Assembly: GCA_008690995.1 (NCBI GenBank)
Contig: VRMN01000003.1
Coordinates: 1,736,001-1,800,000, forward strand
From: Porphyridium purpureum
Lineage: Eukaryota > Rhodophyta > Bangiophyceae > Porphyridiales > Porphyridiaceae
Direction of reading: 5' to 3'
Length of the DNA stretch: 64,000 bases
Numbering within the stretch: position 1 is the stretch's first letter; every line of letters starts with the position of its first letter. The position numbers and the translations under genes were made by a program. Below the pieces are notes generated by a model that saw only the letters and a program-made list of their open reading frames with translations, was not told the origin of the DNA and made no database searches. This document shows positions 1 to 64,000 of the stretch, in pieces.

Positions 1-766
1 AGGTGAGTAGATTCGCATGTTTGGGTAAAGAACGCATGATGTGCACCTCCCGCTCCAGAAGCTCGCGCTCGTCGTCGCTATGCGGCGCCATTCGCTTGAT
101 TGCCACAGCATGTTCCGAATTTCCCTTCGACTTCGCACGGTACACTTCTCCGAATGCGCCTTCGCCGATCAGCTGAAGATCTTCATAGAACAAATGGGGG
201 TCCATGTTAAGGGTGACCAAAGCACTTCCCGTCGGCTGCACGGCTGCTGCTGCTGCCACCTCGCGGTGCGTTTCACTTTCCCAGCTCTCCGCGACAAGGT
301 GTGCCCTCGTTTCCCAAACATCTTCCGCATTCAAAGCCAATGCGGCAGGCGAGCAGCGGAAACCGGGAAGAGCCGTCTCTGGAAGATCCATATCAGCCAG
401 CATCTGGTCCCCATGCGTCACGGAAACATCCATCACGTTTAGCGCGTGCATTGTTTCAGCGCCGGCCGCTCGCCGACGCGCATTTTTGCATGCTGGCGCA
501 GTCACAGTCATCCGTACGTGCCGCTCCTTTCGCTCGTCAAGTGCATGCATGCCCTTCTTCTGTCGGGTAACAGTCTTCGCAAGCGGCGCGTTTCTCGCCC
601 ACGTCGGTGGTGCATTTTCATCTGCAGCGCCGCGTTCACCTCGTGCGCTCTCCTTGTGCACAAAATTGTGCGCGTCCTTTCTATGCGTCACTGCTTCTGC
701 GGGCTCCGTAGGCCCAGATGGCCGCGCAGGTCCAAACAGAGAGCGATACAGCTCAAAGTCGTTCAT
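1..766 (-). CDS. Ser/Thr protein kinase, N-terminal part (runs off left edge)
   Basis: About 255 codons of a protein kinase are present; the rest lies left of the window. The first in-frame ATG after a stop is at 764-766. Residues 1-187 are a low-complexity Ala/Arg/Glu-rich extension with no recognised domain. The kinase domain then begins: glycine-rich loop IGEGAFGEVYRAK (about residues 200-212) and the ATP-binding lysine in AVAIK (K224), followed by an acidic helix ending at the edge with a REVHIMRSL stretch, as in the alphaC region. The DPHLFYEDLQ lead-in suggests the STE group (STE20-like), but the catalytic loop is not in the window, so subfamily and activity are unverified. A second ATG at 203-205 would start exactly at the kinase domain. 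Confidence 0.8.
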   Translation of the reverse strand, partial: MNDFELYRSLFGPARPSGPTEPAEAVTHRKDAHNFVHKESARGERGAADENAPPTWARNAPLAKTVTRQKKGMHALDERKERHVRMTVTAPACKNARRRAAGAETMHALNVMDVSVTHGDQMLADMDLPETALPGFRCSPAALALNAEDVWETRAHLVAESWESETHREVAAAAAVQPTGSALVTLNMDPHLFYEDLQLIGEGAFGEVYRAKSKGNSEHAVAIKRMAPHSDDERELLEREVHIMRSLPKHANLLT

Positions 767-1191
767 GATTGATTGTCCTATCAGAGCTATCAGCGCTCGA
801 ACGCAGAAGGCCGCCTTCGTATCCGTCTACGTGCGTGAGCTTCTGCAAGGCTGCCTTCGTTCGTACTTTTTTCCGGTCCGGACTTTCGCGCACCTGCCAC
901 CATGCCACGATGGACCATTGCTCTTGTCGTCTTGTCGGCGTCCATGCTAGAGCGTTCTTTGTCCCATTCCAAAATTTCAAACCCGTTCGCGTGCGCAAAA
1001 GTTGACAGATGTAACGGACGGATGCTGTACCTCATGTAAGCATCTTACAAATTGGAGGTACACTATTTGTGTCTCGCAACAACACGAGATCGGCGCAAGT
1101 CGTGCAGGCTTCCCGTTTCCGCTCTGCAATAAGCTTTTGTGACTGATGCAATGCTCCACTCGCTGGGCTCCAAGCAAGCGTCCCCCACGAA
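767..1191. other. Intergenic, kinase upstream region
   Basis: About 425 bases between two minus-strand genes. It must hold the kinase promoter and the 3' end of the next gene. I see no gene, repeat or named motif in it. Confidence 0.5.
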
Positions 1192-2286
1192 TCAGGGCGA
1201 CATCTTGACACGCTTCGGCGCTTGGGCAATGGGGTCCTCAGAGTCTGCAAAGGTACTTGTATCTCTGGATTCTGATGGACCAAGAATTTGCCCCTGAGTT
1301 CCGTTGGTGCCAGAAGGAACAGCACCCTCACCAGTCGGGGAAGACTCTAGATTCATCGGAATCGCCAGATCGGAATCTGCAACACTTTGTACCTTCTCGC
1401 TCGGCAATGGAGCGGCTGGAGATTTTGGTGGAACCATATCGGCCGTATCACGATGCTCATTGCCCAACGCGTTGTTCGGTGCCGATGGAAGCGAGCACGC
1501 ACCCGGACTTAAGCCAGTATCCCCTTGATGAACCGCGCTGCTTTTCGAGTCCCCCGCAGGCCCACCATGTCCTTCTGGTTCCACTTTTACGTGTGCAGAG
1601 GCGTCCAGCTGTGCCTCGGTCTGCTCGTCGGCCTGTGTGGGGTCTGAAACCGACGCGCGAACAAGCACTGCGGACGCGCTGCCGCTCATTTGCGCGGCCT
1701 CGTCTTTAATCGGGGCCGAAGTAGCGGCACCGGGACTGAGAGCGGGGACATGTGATTCCTGTTTCAAAGGAACGTGAGATTCGGTCGCTGTGTGTTCCTG
1801 TCTCCGTGCGCACCATTGCGCAAATGCTGAGGCAGAGGCACTCCTCTGACGCAGCGCAAGCGCAGAGACAGCGCCCGAGTTCACGCCAGCGGATTGCTGG
1901 AAACTTTCGTACAAATACTCGCAGTACAGCTCAACCGTCCTGTTCAAGACGGCGGAGGCGCGCTCCGACTCGACAAATCCGTGTACTGCGTCGCGCGCAT
2001 CTGCAAACTCCTTCGAACCACGAAAATGACGCCGCAGTGCCGACCCCAGCTCAGACTTGCTGCCTGGCACCACACCTTGTTCCATCATCCTGTCCACGGC
2101 CTGGCCCAACACTTTCTTCGCATCTTGGATCAGATCGTGCCGCACGGGCTCGACACATTGCTCAACCAGAGCTTCCCACGCCGTCCCTGCGCCCGCGACT
2201 GCAACGGACGGTCCGCGTTCAAGCACGCCAGACGGACCGAATGCCGACCGTGCCAACGCCGCATGGAACTCTGCGTCTTTCTCCAT
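1192..2286 (-). CDS. Unrecognised Ala/Ser/Glu-rich protein, 364 aa
   Basis: Not recognised. The frame is open upstream to 2352 but only through a GTG, so I take the ATG at 2284-2286. The N-terminal 130 residues look folded and helical, with a segment running from about EALVEQCVEPVRHDLIQ to ARDAVHGFVES; this loosely recalls the BOD1/Shg1 helical domain of COMPASS subunits, which is a weak guess. The remaining 230 residues are low-complexity Ser/Ala/Glu/Pro and end in a basic PKRVKMSP tail, possibly a nuclear signal. The long open frame on the other strand here is its shadow. It is divergent from the AFG1 gene with only 74 bases between ATGs. Confidence 0.6.
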   Translation of the reverse strand: MEKDAEFHAALARSAFGPSGVLERGPSVAVAGAGTAWEALVEQCVEPVRHDLIQDAKKVLGQAVDRMMEQGVVPGSKSELGSALRRHFRGSKEFADARDAVHGFVESERASAVLNRTVELYCEYLYESFQQSAGVNSGAVSALALRQRSASASAFAQWCARRQEHTATESHVPLKQESHVPALSPGAATSAPIKDEAAQMSGSASAVLVRASVSDPTQADEQTEAQLDASAHVKVEPEGHGGPAGDSKSSAVHQGDTGLSPGACSLPSAPNNALGNEHRDTADMVPPKSPAAPLPSEKVQSVADSDLAIPMNLESSPTGEGAVPSGTNGTQGQILGPSESRDTSTFADSEDPIAQAPKRVKMSP

Positions 2287-2360
2287 TCTCCTCGATGCCC
2301 AGACTAACAAGTCCCAAAACTTGCTGCTGCAGAAAAGCACAGATATCTGCACAGACAGTC

Positions 2361-3794
2361 ATGAGCTCGATGGTTGGCTTGCGACGAGGATGTAGTTCCT
2401 CGTCGTTTGGATGGCACATCGCGCTACGCACCATTTGTCGGCATGCCGATTCCGAGCGCGGCAAGCGGATTCGATTACGGCACAACTCGGTTGGGAACAA
2501 CGAAGCAAGTTCGGCTTGGTCGAGCTTTAGGTGCAAGTACGAGGAGCTGGTGCACTCGGGTAAGTTACGCAGTGATGCGGCGCAGAGAACAGCGGTGGAC
2601 GTGTTTGACAACACATTCCGTCAGCTGGCCGAATCAGCCGGGCGGAGATCGCAGGGATCAAGATCAGTGCTAAGCCGATTCGCAAGCTGGGTTGGAGGCA
2701 CGTCGTCTGGCGCGGCGAAAGTGCCTGGTGTGTACATATATGGCGGCGTGGGGTGCGGTAAAACCATGCTCATGGACATCTTTTATGACCAAGTTGACTC
2801 TGTCAGCAAGCAACGCGAACACTTTCATGAATTTATGATCGACTTCCACTCCCGTGTTCACCAATTGCGATCGCGGTCCGCGAAGGTGAAGGCCGGCGAT
2901 CGTGGGGATGCACTGGAACGGTTGTGCGATAGCTACGTGCAGGACTTTCAGCTGTTGTGCCTTGACGAATTTCAGGTCACAGACATTGCAGATGCCGTGG
3001 TGCTGAAAAAGCTGTTCTCAGGACTTTTCGAGCGTGGACTGGTGCTTGTTGCAACGTCAAATCGCGCACCGGACGAGTTGTATCTCAATGGCATTCAACG
3101 GGAACTCTTCCTTCCCTTTATTCCCCTTCTCAAGAGCCATTGCCACGTTCACCGCGTGACGTCTGGTACAGACTACAGATTGGCGGGCAATCGTGTCGAA
3201 AGTTTGTACGTGGTGTCGACGCCGGGCGCCAGCAATACAGTGGCTGAAGCAGACGCACATGTTGAGCGGCTTTTTGAAAAGCTGGCTTTCCCTTCGAGAC
3301 CAGCGGCTAGGAAGCTCGCCGTGGAGATGGGGCGAACACTCACTGTCCCTTTGTGTGCAAGCGACGCCGCCTTGTTCGACTTTGAGGATTTATGCGAAAG
3401 GCCATTGTCAGCGACAGATTATTTGGCGCTTTGTCAAAATTTACATACGCTTTGCATCAAGGGAATTCCCGTGCTAAGGGTGCTATCAGACCGAAATGTC
3501 GCGCGCCGTTTTATTACGCTGGTGGACGAGATGTATGAACACCGCGTGAAGCTGATTTGCTCTGCCGCAGCATCTCCAACGATGCTGTTTGATTTTGAAG
3601 AGTACTCTGGTGACCGCCAGCATGCGCCAGAGGAAGTTTTTGCTGCCGATCGAACGGTGTCGCGCTTGTTGGAAATGCAGACTTCCGAGTACCTCGAGAC
3701 GCCGTGGCGTCATGAGGACCGCCAGAGCCAAGCGTTTGCGGGCGTGAATCCGTTCGAGAATGTGTCGAAGAAGGCAGAGCTAGATGCTCTGTGA
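2361..3794 (+). CDS. AFG1: AFG1/LACE1-family mitochondrial AAA ATPase, 477 aa
   Basis: A mitochondrial ATPase of the AFG1/LACE1 family, thought to help clear or assemble inner-membrane respiratory proteins. Walker A GGVGCGKTMLMD lies near residues 127-138 and Walker B LLCLDEFQVTDIADAVV near 196-212, followed by the family's sensor region ATSNRAPDELYLNGIQR. The ATG at 2361 gives an Arg/Ser-rich, acid-free leader (MSSMVGLRRGCSSSS), as expected for mitochondrial import. The frame stays open far upstream, but that stretch is antisense to the neighbouring gene and unlike the family. The length suits the family. The stop is 76 bases from the convergent phosphatase gene. Confidence 0.92.
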   Translation: MSSMVGLRRGCSSSSFGWHIALRTICRHADSERGKRIRLRHNSVGNNEASSAWSSFRCKYEELVHSGKLRSDAAQRTAVDVFDNTFRQLAESAGRRSQGSRSVLSRFASWVGGTSSGAAKVPGVYIYGGVGCGKTMLMDIFYDQVDSVSKQREHFHEFMIDFHSRVHQLRSRSAKVKAGDRGDALERLCDSYVQDFQLLCLDEFQVTDIADAVVLKKLFSGLFERGLVLVATSNRAPDELYLNGIQRELFLPFIPLLKSHCHVHRVTSGTDYRLAGNRVESLYVVSTPGASNTVAEADAHVERLFEKLAFPSRPAARKLAVEMGRTLTVPLCASDAALFDFEDLCERPLSATDYLALCQNLHTLCIKGIPVLRVLSDRNVARRFITLVDEMYEHRVKLICSAAASPTMLFDFEEYSGDRQHAPEEVFAADRTVSRLLEMQTSEYLETPWRHEDRQSQAFAGVNPFENVSKKAELDAL

Positions 3795-3869
3795 GAGAAA
3801 ACGAATTAGAAATACGGGAGTCCGATGAAGCGACGATTTGCATACACCTCATGTATCAATTAATACTGG

Positions 3870-5018
3870 CTAACGTGTCTCGTCGTCATCGACTAAGGGA
3901 TAGAACAGAAAGACGCGGCTCTCGCTATTCTTCCACGCTGCTGTGAGCAAGCGCGCTTCCGCGTATGTGAGATTATTGACTTTCTGGGTGGCAAGCACTC
4001 TGCCGAGTGCGTGCAAAAACACTGCGTGGCTGATGACCACTACTTCATTCTCCGGCTGAAGCAAGAGGAACTCGACAAATCGTCTCACGCGATCTTCGAG
4101 CAGAATTTGGCTTTCAATCCATGTACGCCACACCTTGAAGCCGCCATGGTATGTACCGAATACGCGGGTTTTGCGGTGCTCAGACTGCGTACCGGCCTTG
4201 TTCTGCGCCCAAAGCACATCTTGCTCATAGTCGACACTCGAAAAATCAAACCCGAAAGGCTCAAACTCGTTCCGCAGCTCGGAAAGGGGCCGACGAGTAT
4301 CACAGAAATGAGTGCTGATTTCCTCTCGACAGAGCTCCGTAGAAACTTTGCGCAGCGGAGGTCGCTTGCGATCGGATCCGTTCGAGCCAGACGTGTACTC
4401 ATCCAGCCGCGCCGCGTAGATGTTACACGCTGTCTGCAAGGCACGCGTCAAGGTCGAGGTGATCAAAAGATCGGGCTTGCAAATCTCGCCCTCGTTTTCC
4501 AATCCAATTTGAAGCTTAGCGCACTGCGCAAGGCCCTTGGCTGTCAGCCGAGCGTCGGTCTGCGCGGGATTGTTGAAGTCCAGTGTGGCGTTATGTGTTC
4601 CATTTCCGTGCCGAATGAAGCGCACACGCTTGGGCTGCTGCGCGAAGCGTTTGCCTGGCGGCAGGTGAGTTGCGTCCGGCGTTGTTGCCGTAATTACCGA
4701 GTCCACAGTGACGCGGTAGTCCAAGCCAAGCAGCGGATCTTTCAGCCGCTGACCATCCGACTTGCGCAGTGCTTCTTCCTCATTCTGTGTCCCGACTTGC
4801 TGCTCAACCTCTGCTGCCGCACCCATCATCTTGCACCTCTCGCCATGACCTCCCGTCACCGGCACGTGCTGATGCTTTTCCAGAGCAGACGCGCTATTCG
4901 TCCGCTGACCATTCCCGCCGCCGCTGGCTCTGTGCCACAACCACCCCCAAATGAACCCAAGCATCTCTGGATGGTGTTCCTGCCGCCGATGCGAGCCCAC
5001 CTTGTAATCAGCAGCCAT
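3870..5018 (-). CDS. Histidine phosphatase (phosphoglycerate-mutase-like) family protein, 382 aa
   Basis: Branch-1 histidine phosphatase fold. The phosphate-accepting histidine is in IRHGNGTHN (RHG at 136-138), a conserved Arg in STLTRALQT (188-196), the acid in CREEIS (about 230-235) and the second catalytic histidine in VVVISHAVFLHALG (H331). The RHG-N-T-H-N pattern is common in plant and algal phosphoglycerate-mutase-like proteins of unknown substrate. Residues 1-115 are a poorly conserved N-terminal extension with a Trp-rich patch; a start at the later ATG near residue 64 is possible. Substrate not predictable. Confidence 0.85.
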   Translation of the reverse strand: MAADYKVGSHRRQEHHPEMLGFIWGWLWHRASGGGNGQRTNSASALEKHQHVPVTGGHGERCKMMGAAAEVEQQVGTQNEEEALRKSDGQRLKDPLLGLDYRVTVDSVITATTPDATHLPPGKRFAQQPKRVRFIRHGNGTHNATLDFNNPAQTDARLTAKGLAQCAKLQIGLENEGEICKPDLLITSTLTRALQTACNIYAARLDEYTSGSNGSDRKRPPLRKVSTELCREEISTHFCDTRRPLSELRNEFEPFGFDFSSVDYEQDVLWAQNKAGTQSEHRKTRVFGTYHGGFKVWRTWIESQILLEDRVRRFVEFLLLQPENEVVVISHAVFLHALGRVLATQKVNNLTYAEARLLTAAWKNSESRVFLFYPLVDDDETR

Positions 5019-6821
5019 CCGCCTTCCTCGGCTCCTAAACTACCAGACCCAGTGTGCAATCGTCCTTCTGAGGAGCAAGGTACACGACCAATGCGCGGTG
5101 TCTCTCTACCTCTCGCCACCAAAAGACTTTGGACGTGAGTGAGAGCCGAAGAGGAAGTACACAATTAAGAACGCAAGAGCATATCTCGGCATGTGTGCCT
5201 CTCGCGCGCCGCCTGAATTATGTACCTCGGACGAGCACGTGCCGTGGAGTTTAGCGGACTCCAGGTCAATCCGACGATACCATGACCGCGCGGCTCGCCC
5301 CCCTTTGTTCCATGTGGAAACTCACGTTCCCACCAATCGGCCGAATCTCGCCCGCCTCTTTTTTTCTTGGAGAAAATACGTTCGGGTGCTCGGAAGTGTA
5401 CCTTAATGCGCTTCGGCCGGTTTACTGTGATAGTGTACAGTGATGTCGTATCGGTTCGGATGTCGCAAGCGGTTGCGCCGGGAAGGACAGAGGGACGCAC
5501 CTAGTTTTGGCGAGCTGGTATGGCGAGTGGTAGGCCAGCGCTGGGTTCCGAAGGAGTCAGTATGGAAGGCGCTTCAAATTAGTGTTCTGAGCCGTGCCGC
5601 ATCTGTTGCAATGGAGAAAACACGCGTTATCGAGTAATGTGTGTTGTGACTGTGATAACGAGCTCGAAGTGGTGTTCGACTTCGAATGTCTGCTGCACCT
5701 TCGATGCGCACACGCACGTGAAGTCGAAAGGGCATTGGATTTGTGTCGTCAAGTGCTCAAACATTGTGCAAAATGACACCACGTTCGAGACTCTCGCGAT
5801 CTGAAAATCGAGGGCCAGGAGGCCCGATGCAGTGACGGGCAAATGACTGGGACTCTAGCACGCCCGCGCGTTCTCTCGTGTGTTGCGGCGCGTGAACATG
5901 CCTGTGCCGACGATAAAATGTCAAATAACAAAGACGAGTTCAACCCGCTTGGACACGGAAAAAGTGTTTGCCAGACCACGCCCGTTTGGTGCAGTACCCA
6001 GAACGGCACCTCGCTTCAGCGCTGCAGCGCGCTCTTCAAGCATATCCGATTGCAGCCGGAAACGCGTTCCACGACGCTGTCAATTTTGCTAGACGTGGAG
6101 CCGGAGTCCGCATCGGCGCGTTGTGGTGCTGCGGAACGAGTTGAGTGCCGCGCCCGGATCGATCCGACATCACTGCGTGATTAGGGTTTCTGGCAACGCG
6201 CGCGTCTGTGTGTGTTTCAAATGCTTGCGGCAGCCGGGTATTCCATGTGAGCAATTCAAAAGAGCGCAACGAGATAAGAAGGACTGGCCGATTTTGATAG
6301 CAAGGCGGCAAACGCTGGGGGCGGGGGGCGTGGGGGTTGATGGTGTTGCGGTGTTTGGCACGTGGGGGTGGGTGTGTTCGTGCGTGCATCTTGGTCAAGG
6401 CGGTCCTTGATTGTGAGGGGGTGGGGAGAGAAGAAGAGAGACGACAGAGCGCGCGCGACGCGGCAGGGTCAAGCGTGTAGAGAGGGAGGACCGCGTGCGC
6501 GTGCTCGTGTAAAAAGTGCGCGCCGCAAGGTTCATTTCCGACGTGCGTGCGGGTTGGGAAATTGGCGGGTTGTTGTTGGTTTTTTTTCTTTCTTTCTACG
6601 GGAGTAAGGGATTGAGTGCGAGCGAGATAGCTCGTGTGAGGACGTGGTGCTCGCGCCGCCGGTCTGCGTGGAGGAAGAAGAGCCGTTGCGGCGTGAATCG
6701 AGTGGAGGGGAAGAAGGAGAGGGAGGAGGAACGGAGAAGAGACTCCGGCAGATCACACAGAACAGATACGACGGGAAATCTTCTGTGCGGTTGGTCCGGA
6801 GACGAGTCTGGTCCCTGGAGC
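5019..6821. other. Intergenic region between divergent phosphatase and Rgp1 genes
   Basis: About 1.8 kb with no convincing gene. It contains one GTACAGT element (5435-5441), a T-run near 5360, and from about 6300 onward a G-, GT- and GA-rich sense-strand tract leading into Rgp1. Short open frames on both strands have no recognisable similarity, and none shows a clear splice pattern. Part of the right end is probably Rgp1 5' UTR. Confidence 0.55.
5435..5441 (+). promoter_or_regulatory. GTACAGT element, single copy
   Basis: Exact copy within GTACAGTGATGTC, a 13-base string repeated exactly at 50715. Function unknown; see the finding on this element. Confidence 0.35.
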
Positions 6822-9005
6822 ATGCCAGGGACAGCGGCGGAGCAGTCAGCGAATGGTGGCTTGCACTCCGCCGCTCCTAGAGACGCAGGACGTACGGCTT
6901 CTCTCCAGCCGATCAAGCCATCCTCCATGGCCTCGGATCGAGCCAGCGTTGCGGCCACTCGCGTGGATGGAGCCCCAAATGCAGGATCCGCCACGCTTCG
7001 TGTCTCAGTTGATGAGCCATATTATCTCCCTGGCTCGCGGTTCAGCGCGTCAGTCGTAATCCGGTACTCAAACCCGGAGCTCATCTCGCTCGACTCTTCG
7101 CTTTCTTCTTCCGACTCGGGTGTGCCGACAGAAGGGGTACCAACTCTGCAGCTCAGCGGCGACAGTATAAGCATACCAAACGAAGGCTCTGGCAATGCCA
7201 CCCCCAGCTTTCCGATACTAGGAGATGCGGCGATGAAGCTGGAGGCGCGACGGCCAGAGATCTCACCGGTGTGGATTGCGCCGAGGGAAGTCCCGACGCC
7301 CAAGACCCCCCTGCAAGGCTCAAACCAGCGCCTGTCGTTGAGTATCTCGGTTGCGAACGCAGCGCCTGGGAGCGCTCTTTTGTCGGCCAGGACACCGAGT
7401 CTTGTTTTCGGCGGGAGTAACACCGGAGTGAACTCGCAATCGAAGGGAGCGGAACGGACAAGACATGTCCTTAAGGTTGAGATGGTTGCGGCCGAAATAC
7501 TAGGTCGATGGGGCGCCGACCGTGCTTGGATTGCGCCGAATGGGCACGGTTCTTTCGATCGCAATGCAGTGCTTTCCTCTGGCGGGATGAATGGAAGCCG
7601 CGAATCTGGCATCAATTCACCCATGAGGGCGCCCTTGGGTGGGGATAATTTGGATGGTAAGAGTCCGGCGTGGCGAGAGGCGCTCGATGACATTGCGTTG
7701 ACAGGGAAAGAGGGTGATCCGTACTGCGGTTTCATATTCCGATCGCAGCCTCACGTCATCGCAACCCGAGAGACCGTAGGCTTGGGCTCGCAGGTTTCGT
7801 TTCGTGTTCATTGCTTGCTGCCGAATTCTATCCCGCCCACGTTTCGTGGCGTCGCGATGCGATACACGTATTCTCTCTCACTGGTTGTCGTGTTAAATGG
7901 GGGCTTGCCAAAGACTCTGAGAGTTCCGTTTCGCGTGCTTGTGCCAGGCATGCATGACGCGTCGGGTTCGCCTCAATTGAAGATGATTCCCGTGCCTTTG
8001 GCGCTCCCTGCGTTTCGTGTGCCAAACCTGCTGCTTGAAAGCACGCATCCGTCTCCTCTGCAGCTTGTGTCGCAACCTCTGAACTTTGCTGGTGATCACG
8101 AAAACCTGCAAGAGATGATCGCGGTGTCGCTGAACGGGCGTCTGTCGGCGTATCGAACGGACGCCGAACTGTGGAAGAACAATTTGTTGGACGATTCCCA
8201 ATCGTCAATAGCCGCAGAATTGGAGGCCGAAATGCGAGCGCGTCGCTCCTCTGTGCTTCCACGCAAGTCAAGTGGGGGTGACGGCGAGTCAGAGGTAGCG
8301 TCGCAAAAATCTGGAAATGTAGCAGGCCAGATAGGACAAGGTCTGAGTGCGCCAATGCCTCCTGCTGGTGAGCTCGCCCCGCCGCGGTCGTCGCCCGTGT
8401 ACAGAATTTCGTTTGGGAGCAAGTTACTCGTGCTGATCCATCTAGTGGATCGAATGCACCGACTAGGCGATACACTCGGGGCCGTGCTCGACTATTCACA
8501 AGCGAGCTGGCCGTGTCACAAAGTGGAAGCGCGGTTAGAAGTCCAGGAGGTTTTGCTGCCAAAGAAGGCGCGTGGTAGCAAAGAGGGTCGTGCCGTATCA
8601 GGTGAGGGTGTGATGTTCCGGCGGACGTACGGCGAGTTTGTTGAAAAGGCACTGAATTGCGAAAGCACCCATTTTCTGTGCGGAATTCCACACGACGCGC
8701 CGGTGAGCTTCTCGACTGATGTGGTGGCGGTCCGCTGGTTCATGCACTTCAAATTCTGGACGCCGAGCGAGGCGACAGTCGCTGCGCTGGTCCGACAGGG
8801 AGCAGCGACTGGGAATGAGGGAGTGCACAGTTTGGGCGCGGCATCACAGGACATTTTGCCTGGCGTTGAGCGACTATTTGTGGAGGACCAGCACTTTCAA
8901 GAGCAGAACATGGAGGTCTTGTCGTGGTCGCTGCCCATCCACGTATCGGCAGGCAACCGGGACTCGTTCCTGACCGTTCCGTGTACCAGTATAAAACTAA
9001 GCTAA
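6822..9005 (+). CDS. RGP1: Rgp1-family protein (Ric1-Rgp1 Rab6/Ypt6 GEF subunit), 727 aa
   Basis: Arrestin-fold partner of Ric1; the complex activates Rab6/Ypt6 in retrograde transport to the Golgi. Three family blocks are visible: an N-terminal arrestin strand RVSVDEPYYLPGSRFSASVV, the central DPYCGFIFRSQP followed by PPTFRGVAMRYTYSLSLVVV and LRVPFRVLVPG, and a C-terminal block with RISFGSKLLVLIHLVDRMHR, a GDTLGAVLDYS turn and STDVVAVRWFMHFKFWT. Long Ser-rich inserts separate them, so it is larger than yeast Rgp1. I chose ATG 6822; the frame is open upstream to 6516 without an ATG and reads as GA-rich leader. No Ric1 gene is in the window. Confidence 0.85.
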   Translation: MPGTAAEQSANGGLHSAAPRDAGRTASLQPIKPSSMASDRASVAATRVDGAPNAGSATLRVSVDEPYYLPGSRFSASVVIRYSNPELISLDSSLSSSDSGVPTEGVPTLQLSGDSISIPNEGSGNATPSFPILGDAAMKLEARRPEISPVWIAPREVPTPKTPLQGSNQRLSLSISVANAAPGSALLSARTPSLVFGGSNTGVNSQSKGAERTRHVLKVEMVAAEILGRWGADRAWIAPNGHGSFDRNAVLSSGGMNGSRESGINSPMRAPLGGDNLDGKSPAWREALDDIALTGKEGDPYCGFIFRSQPHVIATRETVGLGSQVSFRVHCLLPNSIPPTFRGVAMRYTYSLSLVVVLNGGLPKTLRVPFRVLVPGMHDASGSPQLKMIPVPLALPAFRVPNLLLESTHPSPLQLVSQPLNFAGDHENLQEMIAVSLNGRLSAYRTDAELWKNNLLDDSQSSIAAELEAEMRARRSSVLPRKSSGGDGESEVASQKSGNVAGQIGQGLSAPMPPAGELAPPRSSPVYRISFGSKLLVLIHLVDRMHRLGDTLGAVLDYSQASWPCHKVEARLEVQEVLLPKKARGSKEGRAVSGEGVMFRRTYGEFVEKALNCESTHFLCGIPHDAPVSFSTDVVAVRWFMHFKFWTPSEATVAALVRQGAATGNEGVHSLGAASQDILPGVERLFVEDQHFQEQNMEVLSWSLPIHVSAGNRDSFLTVPCTSIKLS

Positions 9006-9718
9006 CAATCTTTTTTTTTTGAAGCCGCGATAAAGTTGAATTCGAAACCTGGATTTGTAGATCCTCGGATGATTGTGTCGATAGGGCTTACGAAGGACGT
9101 GCCGAATCTTCGCGCGCGCGGAGCACCGGCTGTGGACGCGCCACAGCGTCGGCCTTCATTCTGACTTGGCGAGCCATTGCACGGATGAAGACTCGCTGGC
9201 CGCTCATGTACTGGCAATACTGGAATTCGTCGAGCTGCTCATGCTTGAACTCCGCTGAGGTGCTCCTCTGCACGCGAGCGCATGACCTAGCCGTAGCGCG
9301 CACACGCGCCTCGCTCGTTACCAGGTCTTCTTGCGTTTCGGTTGAGCCGTTTCTGTGACGCGCGAAACCCTAAAATCTGCGGCCACGATCTCGCGTTGTG
9401 CAGCGAGCGCATTACCGCATTCCACGTGTGCCCAGACTCGGCGCGTTTCAGTGCACACGTGGTGTGCCATTGCATTGCAATGGCGTGTGTACAGCGAGGG
9501 TGTTCAGTGCGCGTCGTGTGGTGGTGGTGTTCTCAGATCACATTTCGTGTGTGTGTTTGTGTGACAGGCGGCAACGCATCGAGAGAAGCTGTGAGGTGGG
9601 AAGAGAGGGAGAGAGAGGAGCAGGTGACGCGTGTGTGCGTGTTGAGAAAAGTTTGGTGAGGCATAGAGTCTATCTACATACAATCGGCGTTTTGGGGTAA
9701 GCGCGAGCTCTACTTGGA
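9006..9718. other. Intergenic, upstream of GT4 gene
   Basis: About 700 bases. The right half is GT- then GA-rich on the plus strand (9540-9630), like other leaders here. A minus-strand open stretch at 9088-9303 ending in a Gln/Met/Arg-rich helix has no in-frame ATG and I could not build a spliced gene from it. Confidence 0.5.
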
Positions 9719-11200
9719 ATGGCGAGTCAGGGTGGGAATGCAGGCGCCGGCGGGCATGCCGACGCCACGGCGCACACGTCGCTGAAAAAGGTGTCGTCCG
9801 GCATGGCGCGCGCTATTGTGCAGAACGATATGGATAACGACTCGAGTAAGTTCAATGTGAATAATATCCGTGGCGCCGTCGAGGCGATTGACAAGTTGCC
9901 CGGCGCCGCGCTGATCCACGAGCTGCTGGATGGCGACGACGAAGGTGAGGAGGAAGACGACGTTTTGCCGGCGAATTTGACCGCGCCAAAGAAGTACAAG
10001 ATTGCCCTGTTTGCGTGGGAGTCGCTGCATAGCATCGCGGTGGGCGGCGTTGCGCCGCACTTGACCGAGCTGGCCGCGGGCTTGGATCGACGCGGCCACG
10101 AAGTGCATGCGTACGTCAGGACGGGCGCGGGCCAAAAAGCATACGAGCTTGTGGACGGCGTGCACCTGCATCGCGTCGGCTTTGATCTGTGCTCAGATTT
10201 TGTGCAGGAATGTACCAACATGTGTAACGCCATGGTGGCCGCCATGAAGGAGACCGAGGCGTTCATGGCTCAGGAGTTTGACATCGTTCACGCCCACGAC
10301 TGGCTTGCCGCGCAGGCACTTATCCAAATCAAGCACACGCTGAACCGACGCTGCGTATTCACCGTTCACTCGACAGAATACGGACGCTGTGGGAACAACA
10401 ACTATGGCGGCGAGTCGGCGCGCATCCGAGCCATCGAGCAAGAAGCAATCAACTGCGGGGATCGCGTGATTGGTGTGTCCGGCGTGCTGTGCGACGAGGT
10501 CAAGCAGCAGTTTTCCTTCGATTGGAACAAGCTGCGTTGCGTATACAACGGAATCAATTGCTATCCATACGACGGCCTGTTGTGGGACCCCAGTGAAGTT
10601 CGCGGCACGTACGGCGTCGGTCCCATGGACCCCATGGTCCTCTTTGTGGGGCGCATGGCCACGCAAAAGGGTCCGGACATCCTCGTGGAAGCTGTGCCGC
10701 ATGTGCTAGCGCTGCGACCCGATACCAAGTTTGTCATTGTTGGAGACGGCTACATGAAGGCAGACCTCGAAAAACGCGCGTTTGATCTTGGCTGCGCGCA
10801 CGCCATCAAGTTCTTGGGCTCAATGAAAGGGCAGGCGCTCGTCGATTTGTTCAAGGCATGTGACGTGGTGGCCATTCCCTCGCGCAACGAACCATTTGGT
10901 ATTGTGACGCTCGAAGCATGGGCTGCGAAGAAGCCTGTTGTCGTGACAAAAAGCGGCGGTCCTCGCGAGTTTGTGTGGCACGACAATGACGGATTCCTCG
11001 TCGACACAAAGCCAGAGGGCTTGAGCTGGGGAATCTGCCAGATCGTCACAAACTTTGCCCACGCAAAGTGGATGGGCGAGCGCGGTCGAGTCAAAGCCGC
11101 GTTTCAGTTCAGTTGGGATCGCATCGCAGAGATCACTAACAACGTGTACGATGAGTTGCATGGCATCTTCCCGTCGCGCGAAGATGTCAAGTTGGCGTAA
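9719..11200 (+). CDS. GT4-family glycosyltransferase (glycogen-synthase-like), 493 aa
   Basis: Retaining GT-B enzyme of family GT4. The N-terminal Rossmann half starts at about residue 92 with KIALFAWESLHSIAVGGVAP and ELAAGLDRRGHEVHAYVR, then DIVHAHDWLA and VFTVHSTEYGRCG. The C-terminal half carries LFVGRMATQKGPDILV and the E-x7-E nucleotide-sugar motif in SRNEPFGIVTLEAWA, followed by a conserved GGPREFV. Residues 1-90 are an acidic, unstructured extension. It resembles prokaryotic GT4 glycogen/sucrose-type synthases more than GT5 starch synthases, so a role in floridean starch or floridoside-type metabolism is only a guess. No signal peptide or membrane segment, so probably cytosolic. Confidence 0.88.
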   Translation: MASQGGNAGAGGHADATAHTSLKKVSSGMARAIVQNDMDNDSSKFNVNNIRGAVEAIDKLPGAALIHELLDGDDEGEEEDDVLPANLTAPKKYKIALFAWESLHSIAVGGVAPHLTELAAGLDRRGHEVHAYVRTGAGQKAYELVDGVHLHRVGFDLCSDFVQECTNMCNAMVAAMKETEAFMAQEFDIVHAHDWLAAQALIQIKHTLNRRCVFTVHSTEYGRCGNNNYGGESARIRAIEQEAINCGDRVIGVSGVLCDEVKQQFSFDWNKLRCVYNGINCYPYDGLLWDPSEVRGTYGVGPMDPMVLFVGRMATQKGPDILVEAVPHVLALRPDTKFVIVGDGYMKADLEKRAFDLGCAHAIKFLGSMKGQALVDLFKACDVVAIPSRNEPFGIVTLEAWAAKKPVVVTKSGGPREFVWHDNDGFLVDTKPEGLSWGICQIVTNFAHAKWMGERGRVKAAFQFSWDRIAEITNNVYDELHGIFPSREDVKLA

Positions 11201-11497
11201 TTTCTGCCGGGCAATGAAGACGCAAGCGTACGTGCAGCATGCGATCTCAGTTTCGAAAGGTGGGCTGCCTGACTTTCTTGGGGATTTTAATTTTCGTCCC
11301 TTTTCGCACTCGGCTTTGCGGAGCACGCGCGGGAAGAAGGGAAAGTATTGGCTCGGATGGATGACATGGAACGAGTTTTGTATGCCGCTGCGGTTCTCTT
11401 CGGGTCATTGTATGAGCAAGTGAGTGAGTAAAAGCCTTTGTATTAGTAGCCAGCCTTGTGGGGAGATATGCTATCACTGCAGCTCGCGTATGGGTTT

Positions 11498-14400
11498 TTA
11501 TTCTACAAAGTCATCTTCATCCACGTAATTATGCAATCGACGAGCGAGCAGGTACTTGTCGTCGCGGATCGTGTCATGCACGCGACGCAGGACGGTGCGC
11601 AGATACCACAGTGCCTGTGCATGCACAAAGGTGCAAAACATAACAAAATAGCCTATGCGGAATGCGACCAGGCACAGATCTTCAGACGTGCCGAACAGGT
11701 TCGGCATGACCATGTGCGTGATTGTGTACGGAAGGCACAGCGCGAACGCGATCCAAAATATAACCGGCACAACCAACTGCGTCAATGTCGCCACAAAGTG
11801 CTGGTCCACGTGATGAAATCCTCCCGCTTGCAGTCTTTGCACGTCCTCTCGCCATGGCAAGTTCAGGTCTGTGCTAATCACTGCGCGCACATACAGCTTG
11901 AGGAAAATGAGCCCTAGTGCCCAGTCCTGGTACAAGTAAAAATATGCGCTCTGCTGGAGGTCCACGCGGAACGGAATTATAAATGTGAGTTCAAGCAACA
12001 GACCTAACCCGACCGGGATTACTCCGAGCTGGAGAACGGACAACACGGCCACTTTCAACGCGCGGACAACCCACATGCTGCATACGGACAACATTTCTGC
12101 GACCGTACAGCTGCGAACAAAGCACAGGAAGTGCGAGAACACTTCCGCGGCGCCCCAAATGGTATACAAGCCGGCTCCAAAGGTGTACACGTCATGCGAA
12201 AGCGAAAACCCAATGCTTGAAAACATGGATCTTCCCAGCAACGTGGGGAGAGTCACCGCAACCACATTCATGACAACCAAGCTAAGCCACGCCAAAAAGA
12301 TCATGCACGAAGCACGTAGCCAAAGAGAGTACGGCGTCACGTACGGCTCGTGAGGCGCTGAACGCCGGCGACCTGCAACCTCGTCATCCGAGAATAAAAG
12401 CTCGGAATCATGCCCGACGTGCGGTGCTTGCGTGTTCGCCTGCTCGTTGGCTTGCTCATGAGCTTCACCTTCACGATCAGCTAAATCAAAGCCAGACGGT
12501 GCCTCCTGCTGCACGTCGGAATCCTTCAACACAAGCTCAGTCAGCCCGAGTCGTCCACCAACAAGACGAATCCAGCCAGCAACCATTCGACGGAGCAGGT
12601 CGCGTGGATTCGTGTGTTGCACGGCTGACGCTAGGGGAACACAAACATGAAATAGGAGCAAATCCGCCGGTACTTCGGTAAGCGGGTCACTGAAGCGGAG
12701 TCGGAACGGAAGCAGTTGCGGAACAAGGAACGCGCACGCGTGCGTCGGCACGTACACTAGAAGAATGATCAGGGGCGCATAGATGAACAAGGAGATGGTC
12801 ATGCGGCGCATGTGACGCGACAAGGGCTTCTCCACGAGTTCTCGCAAGGGGTGCACGTCCGGGTCATCCGGGTTGCGCAGAAACCACAAGAGCTCTGGGC
12901 GGAGAATTTCGCGAAGAAGCGATACGAACAGGGAAACGTTCACCATGTAAACGATGCCCAATATCCAGTGCAGCGCATGGCACGTCCATGGAGCCTCCAT
13001 GCAAAACGCCATACGCTCGCTCCACAGAGCGCCTACAAAGCGAAGCGTACAGACGTCAAGCCACCAGCCGCAGCCCAGCGGGAATAGCCCAAATTCGAAG
13101 ACCAGGAGAAGAAAGACCTTGCAAAAAGTCCCACAGTACAGCACTAGCTGCAGCAATTGCCGGCTCACAGGAGACAGCAGCCTTGGGTATTTGGAGCGCA
13201 GAAGAGATGACACAATTGCGTACAGAAAGCACGCGAGCGTCAACACGCCGTAACCCAGCAGCATGACAAACACGTCATTAAAGTCTCCGTGTCGTGCGAG
13301 CGCGAATTGCGAACTTTGATCAGTGCCTTCCGTATTCTGCCTCAGTACCTGCTTCGAGCCGCCGGCTGGCCACCGAATCCAGCCACTTGGCTGCGTAGTC
13401 GAGACGGCTGGCGCATCAGAAAGATTAAAAACACGCAAAACCTCGTCCTGCAGGCCGCACACAGCGATTTTCCCTTGCGAGCTTGCGCTTACTCCTTCCC
13501 CACGTCCGTTCAGACCGAGAGAATCATGTGAGTTCACTGTGGGTCGCAGCGCATGGAATTCGGCTGCATTGTTGCCCAACGAAAACGCCGCTGCAAGCTT
13601 CAGCGTACCTTGCCCCACGAGCAGAGGAACAAACGCAAATAGGACTAGAAAGAGTACGTTTGAGACCAGCACTGTGCCTGCATTATCCACAAGGTTGCGC
13701 AATGGGCCTCTAAGGCCAATGACTTCTTCTAAAGGGACCTCTTCAGCATCAAAATCGAAAAGGCCCAAAAATGCGCCCGCTCCGTGTCCGTCATGTGCTG
13801 GTTCTAAACCTCCTACACCGCCACCAACCTCGTGCTCCACGTCACCAATAACCTCGACGTTGTCTTCCGCCCCGTTGCCTTCGGCGCCGCCGTTACCTTC
13901 GTCACTGTTGTCATCAGTAATATGAGCGGCGGCGGCCGCAATAGGAGCGGCATCACGTACTTGATCAGCAGGTGTGGACGCGTCGTTTCGGAGCCCATGA
14001 TGGGCATTCTCCAAGCCTCGCTCCCGCGGTACAGGATCTTCTTGTGCGCCCGTGTCAAGCTCAGTATTTTCAGCCGCTGCACGCCGGCCATTTTGTTGCT
14101 GTTCTCGCTGCTGCAGCGGCAAGTTGTTCTGATTTTGTCGGTCTTGTACACCACGATGGTGCTGATGATGGTGGTGATCGTCGTGCGCATGCATCCCATC
14201 AAAATCATCCCAATCATCCTGCTCGGTTCGCAAATACTCGCGGAGCGAGCTAACGCCTAGAAATAAAAACACAATCGCCGCGGACAGCGCGCATCCATAA
14301 AGTGCGTCGGAAATGAGCTTTGCGGAAAACGCAGCGACAGAAGTACACCACCAGTGCAAAAATTCAGTGCGGCTCAGCTGTGCCCACGCAACGGCAGGGG

Positions 14401-15115
14401 TTGACGTTGCGCCAAATCCCCAAAAGACGCGGGACGCCTCTCGAAACGAACTCACGAACATGAGCTGCCAAGTCCAGCTGGTCAGCAAGGGTAATATGAA
14501 TAACCACACGAAGCCGACAATCGTGAGCCGAACACTTGTTGTGATGGTGCTACGTGCGCGCTGCATGATACCGGATAGCAGCTCTGCCACGGGCAACGCC
14601 TCGGGCGTATCTTGCATGTATATAGGCTGGAACCGAAACGGTGTGTGACATAATTCGCACCGCACCACGGTCCGAATATTCCTTGCCGAGTTTGGGCCGT
14701 GCTGATTCTGAGCGAAATCCAGCTCGTGCGGCATGAGCGCACCGTCGGCTCCTTCCGGTGCCTCGGGCGCCAATACCGGTGCGGCGGCGAGCGGCGGCGC
14801 CTGCATCAAGCCCATCACGGGTCTGGATGAAAGCCATTGCACCAAACAATCTTCATGTGTATACTTGATTGAGCCACGACAACGACACGGATGGAACAGC
14901 GGTCGACTGGGAAGCTCTGCTGGACACCGGCAAATTCTGCACTCTGGCTCATCCTCATCAGAAATGAGTCCTGTGTCCTGGAACCCAATCTCCGTCGCTG
15001 CGTGCGCTGCATCCCGCTGTGCCGCCCAGTCCTCCGCACGGTCCAACCTCTCCCCACTATTCCTCACGGCCGCCACATGCCGCCGCGCGTGCGCGCCCAC
15101 TTGATGCTCATCCAT
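11498..15115 (-). CDS. DOA10/MARCH6-type ER membrane RING-CH ubiquitin ligase, 1205 aa
   Basis: Polytopic ERAD E3 ligase. A RING-CH (C4HC3) domain starts with ECRICRCPAELP (C59, C62) and continues through HPCRCRGSIKYTHEDCLVQW to CELCHTPFRFQP (C153, C156). About 55 residues lie between the Trp of DCLVQW and CELC, longer than usual. It is followed by roughly a dozen or more hydrophobic segments, with an acidic, His/Gln-rich loop after the first few (about residues 290-430). The C-terminus has the DDKYLLARRLHNYV motif typical of MARCH6/Doa10. The ATG at 15113-15115 is the first in frame; open sequence upstream lacks an ATG. Convergent with the GT4 gene. Confidence 0.92.
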   Translation of the reverse strand: MDEHQVGAHARRHVAAVRNSGERLDRAEDWAAQRDAAHAATEIGFQDTGLISDEDEPECRICRCPAELPSRPLFHPCRCRGSIKYTHEDCLVQWLSSRPVMGLMQAPPLAAAPVLAPEAPEGADGALMPHELDFAQNQHGPNSARNIRTVVRCELCHTPFRFQPIYMQDTPEALPVAELLSGIMQRARSTITTSVRLTIVGFVWLFILPLLTSWTWQLMFVSSFREASRVFWGFGATSTPAVAWAQLSRTEFLHWWCTSVAAFSAKLISDALYGCALSAAIVFLFLGVSSLREYLRTEQDDWDDFDGMHAHDDHHHHQHHRGVQDRQNQNNLPLQQREQQQNGRRAAAENTELDTGAQEDPVPRERGLENAHHGLRNDASTPADQVRDAAPIAAAAAHITDDNSDEGNGGAEGNGAEDNVEVIGDVEHEVGGGVGGLEPAHDGHGAGAFLGLFDFDAEEVPLEEVIGLRGPLRNLVDNAGTVLVSNVLFLVLFAFVPLLVGQGTLKLAAAFSLGNNAAEFHALRPTVNSHDSLGLNGRGEGVSASSQGKIAVCGLQDEVLRVFNLSDAPAVSTTQPSGWIRWPAGGSKQVLRQNTEGTDQSSQFALARHGDFNDVFVMLLGYGVLTLACFLYAIVSSLLRSKYPRLLSPVSRQLLQLVLYCGTFCKVFLLLVFEFGLFPLGCGWWLDVCTLRFVGALWSERMAFCMEAPWTCHALHWILGIVYMVNVSLFVSLLREILRPELLWFLRNPDDPDVHPLRELVEKPLSRHMRRMTISLFIYAPLIILLVYVPTHACAFLVPQLLPFRLRFSDPLTEVPADLLLFHVCVPLASAVQHTNPRDLLRRMVAGWIRLVGGRLGLTELVLKDSDVQQEAPSGFDLADREGEAHEQANEQANTQAPHVGHDSELLFSDDEVAGRRRSAPHEPYVTPYSLWLRASCMIFLAWLSLVVMNVVAVTLPTLLGRSMFSSIGFSLSHDVYTFGAGLYTIWGAAEVFSHFLCFVRSCTVAEMLSVCSMWVVRALKVAVLSVLQLGVIPVGLGLLLELTFIIPFRVDLQQSAYFYLYQDWALGLIFLKLYVRAVISTDLNLPWREDVQRLQAGGFHHVDQHFVATLTQLVVPVIFWIAFALCLPYTITHMVMPNLFGTSEDLCLVAFRIGYFVMFCTFVHAQALWYLRTVLRRVHDTIRDDKYLLARRLHNYVDEDDFVE

Positions 15116-15840
15116 GAGTGTGCCCAACCCACCATCCACGTCTCCAACGCACTCAAAACTGCTGCGCGCGCACGTAGCGGCGCGACTTCCCTTCCGAAAC
15201 CCACCTTCCTTGCCAAACGTTCCACCCGCGAGACAACCCGGACTCACCACACGCACCCACGGACACGAATGCTCATCACACCAACCAATCCCCACCCGCT
15301 TCCTCTTCCCCACGCACACGAGCCCCCGCCGCTGTCCAGCGCAACACCACGACGCACTGCCGCGCTGCGTTCCCCCCCTCCACAAACCGCGCCCTTGTCC
15401 CCTTCGTTTCCCCCCTCCCGCAACTTGCGTCAGCGCGTCTACAAACTTCTGCCAACCTCCTTCCTCTCCACCACTTCCGCTTCACAGAACCCAGCTGAGA
15501 AAAAGTACAGTGCACAGCTTCTTCTCGGATTTCGGCCTATCGACTAAAAGCTAGCGGCCAACGGCTAGTGGTTAACGGGTAACCGAGAAGAAACGCAACC
15601 TGGAAGTGCGACAGCTGGTGGTGGTGAATGGTAAGCGACCGGAAGAATAGTGCCGCTGGTTTGAAACTCGCGCATGCAGCTTGGCAGAAAACGTTGACCG
15701 CGGTGGTGGTGGCGGGGTCGGGAGCGCAAGTGCCCGTTGGAAAAGTCAGAGGTCTCACACGGGAGGGATGAAACTCGCTTTCGGTTCCGCAGTTGACACA
15801 CCACGGTGCATCGGGAATTTCGCCGCAACAGCTGGGCGAG

Positions 15841-15890
15841 GTACTGTGAGGAGGTACTGTGATTTAGTGTGGGTACAGTAGAAGTACAGT
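15841..15890 (+). promoter_or_regulatory. Cluster of four GTACWGT elements
   Basis: Two GTACTGT (15841, 15854) and two GTACAGT (15873, 15884) lie within 50 bases, ending 135 bases before the NOL10 start. Spacing is 13, 19 and 11 bases, so not a simple tandem repeat. Confidence 0.5.
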
Positions 15891-15967
15891 GATGGACGGA
15901 TGTGAGCGCAGAGGTCACGGCGGCTGCTTGGGTGGGACGAGGCGTGAAGGCAGGGTCTCAGGGTCTG

Positions 15968-16003
15968 CGTGTGTGTTTGTGTGCGTGTGTGTGTGTGTGT
16001 GTT
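15968..16003 (+). repeat. GT dinucleotide microsatellite in NOL10 leader
   Basis: Imperfect (GT)n just before the NOL10 ATG, probably within the 5' UTR. Confidence 0.8.
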
Positions 16004-16024
16004 TATACCTGTGGGTGAGACAAG

Positions 16025-18193
16025 ATGGTGCGTCGAGCGCATGGAACAGGGGATGTGGCGGTGTACGAGATAGCTTCGCGCGAGCGCACAGCAGTGCTGA
16101 ATCCTGCGAGTCGGAATGCGCGCGTGACCGAGTTGCAGAAGCGCCAGCTGCGAAAGCGCAACCTGCACGACTCGGATGTGGATATTCTGCAGGACTTGGA
16201 TTTCCCGACAGTGTGCAGCCGCGCCAAGCAGACGCGTGATGGGCAGTTCATGGGATGCGTCGGGACATACCCGCCGCAGATCCGCGTCTACGATTTTGCC
16301 CAGCTGTGCGTCAAGTTCCAACGGAATGTCGACGCCGAGGTCGTCGATTTTCAGTTCCTCACGGAGGACTGGAGAAAACTCGCCGTTCTTTGCGTGGACC
16401 GCACCCTCGAGTTTCACGCGCAATTTGGAACGTACTACAAACTGCGCATTCCAAAGTTTGGGCGCGACCTTGCTTTTCACCGCGGACAGGCCGACCTCTT
16501 TGTGTGTGGCGCAGGCCCAGAAGTGTGGAGACTGAATCTCGAACATGGACGCTTTTTTGCTCCATGGAGCAGCCAGTCTGGCATGCACAGCGGAAATAAT
16601 GTCATCGGACTGCACCCGTCTAATGGACTGCTCGCGCTTGGAGGCGATTCCGGCTTGCTCGAGATCTGGGACCCCCGGAGTTCGAGCCTGAAAGCGGCGG
16701 GCTTGCTTGACGTGCAAGCTGCCCTCCTTGAAAGCGACGCTTCGCTGCGCTTCGAAATGTCCGAACTGCTAGGGAAGCAGCGCGAGCTGTCAGGTCATTT
16801 TGCGGGCGTCACTGCCCTGCGCTTTAGTGAGGCCGAGGCGGCGACCATGGCGGTCGGGACGCGCTCGGGCCACAGCATGCTGTTCGACTTGCGCTCACCG
16901 CGCGCTCTTACGGTCAAAGAGCAGGGCTTTGACTCTCCAATTCGTACGTTGCGCTTTCTGAACCGCGAGCGCGTGTTAAGTGCCGACGTCAAATCCATCA
17001 AGGTGTGGGACCCTAAGCGGCCGGACGAGAACGTGCTCGCCTTGGAGCCCGCATTCGACGTAAACCAAGTGTGCGTCATTAGGAACAGCGGTGTGATGTT
17101 TGTCGCGGTTGAATCACCCAAGGTACAGGCATACTACGTGCCGGTTCTGGGGTTGGCGCCTGCATGGTGCTCCTTCCTGGACACCTTCACGGAAGAACTT
17201 GAAAACAACACCGCCGTCAATGCCGGCAGCGGCAGGACCGGGGCTTCGGCTTCGGCATCTTCCGTGTACGAAAACTTCAAATTTGTCTCTCGAGACGAGC
17301 TTGCGCAGCTGGGTGCTGAAAATCTGATCGGAAGCACCATGCTGAAACCTCACATGCACGGCTTTTTCATGAACATGCGATTGTATCGCAAGCTTCTTGA
17401 TGTATCGCAGCCGTTTGCGTACGAGCAGTACCGAAAACAGCGCATTCAGGAGAAGCTTGCACAGCAGCAAGAATCAAGGATTGCCAAAGTGGGGCGCAGG
17501 CAGCTGCTGTCCGGCACGCCCGCGGCGCACGAGACGGCGCGCGCAAACATTGAACTGTACAAAAAGAAGCTGCATGATGCCAAGGCAGATGCGAAGAGCA
17601 AGAAAGCCGGTCGAGCTGAAACTATGCTGCAGGACGAGCGTTTCGCAGCCCTGTTTGCCAACAAGGACTTTGAGATGAGTGTCGATGACCCGCGGTACAA
17701 GCATCTTAATCCGAGCGCTGCGTCTGCATCCCAAGCAAAGCACGCTGACCGTCGTCGCGCGCTTGAGGATGAAGATAGCGGTGTGGATGGAGGCAACAGT
17801 GACACAGACGACGAACCAGGCTCAGACCAACACGGCTTTGAGGGGGAGGACGGCACGGGGAGCCTGGACAGTAGTAGCAGTGATGGACTCGTCGCTCCAT
17901 TGTCAGACTCGGATAGTGATCATCAATTGCGCTCGAGGAAAGCGAATGAGCAAGCAGTTCGAGCCACTCGGGCAGAGGGCGCTCCACAGCAGAAAAGTTT
18001 GCGCCTGTATGAAGAGGAAAACGTGAGCGCAATTCCATTGTTCGGCGAGTCTCAGGCGCACAGGTCCGCCGAGCCGAGATCTGGGAACTTGAAAAGGAAT
18101 CAGCGCCAAGCGAAAATGGCGCACATGTCTCTTGGAGAACGTGTGCAGCACAGTGCGCGGAAGGGAGTGGGACGTCGGCGGAGTACAGGATGA
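16025..18193 (+). CDS. NOL10: NOL10/Enp2 nucleolar WD-repeat protein, 722 aa
   Basis: Small-subunit ribosome biogenesis factor of the nucleolus. The N-terminus carries the family features: LQKRQLRKRNLHDSDVDILQ, then QDLDFPTVCSRAKQTRDGQF and GTYPPQIRVYDF. WD-type blades follow, such as LGGDSGLLEIWDPR and GTRSGHSMLFDLRS, then the MRLYRKLLDVSQPF segment. A NUC153-type motif lies near 540-565 (LQDERFAALFANKDFEMSVD followed by YKHLNP). The C-terminus is acidic then basic. ATG 16025 follows a GT-rich leader. Convergent with the next gene, 80 bases between stops. Confidence 0.95.
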   Translation: MVRRAHGTGDVAVYEIASRERTAVLNPASRNARVTELQKRQLRKRNLHDSDVDILQDLDFPTVCSRAKQTRDGQFMGCVGTYPPQIRVYDFAQLCVKFQRNVDAEVVDFQFLTEDWRKLAVLCVDRTLEFHAQFGTYYKLRIPKFGRDLAFHRGQADLFVCGAGPEVWRLNLEHGRFFAPWSSQSGMHSGNNVIGLHPSNGLLALGGDSGLLEIWDPRSSSLKAAGLLDVQAALLESDASLRFEMSELLGKQRELSGHFAGVTALRFSEAEAATMAVGTRSGHSMLFDLRSPRALTVKEQGFDSPIRTLRFLNRERVLSADVKSIKVWDPKRPDENVLALEPAFDVNQVCVIRNSGVMFVAVESPKVQAYYVPVLGLAPAWCSFLDTFTEELENNTAVNAGSGRTGASASASSVYENFKFVSRDELAQLGAENLIGSTMLKPHMHGFFMNMRLYRKLLDVSQPFAYEQYRKQRIQEKLAQQQESRIAKVGRRQLLSGTPAAHETARANIELYKKKLHDAKADAKSKKAGRAETMLQDERFAALFANKDFEMSVDDPRYKHLNPSAASASQAKHADRRRALEDEDSGVDGGNSDTDDEPGSDQHGFEGEDGTGSLDSSSSDGLVAPLSDSDSDHQLRSRKANEQAVRATRAEGAPQQKSLRLYEEENVSAIPLFGESQAHRSAEPRSGNLKRNQRQAKMAHMSLGERVQHSARKGVGRRRSTG

Positions 18194-18273
18194 ACAAGAA
18201 TGAATGTGAAGCTGGAACATCTGACTCCATGGGCCAACCGCTTGAGCGCAATCGACGGTTTCTGGTCAATCCT

Positions 18274-19578
18274 TTACACGACTGCATCGCTGTCAAAATG
18301 TTGGACCCTTGGCTGCGATGCACGTAAACGCTTCGTGTGCACCAGGCAAACTGATAAAGCAATGACCGTGAGTGGGAGGAAGAGTGTATAAAATAAAATC
18401 AGACATACGAGCACGGGCCCGGACGAACGCAGAATGACCATGAAGAGTTCAGGCACTGTAACGCGGTTTTGATGTCGCATCCATACCTCATATGATTGGT
18501 CATCCGCTTCAGCTTTGGATGCTCTGTCCTGGCCGGCATCATAGAACAAATTATAAAGCCACCTTTTCAATCCATGAGCCAAAACGTCATGGGCCGTTGC
18601 GGCCAGCCGGGCAGCTTGTGTGTGCTCGACCCCTGTCGATGACAGAAAGAGCTTCTCAAGCACTTCGAAGTTCCGACTAACTTCATCAACTGATGCACTG
18701 CGTTTTAAGTGCAATGTTGCATACAGATTCGATTCTTCAATCTCGACAATGCGTCGCGATTCAGCGCTGGTAGATAATCCCGGCCATGCTATTGTGAATT
18801 CTTGGAATGCAGCCGCGGGCTCGACTGGTACCGCTACTTCTGCTCTTGACTGTGGTGCAACCGTTGGCCTAGGAGGATGATGGACAGAAACTTGCTCGCC
18901 TACCATGCCATCATCCGACTGTCTGCGTCCTGGCAGCGGCTCGCTCGTTTGCCGTTGCACTTCTGTAGGGTGGGTCTGATGCGCCGCTAAAAGTGCCACG
19001 TTCGATTTCTCGTTCACTTCATTTCCCTGTGGATGCTCTGATCGTTTGAGCGATTCCGTCAGCTCCTCCCTCTGCCGCTGCCTTTCCCCTTCCATGCGCA
19101 CCGACTCGGCCAAGGCCTGGGCAGTTTGGAGGCCCTCCACTAGCACGGGGTCGCTTGGGCATCGACGAAGGCCCATCTCGTACACTGCAGTCGCCTCGCC
19201 ATACTGCCGTCTCTCCAAAAACACTTGGGCCTTTCTCCACCAGCCCTTGGGCCAGGTCGGGTCTATTTGGGTGCACAGCACTGCGTCGAGCTCTGCACAC
19301 GCGCACGCACCGAGCTTCAGATACGCGGCAGATCGATTACTGTGCAGAATGAGCGCCAACTGGGTTGGTTCAGCAAGCGGCGCGCTGCCATCTCTTGCAT
19401 TCGCGCTGGGTGACGCTTGTCTTGTAAGCGCCCAGTCGCGCAACTCGCAGTCGAGGCCACGCGTGTAACACGCGATTGCATCACAATGCTGAGCGGCCGA
19501 GAAGTGCCGGTTTCCCTGCTCTTTCCAGTCGAGCGCACTCCAGCGTTCCATCGCTACTCCGTCCGCGTGTCCGTTCAT
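18274..19578 (-). CDS. TPR protein with degenerate J-like domain and C-terminal membrane anchor, 434 aa
   Basis: N-terminal TPR block (about residues 15-150) with the classic start WKEQGNRHFSAAQHCDAIAC, then LILHSNRSAAYLKLGACACA and KGWWRKAQVFLERRQYGEAT. A charged linker follows. A J-domain-like segment (about 270-345) starts NLYATLHLKRSASVDEVSRN and ends AHDVLAHGLKRWLYNLFYD, but no HPD tripeptide is present, so it should not stimulate Hsp70 in the normal way. One or two hydrophobic segments (about 375-410) precede a short basic tail. Probably a tail-anchored or membrane-associated co-chaperone-like scaffold; exact role unknown. Divergent from the SNF2 gene, sharing its promoter region. Confidence 0.75.
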   Translation of the reverse strand: MNGHADGVAMERWSALDWKEQGNRHFSAAQHCDAIACYTRGLDCELRDWALTRQASPSANARDGSAPLAEPTQLALILHSNRSAAYLKLGACACAELDAVLCTQIDPTWPKGWWRKAQVFLERRQYGEATAVYEMGLRRCPSDPVLVEGLQTAQALAESVRMEGERQRQREELTESLKRSEHPQGNEVNEKSNVALLAAHQTHPTEVQRQTSEPLPGRRQSDDGMVGEQVSVHHPPRPTVAPQSRAEVAVPVEPAAAFQEFTIAWPGLSTSAESRRIVEIEESNLYATLHLKRSASVDEVSRNFEVLEKLFLSSTGVEHTQAARLAATAHDVLAHGLKRWLYNLFYDAGQDRASKAEADDQSYEVWMRHQNRVTVPELFMVILRSSGPVLVCLILFYTLFLPLTVIALSVCLVHTKRLRASQPRVQHFDSDAVV

Positions 19579-19652
19579 CCTCCTGCGTGCCGTCTCTCGG
19601 AAACTCCCGCTCCAACCTCCGAGCCAGCGCAGCGTGAAAAGTCACCATTGCA

Positions 19653-19729
19653 ACTGTACCACTTCACAGTACTCCTAAAGATGGAGTACAGTAAGTGTAC
19701 TCAATGGTACAGTGTCCCGTGGACTGTAC
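19653..19729. promoter_or_regulatory. Cluster of GTACAGT-type elements upstream of SNF2 gene
   Basis: Copies at 19653 (reverse), 19666 (ACAGTAC variant), 19686, 19707 and 19723 (reverse), with a partial GTACTGG at about 19736. Both orientations are mixed, at 13-21 base spacing. Confidence 0.5.
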
Positions 19730-19757
19730 CTCTGAGTACTGGGTTCGAAACAAAAAA

Positions 19758-19769
19758 TTGGCGCGAAAA
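19758..19769. promoter_or_regulatory. E2F-like site upstream of SNF2 gene
   Basis: TTGGCGCGAAAA contains, on the other strand, TTTCGCGC, which fits the E2F consensus TTTSSCGC. It is 71 bases before the chosen ATG. DDM1/LSH genes are S-phase genes, so an E2F site is plausible. Confidence 0.4.
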
Positions 19770-19839
19770 GTCGAAGGGAAGCGAGGAGGCGTGGAGGGTG
19801 TTGGGGGAAGGAGTGGTCAGAGATAAGGTAGGGGTAAAG

Positions 19840-21909
19840 ATGACGCCGAACCTTGAGGAGCCTGTGCGCGGCGACGCCGAAAATGCGCAAGCGTCTGTGG
19901 ATGGTAAGGCCGGGGAATCGGCCGGCGGAAACGCCATGTATGAGAAGCTGGACGCGCTGTTGAACAAGGTGGCCGTTTACTCGCAATTTCTGGCGGAGAG
20001 ACTGGAGGATCGCATTCAGCTGGATCGGATCGAGGAGAAGGAGGCTGAGGAGGAGACGAAGCATGCCGGGAAGCGCAAGCGGGTAGGGGATGGAAAGGAC
20101 GCGGCACAAAGCAAGCGGCGTGCGAAGGAAGAAGAGAAAGTCGAGCAGGCGTGCGAGGCGTCGGCGGTGCCTCGTTTTGTCCAGCCGCGCCTTTTACAAA
20201 ATGTGACGCTGCACCCGTATCAGCTGACTGGTGTGGAGTGGCTTGTTTCGCTGTACGAGAACGGACTGAATGGGATGCTTTGTGACGAGATGGGCTTGGG
20301 CAAGACGGTACAAGCCATTGGACTGCTCTGTTACCTGAGACAAATGGGTGTCAACGGTCCGTTCTTGGTATGCGCACCACTCACAGTGCTCCCAAATTGG
20401 AGCAACGAAGTGCGTCGCTTCGCTCCGTCTCTCAACTTCGTGCAGTATCATGGCACAAAGACGGATCGCACGGCGAAGTGGAACTCGATTCTCCGTCACA
20501 ATAAGCCAACTGATGAGAAATTTCCTCTCATCTTGACAACTTACGAAATTTTGATGAGAGATCGCGCGCGGCTCGCCAAAGTCCCCTGGCAGTACGTAAT
20601 AGTCGATGAGGGCCATCGTATGAAGAACATGAACTGCAAATTCGTTTCCGAGATTAGCAAATTTCGCAGCGCAAATCGCTTGATTTTGACCGGCACACCG
20701 CTACAAAACAATCTTCTGGAGCTTTTCAGCCTTCTGCATTTTATTCTTCCTGACATTTTTGACAGTGTCTCGGCGTTTACAAGCTGGTTTGATTTTGACG
20801 AAATGGATAACATCGGTGAGGAGGCCATCGAGCGAGAGAGACAGAATCAGCTTGTCAGCAAGCTGCACTTTGTCCTTCGTCCTTTTGTCCTGAGACGCAT
20901 GAAGCGCGACGTTGCGCAGAATCTTCCGCGCAGGAAGGAAATCCTCCTGTACTGCAGACTGACTGAGCTCCAGAGCAAGTATTACGAGGCTGCTCTCAAG
21001 GGTACACTGGGCGACCTCATCGAGGGCGCACGCGGGGGGCTTGTTGCGGGTAAGCAAAACAAGGGACTCATGAATCAGCTCATGCAGGTGCGCAAGGCTT
21101 GCTGTCATCCGTTTCTGTTTGAAGAGCAAGAAACACAGTGGGGCACGACGGATGAGCGAATAGTCACCGCGTCCGGTAAGCTTGAACTTCTTGATCGTCT
21201 CCTGCCACGCCTGCAGCGCGCTGGCCACCGCGTTTTGCTCTACTCGCAGTTCACATCGGTGCTTGACATTCTGGAAGATTTCTTGCAACTACGCCAATTT
21301 GGCACAGTGTGCCGCATTGATGGCGACGTGGGTTTGGAGAGCAGAATCGAGCAGATGAAAAACTTCAACGGCGCCGACCCACGGACCGCTGCTTTTGTGT
21401 TTCTGCTGAGCACGAGGGCCGGCGGACTGGGCATCAATCTGGTTGCTGCTGACACCGTAATATTCTTTGACTCTGACCTCAACCCGCAAATGGATCTACA
21501 AGCCATGGACCGGGCGCACAGAATTGGCCAAAAGCGCCCCGTGCATGTGTACCGATTAATCACCCGAAACACAATTGAAGAAAAGCTGCTCGAGATTGCT
21601 GGCCGAAAGCGAACGCTTGAGCACTTGGTCGTAGCAAAAGGTGGCTTCCATCGGGCTCCGCGGGAAGAACAAGACAATGATGCGTTCAAAGATGGGGTTC
21701 ATTTGAAGCCCACTGACCTCCGAGATTTGCTCGCGTTTAACCCGGTCGAGTTTGAGGCCGGCAAGAGTTCGGCCGGTTTGATTCAGGATACCGAACTGGA
21801 TGTGCTTTTAGACCGTTCTGACATGATGAAGGGCGCCCAAGACGAAGTCAAAGATAGTGGGCTGGTGAAGACATCCGCGTTTGTTTCATTTGAGCACGTA
21901 GTTCGGTAG
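19840..21909 (+). CDS. SNF2-family chromatin remodeller, DDM1/LSH (HELLS) type, 689 aa
   Basis: ATP-dependent nucleosome remodeller whose relatives maintain DNA methylation and heterochromatin. Helicase motifs in order: DEMGLGKTVQAIGLL (I, near residue 148), VDEGHRMKN (II, near 255), LTGTPLQNNLLELF (III, near 284), LLSTRAGGLGINLV (V, near 523) and MDRAHRIGQKRPVHVYR (VI, near 556). The N-terminal KLDALLNKVAVYSQFLAERL helix is typical of LSH/DDM1, followed by a basic linker. I chose ATG 19840; an in-frame ATG at 19681 would add 53 residues but lies in the promoter element cluster. Its stop is 73 bases from the convergent fumarase stop. Confidence 0.92.
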   Translation: MTPNLEEPVRGDAENAQASVDGKAGESAGGNAMYEKLDALLNKVAVYSQFLAERLEDRIQLDRIEEKEAEEETKHAGKRKRVGDGKDAAQSKRRAKEEEKVEQACEASAVPRFVQPRLLQNVTLHPYQLTGVEWLVSLYENGLNGMLCDEMGLGKTVQAIGLLCYLRQMGVNGPFLVCAPLTVLPNWSNEVRRFAPSLNFVQYHGTKTDRTAKWNSILRHNKPTDEKFPLILTTYEILMRDRARLAKVPWQYVIVDEGHRMKNMNCKFVSEISKFRSANRLILTGTPLQNNLLELFSLLHFILPDIFDSVSAFTSWFDFDEMDNIGEEAIERERQNQLVSKLHFVLRPFVLRRMKRDVAQNLPRRKEILLYCRLTELQSKYYEAALKGTLGDLIEGARGGLVAGKQNKGLMNQLMQVRKACCHPFLFEEQETQWGTTDERIVTASGKLELLDRLLPRLQRAGHRVLLYSQFTSVLDILEDFLQLRQFGTVCRIDGDVGLESRIEQMKNFNGADPRTAAFVFLLSTRAGGLGINLVAADTVIFFDSDLNPQMDLQAMDRAHRIGQKRPVHVYRLITRNTIEEKLLEIAGRKRTLEHLVVAKGGFHRAPREEQDNDAFKDGVHLKPTDLRDLLAFNPVEFEAGKSSAGLIQDTELDVLLDRSDMMKGAQDEVKDSGLVKTSAFVSFEHVVR

Positions 21910-21982
21910 CATGGCACGTATGAGTTCCTAGTATTGCCGATCCTGTCTAGCTCTAGTGATTTATTTCTCTCGCCGTATAAGA

Positions 21983-22525
21983 CTACTTTTTCGAAACCGC
22001 ATCTTGGGCGCTCAGCATCTTCCTTGGATCTACGTAAAAATCAAATTCGTCCGCTGTCAAGTAGCCAAGCTGCAGACATTCCTGCTTGAGCGTCGTGCCG
22101 GCCTTGTGCGCATTTTTGGCGATCTCCGCGGCTTTGTCGTATCCGATAACTGGGTTCAGGGCAGTCACCAGGCACAGGCTTTTCTCCACAAGCTCTGCGA
22201 TGCGCGAAACGTTCGGAACGATTCCTCGAACGCAATTTCGAGAAAACATAGAGGCTGCGTCGCCAAGGAGACGCACGCTGCGCAGTACCTCAGACGCAAT
22301 GAGTGGCCGATAAACATTCAGCTCAAAATGTCCTTGAGCGCCTGCAAAAGCGACCGCTGCCTGCGCTCCAAGAACAGCTGCGGCGACCTGAGTGACAGAC
22401 TCGCAACTGGTTGGATTCACCTTCCCGGGCTGAGAATAGAAGTGGTTAGAAGAGCGCAGTACACTTACGGTTAGCGCACTGTTCAGGCAACATCGAACGC
22501 AGAAATGACCGACTTCAAGAAATAG

Positions 22526-22559
<34 letters not shown>

Positions 22560-23580
22560 AACGAATAAAAGGACATTGGCCCGGGGTTCAACCTACCATG
22601 ATGCTGCTCCCGGGCTCGTTCTCAGGCAGCAAAAGCTCGCCGAGCGAACAGCGAGGACCGGAGCCCAGGAAACGAATATCATTCGCAATTTTGTGCAAAG
22701 CCGACGCGCAAGAAGTCAGTGCACCTTGCAAGTTGACCAGTGCATCGCATCCGCCCAGAGCTTCGAACTTGTTGGGTGCGGTTTTGAACGGGAGACCTGT
22801 GTACAAGGCCACCTGCTCAGCAAACAGCACATCAAAGCCCCTGACAGAGTTCAAACCCGTACCCACTGCCGTGCCACCCTGCGCAAGCTCGTAGATATCG
22901 CCAAGGCAAAACTCAATGCGCTCTCGTGATTTGCTGACCTGGTGCGCATAGGCCCCAAAGGACTGGCCCAGCGTGAGTGGAACTGCATCCATGGTGTGGG
23001 TGCGTCCTATCTTGACAATATCCGCAAAGTCTTGCGACTTTGCCTCGAGGTCTTGCTGCAATTCAAGCAGGTTCGCCAGCAGCTCTGTCGAAGCCATCGC
23101 CACAGCGATATGCGAAGCGGTCGGAAACGTGTCGTTACTAGACTGGCCCATGTTGACGTGGTCGTTTGGATGGCACGGTGACTTGGACCCCATCTTTCCG
23201 CCCAGCACTTGGATCGCGCGGTTGCTCAACACCTCGTTCATATTCATATTGCTCTGCGTGCCAGAACCAGTCTGAAAGATAACCAGTGGGAAATGTTGAG
23301 GACCGAGCACACCCTCCAGCACTTCGTCGGCGGCGCTCACGATGGCGTTGCCTAGCTCTGGTTTGAGCGCTCCCAGCTGCATGTTTGTGAGAGCCGCTGC
23401 GCGCTTCACAATCGCGAGACTTCTGACAATCTGCTGCGGCATCCGTTCGACACCAGGTAACCCGATCGGAAAATTGTCGATCGAACGCTGCGTCTGCGCG
23501 CCGTACAAAAGTTGCGCGTCGACCTCGACCGCCCCCATGGAGTCCGTTTCGATGCGGCGTCCCGCGTGCCCTGGTTCCAT
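21983..23580 (-). CDS. Fumarate hydratase, class II, two exons, 476 aa
   Basis: Catalyses fumarate to malate. Exon 1 is 22597-23580 and exon 2 is 21983-22429. The 167-base intron (22430-22596) has GTAGGT donor, CTAAC branch-like box and TTCTCAG acceptor, and it splits the signature GSSIM|PGKVNPT, which is intact only after splicing. Other family blocks: [41 protein letters not shown]-like [18 protein letters not shown], and [13 protein letters not shown]. The first in-frame ATG is 23578-23580 and starts close to the mature enzyme (MEPGHAGRR), so no mitochondrial presequence is visible; an unseen upstream exon or a cytosolic enzyme are both possible. Confidence 0.93.
22526..22557 (+). repeat. 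A32 homopolymer inside fumarase intron
   Basis: A run of 32 A on the plus strand, i.e. poly-T in the fumarase transcript's intron. It lies near the donor side rather than at the acceptor, so it is not simply the polypyrimidine tract. Confidence 0.9.
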
Positions 23581-23797
23581 GAAGGCTACCGAATCCTGTC
23601 GACCAAGCAAACGACCTTCGCAGGACGTTACTCGCGGTGAGAGATGTGGGAAGCTACTTTTAAAGCGATTTCTTACAATTAGTCTTAGCGATGTAGAGAT
23701 TTTGCCGGCGTTTTTCGGCCGTGCTCATCGAGGCGTGGCGTCGGGAATGCAGAATCACTGTGCCGCCATAGCCGGTAGCTTTGCAGTGCGCAGGACG

Positions 23798-25588
23798 TTA
23801 GAGGCTGAACTTAGACGGAGGATCAGGAAGATCCTCGCTGAGGTCAAGGAGAGTGTTCAATTTTGGGGCGACGACACGGCACCATTCACTGTCCGCACGC
23901 TGGTCAAGCGAACCGTATTTGGCACGGATCCACTCACGCATTACCTGCAAGCTGCCGAATCCCTTTTCTGAGCCAATCCTTTTCTTGCCCTTGGGGAAAC
24001 CGTCCATGAGGTCAAGAATCGTGGAGGCAAGTTCGTCCGCGCCGCGCACCAGTAGCCCGCTCTTCCCGGGAACAATGAGCTCCGTGATGCAACCATAATC
24101 CACTGCAATCACGGGTAAACCTGCACCAAGCATGTCGACGGCTTTCATGGGTAGATCTAATCCTGACGACGAGGAATGCAGGCACACTCCCACATCAGCA
24201 CTGCCTAACAAATGAGCATAATCTTGTTTAGACAGCCATGCACATACCACGAGGATGCAACGCAAGTCTGCCCGCGCAATGCGTGCTTCAAAAGCAGCTC
24301 GTAAAGGACCCCTGCCGGTAATGACGAAAAGCAGCTGCGGAGGGGATACCAGGGACCTTTCCAAGTTGGATACTTGCGTCTCTCCGGTCCTAGTATTGCT
24401 ATAGCTCATTTGCAGCAAACTCTTGTCGAGCTCAACAAGCGCGTCGAATAGGAGCTCAAAGTCCTCGTCTGGCGTCCAGCTGGTGCTAGAGACACACAAA
24501 AAGGGCCGATCGGATCGCCGTGTAGTATGTTGATTGCGCTCACCACACGACGTTCGCAAGGTACAAGATACAGGATAACTGCCCCTCTCTGTGGCGATGG
24601 GAAGTGAGTATTCTTGCTCCAGGCGCAGGAACAAGTCATGCTCCTCTTCGACAGAGACCGGCCGGAAGACGCAGTGGGGCATATCGTAATACACTGTAGC
24701 ATCAACATTCCATTCGTCGCGCAAAAATTCACACATGGCCGTGCTGACGCAGAGATGTGCGTCTGCGTACGGCGCAAGCGTGCTCTCGTACCACTCTGCA
24801 AGTACAAGGAGCAGGCTTGGTGCGCGGGTGGTGCGTAGAATTGTGTAGCCGAAATTATGCCAGTCCACCACGACCAGCGCACCGTGTCGCAAGCGAGCAA
24901 AAACCAAGGCGATCAACAAACTCGGTATGCTGGGTGGGTTTTGCATGATTAACGCGTCAAGCCTCGGCCGGCACGTCCATAGCGCTTCAATCAGGTCCAA
25001 TGCGCGTGACACCGTCGCAAGGACTGAAGTGATAAAGTAAACAGCGCTACCGTGATCCCGTCGCACACGTGTCCTGGCATGAATTTTCCGGAACGTCACC
25101 TGCGGGCTTGTCTGGCCTTGCGTTGGAAACTGCGGATGCGGCATGCCTGGCTCGGTCTGGACGAGGCTCTTCGGTGGGTCCCCATAAGCAAAGACAGTCA
25201 CGCGAGTCGAGGACCGCGGTACCGCACCCTGCTGACTGATGGCGCCTCCCTCGTAGTAGCCTTTCGACAGAACCGTGGCTCCAGCTTCGTCCAGATCGGC
25301 GTCGCTTTCGGCGCCGAATTGAGATGGGGATACAGAAGGGCGGAAAGACCATTTGGCCAGCATTTCAGCGTGGTGCAGCGTGCGCGGCGATTGCCCAATG
25401 TCGCCATTGACAAGCACGGCCACGTGGACGTCCCTCGTGAGATCCTCTTGTATTTTGGGGCCACCAACACGACTTGCCCAGCACAGACACGCCCAAGTCA
25501 AACGCGCAATCTCATCCAAGCCCCAGGCTACGTGCACGCAAAGTAAGGCCACGCAGGTCCACAGGAACACCGTTATGGTCCACTCCAT
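23798..25588 (-). CDS. ALG1: ALG1-type beta-1,4-mannosyltransferase (GT33), 596 aa
   Basis: ER enzyme adding the first mannose to GlcNAc2-PP-dolichol in N-glycan synthesis. An N-terminal membrane anchor (about residues 4-24) precedes VAVLVNGDIGQSPRTLHHAE, the family's start. Further blocks: LIMQNPPSIPSLLIAL, VVVDWHNFGYTIL, DAHLCVSTAMCEFL, ATVYYDMPHCVFRPV, SSTSWTPDEDFELLFDALVE, FVITGRGPL and the late GLDLPMKAVDMLGAGLPVIA with the catalytic-side acid. Several inserts make it longer than yeast Alg1 (449 aa). It lies downstream of, and parallel to, the GT90 gene. Confidence 0.93.
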   Translation of the reverse strand: MEWTITVFLWTCVALLCVHVAWGLDEIARLTWACLCWASRVGGPKIQEDLTRDVHVAVLVNGDIGQSPRTLHHAEMLAKWSFRPSVSPSQFGAESDADLDEAGATVLSKGYYEGGAISQQGAVPRSSTRVTVFAYGDPPKSLVQTEPGMPHPQFPTQGQTSPQVTFRKIHARTRVRRDHGSAVYFITSVLATVSRALDLIEALWTCRPRLDALIMQNPPSIPSLLIALVFARLRHGALVVVDWHNFGYTILRTTRAPSLLLVLAEWYESTLAPYADAHLCVSTAMCEFLRDEWNVDATVYYDMPHCVFRPVSVEEEHDLFLRLEQEYSLPIATERGSYPVSCTLRTSCGERNQHTTRRSDRPFLCVSSTSWTPDEDFELLFDALVELDKSLLQMSYSNTRTGETQVSNLERSLVSPPQLLFVITGRGPLRAAFEARIARADLRCILVVCAWLSKQDYAHLLGSADVGVCLHSSSSGLDLPMKAVDMLGAGLPVIAVDYGCITELIVPGKSGLLVRGADELASTILDLMDGFPKGKKRIGSEKGFGSLQVMREWIRAKYGSLDQRADSEWCRVVAPKLNTLLDLSEDLPDPPSKFSL

Positions 25589-25776
25589 TCAGCAACGGGC
25601 CTGCACGCAGCGAAGATGGTGTGAGCACACTCGAAACAGACGCACTCGAATGCTGTTTCTCATGGAAGCTGTCGATCACTCGTTTACGGACAAGAGTTCC
25701 ACTAGAGTCTTGACTATGAGCTATGTGAGAGCTGGCATGGGCGCCGCGCAGCGTCGAAGCGTTCCACGCATCTCGT

Positions 25777-27438
25777 CTAAAATCGCTTTGGAAGCGGTGT
25801 GGGCAACGAGCTCATGCGCGGAGCATCTGCAGCCTTTTGGCGTCTGGCAAAACGGAGGATGGCCATGTGAGCAAATTCTAGCATTGCAGCCTCACTCAAA
25901 ACATTCTGTGCAAATTCGACCCCATTGGCAGCGATCTGCTCGACGTCCCGATCGTGGTCCACTGCCCACTGCTGCTGCTCAATAAGATCGCTCATGTCCT
26001 CCTTCACAGGAATGTAGTGCACGAATGGCTGCATGAGCAGGTAAAACCACTCTTGCAGCTTGACGTCATGCTTCATGAGCGCACTGTTGAGAAAGAGCAG
26101 ATTGCGCACGCGCTCCGCCCAGTCCGCGTTCGCGCCCACGCTCAGAACCACCTTGTAGGCCTGAAATTCTACAAGCTTCAGTTTGGCGTCAGGATCGACG
26201 GGCACATTTTCAAAGTAAGGAGAATCCTTCGGGCCTTTTGAGGTAAACTTGACGTCAAACAGATCTGGACGCTTCTGGGCTATTTTGTACATGGCGCCTC
26301 GACTCATTTTCGTCCAGTCTGTGCTCTTCACGCAGGTGTCCCAACACGACGCCATCAGCTGCTGGCTCATGTGATAGTTCCCACGGAACACCGCGCGGCT
26401 ATTCTTGCGCATCCATGGATAATCGGAGTGCTTGGACAAATAATTGTTGTACGCGTATCCGTCCCAGCCCGTAAAGTTCAAGCCGTACCCGAGCGGCTGA
26501 CCTCGGCTGTTTCCTATCGGGAACGGTATGGTATTTCTGTGGTGCTTTGACTGCCGAATAGATGAGAAGGCAGCGATTTTACCCGTCGAGGCAGCATCGT
26601 TGAGCGTCACCAAGAAGGAAACCGGCTTCATCTTGTACTTGTGGACTAGCGCTTCCATCAAGCCTCGCAGCGACTCGAATCGTGTATGCTTGTTCTCCGG
26701 CTCCCACTTGCGCATGTACTCTACCGTGTGATTAGGGGTGATCCTAACAAGCACAACTCGCTCCGAAAGACTGTTTGAATCTTCAAGAGCGCTTTCCTGT
26801 GCTTTAACGCTGAATGCGCTCAACTCTGCCGTGGAAAAGAAGTCGTCCAGCACTCTGGCAAACTCTTTCCGTCGCTCTTCATGACTCCACGGGTACCACT
26901 GCGGTACCCTACCTTCGACCCTGCCGTCCTGCGGCCTGGTGTTCTTCGACCATTCTGCTTCGGGATTCGCGCGCAACCTGTCGCCCGTGATAGTCTTTGC
27001 ATCACTGCTCGAAGACACATGCGGAATGATCTTTGCCATATGTGAATAGACCAATAATGAGAATGACACAATGATGCATGCCGTCACAAACGCCCACCCG
27101 AACTTTGGATTCCATGGCATGGGGACGGCGAGGTCAGCTTGTTCTTCTCTTCTGTGAACCTTGTGTCCCGTTCTTTTCTTCTGCACCGAAGTCTGCGCTG
27201 GAGTTGTCTTGGAAACCGAAGACGACAACGATGACGATGACTTTGCTGCTGATGACGCCGGGCCCTTTCTGTCGGCATTCTTTTTGCTACTCTTTGCGCT
27301 ACTGCCCTCCTGCTCACGCGGCGCTCTCTTCTGATCGCGCGCACTGTCAGAAGCCACGCCAAGCTTCTTCGACGCAGACGTGATCGCCGCCGCCGATGTC
27401 GACGACGACGACGACGACTTGGCGCCACTCTTCTTCAT
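25777..27438 (-). CDS. GT90-family (CAP10/POGLUT-like) glycosyltransferase, type II membrane protein, 553 aa
   Basis: Secretory-pathway glycosyltransferase related to Rumi/POGLUT1 (O-glucosyl/xylosyl transfer) and fungal CAP10. Residues 1-105 are Ser/Lys-rich and cytosolic, followed by one membrane helix (FGWAFVTACIIVSFSLLVYS, about 112-131). The GT90 core includes DYPWMRKNSRAVFRGNYHMS, a conserved Cys pair in ASCWDTCVKS, RGAMYKIAQKRPDLFDVKFT and KLKLVEFQAYKVVLSVGANA, ending with VHYIPVKEDMSDL. Acceptor unknown; in an alga it may act on cell-wall glycans rather than EGF repeats. Confidence 0.9.
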   Translation of the reverse strand: MKKSGAKSSSSSSTSAAAITSASKKLGVASDSARDQKRAPREQEGSSAKSSKKNADRKGPASSAAKSSSSLSSSVSKTTPAQTSVQKKRTGHKVHRREEQADLAVPMPWNPKFGWAFVTACIIVSFSLLVYSHMAKIIPHVSSSSDAKTITGDRLRANPEAEWSKNTRPQDGRVEGRVPQWYPWSHEERRKEFARVLDDFFSTAELSAFSVKAQESALEDSNSLSERVVLVRITPNHTVEYMRKWEPENKHTRFESLRGLMEALVHKYKMKPVSFLVTLNDAASTGKIAAFSSIRQSKHHRNTIPFPIGNSRGQPLGYGLNFTGWDGYAYNNYLSKHSDYPWMRKNSRAVFRGNYHMSQQLMASCWDTCVKSTDWTKMSRGAMYKIAQKRPDLFDVKFTSKGPKDSPYFENVPVDPDAKLKLVEFQAYKVVLSVGANADWAERVRNLLFLNSALMKHDVKLQEWFYLLMQPFVHYIPVKEDMSDLIEQQQWAVDHDRDVEQIAANGVEFAQNVLSEAAMLEFAHMAILRFARRQKAADAPRMSSLPTPLPKRF

Positions 27439-27942
27439 GACATGCGAACCTATCTCTCTCCCTGTCGCCCTTTCTTCTTGTTGTGATACTCTCTCACGCG
27501 TGCGTGTTCAATGAGTCTACACACCCACTTCATCCCCGCTTCGGTTTATCAGCTTCTCGGTTTCGGTTCCTCAGCGCGCCGATTGTTATTTCCCGTGCTT
27601 CAAGTCGTGTCATCATTACATCTTCAAACCAGATGACAGCGAATGAATAATGACAGAAAAGCATCACGGATGACTTAATGATGACATCTTTTCATTGTTT
27701 CAGAATCGAGATTTCTTTGGTTTTGGCGTGCGTTTGTGTGGACGTGGAAGCCAAACTGGTAGAAGAAAGGCGGATGGATTGGATGCGGCAAATTGTTGAA
27801 GCATGAAAAAAGATGCCGGTGTGGGTGTTGAGATGTGAGGGGTGAAGCACGGGTGGTGCGATCGTGAGGAGTGGAGCAGACGAGAGGAGGAGGAGAAGAG
27901 GGAGGGAGAGAGAGAGAGGGAGAGAGGGAGAGAGAGACAGAG
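27439..27942. other. Intergenic between divergent GT90 and J-protein genes
   Basis: About 500 bases. AT-richer and with several ATGATGACA-like repeats near 27610-27690. A GA-rich tract (27885-27942) abuts the J-protein ATG. No gene seen. Confidence 0.55.
27893..27942 (+). repeat. GA-rich tract in J-protein leader
   Basis: Imperfect (GA)n/GGGAGA on the sense strand immediately before the ATG. Confidence 0.8.
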
Positions 27943-28830
27943 ATGGGGGGTAAAGGAGATGATGATCAGGACCAGCAGATGGTGCAGCGCGCGCTGAAGG
28001 ACCTGGATTTGGTGTCCAGCACGCTGGAAGAGCTGCAGCTTGCAAATGTCGTGACCAGGAGCAAGCAGGTCGTGCAGTTCTCGTCCGCGTACGGCTCGGA
28101 CCAGGAGGATTCTGACAGCGATGAGGAGGACGGAAGGGTGTTCACGCAGCGCGAGTACCATGACAGCGGCCAGCTGCGCATGTATCGCACATACCAGGTG
28201 AAGCCCAACCCGAATGGCTCGGGCGTGTACCAACGTCTGATTGAAGAGAAGCATTTCAACCCGGACGGCGTGTGCATGGTGGACATCCACTTCTCTGTGG
28301 GGCAGCCCTACCTGTCGCGAAAGCACTACCACCCGTCGCAAAGCCTCAAGTCGGAGAAGCTATTTTACGTCGAGGACGAGGTGAAGATGATTTGCCGCAA
28401 GGCGCACTACTGGCGCGAATACTATGACGGCGGCGGCACCAAGAGCGAGGTGCAGTACGACGGTCACGGCGTTCGTATCGGGTTTTGTAAGCGGTACGGA
28501 CGGGACGGCTCCATTCTGTGGATCAAGGACTACACGCGCGAGTACCAGGACAACCTGCATGAATTCAAGAGCCGCATTGGCGAGCTGGACTTTTCGTACG
28601 CAGATGCCGCCAAGCACCTGGGCTTTGATGCGATTCCGGCCACCATGAAGGAGGTGGAGCGGCAGTACCGGCTCATGAGTCTGCCGCTGCATCCAGATAA
28701 GCAGGGCGTTGTGTCGGAGGAAATGACAGAGAAATTTATCGAGCTGTCGCGCGCGCGCGATTCGCTTCGTGAGTATTTTGACATGATCGCCGAAAACGGG
28801 ACGGGCGGGGACAGGGCAGAGAAGCAGTAG
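27943..28830 (+). CDS. J-domain protein with C-terminal J domain and MORN-like repeats, 295 aa
   Basis: Predicted Hsp40-type co-chaperone of unusual build. Residues 60-205 hold repeating aromatic/Gly units such as REYHDSGQLRMYRTYQV, EEKHFNPDGVCMVDIHF, YWREYYDGGGTKSEVQYDG and CKRYGRDGSILWIKDYTREY, which resemble MORN or YwqK-like antitoxin repeats. The J domain is C-terminal: DAAKHLGFDAIPATMKEVER, then the intact HPD in SLPLHPDKQG (about residue 248). An acidic SDQEDSDSDEEDG stretch is near 45-60. The ATG at 27943 follows a GA-rich leader. I cannot assign a named orthologue. Confidence 0.8.
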   Translation: MGGKGDDDQDQQMVQRALKDLDLVSSTLEELQLANVVTRSKQVVQFSSAYGSDQEDSDSDEEDGRVFTQREYHDSGQLRMYRTYQVKPNPNGSGVYQRLIEEKHFNPDGVCMVDIHFSVGQPYLSRKHYHPSQSLKSEKLFYVEDEVKMICRKAHYWREYYDGGGTKSEVQYDGHGVRIGFCKRYGRDGSILWIKDYTREYQDNLHEFKSRIGELDFSYADAAKHLGFDAIPATMKEVERQYRLMSLPLHPDKQGVVSEEMTEKFIELSRARDSLREYFDMIAENGTGGDRAEKQ

Positions 28831-29214
28831 TCGCCAGCCGTGCTGCAAGCGCGGCGCCCTTGCAGTTGTCACTGCAGGGCGCGCCAGCAGTGTGGATTGG
28901 AATATGGGGAGTAAACGCGGGCATCAAGGCCAAGCCGTCAAGAAGATCAACCAAAGAATCAAAAGATTTCACGCATCGCACTATTCTTTTTAAAATCTGA
29001 GAGTATTTTTTGGTTCGAGCATGAATGTATCGCGAGCGATGGGCAACTCGATGGAAAAAAATTAGCCCCCATGACTGAGTCGTGCGCCATTCGAGGTCAG
29101 AGACTGATTGGAGCGGTCCGCATCACCAAAACGCCTATAGAGGAACGAGAGGGCGGGGCGCGAGACATCGAGTCACGTTCGCAGATGATGCACCAGCAAT
29201 ACCCCACATCCGAT
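28831..29214. other. Intergenic, convergent 3' ends
   Basis: 384 bases between the J-protein stop and the thylakoid-type gene stop; AT-rich patch near 28985-29070. Nothing else recognised. Confidence 0.5.
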
Positions 29215-29782
29215 CTAATCCTTCAGCGGCGGTGAGAGGAAAACGATCAGCGCGGCAATCGATCCCAGGCCGAGCACTGAACACGACGGGGAACAAAATC
29301 GCGAAATCACAAGAAAGAACAGAAGAAACCAAACGCAACGAGTCAATCCGAGTTAGTAAACCTGATTCCACAAGGAAAACTGCAGCGATCTGTGGGGTAA
29401 AACTAGCGGCAGAACCGACCGTAGTATCCCATGAAATGCGCAGAGGTTATGTGATCCGCGGTGCGCTGCAAGTCTACCACACCCTCGACGAGACAAGGAA
29501 CATCTCGCCACAGATCCGCCGCCAAATGCATGGGCTGACGACGCTAAACGTACCTGGTCCGAGATAGCCGCCAAAGTCGCCCTCCTTGGAAGCCACAAAG
29601 TTGATGAGCTCGAGAGCCTTGAACGCGGCGTCAGAGCTCACCACAGATTCGAGCGCCATGTTCATTTGCGCGGCACTTGCGGCGCGTCTCCCGCGCACGG
29701 CGCGCGGCGTCGCAGCCTTGGTGGCGAGCTGCACGCGCGTCGGCGCGCGCGTCAAAGCAACTGAGGATCCCACAAACGCCAT
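29215..29782 (-). CDS. Small plastid-targeted single-helix membrane protein, two exons, 96 aa
   Basis: Exon 1 is 29554-29782 and exon 2 is 29215-29276; the 277-base intron (29277-29553) has a G|GTACGT donor, an exact TACTAAC branch box near 29355 and a TTCAG acceptor. The leader MAFVGSSVALTRAPTRVQLA with Phe at position 3 fits a rhodophyte plastid transit peptide. The mature part has an amphipathic helix ELINFVASKEGDFGGYLGP, then one membrane helix VLGLGSIAALIVFL ending SPPLKD. This looks like a small thylakoid subunit or assembly factor; I do not recognise a named family with certainty. Exon 2 is only 20 codons, so routine gene finders may miss it. Confidence 0.75.
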
Positions 29783-30497
29783 CTTACAATCTCCACACAC
29801 TCTGAACACGCTCGTCCCTCCCACCCCTTTTCCTTCAAATCGCCCTTACCACACCCTTTCTCTTTCTCGCCCTCTGGTGTCCGTCTTCCCCTGTCACCCT
29901 CCGCACCTTCATCACTCTTCCTTCCTGCTCTCATATTCTCTCACACAAGGACATCATGACCACCGCTATCAACAATAATCCCATCCCCAATTTTCCGGGG
30001 CTTTTATCTCCTCTCTAAGAAAACACACTCGTCTTACTAGACGATGTCGTCGAGATTAGGTTTACCTCCGGGAGGGTTTTTTGGTTTTTTTTTGGTTTTT
30101 TGGTTTGGATGTCTTTCGATAGTCGGAGGTACATGTCACAGTACACCCTTGAACGTGTTCTGCAGAGGTACTGTTCGGTCATGGGTTTCGAGGTGGGTGG
30201 TTAAACCCTGGTTCTAACCAATGCTTCGCGCGAGCAGTTAGATTCAGGGTTGGTGGCTGGGTTGGTTTGGAGTTGGAGGACTGTACCTGAGTACGTGGAA
30301 GATGGAGCGCAGATGTGCGTTGGGACTTGAGGTTGACATGTGTGGGAGTGGACATCTGGAGCATTGAGGCTATCTGGAGCGTCGAGGCGGTCGGCTTGGG
30401 GAAGGCAACGGATGTGCCACTGTGGAAGGAAAGGTCGCAGACAAAAGCGGGTCTGGTAGCGCGAGAAGATTTGCGTCCGAACGGACAGAAAGTAGGA
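29783..30497. promoter_or_regulatory. Divergent promoter: thylakoid-type gene and plastid SDR gene
   Basis: About 715 bases. C/T-rich near 29820-29950, a mixed T/G run (30074-30108), and GTACWGT elements at 30138, 30168 and 30280. Both flanking genes encode predicted plastid proteins. Confidence 0.5.
30138..30286. promoter_or_regulatory. Three GTACWGT elements upstream of SDR gene
   Basis: ACAGTAC at 30138-30144, GTACTGT at 30168-30174 and ACTGTAC at 30280-30286, 212-360 bases before the SDR start. Confidence 0.45.
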
Positions 30498-31472
30498 ATG
30501 GCATTTGTGAGTGTTGTGGGGGTAGCAACTCGTGCGGCGATCTTTGGTGGTGCGAGGAACAAGGCGTGGAGTGCGCAGCGCGTAAAGAACGTGTGCAGGT
30601 CGAGCAGTGCCGCGACAGTGCGAATGGAAATGAAGGTCCCGAAAGTACCGTTTCCGCAGCAAAGGTATGACAGCCTGCTGCCGAAAGAAAAGTGGGCCGC
30701 CACGTTCGGTAAGACGCTCGTTGTGGGTGGCGACAGCGGGCAAGGTCTGGAGTTTGTGCGACAGCTTGTCGCAGCCGGAGTGCATGTGATCGCGGCCTTT
30801 CGCAAGAGCGCGCCGAGCGATCAGTTGAAAGAGGTGAACCCGGCGCAGTGCATTCCTGGCGTCAACTTTCTGGAGGACAATGTGGACAAAGTGCTGAACG
30901 ACGGACTGGGCGACACAAAGGTGGATACGATGTTGATGGTAAGTGGTTACTTTACAGAGGAGGGCGCTCTCGAGGTGGTCCGCTCCGAGGAGGAGAAGAT
31001 GTACAAGATTTGTGCGATCAGCCCAACACAGATCATTACCAGCATGTTTCAGAGTGGCAAGTTTGCCAGCAACGCTCGCATTGGTATGATCACCAGCGAG
31101 GGTGGCTCCATCGGGCTGCGCACAGAGCAGGAGGGCGGGAAGAACTACGCGCACCACGGCTCCAAGGCAGCATCCAACATGGTGGTCAGGCTTCTGGGCT
31201 ACGACCTCAAGCCGCACGGCATCAGCATTGTGGGCATGCATCCGGGCTTCATTAAGACACCAATGACCGAAAAATACTCGCACTTTTACGAAGAGTTTGG
31301 CGCCGTCGAGGCCTCGGTTGCGGTTCCGTTCATGCTCCAGTGCGTGGCGGAACTGGACCTGGACCACACCGGCCGCTTTGTCGCAGCCATGGGCGCATAT
31401 GGCCTGGGCTTGGGCGCGCTGGCCATTGCGGAGCCCGAAAAACTAAAGCCAGGTGACGACCTGCCCTGGTAG
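30498..31472 (+). CDS. Plastid-targeted short-chain dehydrogenase/reductase-like protein, 324 aa
   Basis: Rossmann-fold SDR. The leader MAFVSVVGVATRAAIFGGAR with early Phe fits a red algal plastid transit peptide and decides the start; the frame is open further upstream through promoter sequence. The cofactor motif is LVVGGDSGQGLEFVRQL. The usual catalytic Tyr of YxxxK is His: the active-site run is NYAHHGSKAASNM. The conserved proline turn is HPGFIKTPMTEKY. Similar His variants occur in C-factor-like SDRs, as far as I recall, so it may use an adjacent Tyr, or not be a classical reductase. Substrate unknown. Confidence 0.82.
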   Translation: MAFVSVVGVATRAAIFGGARNKAWSAQRVKNVCRSSSAATVRMEMKVPKVPFPQQRYDSLLPKEKWAATFGKTLVVGGDSGQGLEFVRQLVAAGVHVIAAFRKSAPSDQLKEVNPAQCIPGVNFLEDNVDKVLNDGLGDTKVDTMLMVSGYFTEEGALEVVRSEEEKMYKICAISPTQIITSMFQSGKFASNARIGMITSEGGSIGLRTEQEGGKNYAHHGSKAASNMVVRLLGYDLKPHGISIVGMHPGFIKTPMTEKYSHFYEEFGAVEASVAVPFMLQCVAELDLDHTGRFVAAMGAYGLGLGALAIAEPEKLKPGDDLPW

Positions 31473-31676
31473 AACTTCCATCCAAACGAGACGTAGAGTT
31501 TGTTAAAGATTTCTTCGACACATTTCTTCGATAGCAGGTGGCGAGCACCGCTTGTGTTACATTCCGACCTAGTTTCGACAAGGCTCCGTCGGCTTTCGCG
31601 TGTGGGACGACACGCGATCCAGACACATCTGTGTCCAAGGGCTTAGATTAGCTAGGAACGTGCGTCGTGGTGGCAC

Positions 31677-33461
31677 ATGAAGCTGCCGTGGGCGCCGGGT
31701 GACATGGCATCGACATCGTCATCTTTTGCGTCGACCCCAAGGCGGTGGTCCAGACGGTTCACGTTACAGTTGTTGGTGTCAGCTGTAGCCTTGTTGACGG
31801 TGCTGGTGATGTGGTGGAGGATCCGATGGGTGCGGCACTTCATTCAATGGCGACACGTTGCGCAGCGTCTGCATGACGCGGGTGGTGCCGACGCCGGCGT
31901 CACGTGTGCGATGGTTGGGTGGAACCCGAGCTCGAGTTCAGCCCTGCATATGGAGATGAACTCTCGCGCTCTGTGTCTAGTGGGGCCGGTTTGTGAGCAA
32001 GGCACAGGGTCGAGTGGTCTGATCTTTTTTGACCGGAGGAGCAGCGCGCGTCGCGAAGGCGACCAAATACGAGGCGCGAACGATGCTGCCGACGGGCCTG
32101 TGTTTCGCTGCTTCGGTATGACCACTGATGGACAAGTTCAGTCACACGTGCAAGGCGCACCATGCGAATCGTTTTTCCATGAGCATGTTGTCAAAGCAGG
32201 CACGCATCATACCGTGCACCCGGAGTCTTGGCTGGCCGAGCAGGACCTGAGCAAAATGCACTGGGATATCCAGCATGCAAACAGCCTGGTGATGCTTGTA
32301 CCGCACTACCCGTACGTGGACAATATTTTCCACGTGGCGCGCGCGCTTCTGTTCGGACTGCACGTGGTGCTCAACAAGCAAATTGTGAACGAGTTACTTC
32401 TGGCCTCGCAACCGAACCACGTGATTACGGCAAAGTCAAGCTGGATACTTGCGCGCTGGCGCGTGCTGTTCCCCTTACCCAATTCGTGGATGATCAATCT
32501 CCATGCTTTGCTGGCAGAACTGCTGGAAGCGGTGGACGGCATGCCGCCAAGGGCGATCTCTCATAAAATCAGTTCGAGCAAGGCGCACAAGGACCCGCTC
32601 ACGTGCTATCACCGGGCGATTGTACTCGGAAAAGAGGGTGACTTTGATGCCATGATGTTTTTGAATGACTCTGCCGTGCAAACCTTGGAAGAGGCTGGGC
32701 GCGAGGCGGAAAATTACCCTTTGCTCACCAGGGACCAGCTGATCTTCAAAGCGCACGTTTACGAGACCTTGCGCACGCGCGGTGATGGGCAGCAGCTACC
32801 TAAAGTGTCGAAACTCACAGGAAACCAGTTCAGGGATGACGTCACATTGCACGTCACGCCGCCGCCGCTTTCGGTTATTTATATTTTGCGAAGTGAATTG
32901 TCGAAGCGTGTTATGCCGCCCGACATCCACGAGTCGCTTGTGCATCGTCTGGATGCGTTGTGCAAATCCAAGGGCGTCACGTTTCGGGCTGAACGCTTCG
33001 AAAAAAAATCCTTCAAGGAGCAAGTTCGAATGATGCGCTCGTCCGGACTCGTGATTGGCATCCACGGTGCGAATCTTGTGAACACGATTTTCATGCCGCC
33101 GCTTTCTGCCGTGCTGGAAATTTTCCCGTTTCATTACAAGCGCCGATATTATCTTGGCGGGAGCAACAGCGGCGTCTACTACAGTGATTGGGAGGTAACG
33201 AACGGACACATTCTACCGTGCGACCCAGGAGACGGCTCCACGCCAGCTCTCAAATGCCGGTTGGCGTATCGGAGCGTCCCGCTTAACCTTTCGACGTTTG
33301 ACTTGGACAAGGTTCTAAGCAAAGCTTCGGCGCTCCTGGACCAGCTTCTGCTTCTCCATCGCTCCGCAGCGTCATCGTTGAGTGACGAACAGCAGCTGCC
33401 CAACGCGAGCCGCTTGCTCCCGTTGACCGTTCGAGGGCGCAACTTGGTGCTTAGTAGTTAA
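31677..33461 (+). CDS. GT61-family glycosyltransferase, type II membrane protein, 594 aa
   Basis: Golgi-type glycosyltransferase of family GT61 (EOGT/plant xylosyltransferase relatives). One membrane helix lies at about residues 27-47 (FTLQLLVSAVALLTVLVMWW). The GT61 core includes LVMLVPHYPYVDNIFHVARA in the middle and, C-terminally, FKEQVRMMRSSGLVIGIHGA followed by NLVNTIFMPPLSAVLEIFPF, the family's hallmark. In the red alga context it probably decorates cell-wall or secreted glycans; donor and acceptor cannot be read from sequence. Confidence 0.9.
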   Translation: MKLPWAPGDMASTSSSFASTPRRWSRRFTLQLLVSAVALLTVLVMWWRIRWVRHFIQWRHVAQRLHDAGGADAGVTCAMVGWNPSSSSALHMEMNSRALCLVGPVCEQGTGSSGLIFFDRRSSARREGDQIRGANDAADGPVFRCFGMTTDGQVQSHVQGAPCESFFHEHVVKAGTHHTVHPESWLAEQDLSKMHWDIQHANSLVMLVPHYPYVDNIFHVARALLFGLHVVLNKQIVNELLLASQPNHVITAKSSWILARWRVLFPLPNSWMINLHALLAELLEAVDGMPPRAISHKISSSKAHKDPLTCYHRAIVLGKEGDFDAMMFLNDSAVQTLEEAGREAENYPLLTRDQLIFKAHVYETLRTRGDGQQLPKVSKLTGNQFRDDVTLHVTPPPLSVIYILRSELSKRVMPPDIHESLVHRLDALCKSKGVTFRAERFEKKSFKEQVRMMRSSGLVIGIHGANLVNTIFMPPLSAVLEIFPFHYKRRYYLGGSNSGVYYSDWEVTNGHILPCDPGDGSTPALKCRLAYRSVPLNLSTFDLDKVLSKASALLDQLLLLHRSAASSLSDEQQLPNASRLLPLTVRGRNLVLSS

Positions 33462-33612
33462 TCATGACATTGCAATATGCATTGCGCACAACTGTACTTT
33501 GTCAAAACCTCAAAAACCAAGATTTACCGACTCCGGTGGAGGGGAAAGGTGGAGAACAAACGCTCCACGGATTCTTAGCTCTGGGCGATTCGGACAATAC
33601 TCAGGCCACGAA

Positions 33613-34689
33613 ATGTTGCGATACTTAAGGCAAGAAGGAGTATCGACATCCACTAATGGCTTTTGCGAAGGAGAAATCGCCTACAATGCCTCGTCTAACG
33701 CGACTCAAAGCGCGGTGCTCGGCCTACGCGCCGCTGAGCGTGAAATCGACGCGCTCGAGCATGACATTGACGCGCTGTGGAGTATGTCCTCGCCGTACGT
33801 GGGGATAGAAGTGATCGCGCAGGAAACTAGACCTGGTGCGGATAGCTTTGAGCCACCGCGTGCGCGGGCGGAGAAGAGGGCAGCGCTGTTGGCCCAGGTT
33901 CAGAGAGCGTCTGTAAAATTCCAGGATATATTCATTCAGCTTGAACAGGGAGTAGAAGTGCGTGTAGAGCCCAGAATCGCGGAGGCGCAAGAGCGTTTAA
34001 TGTTGTCCGAAACATTACAATGGAAACGAATAGCCATGCAAGGTATGAGCCGTTGTTTTGTCTTGGAGACGAGACTTTCGCTTGCGACAGCCGCTCTGAA
34101 TACGCTGGAACGGCTTGAGGAACTTGAGCTGCAGGTCAAGAAAATAGAGAGAAGTCTGGAGGAAGTCAAGTCCACGGACTCGCAATCGCAGGCTGACATA
34201 GTATCCATGGCTGGATTTCGCGCGTCTTTGAGCGGCGTGCTTGACCAGTTGGACCAAATGAGTCTGTATCGGACCGAGAATACGGACGATGTCGCCCGGT
34301 ATTTGGTCGCGGAGCGCAAGCGCCGGCTGGTGCGAACCGTGCTTTTCATTTTTGAAACAGAGTTGGAGAACGGGCATGTGAAACGTAGGGTCGAGGAAGC
34401 ATTTTCATTGCCCGCTGCAACGCGCAAGGACGAGGAAGAAGAGCCTATTTCGCGCACTTGCTGTATTTGCGAAGACGAGGGAATGTTGCTCTCAGCGCCT
34501 TGTCGCCATATGTGTTGCAAGGAATGCTGGCTTGAGTGGCTGTCACGGTCAAAGACCTGTCCACTATGTCGTCAGTATGTGCATCCGATGCTTCTGCAGG
34601 ATCGCTTGCGCAAGGAAGAAACGCAGGCACATGCCGACAAGGTCGACTTGCATCGGTGGCGGAAGCAAATGAAAAAAATGACCAACTAG
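33613..34689 (+). CDS. Coiled-coil RING-finger protein (probable E3 ligase), 358 aa
   Basis: Residues 30-260 are mostly helical with Leu/Glu-rich coiled coil (for example LNTLERLEELELQVKKIERS). A C3HC4 RING follows at about 281-320: CCICEDEGMLLSAPCRHMCC, then KECWLEWLSRSKTCPLCRQY. A short basic tail ends the protein. The ATG at 33613 is the first in frame; an ACTGTAC element is at 33491-33497, 116 bases upstream. Target unknown. Confidence 0.8.
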   Translation: MLRYLRQEGVSTSTNGFCEGEIAYNASSNATQSAVLGLRAAEREIDALEHDIDALWSMSSPYVGIEVIAQETRPGADSFEPPRARAEKRAALLAQVQRASVKFQDIFIQLEQGVEVRVEPRIAEAQERLMLSETLQWKRIAMQGMSRCFVLETRLSLATAALNTLERLEELELQVKKIERSLEEVKSTDSQSQADIVSMAGFRASLSGVLDQLDQMSLYRTENTDDVARYLVAERKRRLVRTVLFIFETELENGHVKRRVEEAFSLPAATRKDEEEEPISRTCCICEDEGMLLSAPCRHMCCKECWLEWLSRSKTCPLCRQYVHPMLLQDRLRKEETQAHADKVDLHRWRKQMKKMTN

Positions 34690-34817
34690 CGCCAGCGGTC
34701 TCGTTATCGCACCCCTGCCTCGTTGTGCATCGCCCTTGCAAGCTGATGAGTCGTCCTCTTCTAGTGGCTGGTATTCTGTCTGCGTTGTATGGTTTTATTT
34801 TCCTGTGCGATGATCAA

Positions 34818-35850
34818 TTACGACGGAGGGAAATTTCTTAGGATCGCCGTGCACTTGATCTCGCAAATGATCTCTGGATTGGAAAAGTGGTGCACGCCAA
34901 AGCCTGTCCATGTCGGGTACGTTGGGCCGATAAAGTACTGGTCCTTAACTCGCACGAACGAATGTAATTGGTTTGGCATGTCTGTAAACCAGCTTTCGAG
35001 GTGGAAAACATCAGCAAAGTCGGCTCCAGCCGTGTGCAAGACCTGGCATCACAAAGTCCGCACCAAATATACAAAGCAATGAGCGGAGCAGGGAAGGACA
35101 AAGCCGCACGTCGAAACGAAGTATGAGTCAGTTCACGCTCAGTATAAGCCAAACGAGAGTAACGCCATGAGCAAGCGAGATACTGGCAGTAGCCAGGCCA
35201 CAAGGGCGTATCAACATGGCAAGCACCCACATTCTGCGAGACACGGAAAATAAATAGAAAAAATTGCAGGCGAATGAACCCGCCAAATGGAGATTTCGTG
35301 GCCTTGGACCATCCGCCTGCCTCACACCCGCATGTCAAAGCTAAAATGAAGCTTACCTTTTTCATATTCTCAAAAGCTTGAGCGATCTGCCGCTCCATGC
35401 CCTCCTCGGTCGGAGGTTCACCGGGCGGACCGGCTGGCACGACCATCAGATTTTCATCGCGGCCGACCTGTCCACTGACGTGCAAAATATTCCCCACACG
35501 CACCGCTGCGCAGAGAGAACCAGGAAAAAGAAAGGCAGGAGAGCTCACAGACACATGCATGACCAACTCGATGTTCAACTCGTGGTCAGTAACATTCTCC
35601 CTCACTCCATTTGAAGCAGCTTCCGCATCATCATAAACGTGGGCTAGAAGTGCGTTGCACGCAGTTCACAAGCCAGCCCCACTGGCCACTACTTGTCGAC
35701 ATAAACGCAAATGCGCACCCAACTTTTCAGATCACGACGCAACATACCTGGCGAGTACTTGAGTTTTTGGTAGATAACCTGCAGGTCGCTGGGCACAATG
35801 TCCTGGCGATACGGCACTGCGCGGCGCGGCGGAAGGCCTTGATTATCCAT
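34818..35850 (-). CDS. RidA/YjgF-YER057c-UK114-like protein, three exons, 158 aa
   Basis: Exon 1 is 35748-35850, exon 2 is 35357-35505 and exon 3 is 34818-35042. The introns (242 and 314 bases) have GTATGT and GTAAGC donors and GCGCAG and TGCCAG acceptors, and all junctions keep frame. The spliced protein reads KYSPAVRVGNILHVSGQVGR in its first half and then ENMKKVLHTAGADFADVFHL, which is the YjgF/RidA pattern, ending EIKCTAILRNFPPS. Family members are small trimeric enamine/imine deaminases or their non-catalytic relatives. The usual catalytic Arg near the C-terminus (CxAR/Cx..R) is not obvious (CEIKCTA), so activity is uncertain. No targeting leader is evident. Confidence 0.8.
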
Positions 35851-36410
35851 GGCGTTCCAGCACCACTGCAGTACGCGCGCGCGCCCAGCAACTGCGGCCC
35901 TCACCTCTACCCCTCCTTCCCTATCGCAATGTCCCGTCCCCCACCCTCCCTCACCATCCCACACGCCCAGGTCTCCCATCTTCATTCCAAGCGTGCGCGC
36001 ACACACAACTTTCAACTTACATGACTGAACACCACTGAACACCTTTTTAAGAATTGTACCTTCCCTATTTCAGTTTATCCAGTCATTCCGATCCGTTTTC
36101 CTGGAAACGACTAGGGTTCAAGTGTAAAGTAAAATGTGGTCGTTTTTACATGAGAATAAAGTGGATTAGTTTCTTTGCCGTTTTTGCTATACAAGTGCAC
36201 GCGCCTATTGAACCAGGTAAGGTGGCCTAACAAAAAAACGGCAGCTGAAGGAACATAAGAATATGTAAGCGTGTGATGATTTTCGTGGAACGTGGTGAGA
36301 TCAAGTGGGTGTGTGGATCGGTAGAGGGGAGGGTGATGTGCGGTGAGAGGAGAACGGTAAGGTGGTGTGAACTCGCAGTTCGTCTGTAGAAGGAAGAGTC
36401 TGCGAGTCTG
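35851..36410. other. Divergent promoter region: RidA-like and double GST-N genes
   Basis: 560 bases; C-rich on the plus strand near 35895-35990, AT-rich near 36040-36240. The frame opposite the GST-like gene stays open across it but reads as shadow. No GTACAGT copy seen. Confidence 0.5.
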
Positions 36411-37460
36411 ATGGCGTTCTTGGCAGCTGGTGTCTTGCACCGGCCGCAGGTCTCGGCCCTGCGCGCGGCGAAATGCGCGCCGCGAGGCGCGTACCGGCAG
36501 CTGCGCCGGACGATGACGACCGTGAAAATGGCGGATGCTGGAGAAGCCACGGGCGAGCAGGTTGCAGCCGGTCCAGTCGTGCCGGAGGGATTCAAGCCGC
36601 CGACACCAAAAACCTTCCAGGTTCGCCCGGATCAGCTGCTGAACATCGTGTCTGGAAGTGTGAGCTCGCTGGCCAGAGCGTACTCGGGCGCCGTGGTGGA
36701 CGGGTACTCGCTCTCGATCAAGAACGGGTCCCTCAGCGAGAAGTCGACCACGCTGCCGGCTGCTCGCCCTGCGCAGCCACTCGTACTCTTTGACATCGAA
36801 AGCTGTCCATTTTGCCGCAAGGTGCGAGAGGCGTTGTGCATTTTGGACCTCGAGGTCTACATCTACCCTGCGCCGCGAGGTGGCGTGCGCTTCCGACCTT
36901 TGCTGGAAGAAATGGCAGGCAAGTCGCAATTTCCATACTTGATAGATCCCAATACCGACTTTGCTGCGTACGAAAGCGACGATATTGTGACATACCTCTT
37001 CAAGACGTACGGCGACGGCTCCGTTCCGCTGGCCTTGCGCCTGGGGCCACTGACAAACATCTCGGCGAGTGTCTCGTCGGGATTGCGCGCCGGCCGCGGC
37101 ATGTCGACTCCGAGCAAAAAAGTGTTCCCGGAGAAGGCTCTGCAGCTGTGGGGGTACGAGCCTAGCCCGTTTGTCAAGATTGTTCGAGAAAAGCTTTGCG
37201 AGCTCGAACTGCCCTATCTTTTGTACAACACGGCGCGCGGCAGTCCGCAGCGCATTACGTTGAAGGAGCGAGTGGGTCGGTTTCAGGTGCCGTACCTGGA
37301 GGATGAGAACACGGGCGTCAAGATGTTTGAGAGTGCTGAGATTGTCGAGTATCTCGAAATGGTGTACGGCGACAAAGCTGCGGGCGCCACTGCCAAAGTC
37401 CCTGATGGGCTCAAGGGGGTAATGCCGAAGCTGCAATCCAGTGACAAGGCGGACAACTAG
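36411..37460 (+). CDS. Plastid-targeted protein with two GST-N/glutaredoxin-like domains, 349 aa
   Basis: Tandem thioredoxin-fold (GST_N_3-type) domains, a layout seen in plant plastid proteins. The leader MAFLAAGVLHRPQVSALRAA has the early Phe of rhodophyte transit peptides. Domain 1 (about 122-205): LVLFDIESCPFCRKVREALC with a CPFC redox-type motif, PYLIDPNTDFAAYESDDIV. Domain 2 (about 242-325): LQLWGYEPSPFVKIVREKLC with SPFV in place of CxxC, VPYLEDENTGVKMFESAEIV. So only the first domain has a candidate redox centre. Function unknown; perhaps electron-transfer or glutathione-linked plastid repair. Confidence 0.85.
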   Translation: MAFLAAGVLHRPQVSALRAAKCAPRGAYRQLRRTMTTVKMADAGEATGEQVAAGPVVPEGFKPPTPKTFQVRPDQLLNIVSGSVSSLARAYSGAVVDGYSLSIKNGSLSEKSTTLPAARPAQPLVLFDIESCPFCRKVREALCILDLEVYIYPAPRGGVRFRPLLEEMAGKSQFPYLIDPNTDFAAYESDDIVTYLFKTYGDGSVPLALRLGPLTNISASVSSGLRAGRGMSTPSKKVFPEKALQLWGYEPSPFVKIVREKLCELELPYLLYNTARGSPQRITLKERVGRFQVPYLEDENTGVKMFESAEIVEYLEMVYGDKAAGATAKVPDGLKGVMPKLQSSDKADN

Positions 37461-37624
37461 CAAAGACAGCTTTATCCAATTGAAGTGCGAGAGGAATTGC
37501 GGAAAGCCCGAGAAGTTTGACAGTGAAGAATTTCTGACACGCGTACGTACAACAACAAAAAAATATTTACTCACAAAGCTTTTCGCTCGTAGCGCACAAA
37601 CCTGCCTGTTCACGTTCTTCAGGA

Positions 37625-38305
37625 TCACAAATCAGAAGTCATCAAGTCGGCCGGAATCTTAATAGACTCGCCTGGTTGGAATGGCGGCATGCCCAGATAC
37701 GGGCACCCCGCACACCGAAATCCGTCGCCCAAGTAACAATTGCCGCATGAGCTCTTTGCGGGTACAGCGGGTTGCGCAGCAGTGCTTTCAGTGCTGGCCA
37801 ACTGTTCCGCCAGCCCACAGGAGCAGTCCTTGCACGCTTTGCGACCGGCTCCTGTGGCCTTACTTGCGTCGTCCCCGCATCCTAGTGCTTTCAATTCACC
37901 CCCTGCTTCCTTCAGCACCTCCGAGGGAATGATATCTTCTTCATCAACGAGCTCGTCCTCTCCGTCATCGTCGTCGCCCCACTGCAAGGGTACCACAGCA
38001 GCGGCATTGAATTCTGGACGCTTTGCCAGGACCGCAACGCCGTCGCCGTGCTCCGCGACCTCCACGCCCACGAAGCCCGCGAGGACCAGCTGATCTACAA
38101 GCTTCCCGCGCAGCATCTCCGGCGCCCGCGCGCCGCTGCTGTCATTGTCCACGACGAGGCGCAACGCGCCGCGCGGCGTCAGGCTGTTTAGCAAAACGGC
38201 CGCCTTGTCTGCGTCTACCAGACTTGCGTTCTCCCACGCCCCAAGCCGCACCTCCACGCTCTCCTGGCTCCCCGCCACCAACTTTAACGCAGCGTCCAGC
38301 TCCAT
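37625..38305 (-). CDS. CIAPIN1: Anamorsin/CIAPIN1 (Dre2) cytosolic Fe-S assembly protein, 226 aa
   Basis: Component of early cytosolic Fe-S cluster assembly, accepting electrons from Tah18/NDOR1. The C-terminal half has both cluster motifs: GCGDD...[13 protein letters not shown] for the [2Fe-2S] site and [20 protein letters not shown] for the CxxC-x7-CxxC site, ending [11 protein letters not shown]. The N-terminal methyltransferase-like domain is short (about 100 residues), as in some algae and protists. The long antisense-looking frames opposite are shadows. Confidence 0.95.
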
Positions 38306-38697
38306 CTCTGCCCGACTCCACCTTCCTTCCCTCCCGCCTCTTCACTCCTCACCGCACCCCCTGAAGTCTCCTGCCGCGCAACGCCGGCTCGTTCTTCTCC
38401 TTTTTATGCTAGTCATGTCGCGCTGTACCGCTCTAACTGTACTTCTGGAGTCCTTTGTGTACTGTGGGTGTACATGTGTGTGTTTTTATAAGGGACGAGA
38501 ATCGCTGAAATCGTTTTGTGCAGGGATAAGAAGATGATCGCGATGGCGACATGCTGGCACGGTATGTTTGTAGGTAGATGAGTCGATTTGATAGGAATGA
38601 TGATGGCGTAAGTTTAAAAAGTCTGCGCGGGGAAGAAGAGTTCGGACTTCGAGAGGGAGAGAGGAACTTGTCTTGAAGGTGGGAAGAGGAAAAGAGA

Positions 38698-38759
<62 letters not shown>

Positions 38760-38782
38760 TGTGGGTGTGGGTGTGGGTGAGA
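38306..38782. promoter_or_regulatory. Divergent promoter: CIAPIN1 and RPN11
   Basis: 477 bases with ACTGTAC (38436-38442), GTACTGT (38459-38465) and a long GT microsatellite (38701-38755) that, with its GGGTGT tail, ends about 3 bases before the RPN11 ATG. Confidence 0.55.
38701..38755 (+). repeat. (GT)27 microsatellite in RPN11 leader
   Basis: Uninterrupted GT dinucleotides for 55 bases, continuing as GGGTGT units to 38780. Its position implies it is in the 5' UTR or core promoter. Confidence 0.95.
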
Positions 38783-39715
38783 ATGGAGAGGTTGCAGAGA
38801 TTGTTGGGAGCGACCTCGCAAGGGGGAGCGCAGGCGGATGGTCCGCTGATAGACACGGCGGAGACGGTGTACATTTCATCGCTGGCGCTGCTCAAGATGC
38901 TGCGGCACGGCAGAGCCGGCGTGCCGTTTGAAGTGATGGGGCTCATGCTCGGCGATTTCGTGGACGATTTCACCGTCAAGGTGGTGGACGTATTTGCCAT
39001 GCCGCAGTCGGGCACGGGCGTGAGCGTGGAGGCCGTCGATCCCGTCTTCCAGACAAAAATGCTCGACATGCTCAAGCAGACGGGGCGCCCGGAAATGGTG
39101 GTCGGGTGGTACCACTCCCACCCAGGGTTTGGATGCTGGCTTTCAGGCGTCGACATCCACACGCAGCAGTCGTTTGAAGCCCTCAACCAGCGTGCGGTCG
39201 CCGTGGTCGTTGATCCCATCCAGAGCGTCAAGGGTAAAGTCGTCATCGACGCGTTCCGGCTCATCAATCCGCAGATGATGGTGCTGGGGCATGAACCGCG
39301 CCAAACGACCTCGGTCGTCGGGCATCTCAACAAGCCTTCCATTCAAGCCCTCATTCACGGCCTGAATCGGCACTACTACTCCATCGCGATCGCGTACCGC
39401 AAGAACGAGTTGGAGGAGCACATGCTGCTGAACTTGCACAAGAAGAAGTGGAGTGACTCGCTAGCCATGATGGATTTTGACGATCACAGCAGAATGAACG
39501 AGGAGACCATGGCGCGGATGCTCGAACTTGCAAAGACCTATGAAAAGGCAGTCCAGGAAGAGCAGAAAATGACCAAGGATGAGCTCGCGATAGCTCGCGT
39601 TGGCAAGCTAGACTCCAAAAAGCACTTGGAGGAAGACATTTCGCACCTTATGGGTTTGAACATCAATCAGTGCCTTGGCAGCTTGCTGGACAGCGTCATC
39701 TTCCGCCAAACTTAA
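38783..39715 (+). CDS. RPN11: 26S proteasome regulatory subunit RPN11/PSMD14 (deubiquitinase), 310 aa
   Basis: Zinc metalloprotease of the proteasome lid that cuts ubiquitin chains from substrates. The MPN+ domain starts [20 protein letters not shown] with the catalytic Glu in [12 protein letters not shown], and the JAMM motif [16 protein letters not shown] (H-x-H-x10-D) is complete near residues 109-124. The Rpn11-specific insert and C-terminus ([35 protein letters not shown]) are present. Length equals the human and yeast proteins (310 and 306 aa). The stop codon is embedded in an AATAAA. Confidence 0.98.
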
Positions 39716-40004
39716 TAAATAAGCCAGCATGTATCGTGACTTATTCGCTCCGCCGTCTGAGGAACAGTGGAAGCCATCCATTCGCTCTTGCGACCGGAGC
39801 AAGCTGTCAAGAGGCCACGGGCATCCCGTTTGATTGCTATGAAGAATGTGAGAAACTCGAAGAGCCATCACGCTGACTTGCAGTTCGACGAGGGTTTCAA
39901 GCCAAAGCAGCAGCATCGGCGGAGAGCGCACCATCCGCGTGCGTCGTATGGCACAATCGGTCTTTGATTTACTGTACATGACCCTTATTTTGCTCCGAAC
40001 TGCA

Positions 40005-40848
40005 CTAGCTCTTACAATCATGCACTCCTCGCGCTCTAATCATGGCACGTCGAGCTATTACCGCTTCGAACCGCGCAAGTCTTTCAATGGTGCTCCAGCG
40101 CTCTTCTTCGCTCATATCCTCATCGAGCTTGTCGCGCATGTTCTGGATGCGTGAGATCAGAATTGACGGGCGCCAAACCTCTTCTGACGAGTGCGCGCGT
40201 TCCACGGCGGATGTTTCTTTGGCTACAGTCACAGATGACGGCGCACCGCTCGGGGTCGTCGAATCCAGCCGTCGCGACTGCACAGAGCGCTCGAGGTCAA
40301 CGTCCTGTGGCACTTCATCGCTACTCACTTGTGTGCTGCCGAAAGTTGATGAGCGTGTCCCAGATGGCTTGGAAGTCAGCGACCGTGCCGCGGCCGGACC
40401 TGGTTTCCGTTGGAGCGTCTCACAACGCACGGTGTTCATAGTGGATACAAAACAGTGCCGCTCCGCGTCGATGCGTTCGGAGCGAGTGCCTGCCATACTG
40501 TGGCCAGCAGCATCCCATCCATGCCTGTCGACGTCGCGCGAAAGCGGTGAGGCATGCCTGCGACCGGAATCGGCCCTTTTGAGCTCCTTCCACAAATCAG
40601 GTTCAAGATTACGGCGACGTGCGCATCGCAGCGACGAAAAAATCTGGAGTTTGAGAAGAAGGTGTGGATGAGAACGCGCGAAAATGTAGAAATAGATGGT
40701 CTCTTCGCCGGTTGAGTGGTCCACAAGCGTCGACGTTTGATTCCATTGCACAGGACGTGCGCTGTGTCGTTGCTCGGTCGTTTACGGAAGCTCACCCTCA
40801 GCGCATGCTCCAGCACTTGGTCAACATGTGCGAAAAGGAGCTGATTTA
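40005..40848 (-). CDS. Candidate spliced gene of unknown function, 5' end not found
   Basis: The 3' exon (40005-40643, 213 codons with stop) is Glu/Arg-rich and ends with a helical segment ILISRIQNMRDKLDEDMSEE then RWSTIERLARFEAVIARRAM. A plausible upstream exon is 40796-40848 (NQLLFAHVDQVLEHALR): it is flanked by a GTGAGC donor and a TTCACTTCCTAG acceptor, and joins the 3' exon in frame through a 152-base intron ending CTCCAG. No start exon was identified. The Ser/Arg-rich open frame on the plus strand is the expected shadow. Not recognised; gene, fragment or pseudogene remain open. Confidence 0.35.
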
Positions 40849-41760
40849 CTAGGAAGTGAAGGAAGTGATTGGTGGATACGGCGAGTGCAGAGAAACGTGG
40901 ACGGCGGAATCACCACACGAATTCAGGACGCTGTGGAAGGTGTAAGACAAGTGCAAGTGTTCCAATGATGAAACAACGTCGCGCCACTATGCGCTGCGTC
41001 TGCCCGGAAAGATTCTTTATGGTCTGCAATAATGCGCGAGTTGTGTATTCGTGTGCGTTTGTGATGTCCGCGTCGGTATGCGCGACGTGATAAGCGTTGT
41101 CCACGTTTGATGGAGCACGAGGAATCAAAAATTCCGGATGTCGGTCCGCCCACTTGCTCAGAGTTGTGCAGGACTTTGCCTTCACATTCCATGTGGTGGA
41201 ACTCAAAGTGGGAATCAATGTGTAAAGGTGTGTCGACTCAGCAGTTGCGTGATTGACAGTATCTGAAGAATAAGAAACCCCGAGACACTGTCCTACGACT
41301 CGCGTTCATACGGCTGCCACAATTTTAAACAGAGCACAAGAGCTCCTACCACAAGCTGCCAAGAGGCGCGTGACACCATGCCTACACGCAGCGAAGGTAG
41401 AAATATTCGAATCTCGGCTCTCGATAGCCAGTTTAGATGCGCCTTGCGTCCTTGACGTGCAGCAGACGTCCCAGAGCGACTAGCGCGTCGGGCGTCGAAG
41501 AAGCGAACGTGACGAGCAATTGCATCGCTCACGCCACTGCCGAAGCGCACCAGCGTGATTGTGCGTGCCGAACGTTTGATCCCGTGTATCACCCGGCTGA
41601 GCCAAAGACACATTCGTTGTCACACCTGTAGACACCGCATTCGATTTGCTGGTACTTGCGGCAAGTTGTTGGAGAAGAATACACTAGCAGCGACACATGT
41701 CGTTCGGATCAGATGCATCACCTCGTAGAGTGAAGGAGAGTTCCACGGTGAGGGGCCCGG

Positions 41761-42207
41761 TCAGTCGGTGGCCATTCGCGCTCGGAAACGCATGCGCTTG
41801 CCAGTGTCCAAAATTCGCAATGCTGCTTTCCAGTCTATATCAAAAACCGTGGAGCGGGGAAATGCGCATTGCCGCTCGCGTACGGAATCAGAATTGCGTG
41901 TCACGAGAGGAATTGATCCTTTGGTTGAAGTTTCGTTCTCGAGAGCGCTCATTGAACTGCTACAGGTTTTCGAGGCGAATGCGTACTTGCCGTGCGGAGC
42001 AGCGCAAGACACAGGGCGAATACACGCATGCACGTTTGCTGAAAGAAGAACGCTGCTTCCTTTGAAAGCGATTCTAAATGGAACACGTTCACCCGTGATC
42101 CCGAGGGAAAACTGCGAGGTCCCGCGAATAACAGACTCGACGTGCTGAACGAGTCCAACCTCAGACAAAACGACCTTCGACACTCGGCGCGTAATCTTCG
42201 GCTTCAT
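41761..42207 (-). CDS. Hypothetical ORF, 148 codons
   Basis: ATG-initiated frame with balanced composition (for example GERVPFRIAFKGSSVLLSAN). No domain recognised. The plus strand is also partly open here in two frames, so strand and coding status are doubtful. Confidence 0.2.
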   Translation of the reverse strand: MKPKITRRVSKVVLSEVGLVQHVESVIRGTSQFSLGITGERVPFRIAFKGSSVLLSANVHACIRPVSCAAPHGKYAFASKTCSSSMSALENETSTKGSIPLVTRNSDSVRERQCAFPRSTVFDIDWKAALRILDTGKRMRFRARMATD

Positions 42208-42477
42208 ACCCCCCAGATGAACCGGTAAGAATTCTCGACAAAGTGGACCTGCTTTGATAGAAATATGTGTATAGCAAAATAAGCCTTTTGTTTAATGCCT
42301 TTTACTATCATCAAGAATGCCTATTTTCGTATAAAAGAGGTTAAATGACTAAAACGGTTTACGATCGAAGCAGAACGTGCAGCCGGGTCATGCGCTGATG
42401 GTGGATAAACCGGAACACGAGCCGGTAGCCATCACGCTACGACATCAAGAGATGCGAGTGCGTGTTCGTTTAGATCC

Positions 42478-43503
42478 ATGGCGCCATGTGCCAAGATGGA
42501 TCACCTTCCTCTGGCATGGGCACCAGTGGGTGATGTTGTGTGCCGAACAGCGTTTGAGGCCGTGGGCACTTGGATGAGGCGAGATGGCAAACGCTTCCGA
42601 GATTCCCGCTGCTTGCTGCGCCAAGCTCGCTGCAAGCGCGCCATTGCAGCCACATCCCGAAACACGCATGGTGCAGTGGACTGGGAGTCTTTTCGGCTCG
42701 AGCAATGGGACCAAATGCGCCACAACTTGGATGGTGATTGGCGTGGTCCCATTGAGAAGCTGACTTTCCCCGCCGGAGAGGGAGGCATGGTGCACGTATC
42801 CGAACACGGCCAGGCTCACTACATTGTCCGCTTTGCTGCCGACGGCAAAACAGGCCTGTGGGAGGGGAAAAGACTTCTGGAGCAAGGCCGGCCGTCGGAA
42901 TACCGCATTCCTCTCAGCCGTGCCAATTTCAACCCGGCCAAAGGTATTTTTAACTTCAAAGGGATCTCAGGCCAGTACGGAGTGACCCCAACGGGAGAGT
43001 TTGTGATCGAAACAAATTTCTTGGGCTCAGATCACACCCGTCGCATGATTATCCTCCGTTGGCGCGCGAGCGATGAACCGGGACGGCCGCCACTCCAAGC
43101 CGTGACCTGGTGCGGCTTTCGCAATTTTGACGCTACAGATTGGGTCCCTGTAGTCAACCGCCAGTCCCCTCCTGTTGAGGAGCTCATTGACTGGCTTGCC
43201 CAGAACCCAGAACCAACAATCATCCAAGCGCTCGCTGCCAGCTCGGGAACCTTACAACCCGTTTCGCTCTCGCACCCAGAAGTCATGACCGCGGCGCAGC
43301 TCGCCGAGATGACTGTGACTATGATCAATGATGGCCTATTCATTGCCGTTTGTGGTACGTCCAGCGAGGCAAACTGGCATTTTGTTCTTGGACGCTGCCA
43401 TCCTCGACGAGACTCTTTGCATCTTCTTCATGTCGCAGTTGCAGGCCGCCGACCGACTCGACTGAGCTCGACCCTTTTCGGCCAGGTCGGAAGCATACGA
43501 TAA
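42478..43503 (+). CDS. Lipocalin-like (DUF3598-type) protein with possible frame break near 3' end, 341 codons
   Basis: Not firmly recognised. The middle looks like a beta-barrel lipocalin-type domain of the DUF3598 kind common in algae and cyanobacteria: FRLEQWDQMRHNLDGDWRGP, followed by strands with GLWEGKRLL, SGQYGVTPTGEFVIETNF and LQAVTWCGFRNFD. The first 70 residues are basic and could be a targeting region. After about codon 295 (MINDGLFIAVC) the annotated frame becomes Arg/His-rich and unconvincing, whereas the +1 frame reads GILFLDAAILDETLCIFFMS to a stop at 43462-43464. So either a small intron, a frameshift, or a base error lies near 43350-43385 and the true C-terminus differs. Confidence 0.6.
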   Translation: MAPCAKMDHLPLAWAPVGDVVCRTAFEAVGTWMRRDGKRFRDSRCLLRQARCKRAIAATSRNTHGAVDWESFRLEQWDQMRHNLDGDWRGPIEKLTFPAGEGGMVHVSEHGQAHYIVRFAADGKTGLWEGKRLLEQGRPSEYRIPLSRANFNPAKGIFNFKGISGQYGVTPTGEFVIETNFLGSDHTRRMIILRWRASDEPGRPPLQAVTWCGFRNFDATDWVPVVNRQSPPVEELIDWLAQNPEPTIIQALAASSGTLQPVSLSHPEVMTAAQLAEMTVTMINDGLFIAVCGTSSEANWHFVLGRCHPRRDSLHLLHVAVAGRRPTRLSSTLFGQVGSIR

Positions 43504-44034
43504 AGCGCAACGTTGGTGTCTCGAACATGAACAACCCATGGTCGCCTGTCTACACACCAACCCAACATCCAACATCCGAAGACCCACGACACACGCTCGC
43601 TTGCGTCCACTTCTCGAAGCAGATTGTCATTGACATTGCATTGTCATCTTTTAAATCTTTGACATCCTGTAACTTTGAAAGATGACGCGCGGCCCCGCAT
43701 TCCATGATGACACACCGCCGTGGCGCGAATTGGCGTGCGCGAGTTTTTGCGCGTCGGAAGCGAAAGCGGTGGTGCGGGCGCGAAAAGTTGGGGGTGGGGC
43801 CACGCGTTTGGAAAGCCGGGCATTCTTCGCACCTTCGCGCGGGCCTGCGACGCGTATATAACCGCCACTCGGGGCTGGGCTCTGCCGGAAAGCTGCTGCA
43901 CCCGCAAGGAACGAGGAAGGTGGGAGGCACGGAGCCGGAGAGAAGGAAACGAGACGCTGGTGAGATTTCGGAAGGACAGAAAGCGGAGTGTTGGGTTGGA
44001 GCGACGAGAGAGAGGGATTGAGACGGGGGGGGAG
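43504..44034. promoter_or_regulatory. RNR1 upstream region
   Basis: 531 bases rich in GCGCG. It contains GGGCGCGAAAAG (43776-43787) and a weaker GGCGCGAATT at 43722-43731, both E2F-like. From 43900 it is GA-rich, like other leaders here. The RNR frame is open through it, but with no ATG before 44035. Confidence 0.5.
43776..43787. promoter_or_regulatory. E2F-like site upstream of RNR1
   Basis: GGGCGCGAAAAG; the reverse strand contains TTTCGCGC, matching TTTSSCGC. It is about 250 bases before the ATG. RNR large-subunit genes are classic E2F targets in plants and animals. Confidence 0.4.
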
Positions 44035-46434
44035 ATGGAGCGGGTCGTCGTGAAGCGCGACGGGCGCCGGCAGCCGGTCAAGTTTGACAAGATCACGGCT
44101 AGGATTAAAAAGTTGGCGTACGGGCTGGACGAGCTGGTCGATGTGACCGAGGTGGCGCAAAAGGTGTGCGCAGGAGTTTACGACGGAGTGCACACGTCGG
44201 AGCTCGATGACCTCGCTGCTGAGACGGCGGCGTACATGAGTACGCGCCACTCGGACTACTCGCTTCTGGCTTCGCGCATTGCGGTGTCCAACTTGCACAA
44301 GAACACGCTCAAGTCGTTCTCGCAGACCGTGACACTTCTGTACGACTTTGTGCTGCCCAAGACCGGGCAGAAGGCTCCGCTCATCAGTGACGACGCGTAC
44401 GATGTCATTCAGAAGCACGCCGAGACGCTCGATGCGGCGATCATTTACGACCGCGATTTCTGCTACGACTACTTTGGGTTCAAGACGCTCGAACGTTCGT
44501 ACCTTTTGCGCATGAACGGACAGGTGGTGGAGCGACCGCAGCACATGCTGATGCGCGTGGCAGTAGGCATCCACATGCACGACATCCCGAGCGTTCTCGA
44601 GACGTACGAAATGTTGTCGCAAAAGTTCTTCACGCATGCCTCGCCGACTTTGTTCAATGCAAGCACGCCGCGCCCGCAGCTCAGCTCGTGCTTTCTGCTG
44701 ACCATGAAAGAAGACTCGATCGAAGGCATCTATGATACGCTGAAGCGCTGCGCGGTGATTTCCAAGTCAGCCGGCGGCATCGGTCTCTCCATTTCGAACA
44801 TCCGTGCCACCAAGAGCTACATTCGGGGCACAAATGGCTCGTCAAACGGCATTGTACCAATGCTGCGAGTGTACAATGACACAGCGCGTTACGTGGATCA
44901 GGGCGGTGGTAAGCGCAAAGGTGCGTTTGCCTGCTACATTGAGCCGTGGCACGCCGACATTTTTGAGTTCCTCGACCTGCGCAAGAACCACGGCAAGGAA
45001 GAGTCACGTGCGCGTGATCTCTTTTACGCGCTGTGGACGCCGGACCTGTTCATGAAGCGAGTGGAGGAGGACGGACAGTGGAGCCTCTTCTGCCCCAACG
45101 AAGCGCCGGGACTGTGCGACACGTGGGGTCCGGACTTCGAGGCGCTGTACACCAAGTACGAAAACGAAGGCCGCGCGCGCGAGACGATTCCGGCGCGCAA
45201 ACTGTGGTTTGCGGTGCTTGACTCGCAGATTGAGACCGGCACACCGTACATGCTGTACAAGGATGCCGCCAACTCAAAGTCGAACCAGCAGAACCTCGGC
45301 ACAATCCGCAGCAGCAATTTGTGCACAGAAATCATTGAGTACACAGCACCTGACGAGGTGGCCGTGTGCAACTTGGCGTCCATTGCGCTGAATATGTTTG
45401 TCAAGCAGCAACCGGACGCCGGCACAGGCGGCACAAATCAGACCCCATTCTACGACCATGAGGCGCTCGCCAAAGTGACCAAGCAGGTGACACGCAACCT
45501 GAACCGCATCATTGATGTCAATTACTACCCTGTGGAGGAGGCGAAGAACTCGAACATGCGCCATCGCCCGATTGGGCTTGGGGTTCAGGGGCTAGCTGAC
45601 ACGTTTATCCTCATGCGCCTCCCATTCGAGAGCCACGAGGCACAAGAGCTCAATCGTGATATCTTCGAGACGATTTACTTTGCTGCGTGTGAGGCTTCAA
45701 TGGAGCTGGCGCAAGAGCACGGTTCGTATGAAACATTTGCTGGCTCTCCCGCATCAGAAGGCAAACTTCAGTTTGATTTGTGGGGCGTGACGCCGGCGTC
45801 CGGGCGATACGATTGGGCAGCGCTCAAGCAAAAAATCCTTGAGCACGGCTTGCGCAACTCGCTCTTGGTAGCGCCCATGCCGACTGCTTCCACGTCGCAG
45901 ATTCTGGGTAACAACGAGTGCTTTGAACCGTACACGTCAAACATCTACACGCGCCGCGTTCTCGCGGGCGAGTTCGCCGTTGTTAACAAGCATTTGCTGA
46001 GTGATCTGCAGAGTCTTGGCCTTTGGAACAATGCGACGAAGAACAAGATCATCGCAAACAATGGTTCAGTACAAAGCCTGACGGAGATTCCGGCTGAGCT
46101 GCGTGAACTTTACAAAACCGTTTGGGAAATTTCGCAGAAGACATTGTTGAAGATGGCGGCCGACCGTGGCGCGTTCATCGACCAAAGCATGAGCTTGAAT
46201 GTGCATATGGCTGCCCCCAACGCAGGCAAGCTGTCCTCCATGCACTTTTACGGATGGAAACTGGGCCTCAAGACCGGTATGTATTACTTGCGCACCCGTC
46301 CCGCTGCCAATGCGATTCAGTTCACTATTGACCCAAAGCTGGTGAAGGATGAAAATCAGCTCCGGGTCGATGCGCAGGCCGCCATGATGTGCTCGCTTGA
46401 GAATAAGGATGACTGCATGTCGTGCGGCAGCTAG
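44035..46434 (+). CDS. RNR1: Ribonucleoside-diphosphate reductase large subunit (class I), 799 aa
   Basis: Makes deoxyribonucleotides with the small subunit. An N-terminal ATP-cone ([20 protein letters not shown]) gives activity regulation. Catalytic-barrel blocks: [20 protein letters not shown] with the first redox Cys, [60 protein letters not shown] with the catalytic NLC-x-E, and [20 protein letters not shown]. The C-terminal swinging Cys pair is present in DDCMSCGS. Length equals eukaryotic RNR1. The start at 44035 is the first ATG. Confidence 0.98.
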
Positions 46435-48732
46435 AAGCGCCGCAAGACGGTTTCAATTGCAGACGCGTTTTCAAGCTGTCGGAACGGAGCATGCAAAAAG
46501 TTCTCTGGCTGGTATGCGAATTTTTTTTGGACTTGATGCGGCCGCTCAGCGCATCCATGGCGACTTGCTCCGGTCAAGGCGCTTGGCGCAGGTACGCTCT
46601 TTATTTCTTTTAGTCAATTATTTGTCTCTGCTCGTGTCCATATGAAATCCGAGCTTTTCCGTCCCGCCATCCCTAGCCTTCCGTGCCGTTTGCGGCTCTT
46701 GTTTCGACTCTAGCGTTGCGCATCGTGACACGTAGATTTGGGCTTCGAATTGTAAATGCGATGAGAAAGGTCTCGTATTCATTTAACATCTTCTGCGGGC
46801 GACTAAGCGTCATCCACCATTCGGGAGTAGACATCCGACACTCAGCAGCACAATGCCACTCTGGCCACACATGTTGGCAAGAGCAGGTCGGTAATTGCAA
46901 GTATGCTTGGCTGCAGAGCGGAGTCCTGGCCCCTGCCTATGGCATTTAATCAGAAGTCAAAATGTTTGTTGTGGCACCCACCGCGCAAGGCAGCAGAGCG
47001 GATCAATTGTTGCTCTTGTAGCACGGTCGAGCGAGAGAATGAGTCGCATTGTCATTTAGTGCTCGCAGGCAACGCAAGCACGGCAGCCGACGTATGGTGC
47101 TCGCGCTCGTGTTTGTCTGCGGAGAATGGGTCTTTGAGGGTATTTTTGCCGGTTGCTAAGGTTCAGAGTCTAATGTCTGAAAGGCCAACGCCTGATTTGA
47201 CAGGAATGCCAAGAATACACAGCAAGAGAAAAGAAAGGTCGATCAAGTGCATGGTTTTTCCATACGAAGCTGGACACTGATGCGGACAAAGGTCGTCCGG
47301 ACGGAAAAGGAACAGGAAAGCGAGAAAACACTCTTAGAAGAGGTGTAATCGGTCGCAAAGGAAAAGCCGTGGCGGTTGGCCGAGGACATTCTGGAGACTA
47401 TTGCCGGAAGTTTTTGGGACCACCAGGCTTTTATGTCGCCTGGTTGGGCGACCGTGTGCAAAGAAATGACACCAATGGACTGTGAAATGAATGAGCTAAA
47501 GTGTATGGGTGCGAGCTGGGCAGGTAGGCAATTCGAAGACCCCGTTTCGCGCCACGTACGACCAGAGGAACTCACGAACAGGAGGAGCGACTTTGACGTG
47601 CTGGCAAAATCATCATCGAGATCAGTATGGCGGATATCAAGCCATCGGATGATACCCAGGCTCGTGAACTCATGCTGGTCCGGGTAAGACAATCAGTGCC
47701 AGCGGACGTCACCGCTTCTTTCTCCACTGACATCACCAAAGACTCGCGCCTCATCAAGCTCATTCGACGCAAAATTCAAGTGCCGAGCATCCTTGGTCTG
47801 AATACGATGATGACCGATGCAGACAAAGCACGGAAGCGCATCGGCTGTCTTCGCGTGCGCGAAGTTTCAACAAAAACATGAGAAGAAGATCGCTCGAGCA
47901 CTCCAGACCTTCGAACAGCAGGATTAAAGAACGCCGACTGCCGGCGTCAAAACAAGACAGGGCAGGCACACAAGCCGGAGACCCTCCACGCCTACGTGCT
48001 TGAACTGCGAGATTATGCAGGTTATATGCTTCAGGAAGCCATTGCGCTTACCACAAAAATGTTTGCCTTGGTCAGGTTGGCGTGTTGTCATCTGCGGATT
48101 CTGTAAATTTGAAAGGCTGCATGATGAAACAACAGAACGATTCTCCGCGGTTCGCTTGCATCGCTACATCCTGCCATCTCCGCTCTCCTTCATTCTGATG
48201 AACACATTCGGCGCCCCATCGAGGGAGATTTTCGCGCCGCCTTCAGAGGAGGACTGTCGCTTCATTCTTATCGAGACGCTGACCGCTGGGAAAGGCTCCA
48301 AGCGGGCAAAAGGGGAGCTTGCGGTATTCTTGCGGCGTGCAGTTTACCATAGAAGGTTGCCTTACGCTCGCCATGAACCGCACTCCCCCACACAAAGTTC
48401 CGACATCACACATCACTTGGCTCTTTCTCAAATGCGAGCATGCGAAAGACGCGGGCGCCCTGGCACATTGACGATCGTAAAGATGGGCATTTTGGATATG
48501 CAGCGACGCCTACAGTCTGACGAGGTGCTGTTCCACCTGAGTAACATGGTGCTTGTGACTATCTTTGCCGTCAGTCAACGCCAAGCGTGCTTGCCGATAG
48601 CACGTTGCAATGCGCCATGAGCGATTCTGCAGAGGTACATCAGTATAATTGATGTCGATGCGCGCCTAAACATACTCTGGAGTCCGCACATGTAAGTAAA
48701 TCCACCGTTGTCTCTCCTCGAGAAGGGTGGGA

Positions 48733-49679
48733 TTACGGCTGTACTGGTACTGCTTTCACAACCGCCGAATGCGCACATTTGGGCGCAGGAATCCAGGTGT
48801 CGCCAAGGTCGCTCAGATGCTTCACAAACTGCTCGCTATTGCAAATGTCCGTCGACCCATACAAGACTGGTCGTCCTGGCTTCAAACGGTCTCTGATATT
48901 CTGCTTCTCGACATACTTTCCTCCGCCCTTGATAAACAAAATTGCGCCCCTGAACGGCGTACGAGCGTGCTCCCTGGATGTCGAGTCCATGGCGGGCGCA
49001 CGGTTGTGCTGCCACCAGGTGAGTTGGGGTCAAAGAAACGAAAGTCACGAGTCAGCTCACTCTGCTTGTTCTTGAAAAGAGCATCTAGCATGCGCGAGGC
49101 CGCGAGTGCCTTGTCTTCCTCAATGATCAGCTTGCTAAAGTCTGCATTATCTGTGTCAGTCCATTGACATCATGCTATACAACGGATGATCTGACGCTCT
49201 CCAACTGGAACGGCGCTTTCGGCTGCAATGAGCCGCGCTGGATTGGCGCAGTGCGCGCGGCTTTCAGCACGGATGTCAGTGCAGCGATTCTCTTCATGTG
49301 GTCTATCGCGGTCACATCCGTACATTCCTTGATCGCTAAGGTCGTCCTCAACTCACCGACTGCCGCGCGAGACTCCTCCGCCTGCAGAATGGAATGGATG
49401 AGCAGCAGCCGCAGCTTGTCCAGAAGCCAGCCTTCGCCGACAATCATGCGCTCGAAAACCGCTGCCGTGGCTACCGATTTGGAGCTTCTACCTGAAAGTA
49501 CCCTTGGTGCCACCCTGCGCTTCTACGGTTCCGGCAACCGCATGAGCGGCGCCAGAATATCGCGTCCATTCTCGTCACACACTAGCACGTTCCAGACCTG
49601 TGACTGCTGCTGTCGATGATGATGCGGGTCCCTGGTACTCCCATTACTCTCTGCACACGCAACCTCATCATCTTCACTC
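48733..49679 (-). pseudogene. SLY1/SCFD1 (Sec1/Munc18 family) remnant
   Basis: Pieces of the ER-Golgi SNARE regulator Sly1 appear in correct order but in different frames: QVWNVLVCDENGRDILAPLM (49530-49600, near the Sly1 N-terminus), then WLLDKLRLLLIHSILQAEES (49350-49430), then NKQSELTRDFRFFDPNSPG (about 49010-49070), then RGAILFIKGGGKYVEKQNIR and VLYGSTDICNSEQFVKHLSD (48760-48955, the Sly1 C-terminus). The central 300 or so residues of the family, expected between the first two pieces, are absent, because only about 100 bases separate them. Frame changes occur at least twice. A TTTGTTTAG acceptor precedes the first piece, so some breaks could be introns, but the missing core argues for a dead copy. 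Confidence 0.65.
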
Positions 49680-50665
49680 TAAACAAAGAACGGCCGATCC
49701 AAGGCTGCACGCTGAGTAACGCATGCCGAGAATTCTCGCGACTCAGCTGTCGACTCTCTCCGAGCGCGTCCTACCCCATCGCGCACTCCATCTGACACAC
49801 AATCCACGAGCCGGACCTTTACTATTCCTTTCCCCCGTGGGCACGGAAATATGTCTACAGCTGCGACCCATAGAACGCGTTGGTTCTTGATATCGAAGGC
49901 ACGCCCGGCCTGCTTTGCACCGACTCGCGGCGGTCTGGAGGAGTGTTGCGTACGCACGTTTCCGCACGTGCATCAGATGAAGAGCGCCTGACGCGGTCCT
50001 GGACGTTAGCAATCATCAATCAGCATGCCGCCTTGGACCGAGAGCAAAATGTGGTCCATGCCCGACCGCGACACGAGTGCAGGGGATACCGGCACATTCT
50101 TTGCCTGTACAGCTTCTGTTCGTACCATTGACGTCCGAGCAGCAGATCCAAAGGCATCGGCAAAACTTCTGCGCTCCTGCCGCGCAACACCGACGTGCAC
50201 AGCGTTCACATACTGCAGAAGACCACTCCTAGACATACTTGAACGCACACCTTCCGTTCCGCCACTATTCCTTACCAGCAACGATCCCGCGCGGTACAAG
50301 CGCATACATCTCGCGCCCAACATGGTCGCTCGCATTTGGCACGATCTCTGCCTGTGAGAATGTAGTGATACAAATGCACGCGCTCTGCGTGTATTCACGA
50401 TTCTGTGCGCACGCGCGCTTGGAACTGGTCTGTCGAGGAACTGGAGGCGTCGATCAATACACGCGAACAAGCCAAGCTGGGTAGAGCAGCGTCGATCCAG
50501 AACTGCTCTCGCGCCTCCACACCAGCTTGTCCTGCTTCCTCGTGCACACGGGCGACGCGCTCGCAACAGCCGTAAGTGATTTTCCTATAAAAACAACTCG
50601 TTTACCCATGTAGAACTTCCAAATAACTAGAACGCGTCGTTTGGCCATGGAATGGCGAGAGAGAA

Positions 50666-50721
50666 GTACAGTGTGAATGGAGGTACAGTTAATGTACAGT
50701 GCAGTGAGAATAAGGTACAGT
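50666..50721 (+). promoter_or_regulatory. Cluster of four GTACAGT elements
   Basis: Exact copies at 50666, 50683, 50694 and 50715, all in the same orientation, starting 5 bases beyond the TMEM62-like stop. The last sits in GTACAGTGATGTC, identical to the copy at 5435. Confidence 0.5.
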
Positions 50722-50725
50722 GATG

Positions 50726-52723
50726 TCATTTCGCCTTGGTGGTGTGGTGATTGGCGGCTGCGAGCCATGCGAGTGCCAGGGAATGGAGCGCCATGCCCAC
50801 AACCGCGATGCTGCCGGTGACCAGAGGCGAAGCGGCGCAGCTTGCAACTCCGTAAGCGCCGCAAAACTCCCGCACGAGCGCCCAGGTGCTGCGCAACGCA
50901 AGCAGCGCGAGCGTGACTGAAATCACGCGTCGCAGCGTATGGCTGGCACCTTTTTGAAGCCCGCGCTCGATGGGCATGCGGGTGCAGAGCCAAAGACTCG
51001 GGAAGTAGCCCCCGGCTAGCCAAAATAAAACATGTAAATGAATGTCAAAGCGCGCATGCACGAGCCGCCCCGGTTCAGGCGAAAATGTGCCGTACAAGGT
51101 GACCAGGTGTTGACCGATATGTTCTCCGTCCAGCATGTGTGGGACAATAAGAAGCGGTCCACAAGCTAGCACGAGAGTAAAGACCACCAAGAATAGCCGG
51201 ACGCGGCGACCTACGGCCGACGGAGCATACTCAGAAGCACGTAGGGACAGAACGAGTACCCCTAATCCCGCAAACAGACAAAAGTAGCAGAGCTGCACAA
51301 AGACGCGTACGAAGTTGGAATACAAAAGAAAGTGATGAAACCCATGCACCAGCTGCTCAACGTGGGACATACCAATGTCATTTCCACAATCTGAAAAGCA
51401 CACTTGTACGGTGCTGTCTCGTACAATCAACGTGAGCCTGCCTCGCGGGTACTTGGTCGGCTCGACGACGAGCGTGTAAATTGCGTAAGGATTGGATTCA
51501 GAGAGTATCGCTTGCCCGATGTACTCATCTTCTTGGCCAGGTGCTTGGATAAACACTTCTAGTTCAGCTTCCGCAAGCTCTTCACTCGAGAGAGGATGAA
51601 TCACAGAAATGCGAACAGAAACAAGATGGCGCTCTCCGTCGCCGACGGGATCCTCAACGTGTGCAAACATGCATGTTTCACGAAGCTGGCAAAGAACATA
51701 TTGCCACATGCCACCACGCCATATCAGGATGCGATACATTTCCTGGAGCCAAACGCTGGGTGCCTCCATCTCTTCCTGGTACTGCAGTTCCTGCGTTGTC
51801 ACCTCAAAAGCTGGAGATGTGCACAAACGCCTTGTTTGTGCACGCATACCGTTAGGGGCTATCCCAAGAAGCGAATGCAAATGCCCGGACAATCGAATGT
51901 CGACGTCTAGTTTCATGAATCGCTCGCGCGCGTCGCTGCTATCGAAAGACAAGATGCTCGGCGGAAAATGGGACAAAAGAACAATCGATGCGATATCGAC
52001 TTCAACATGATCTTCTGCGACGCCTTTCGCCACGAAATGGCCACTCCTTGCGCGATTAACGAGCTCTTCTAGTTCGCGTAAGGTCTCGGTCTCTACGTGG
52101 CCGAAAAAATTGAGTGGCGCATGGAATCCTGGGTCTGCGGGTGCGTGAAGGGCTATCATCAAGAAATGCGTATTGTCACTCGCAGACATGATACGATAGT
52201 GAAGCCGTCGTGAAGTGCTGGTCGCCGCCGGCTCATTCGTAGCGTATCTAGAGAAGAAATCGGTGTCTGACATCCAGTGAGGCACGCCGAGGCTATCATG
52301 GTTTCCACGCGCTTCCAGCACGTTGTGCAAACGCTTGCGCAACGCCACATACTGCATCCATTCTGCCTCATCTTGATGCGATCGCTTACCCAGCACGCCT
52401 GGCCACCGAAGCGGGAGCGCTTTCGCGTTCACCAGATCCCCGCCAAGCAGCACGCCAGTCGGCTGGATTCTCTGTGAACACAAATCGACCAGATCACGAA
52501 AATTACGTATTGAGAGCCCACCATCCAACTCATGTGACTGAATATGCAAGTCTGTTGCATGAACAAACATCGCGCTCGCGTGCCGCTGAACAAGGCGACG
52601 TCTGCACTGGCCGGAACGCTCGAGTGACAACGGACGGTTCACGAACAAGATGAGCAGCACTCCCACGGCCATCAATGTGGCAAAGACGAGCTCATGCTGG
52701 AACCCGGCGGCTCGAAGGCCCAT
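50726..52723 (-). CDS. TMEM62-like membrane metallophosphoesterase, 665 aa
   Basis: Calcineurin-like phosphoesterase domain facing the lumen or outside, followed by a membrane region, the layout of TMEM62. An N-terminal hydrophobic helix (about 11-29) acts as signal anchor. Metal-site motifs are complete: FVHATDLHIQ (DxH), GVLLGGDLVNA (GD), EARGNHDS (GNHD), IVLLSHFPPS and RLSGHLHS (GHxH). The C-terminal 200 residues have about six hydrophobic segments. The first ATG in frame is 52721-52723. Substrate unknown. Confidence 0.85.
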   Translation of the reverse strand: MGLRAAGFQHELVFATLMAVGVLLILFVNRPLSLERSGQCRRRLVQRHASAMFVHATDLHIQSHELDGGLSIRNFRDLVDLCSQRIQPTGVLLGGDLVNAKALPLRWPGVLGKRSHQDEAEWMQYVALRKRLHNVLEARGNHDSLGVPHWMSDTDFFSRYATNEPAATSTSRRLHYRIMSASDNTHFLMIALHAPADPGFHAPLNFFGHVETETLRELEELVNRARSGHFVAKGVAEDHVEVDIASIVLLSHFPPSILSFDSSDARERFMKLDVDIRLSGHLHSLLGIAPNGMRAQTRRLCTSPAFEVTTQELQYQEEMEAPSVWLQEMYRILIWRGGMWQYVLCQLRETCMFAHVEDPVGDGERHLVSVRISVIHPLSSEELAEAELEVFIQAPGQEDEYIGQAILSESNPYAIYTLVVEPTKYPRGRLTLIVRDSTVQVCFSDCGNDIGMSHVEQLVHGFHHFLLYSNFVRVFVQLCYFCLFAGLGVLVLSLRASEYAPSAVGRRVRLFLVVFTLVLACGPLLIVPHMLDGEHIGQHLVTLYGTFSPEPGRLVHARFDIHLHVLFWLAGGYFPSLWLCTRMPIERGLQKGASHTLRRVISVTLALLALRSTWALVREFCGAYGVASCAASPLVTGSIAVVGMALHSLALAWLAAANHHTTKAK

Positions 52724-52960
52724 TGCCAGAGACTGCGCTGGACCGTGAGGCGAAACCCGGCAATGTCCAAGGCCGCAACCTTGCCACTTGGCACATTCCT
52801 TCGTCTTCAACCGCGGAACGCTCGAAACTTTTGTAATCCTTTTCTATCGATTATTTTAATACTCAACAGTTAAAAATCAAACTGAGCGCGTCGCGCTTTC
52901 GGACTGCGGCCGTCGCGGGTTGGAGTTCGTGGTGTGAGACGACACGAGGCGCGCTGAAAG

Positions 52961-55726
52961 ATGGCCAAGAAGACAAAGAAGCGGTTTGCCGGTGGCCGTG
53001 ATGGCCGCCGCGCGCGCGCAGTGAAAGACGAAGAGACACACCCGACCGCATTCAATTGGAGAGAGGCGCAGGAACTGCGCCGTGCTGCAGAATCGCGACG
53101 GCACGAGAATGGTGATGATGGTGATGATCATGATGATGATAATGATGATGATCGCGGTCGCGATAGTGAAGAGTACTCCGAGGAAGATAGCAACGAGGAA
53201 GACTTTGACTTTGGATTGAATGACGCACAGCATGATGCGGGGCATGACGAGAGAACACGTGAGAGGAATGACAGGTCCAAACGCTCGGAGCCAGAATTGT
53301 CGACCTCAGAGGAGGAGGACGACGAGGACGGCGTTCTGCTGTCCGATTTGTTGAAGCCACAGGTTCCAGTGGATGCGTCCATGCGCGCACAACAAAAAAT
53401 TATTCAGAATCGGCTCTTGCCCAAGCCACGTAAGAGTAGGGATGCTCACTCAGATGGAGACGATTCCGCATCACACAGTGGGACGGATGGAGAGCTCGGG
53501 CGAGGTGATGAGTCAGACTTCGATTCAGGTAAGGATGATGAAGCCAGTGCACTTGCTGCGTCAGATGACGAGAGTGATTTAGATGACAAAGATGAAGATT
53601 CAGACTTGGATCGACACGAGCGCACACTTGCTGCGGTGACTGGACGGCGGATTCGGGTGCGTGAGCATGGCGCAAAAGCACTCACGAGAGATGCTGCATC
53701 TCGTGCCACCGTGGCCAAGGCGTCAGTCGCGGAATTGCTGGGGGCCCTAAGAGGTGGAGAGCTGGACGGGCGCCTGGAAGAGATCACGAAAAAGGTGGAA
53801 AGGCTCGAGCGCACCAAAGTGGAAGCGCCCCAGAAATCACAGGTGGAAATTGCAAAGATGGAGCGCACAGTGGCATACGAGCAGGATGTCAAGGAAGTCA
53901 GCCGCTACCAGAGGATGGTAGACAAAAATCGGAAGGCGCCGCAGTTGTCGTTTCCTCTGCCGACACAACGCGTAGAGCCGCGCGCGCAGCGTGTCAAATC
54001 GAGCGCGGACGTTGCATCTTCCTTTCGGCCGTCGCGGCCGCTAGAGCAGCAGATTGAGGACATTCTGAAGGCGGCGCGGGTCTCGCGAGATGCGGAAGCG
54101 CAGCAAAGCGAAGAGCAAGGTCTGAAGCAGCTGAGCAGAGACGAAATGCTGAAGCGCACCCGTGAACTCGCGAGAATGCGCGCACTGCTTTTCTACGATG
54201 AAAAGCGAGCCAAGCGCATCAAAAAAGTCAAATCGAAAAAGTTTCGCAAGCTGTTGCGCGCGGAGAAGAAACGAACCCGGGCCGATGATGACGAATTGGA
54301 CGAGCTCGACGACCCAGAGCTCACAGCTGAGCGGCGCGAAAAGGCGGAGCGGCGACGCGTGGAAGAGCGCATGACGCTTCGGCATCGAAACAACAGCAAG
54401 TGGGTCAAGCGCCAGCTGCAGCGTGGTACGGGGCAGCATGATACGAGCGTGAAGGACGCCATCAACGAGCAGTTGCAACTGGAGCGTGAACTGAAACGGA
54501 AGACTAAGGCCACCCATTCGGACTCAGAAGGCGAATCAGATTCAGAGTTCGAAAGTGGGTATTCGTCTCTTGACGACGGCGAACAGAAGCAAGACGCTGC
54601 GAGTGGAGGGACCAAAGAGCGCGCACCTCGAAAGGGCCTGTTCAATATGAATTTTATGCAGCGTGCCATGGAGAAGCGAAGGCAGGAGGCAAACGCACTG
54701 CTTGCTGAGCTGCCTGGTGAAGATGGGGACCCGTCCTTCAGCGAGGACGTGCCCGTCCTTGGGCGACGGACATTTGGGAAATCCACCCTCGCAGAGAAAA
54801 CAAACAATGCCAAGGTTCCTGCAGAACTCGATGCGGATCCATTAGACACGCTCCAGCCACAGGCGGGGGAGGAAGACGACTTGGAAGCCTTGGAACATCG
54901 GATGAACGTCGAGGTGCGCGAGCAGAGGGACCAGTATGCAGAGGCGCAAAAGTCGTCAGCCGTGGCTGCCGCTATCCAGGCGCTGGGAGCGCATCAAGTG
55001 AAATCTCCGGTCCAAAGCGTGAACGAATGGCGGGAAGAGGAAGTGAGATTTGTTGATAAGGCACAGCCTGCGAAGGCATCGAAGAGTATTTCCAAGGCAG
55101 TGGCTAAAGAAACGAAGCCTGAGCCGGCGCAGCCACGTGCAGTCGGTATCGCTCAGGACAAGGCGTTGAACATGCGTCTTATCCAGGAAGCTTTCGCAGG
55201 TGCCGGGGCAGAGGTCGAGGACGAGTTCGAGAGAGAGAAGCAGGCTGCCGCGGATGAGTCGTTGGACAAGCATCTGCGCAAGGACTCAATTCAAGCAAGC
55301 GTTGTGCACATGCCTGGCTGGGGTAGTTGGGGTGGTGAAGGCGCGCGCGTCAATGAAAAGCGGCTCAAGGATGAGGAGACGAACAAGACCGCGCTCCTGC
55401 ATGCGCGCGATGCAGCTCTTGCGAAGCGCAAGGACATGAAGCGCGGGATGGAGCACGTAATTCTCAACGAAAAGCGACACAAAGCCGGGGTTGATTTAAC
55501 GGTACCGGCTGCACCTTACCCTTTCCGTTCAGGAGAGCAGTACCACGCGTCGCTCGCCATGCCCCTCGGGCGTGATTGGCAGACCCAACTCAACCACAAG
55601 AAGTTCATCGAACCGGCTGTCATTGCCAAAGCCGGTGTGCCCTTGTTGCCGATGCGGGCACTCCCCCTGAGCCATGGCGCGGCCGCAGCGGCGGCAAGGT
55701 CGCGCCGTAAACCGTTTCTTCAGTAG
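52961..55726 (+). CDS. UTP14: UTP14 small-subunit processome protein, 921 aa
   Basis: Nucleolar 18S rRNA processing factor that activates the helicase Dhr1. Family marks: SRYQRMVDKNRKAPQLSFPL, KKVKSKKFRKLLRAEKKRTR, LRHRNNSKWVKRQLQRG, KGLFNMNFMQRAMEKRRQEA, the late HMPGWGSWGGEG, and a C-terminal VILNEKRHKAGVDLTVPAAP then PYPFRSGEQYHASLAMPLGR. Long acidic tracts fill the first third, including a GAT-repeat-encoded Asp run (53111-53152). Together with NOL10 it marks ribosome biogenesis in the window. Confidence 0.96.
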   Translation: MAKKTKKRFAGGRDGRRARAVKDEETHPTAFNWREAQELRRAAESRRHENGDDGDDHDDDNDDDRGRDSEEYSEEDSNEEDFDFGLNDAQHDAGHDERTRERNDRSKRSEPELSTSEEEDDEDGVLLSDLLKPQVPVDASMRAQQKIIQNRLLPKPRKSRDAHSDGDDSASHSGTDGELGRGDESDFDSGKDDEASALAASDDESDLDDKDEDSDLDRHERTLAAVTGRRIRVREHGAKALTRDAASRATVAKASVAELLGALRGGELDGRLEEITKKVERLERTKVEAPQKSQVEIAKMERTVAYEQDVKEVSRYQRMVDKNRKAPQLSFPLPTQRVEPRAQRVKSSADVASSFRPSRPLEQQIEDILKAARVSRDAEAQQSEEQGLKQLSRDEMLKRTRELARMRALLFYDEKRAKRIKKVKSKKFRKLLRAEKKRTRADDDELDELDDPELTAERREKAERRRVEERMTLRHRNNSKWVKRQLQRGTGQHDTSVKDAINEQLQLERELKRKTKATHSDSEGESDSEFESGYSSLDDGEQKQDAASGGTKERAPRKGLFNMNFMQRAMEKRRQEANALLAELPGEDGDPSFSEDVPVLGRRTFGKSTLAEKTNNAKVPAELDADPLDTLQPQAGEEDDLEALEHRMNVEVREQRDQYAEAQKSSAVAAAIQALGAHQVKSPVQSVNEWREEEVRFVDKAQPAKASKSISKAVAKETKPEPAQPRAVGIAQDKALNMRLIQEAFAGAGAEVEDEFEREKQAAADESLDKHLRKDSIQASVVHMPGWGSWGGEGARVNEKRLKDEETNKTALLHARDAALAKRKDMKRGMEHVILNEKRHKAGVDLTVPAAPYPFRSGEQYHASLAMPLGRDWQTQLNHKKFIEPAVIAKAGVPLLPMRALPLSHGAAAAAARSRRKPFLQ
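53111..53152 (+). repeat. GAT trinucleotide repeat coding for Asp in UTP14
   Basis: Imperfect GATGAT repeats within the coding region, giving an Asp-rich run. Confidence 0.8.
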
Positions 55727-55877
55727 GAGCAGATCTCAATTTCCTTTGCCCAAGTACAACAACATACGCAACGCTGTTCTCTGTTATGCACGAATACATG
55801 TAATACTCTCTAGATATCCCGCGTTTCTCAGATTTCCAGAGCTCGGCCGCGGGACAAGCGGCGTGACGCATAGCGGC

Positions 55878-57842
55878 ATGTCTGCAGAGACGAGTAGTCA
55901 CACGAACAACAGAAGTAGCTCTCGAACGCAGACACACGTGCTGATTCTCGTATGCGTGGCTTTGCTGTGCCTGATTGCGGCCGCGAGCGTGTCGAAACTA
56001 GGTGTGCAGTTGCACTTGACGGGCAACACTGCAGCTGTGGTTGTGCCCGAGGTACGTGGTCGAGCAGATACGCCGCTCGATAGCGTCGACCCGCAACTAC
56101 AAGTTCAGGGGCAGCCACATGAATCGGAGCGGGAAGACGACGAGAACAAGGCGGAGGGATCGGAGCCGAATGGGACCGAGAAGCGGATTTCAGATGGACG
56201 TGAACGGAGTCGCCGAATGGCCGAATCGTTGTGGTATCCCAGTTTGCAGTGTTCGGGAGATTTTGTTCTTGACGCACACGAAGCAGACAAGGTGTGGTCG
56301 CCATCACATATGAATTTGAATCCTACCGAGTGGACGTGGCTCTTTCAAGGCCAGGTTATTGTGAGGGAGACCGCGATCGACCATCGACCCGCCGCTCAGC
56401 GCTTTCTAACGAGCGACTCGCACCACCGTATGCTAGTCTTGCTTTCCATGAGCAGCAATTTTAGTATCGAACAAGACAGCGCGTGGGCACGCCTGCCCGC
56501 AGTGAACGCGTCAGAGTACCAGCCGCATCGCTTGGAAGAGGTCCCGAGGCTCCGAGCGGACGCTTACCCGCTGACAGATCGATACCGGCAGCTTGAGAAG
56601 AATCCCAAGGTGATGGACGCGGACTGGGTACTGGCCATTGAGCTGGACCCTGGCACAAACTTGAGCACACACAGTCGCCGCATGGTCGAGTACGGATTCG
56701 CGGTCCACATGCGCGCGCCCCAAGACAGCGAACATCAGCCAATTGCACTGACCTTTTCTGGCCGGCTCGCTCTGGCTTGCGCAAGCGGTTGGGAAGAAGC
56801 GTACTTATTGCCCCACCACATTCCACATCGATCCGCTCAGTGTAGTGACAGCAGCGGTGCTGTGGTTATTGCTGGTAGCGCTCTCTTTGGACCAAAGCTG
56901 CGCGACGCGCGTGAAGCTGCGCATTTTATCGCGCGCTCTTTGCACGGGCCGGTGAGGTTTGATTTCGTCGGCGTTCCAGTAGCGATGGAGTACAGCATGG
57001 CCAGGATTGAGCACGAGTGCCATTCGGTACGATGCATGATTCACAAACATCTGCTCAACTTGCAATTGCTACAGAAAGTGGAACGAGATGTACGCACGGA
57101 GCTTCGTGTGCTTGGTCTCTCACCAAATTTAACTCACCAAGTGGCGTTTTTCCCGTTTTGCCGCTTGGGCAGCCTAGTTATGAGTGAGGCCGGATCTCCA
57201 TGCAAAGTCTCGTACTATCGCTCGCAGTACGTGTCGCTCATGCTGACGTACTTGCTCTACGCGCCGCGCTTCCGCTGGCTCACGGTGTACGACGTGGACG
57301 AGTTTGTGGCGCCGCTAGGCTCGGTGCATGGAAGCGCGCGTGCGTGGCGCAAGCAAGTTTCAGCGACGAGCGTCTTCGATCAACTTGGGAAGTCTGCCGT
57401 GGTCATACCATGGCACAATGTGCTCGTGCGAACGGCCGAGGATCGTCGTGCGCTGAGTCGGCAGCTGATTCGCAGCACGATTGGCCAAGACGGACAGACG
57501 GCAGATTACCCGCGGCTGTACAACCGTGAGTGTGCGGTCTCGCAGAGCTGCACGTACATGGCGCGCCGCTCAAACGGCAAGCCTGCGATCTCGTGCGAGA
57601 AAGGCATGCAGATCAGCATCCACCACGCGTTCACGCTCAGCGAGCATGCGCGGAGCATTGTGGACGTGGACACGATCCGCGTTCTGGACGAAAGCCTCAA
57701 CTCATCCCTTCTGCGCATCTGGCATGCGCGCAGCCAAATCCGGCCCGGGTTCGAGAACTGCTGCTTATATGTCCCCGACAACCTCACATGTGACGCCGAC
57801 TGGTGGCCGCATGCTCACACGCGCAAACCGCAAGTCGCGTAG
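55878..57842 (+). CDS. GT92-family (DUF23) glycosyltransferase, type II membrane protein, 654 aa
   Basis: One membrane helix near the N-terminus (THVLILVCVALLCLIAAASV, about 20-39) and a long lumenal domain. The GT92 core is C-terminal: KVSYYRSQYVSLMLTYLLYA then FRWLTVYDVDEFVAPLGS, with the DVDEF metal motif, and later CEKGMQISIHHAFTLSEHAR. GT92 members transfer galactose in animals and plants (galactan synthase GALS), which would suit the galactose-rich walls of red algae, but this is inference. The chosen ATG 55878 avoids overlap with UTP14; an earlier in-frame open stretch runs into it. AATAAA is at 57931-57936. Confidence 0.85.
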   Translation: MSAETSSHTNNRSSSRTQTHVLILVCVALLCLIAAASVSKLGVQLHLTGNTAAVVVPEVRGRADTPLDSVDPQLQVQGQPHESEREDDENKAEGSEPNGTEKRISDGRERSRRMAESLWYPSLQCSGDFVLDAHEADKVWSPSHMNLNPTEWTWLFQGQVIVRETAIDHRPAAQRFLTSDSHHRMLVLLSMSSNFSIEQDSAWARLPAVNASEYQPHRLEEVPRLRADAYPLTDRYRQLEKNPKVMDADWVLAIELDPGTNLSTHSRRMVEYGFAVHMRAPQDSEHQPIALTFSGRLALACASGWEEAYLLPHHIPHRSAQCSDSSGAVVIAGSALFGPKLRDAREAAHFIARSLHGPVRFDFVGVPVAMEYSMARIEHECHSVRCMIHKHLLNLQLLQKVERDVRTELRVLGLSPNLTHQVAFFPFCRLGSLVMSEAGSPCKVSYYRSQYVSLMLTYLLYAPRFRWLTVYDVDEFVAPLGSVHGSARAWRKQVSATSVFDQLGKSAVVIPWHNVLVRTAEDRRALSRQLIRSTIGQDGQTADYPRLYNRECAVSQSCTYMARRSNGKPAISCEKGMQISIHHAFTLSEHARSIVDVDTIRVLDESLNSSLLRIWHARSQIRPGFENCCLYVPDNLTCDADWWPHAHTRKPQVA

Positions 57843-58202
57843 AAAATCAGCGGCACTAACTGTACACTACCAATTTAGCCCCCTTCCCTCTCTTCGTGGT
57901 CCACTTTACTGAATCACCGTACTCACTCTTAATAAAACAGACCTAAAAAATGAAGAAGTATTTTTCGACGAGAAAGTGCGATGTGGAGCACTGTACGTTT
58001 ACTGAACTCGCCGACGGCGCTCAGGGCTGCTCGGGAACTTGCAAATCTCACGCCATTGCGTCCGCTGTGCGAATGTGGGCGTGTGTGGCAAGACGACGCG
58101 CACGGCTAGACTTTGAAGGTGAAGGGTTGGGTGGGTGGGTGAACAGAAGTTTGTGTAGGCATACATAGAGATAGAGCGCGCGTTGGTTCAACGAGAAGCG
58201 CA
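57843..58202. promoter_or_regulatory. Intergenic, upstream of SGNH gene
   Basis: 360 bases with two ACTGTAC elements (57859-57865 and 57990-57996) and a polyadenylation-like AATAAA for GT92. Confidence 0.5.
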
Positions 58203-59675
58203 ATGCGCGGCGACGTGGAAAGCGATGCGCTGCTTGGCAAGCCGTGCGGACAGGACGGAAATGCGGCTGGCACGAGTGGAGCGCGCGGTGAGTGTGTGAG
58301 CCGCGATGGCCCCGCGCGCGCGCGAGTGCTGGGCGTCGTCGTGTTGTTCCTGATGCTGCTGGGTTGCGCAGTGATTGCACTCGCGGTGACGTCTGTGACG
58401 ACGCGTCTCCCGCATTGGCGCACGCGCGAGCAGCTGCAGAGGCTCCCGGATTTGTGGGAAGAATTAGACGCTCGCGTCAAGTCCTCCGGCTCCGGTAGCT
58501 ACGAGGTCCGCGACACGTACGCACTAGGCAATTTGCTGCGATCCGGGTACGTGCGCGTCGATGGACGCTTTTTGTACGACAATTGGCGCGGCATTCTCTT
58601 TGATTTCGTCGGCGTGCAACTGACGTTTCATGTCATGCACGCGTCGCGAATTCTGTTTCGCTTCAATGAAGGCGGCTCTGCATACTACACTGTGTTTGCA
58701 GAGCCGAGCTCGAAATGCAGGGGCGATTATCGCGCCTCTCACAAAACGGCATTTCTGCAGAATCAGGATACACTCGCCATTTCGCTCGATGTCCTCGACG
58801 GGAAGTATGTCGGTCGCTGCATGTACACCATCCGTCTTGTGAAGGAGACGGAACCTTTTCAGATGCCCTTCTTCCCAAATGCCTCTGTGTCGCGTCCCAT
58901 CGCACGGCTAGATTCCATTCAGCTGGAAAGCAGGACCGCGAAAGATCGCCAGGGAAAGACCTTCCGTGCGCGGCTCTTTCGGCACCAAGAATCAAAACAT
59001 GCGCGGCGCCTGTTGGTCATTGGAGATTCAGAGTCGGCTGGGTTTTGTGATGATGGCCCTCGCCACATGAGCCAGGACCGATACGGACAATGGAGAGAAT
59101 TTTCGCGCTTCTCCGACTCGTGGGTGTACAAGCTCGTGACTTCACTTCGTTGGGAATACGATATCGTGGCAGTGTCTGGCCGCGGCGTGGTGCGCAACTT
59201 TTATGAATCAGGGCCGTACAGCGCTGCACGGGAAGTCATGTCCTCTTTCGTCAGCCGCGCTCTGCAATCTGTCCCGGGAAGCCACGAGCGCGACGTGCCG
59301 TTTTTGAGAAAGCCGGACATTGTCATCATTTTTCTTGGTTGCAACGACTTTTTTGACGCTGCGCAGGACTTGGACTCGGTTGTCAACGTCCGCGGCTTTG
59401 AAGGCGGCCTGCAGTCTCTTGCGACAAAGTACGCAAAGGCGGGTATAAAGCTTTTCATGCTGTGCGGTGGCTATACAGATGATCGCCAAGCACCGTGTGG
59501 CCCTGTCAGCCGCGTGTGCAATAGCCTGGACAGCAGCGGCTCCGATTGCACATTTTTATACATGCCTCGAAGTCTTGTGCCGTACCCGCAATACGAAGCG
59601 TGTGCCGCACACGTGAATTCGGAGGGACAGGATATCATCGCTCAGTATGTCGCGAGTGCAATGGACGATCTGTGA
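58203..59675 (+). CDS. SGNH/GDSL carbohydrate esterase, CE2-like, membrane-anchored, 490 aa
   Basis: Signal-anchor helix at about residues 42-65 (VLGVVVLFLMLLGCAVIALA). A beta-sandwich-like domain follows with YVRVDGRFLYDNWRGILFDF, as in family CE2 acetyl esterases, then the SGNH domain: catalytic Ser in LLVIGDSESAGF, Gly in VAVSGRGVVRN, Asn in VIIFLGCNDFFDA, and His in the CAAHVNSEGQDI segment near the C-terminus. Predicted to remove (or add) acyl groups on glycans in the Golgi or outside the cell. It directly follows the GT92 gene in the same orientation. Confidence 0.85.
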   Translation: MRGDVESDALLGKPCGQDGNAAGTSGARGECVSRDGPARARVLGVVVLFLMLLGCAVIALAVTSVTTRLPHWRTREQLQRLPDLWEELDARVKSSGSGSYEVRDTYALGNLLRSGYVRVDGRFLYDNWRGILFDFVGVQLTFHVMHASRILFRFNEGGSAYYTVFAEPSSKCRGDYRASHKTAFLQNQDTLAISLDVLDGKYVGRCMYTIRLVKETEPFQMPFFPNASVSRPIARLDSIQLESRTAKDRQGKTFRARLFRHQESKHARRLLVIGDSESAGFCDDGPRHMSQDRYGQWREFSRFSDSWVYKLVTSLRWEYDIVAVSGRGVVRNFYESGPYSAAREVMSSFVSRALQSVPGSHERDVPFLRKPDIVIIFLGCNDFFDAAQDLDSVVNVRGFEGGLQSLATKYAKAGIKLFMLCGGYTDDRQAPCGPVSRVCNSLDSSGSDCTFLYMPRSLVPYPQYEACAAHVNSEGQDIIAQYVASAMDDL

Positions 59676-59980
59676 CTTTTGCATTGGGTCCATTGTTTGG
59701 ACATGCCTGCGTTTTGTTTTCGTTTTTTGGGGCTCTTCTTGAGCGATCGGTGAATTAGGTAAATACAGGTAGGAATTGCCAAGGACTTATGGAATGCCCC
59801 TTTTGGATTGAGTGAAGCACTTTCCAGCGCGATGGACGCTGAGAAGTGGCCAGTCGTGCAACCCCCTGGAAAGAAGTAAAGTACTACAGTGCACGTGACG
59901 CGGATGATACGCGCACAAAGAAAATGCTTGCAACTGTACTGAGAGCGTTTTCTACTTTTTTGGCCACTTTTCGCTTTCAA
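59676..59980. other. Intergenic, convergent 3' ends
   Basis: 305 bases between the SGNH and TraB-like stops, with one ACTGTAC at 59933-59939 and T-rich patches. No gene seen. Confidence 0.5.
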
Positions 59981-60874
59981 TCATGGCCCCAAGCTCTTCG
60001 ATGCACCTGCGATGGGTAAAAATGTTGAATGTGAATCGAGCTCTCTCCATGCACGTTCGATTCCGTCCATATGTGCCATCCCGACGACAGCAACCACGCG
60101 GCCACGCGCTCCTTGCAGTTGTTTAGCCATGAACTCGTCTCTCTCATCCAGGAGCGCGCGCGTGACGTTGGGGTAGCTATCGCGCATAGACTGAACTATT
60201 GTCCGAACGAATGGTCGATCCAGCTCTCTTTCGCCCTCGATTCCCTCAAGTACCCTTTTGATCTCGGGAAAGGGGGTTTCTCGGTCGGACCATGCGTGCG
60301 GCGTGAGCATGTTGATAAGGATTTTATCCAAGTCCTTAAGGCCAGCCTTGAGGAGCGCGCGCACGATGTCATCCTGCTCCTTGTCAAAATATACCACGTC
60401 GCAGCCCTGAATGCGTTCCGCTTCCTTGATTGCTTCGAGCAGCTCACTGCCAGGCAAGACGTTAAGCTTGCTAAAGATCTCAGTTGCTTTCTCGATTACT
60501 CCAGGAAGCTTGTTCATGTGGTCCGCTTGCCCAAATGGCAGATCCATTTTGCCGATCTCCTTCAAGATGGACGCCAGAAACCCCTCCTGGGGCTTCTCCT
60601 TTCCAACCCTTTCGCGCATGATGTTTGCGCGGTTGCGGTCCAGCTCCACGTAGACCTCATTCGGCTGCACAACACGGATCAAGTCCGACACGGCGCGCGT
60701 GCTCCCTTTACCAAGATGAATCGTGCCAATCAAGTACAGCTCTGCGCCCGTCCGGAGGGACCTCACGACAACTGGGTTCGTGTCTGACAGCTGAATGTTC
60801 TGCGCACCAATTGAACTTGCAGTACTCGACGCCGCGCGGACTCCACCCAGCGCTCTCCACAACAGCTGCCGCAT
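59981..60874 (-). CDS. TraB/PrgY-family protein, probably mitochondrial, 297 aa
   Basis: TraB-domain protein related to human TRABD, which acts at the mitochondrial outer membrane. Motifs: ELYLIGTIHLGKGSTRAVSD near the N-terminus, NEVYVELDRNR, and VVAVVGMAHMDGIERAWREL near the C-terminus (the two GxxH elements of the fold). The chosen ATG (60872-60874) gives MRQLLWRALGGVRAASSTAS, a good mitochondrial presequence. The frame is open upstream without an ATG. Confidence 0.88.
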   Translation of the reverse strand: MRQLLWRALGGVRAASSTASSIGAQNIQLSDTNPVVVRSLRTGAELYLIGTIHLGKGSTRAVSDLIRVVQPNEVYVELDRNRANIMRERVGKEKPQEGFLASILKEIGKMDLPFGQADHMNKLPGVIEKATEIFSKLNVLPGSELLEAIKEAERIQGCDVVYFDKEQDDIVRALLKAGLKDLDKILINMLTPHAWSDRETPFPEIKRVLEGIEGERELDRPFVRTIVQSMRDSYPNVTRALLDERDEFMAKQLQGARGRVVAVVGMAHMDGIERAWRELDSHSTFLPIAGASKSLGP

Positions 60875-61847
60875 CTTGCTCCACTCACCAATTCCCTGTC
60901 CACTCCTGGTCCTCCCGTCTGTTTCTCTCCACCTTCTCTCCACCTTCTCTCCTGTTCACCACGATCAGCCTGCGCATTCGTTCTGTCGCCTAACTTTCAC
61001 AGTACCGCATTTGTGTTCTGCCAAACTGTACTTCCCCAAAACCCTACTCATTCTGGAGCTACTTACACGTCCGATGTGATCTTTGGCGCAGTGTAAGGAA
61101 CGTCGAAACTGTGGCTCCGAACGTGCGACCCTGGCACGATTTTTGTCGTAGAAACTATAAATAAGACGGGAGCGAGCGCGGGCGTCGTCATGTGCCAACT
61201 CGCACATGGCGCAACCCTCGGCGGGCGTGGGAGGGAGGGATACAAGTACAGTGTGAGGAGAACGTAGGTACAGTAAATGCATGGACTCATCAAATTCGCT
61301 TTTGTGGAACGCCGGACAATCACAAGCATCACGATGATGATGTAGATGTAAATGGTGTCATATTCTGTGGATGTGGGAGTTGCATGTGAATGAGGCCTTT
61401 TGTATAGTAAAAGGGCACTGGGAGAATCGATGCCGCGTGTAATTAACTGCGGAAGGGGTTGGTTTGGCGGGCTGATGGGTTGATCGGGAAGAAAGGAGGG
61501 GACGAGAGCGAGGGAAAGCGTGCGAGAGGGTCAGGGACGGGGAGGGAGAGGAAGAGGGAGAGGGAGAGGGCGAGGGCGAGATAGGGGGGTTGGTTGAGGT
61601 GAGACGTCACAGGGGCTTGGATGGGATCAGGGACTGGCGCGTGATTGCGGTGGTGGGGTGTGTGTGTGTGTATGTGTGTGGTGTGGTGTGGAACGACGCG
61701 GGGGGAAAGATAGCGGCGCGCGTGTTTTAGGAACGTGGTGGACGGTCGTCCGAGCGTGTTCTCGCCTGCTGCATGCGCGGCGGAGTGGGGCGTGTGAGCG
61801 GCCGTGTGTGAGGGCAGAGGACGTGGGTGTCTGGTGGGGACGGGGAA
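60875..61847. promoter_or_regulatory. Divergent promoter: TraB-like and bZIP genes
   Basis: About 1 kb. GTACWGT elements at 60999, 61025, 61246 and 61268; an AT-richer stretch around 61310-61440; GA-rich from 61490 to 61580 and GT-rich from 61657 to 61690 on the plus strand ahead of the bZIP gene. No gene seen. Confidence 0.55.
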
Positions 61848-63683
61848 ATGGAGAAGAAGAAGAGGTCGACCGGGCCGATGGGTGGCCTCGGTGGGTTGAT
61901 GATGCGCGTCGGTTCCGAGCGGCGGCGAAACGCGGCATCCGCGGCCACGGCAGGAGGCTTGCAGCCGTCGGCGTCCTTGCCAGCAAGGGAAATGAGTGCC
62001 GCGCGCAGCAGGACGTCCAAGGTTAAGGGCGCCAAGAGCGCGTCGCAGCTGCCGCGCGATAACACTGGCTCGCCTCCGCATTCGTCGGCCCATGATACAC
62101 CTTCCGGTTCGGTTGCCAACCCGCAAAAGTACGACGGCGGCACTCACAGCCCGTACTCGGGCAGTGTTGCATCGCATGTCTACTACGCGGATGGCGATTT
62201 TACGACCGGACGCACGCAAACAGGTGAGTCATCGCTAGACTTGGACTTGACCTTTTTCGGGAACGTACATATTAGCGCGCAACACGATGGCTCGGCGGCC
62301 GCGGCTGTAGCGGCGGGATACGATCCTTCATGGCTGGTTGAAGATGAGGCAGTACTTTTTGGGCAGCAGGAAGGCAGCTCTGCGAAACACATCGCGACAC
62401 ACGTGCGACCAGATCATTCTGTTGTACTCTGGGACGAGCTGCCACACATTGGCTCTTTTCCTGTTAAGGCTGAGGGCACACCCGTGACCAGCCATGTGAT
62501 GTCATCGGAAGATAACAGCTGCGACTTGAAGCAGTATCGACCGGCGTCCGGGAAGGCAGCGTTCCGTTCCACCGCAGCGTCCTCGCAGTCATTCCCGAAC
62601 ACCCCATCGAGATACACCATTCCCAACAGCAGCGTCCAATTCAACAATACCTTCATGACGCCACACACGAGCAGCTTTGCCACCGACTCGTCTGTCATCA
62701 GCAGTGGCGTGGCCCTGAGCAACAACGGCGAGATTGACACGCAGCGCACAAACAGCGGTCTCGCAGACACCGCAGCAGGCACAGGCAGTTTGGCGGACAA
62801 CAAGCGCTTGTCCAAGCTGTTGCGTTTGGAGCGACGGCGCAAGCTGAACGAGACGCGAGAGCGCAATAGTGTCGGAAGCAAGGCACATTCGGAAAAATCG
62901 CTTGACCTCTCTGTAGCCAAAAGCACCATGGCCGCACTGAGGGATTTTACCAGCACTCCGTCTTCCTCTGGACTCGGCAACTCACGCTCCAAGAACTTGA
63001 CCGAAGAGGATCGGCAACTCATGCTGTACAACCGGCGAATCCGAAATCGAGAGAGCGCTGTGCGTTCGCGAGACCGACAGCGGAAGCGTCTGCAACCGCT
63101 GAGCGATGACATGGACATCCACCTGCACCGCATGATGGCGCTGCTGGATGGGTACCAACGTCTGCTCGAGGAGCTTGCTCTTCTCGAATGGGAAAGAGCC
63201 ACGCTGATTGTTGAGTGCAACCCTGGTATGTCCGCCCAGCAAATTGTGAAGCATGCAAACTTGCCCAATCGACGATGCAGTTTTGGCTCGGGACTCATGT
63301 CGATCGGTGGGAGCTCATCGCGAAGTTCAGGGCGCATGGAGACGGAGGAGACAGCGAAAAACGCCTCTCGCATGGTGAGTCTACGTGGTCGTATGATGCG
63401 GCGTAGCCAGATCAGCCGGGGCTCGGAATCTCCCGGTCAGATGTCGTTGGGCCCAGACTTTCGTCCGCTAGGCTCAAGCTCACACCCATCGATGGGATCA
63501 AATTTTGCCATGAGCATCAAGGACGCGTCTGGACTGAATTGGAATTGGACACCACCCGCCTCGATGCATTCTCCGAACAGCCATGGCGGCGGAGCTGGGA
63601 ATCATCTTGCAGCCTCACTTGTGGGCACAGGCGGATCGAAGAAATTTGGCGCCGGGAAGCGCGTGGACATTCACATGGAATAA
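61848..63683 (+). CDS. bZIP-type transcription factor, 611 aa
   Basis: Ser/Ala-rich protein whose only recognised domain is a basic region near residues 390-412, with the signature RRIRNRESAVRSRDRQRKRL (N-x7-R present). The following segment (LQPLSDDMDIHLHRMMALLD then GYQRLLEELALLE) lacks a regular Leu heptad over the first turns, so the zipper is atypical or starts late. Predicted nuclear. Upstream regions have Gly/Met-rich and Ser/Thr-rich tracts, possible activation domains. The ATG at 61848 is the first in frame. Confidence 0.8.
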   Translation: MEKKKRSTGPMGGLGGLMMRVGSERRRNAASAATAGGLQPSASLPAREMSAARSRTSKVKGAKSASQLPRDNTGSPPHSSAHDTPSGSVANPQKYDGGTHSPYSGSVASHVYYADGDFTTGRTQTGESSLDLDLTFFGNVHISAQHDGSAAAAVAAGYDPSWLVEDEAVLFGQQEGSSAKHIATHVRPDHSVVLWDELPHIGSFPVKAEGTPVTSHVMSSEDNSCDLKQYRPASGKAAFRSTAASSQSFPNTPSRYTIPNSSVQFNNTFMTPHTSSFATDSSVISSGVALSNNGEIDTQRTNSGLADTAAGTGSLADNKRLSKLLRLERRRKLNETRERNSVGSKAHSEKSLDLSVAKSTMAALRDFTSTPSSSGLGNSRSKNLTEEDRQLMLYNRRIRNRESAVRSRDRQRKRLQPLSDDMDIHLHRMMALLDGYQRLLEELALLEWERATLIVECNPGMSAQQIVKHANLPNRRCSFGSGLMSIGGSSSRSSGRMETEETAKNASRMVSLRGRMMRRSQISRGSESPGQMSLGPDFRPLGSSSHPSMGSNFAMSIKDASGLNWNWTPPASMHSPNSHGGGAGNHLAASLVGTGGSKKFGAGKRVDIHME

Positions 63684-63789
63684 TTATAGAGTTTCCACAT
63701 TCTAACTAATAGTTGTACTAGCACACTCGGCACTTCGATCGGGGATGGTTTTTCAAAATTGGATTTTTCTTGCATGAAACACAAAGGAA

Positions 63790-64000
63790 TCAGATGTTGC
63801 CAAACTTGGCTGCCCTTGCGGCGCTACTTGCACTCCTTGCGCTCTGCGCCCGCGGGAAACTCGTGTGGGCTTCCTCCGAGCGCGTCTCATGGAAGCGCGA
63901 GTCCGTGGGAAAGCCAATCGACGCGTTGGTGCCATTCTCTTCCTCGTCCTCTTTGAGTGCTGGGGTGATTGTCCTATCCGACTTGGGAATTGCGGCCGGA
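63790..64000 (-). CDS. C-terminal end of an unknown protein (runs off right edge)
   Basis: Open frame entering from the right edge and ending with TGA at 63790-63792, about 69 codons. It is acidic then Ser/Ala/Arg-rich (ALKEDEEENGTNASIGFPTD near the start, ARAAKFGNI at the end). No domain is visible; convergent with the bZIP gene. Confidence 0.5.
   Translation of the reverse strand, partial: PAAIPKSDRTITPALKEDEEENGTNASIGFPTDSRFHETRSEEAHTSFPRAQSARSASSAARAAKFGNI

Follow-up and report, generated by a model that had tools for sequence, protein, structure and literature searches.

GTACAGT, a short non-coding word clustered upstream of genes in the red alga Porphyridium purpureum, as a putative promoter-factor site

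The homotypic cluster, in which a promoter carries several binding sites for the same transcription factor, is a known general concept. The sites of the yeast general regulatory factors Reb1, Abf1 and Rap1 are mostly found at one or two per promoter, the green-algal copper response element has a GTAC core and is read by an SBP-domain factor, and the plant telobox, AAACCCTAA, is a short promoter word. To our knowledge, little is known of the cis-regulatory code of red algae. Here we analyse GTACAGT (extended form RDGTACAGTK), a word picked out by a first-pass annotation of a Porphyridium purpureum contig (the window, i.e. the whole stretch of 64,000 nucleotides that was analysed), which had read it as a transcription-factor site, a core promoter element, a UGUA-type 3'-end signal or a dispersed repeat. 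Judged from the sequence, a single abundant DNA-binding factor probably recognises GTACAGT specifically, at sites arranged in homotypic promoter clusters. Among the matches listed in our literature searches, read as titles and abstract openings and with subscription journals mostly outside their scope, we found no description of the word, nor any of a comparable regulatory grammar in red algae.

All 22 GTACAGT starts listed by the first-pass annotation, on either strand, are exact. Its statement that no copy lies inside a coding region has an exception in a 23rd copy, at 17554, which sits within the NOL10 frame 16025-18193. The sister form GTACTGT was put at about seven copies, none coding; there are eight, of which seven (15841, 15854, 19666, 30138, 30168, 38459 and 60999) fall either outside our gene calls or in what is likely DNA upstream of SNF2, while that at 13133 is coding, within the MARCHF6-like frame 11498-15115. 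The sites in the window are as follows.

5435..5441, plus strand: single GTACAGT upstream of a histidine phosphatase family frame (3870-5018, minus strand), at a distance of 416 bp
15505..15511, plus strand: GTACAGT between the divergent MARCHF6-like and NOL10 genes
15841..15890, plus strand: cluster of GTACTGT (15841, 15854) and GTACAGT (15873, 15884), ending 134-177 bp before NOL10 (16025)
17554..17560, minus strand: GTACAGT absent from the earlier list, inside the NOL10 frame
19653..19729, both strands: SNF2 cluster of GTACAGT (19653 minus, 19686 plus, 19707 plus, 19723 minus) and GTACTGT (19666 minus), roughly 110-180 bp ahead of 19840, the likely start of SNF2
30138..30286, both strands: GTACTGT (30138 minus, 30168 plus) and GTACAGT (30280 minus), the latter 211 bp upstream of an SDR gene (30498)
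33491..33497, minus strand: GTACAGT, lying 29 bp past a stop, with the RING gene (33613) 115 bp downstream of it
38436..38465, both strands: GTACAGT (38436 minus) and GTACTGT (38459 plus) in the divergent CIAPIN1 / RPN11-like spacer
39971..39977, minus strand: single GTACAGT, 255 bp past the RPN11-like stop
50666..50721, plus strand: four GTACAGT (50666, 50683, 50694, 50715; spacings 17, 11, 21), lying 4-53 bp beyond the stop codon of a metallophosphatase gene (50726-52723, minus strand), with no gene called to the left
57859..57996, minus strand: GTACAGT at 57859 and 57990, 337 and 206 bp upstream of the frame 58203-59675
59933..59939, minus strand: GTACAGT in a 305-bp convergent spacer
60999..61031, minus strand: GTACTGT (60999) and GTACAGT (61025), upstream of a TraB-family gene (59981-60874, minus strand)
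61246..61274, plus strand: two GTACAGT copies with a 22-bp spacing, in the divergent spacer ahead of the frame 61848-63683

The copies at 19653-19723 fall within the longest SNF2 open frame (ATG 19486). This cluster is most likely upstream DNA, because the coding score climbs only from about ATG 19840 or 19936; the start at 19840 was assigned in this analysis. The strongest cluster of the window, at 50666-50721, sits after a stop codon, which counts against a promoter reading. A coding gene as its target was sought and none was found. Searches of the window for RNA families and tRNAs gave no hit, nor did L001-L015 yield an RNA family.

Word statistics were taken from a 264-kb sample comprising the window and 200 kb of contig C1, in which gene models were our own open-frame calls without transcript ends and distances were measured to the ATG. 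GTACAGT ranks first among 8141 seven-mers in the non-coding DNA of this sample, with 79 copies observed against 7.4 expected under an order-2 Markov model of the 90 kb of non-coding DNA. Such a model gives about 1.5 copies per 18 kb, in line with the two or so previously estimated. Of the copies in the sample, 79 lie entirely in non-coding and 16 entirely in coding DNA, and the non-coding density is 8.9 times the coding one. A genome-wide count, proposed earlier as a check, is also far from chance (6320 copies, against 3088 for the reversed word), and the sample is richer in the word than the genome overall (95 in 264 kb versus 6320 in 22.16 Mb). GTACTGT is far weaker (16 non-coding and 11 coding copies in the sample, rank 207). 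GTTCAGT is enriched in the non-coding DNA of the sample (32 copies versus 14 coding) and is rarer genome-wide than its reversed word (2568 versus 3766).

Base preference extends a little beyond the heptamer, with C in only 4% of copies at -1 and G or T in 77% at +7 (n = 95, coding copies included), and dies away 2-3 bases outside it. Another candidate reading is a GTAC-core element recognised by an SBP-domain protein, of the kind known from the green-algal copper response. The GTAC core itself speaks for such an element, but the specificity reaches past GTAC, and GTACAGA, GTACCGT and GTACATT show no enrichment in non-coding DNA. The SBP domain (PF03110) gave no match in the genome at E 0.001, in a search whose positive control was also silent, and we consider this reading extremely improbable.

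The word is also strongly positioned. The zone from -250 to -100 before start codons makes up 14% of the non-coding DNA and holds 33 of 83 non-coding copies (p about 1e-8, the lowest p-value among all tested 7-mers), making GTACAGT the most position-biased 7-mer there; the other 50 copies fall outside it. Upstream copies have no strand bias (29 in the same orientation as the gene, 28 opposite), and their density per kb of spacer is 1.54 in divergent, 0.78 in tandem and 0.49 in convergent spacers. A TATA box, an initiator or another element fixing the site of transcription initiation could lie in this zone, which could contain starts and in which the telobox-like word AACCCTA peaks too. Against this, the copies occur on both strands, often several to a promoter, at distances spread from 0 to over 600 bp, and only 32 of 115 sample genes carry one within 400 bp upstream. 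The core-promoter reading is unlikely because of this lack of strand preference, the broad position and the small number of genes with a copy.

Some sites lie just downstream of stop codons, where ACUGUAC in the RNA could act as a UGUA-type 3'-end or stability signal. Indeed, ACTGTAC is in sense at seven of the eight gene loci with a site no more than 60 bp past a stop. The sense bias reaches only p = 0.07, however, and at four of the seven sense loci the start of the following gene, too, is no more than 400 bp from the site. Among spacers shorter than 600 bp, convergent ones, which contain two 3' ends, hold 2 sites in 5.3 kb, whereas tandem and divergent ones hold 19 in 11.5 kb (rate test p = 0.02; counted by spacers with a site, 2/23 versus 10/43, p = 0.19). 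Long convergent spacers carry 11 sites, a point against the promoter-site reading. In view of the paucity of sites in short convergent spacers, a 3' signal is improbable as a general account.

Clustering is pronounced. Adjacent non-coding pairs within 60 bp number 26 in the sample, whereas 500 simulations gave 3.9 on average and never more than 11. Genome-wide, there are 890 same-strand pairs 7-37 bp apart (28 expected), 245 convergent pairs and 303 divergent pairs (14 expected for each), and the reversed word gives 10, 4 and 1 pairs, respectively. The density of one-mismatch words rises 4.7-fold in the 60 bp around exact copies; among those with at least five near copies, GTACACT, GTTCAGT and GTACTGT lead. 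Among the listed, non-overlapping pairs, the starts of the 100 same-strand pairs are never separated by 7-8 bp and most often by 9 bp (17 of 100), none of 50 facing pairs abut and none of 50 back-to-back pairs have fewer than 5 bp between them. Overlapping copies, which the pair patterns used could not count, do occur (ACTGTACAGT once in the sample and GTACAGTACAGT within a listed match), and they count against a strict 9-bp footprint because both could not be filled together. Spacings of 20-22 bp exceed those of 15-17 bp (68 versus 32 among listed pairs from the same contigs, one-sided p = 0.0002), with repeats counted once, by hand, and with windows picked after the first listings had been seen. 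A Rayleigh test on 137 listed spacings was not significant at periods of 9.5-11.5 (p = 0.06-0.19). Some pairs spaced by 20-22 bp enclose a third GTACAGT copy.

Such clusters might instead be remnants of dispersed or tandem repeats, and some do arise by local duplication. An LTR pair carries copies, with a back-to-back pair present in both of the identical 280-bp repeats flanking a reverse-transcriptase element, identical end strings recur at like distance in six places, and an 11-bp minisatellite on contig C22 carries copies. Nevertheless, with 100-bp flanks of 95 sites compared, four non-neighbour pairs match at E 1e-3, the base preference fades as described above, and the linkers differ in most of the 100 same-strand pairs listed. 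For most sampled copies we therefore regard a repeat origin as quite unlikely.

The genes concerned are varied. When the 23 sample genes with at least two upstream copies were scanned against Pfam, some of them truncated at a piece border and represented by their larger portion, 18 had a family, and these were mixed (RFC, HSP90, MRE11, DEAD helicase, chorismate synthase, DapB, YbeY, TspO, NOL10 and others). No common function was evident from Pfam among genes with upstream copies, the site-less comparison consisting of retroelement-region and window frames only. The 32 genes that have a copy no more than 400 bp away reach a higher codon score per codon (0.277) than the 83 others (0.221; p = 0.001, retrotransposon frames included), and the same comparison of GC3 gives p = 0.07. 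The genome contains 10 chlorophyll-binding matches, for eight of which the DNA was examined; in six a copy lies no further than 600 bp from the first likely ATG, in a seventh it lies at about 860 bp, and one has none. For the sample as a whole, a search over 800 bp, halted at the neighbouring gene, gave a copy for 38 of the 115 genes. A possible enrichment at chlorophyll-binding genes is a lead only, since these two figures cannot be compared strictly. The mature parts of two antenna proteins are identical letter for letter to chains of PDB 7Y5E. Thousands of clustered sites at functionally mixed genes could also suit an organiser of chromatin or DNA replication rather than of transcription, but the promoter-zone bias and the poverty of short convergent spacers in sites make this very unlikely.

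Enrichment in the promoter zone, balanced orientation, homotypic clusters with degenerate copies and the spacing all back the transcription-factor-site reading, as does the back-to-back pair in the repeats around the reverse-transcriptase element, and the interpretation given by the first-pass annotation is, as a whole, partly supported. We infer binding by a factor, activation, and a single factor at all sites. The putative factor would cover about 9 bp and bind in either orientation, at clusters mostly 100-250 bp and also up to about 600 bp before the start codons of numerous genes unrelated to one another. Adjacent copies, which may share a face of the helix, might allow strong or cooperative occupancy, which would make the promoter active or keep it so. 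More tentatively, a lineage-specific general promoter factor may mark about one-third of promoters via helically arranged GTACAGT clusters, with LTR retrotransposons having acquired its sites; we hold this fuller version to be possible rather than probable.

One word tops all non-coding 7-mers of the sample and shows a clear geometry. The alga is transformable with episomal reporter plasmids (PMC10866757), and promoter control in this lineage becomes a directly testable question.

Compared with the described systems, GTACAGT most resembles homotypic transcription-factor clusters, sharing several copies of a short word, degenerate neighbours, either orientation, a minimum spacing and an upstream position, although 6320 exact copies in 22 Mb are many for one regulon. 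Like the Reb1, Abf1 and Rap1 sites, it is abundant in promoters, orientation-independent and found at functionally mixed genes, but it is often clustered. With the green-algal copper element it has the GTAC core in common, while its specificity spans 7 to 9 bp and SBP-domain matches are lacking (with a silent control). The telobox is likewise a short promoter word, and AACCCTA is enriched in the same zone of this genome; the two sequences nevertheless differ, and the clustering measured here is that of GTACAGT only.

GTACAGT occurs 23 times in the window, on the plus strand in 12 cases and the minus strand in 11. The 22 positions reported in the first-pass annotation are all exact, and an unlisted 23rd copy (17554) falls within the NOL10 frame. 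The sister form GTACTGT, said to have about seven copies, all non-coding, was counted eight times with one copy (13133) in coding DNA. The clusters described before NOL10 (16025), SNF2 (likely start 19840) and the SDR gene (30498) are indeed present.

Wider counts were made in a 264-kb sample (the window and 200 kb of contig C1), in which 127 open frames were called by hexamer score and the 115 scoring at least 25 were retained. Here, GTACAGT is found 79 times in 90 kb of non-coding DNA, where an order-2 Markov model predicts 7.4 copies, versus 16 times in 172 kb of coding sequence. Letter permutations of the word (200 of them) average 8.0 non-coding copies, with a maximum of 48. Among 8141 7-mers in non-coding DNA it ranks first, ahead of microsatellite words. 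Genome-wide there are 6320 copies versus 3088 of the reversed word, the sample being richer than the genome average. The source genome (22.16 Mb over 46 contigs) encodes two chlorophyll-binding proteins with zero differences, over 172 and 169 residues, from chains of PDB 7Y5E, a Porphyridium purpureum structure (PMC12083527, PMC11169493). The 64-kb window (C2:1736001–1800000) has a GC content of 55.5%, the same value as reported for this species, whose genome is described as extremely intron-poor (PMC10866757). The DNA is accordingly taken to be from P. purpureum.

The copies are concentrated at a preferred distance from genes. With the SNF2 start placed at 19840, as in the final position counts, 33 of 83 non-coding copies lie 100–250 bp before a start codon (29 of 79 with the uncorrected start), a zone making up 12.9 of 90.6 kb, and the word's p-value for this zone is the lowest among the 7-mers tested. 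At least one copy lies within 800 bp upstream of 38 of the 115 genes and at least two copies for 23, counts in which a copy in a divergent spacer may score for both neighbours. There is no strand preference within 400 bp upstream (29 versus 28). Density is highest in divergent spacers (1.54 per kb), followed by tandem (0.78) and convergent ones (0.49); among spacers below 600 bp, convergent ones hold 2 sites in 5.3 kb and tandem and divergent ones 19 in 11.5 kb. Long convergent spacers contain 11 sites, comprising four at 50.7 kb in the window, two at C1:232.6 kb and five at C1:364–380 kb, a region in or next to which retroelement frames and an LTR copy were found. Separately, the telobox-like word AACCCTA also strongly favours the zone 100–250 bp before start codons, which holds 15 of its 24 non-coding copies in the sample, and 8 of the 115 genes have both words within 400 bp (Fisher p 0.03).

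The 50.7-kb group and a relative of part of the DNA to its left are as follows.

50666–50721: GTACAGT cluster, directly past the end of the minus-strand metallophosphatase gene
C2:910382–914082 (L034): S41 peptidase/Sec1 gene pair with long open frames

The 4.3 kb to the left of the cluster lack any frame that scores well as coding, so that the cluster has no target gene assigned. Part of this stretch (47168–49731) is a decayed relative of the S41 peptidase/Sec1 pair, which it matches in pieces at 67–79% identity. Sites directly past stop codons mostly read ACTGTAC in the sense direction (p = 0.07), as seen at 7 of 8 gene loci, a small set on which to judge a possible second role in RNA.

Neighbouring copies are arranged non-randomly. 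In the sample, adjacent non-coding copies are at most 60 bp apart in 26 cases versus 3.9 in simulation. Genome-wide, there are 890 same-strand pairs 7–37 bp apart, 245 facing pairs and 303 back-to-back pairs, versus about 28, 14 and 14 under independent placement and 10, 4 and 1 for the reversed word. The first 100 same-strand pairs listed include none at 7–8 bp and 17 at 9 bp. Among the matches listed, 22 of 50 facing pairs have 3–5 bp between words, and all 50 back-to-back pairs (41 after removal of repeated strings) have a gap of at least 5 bp. This geometry fits a putative protein whose footprint extends some two bases ahead of the word and hardly beyond its end, which is also where the flanking base bias lies (C at −1 in 4%; G or T at +7 in 77%). 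Overlapping copies also exist beyond the reach of the pair patterns, with ACTGTACAGT once in the sample and GTACAGTACAGT in one listed match. The palindrome ACTGTACAGT, at L011 7692–7701 between HSP90 and fibrillin genes, represents two overlapping back-to-back copies.

Helical phasing of neighbouring copies is suggested, not proven. Raw counts are 210 pairs at 20–22 bp versus 49 at 15–17 bp, the former inflated by repeats and an 11-bp minisatellite; with repeats counted once on the same contigs, the matches listed give 68 versus 32. The case stops at suggestion because both windows were chosen after the first listings were viewed, some 20–22 bp pairs enclose a third copy, and 137 listed spacings gave no significant result in a Rayleigh test (p 0.06–0.19). 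The minisatellite (G000:C22:397220–397402) has about 17 copies, as listed, mostly of GTACAGTGGAT. At L025 691–757, four copies spaced exactly 20 bp directly precede a frame with a Brix domain, which is of the ribosome biogenesis type.

One-mismatch words near exact copies are 4.7 times denser than in the rest of non-coding DNA; of those with at least five near copies, GTACACT, GTTCAGT and GTACTGT come first. On the basis of this enrichment, GTACTGT probably represents the GTACAGT site in a weaker form. We consider it likely that GTACAGT is the roughly 9-bp site of one abundant transcription factor, occurring in homotypic promoter clusters which would serve functionally mixed genes. A search of the genome for SBP domains gave no match, its positive control being likewise silent, and no description of the word was found in titles or abstract openings among the literature matches listed.

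Flank matches link just four non-neighbour pairs among 95 flanked sites in the sample. Some repeats do contain the word.

C2:1250966–1257680: element containing frames for reverse transcriptase, RNase H and integrase, bounded by two identical 280-bp end repeats
L021 466–745 and 6901–7180: the end repeats of this element, in direct orientation, each with a back-to-back GTACAGT pair
L024 894–1243, and places on C9, C12, C14 (two) and C18: identical inward-pointing strings bearing GTACAGT, with an end-to-end distance of about 350 bp, at six places in all

Another copy of the 280-bp repeat lies on C1 (98.6% identity), and identical GTACAGT pairs separated by 6 to 8 kb at other places in the genome may be similar cases. 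A broader reading, which we advance only tentatively, is that a general lineage-specific promoter factor marks about one-third of this alga's promoters through helically arranged clusters, its sites having been adopted by LTR retrotransposons. The overlapping copies slightly lower our confidence in both this and the single-factor reading. If GTACAGT does work in promoters, host promoter sites would be expected in LTRs.
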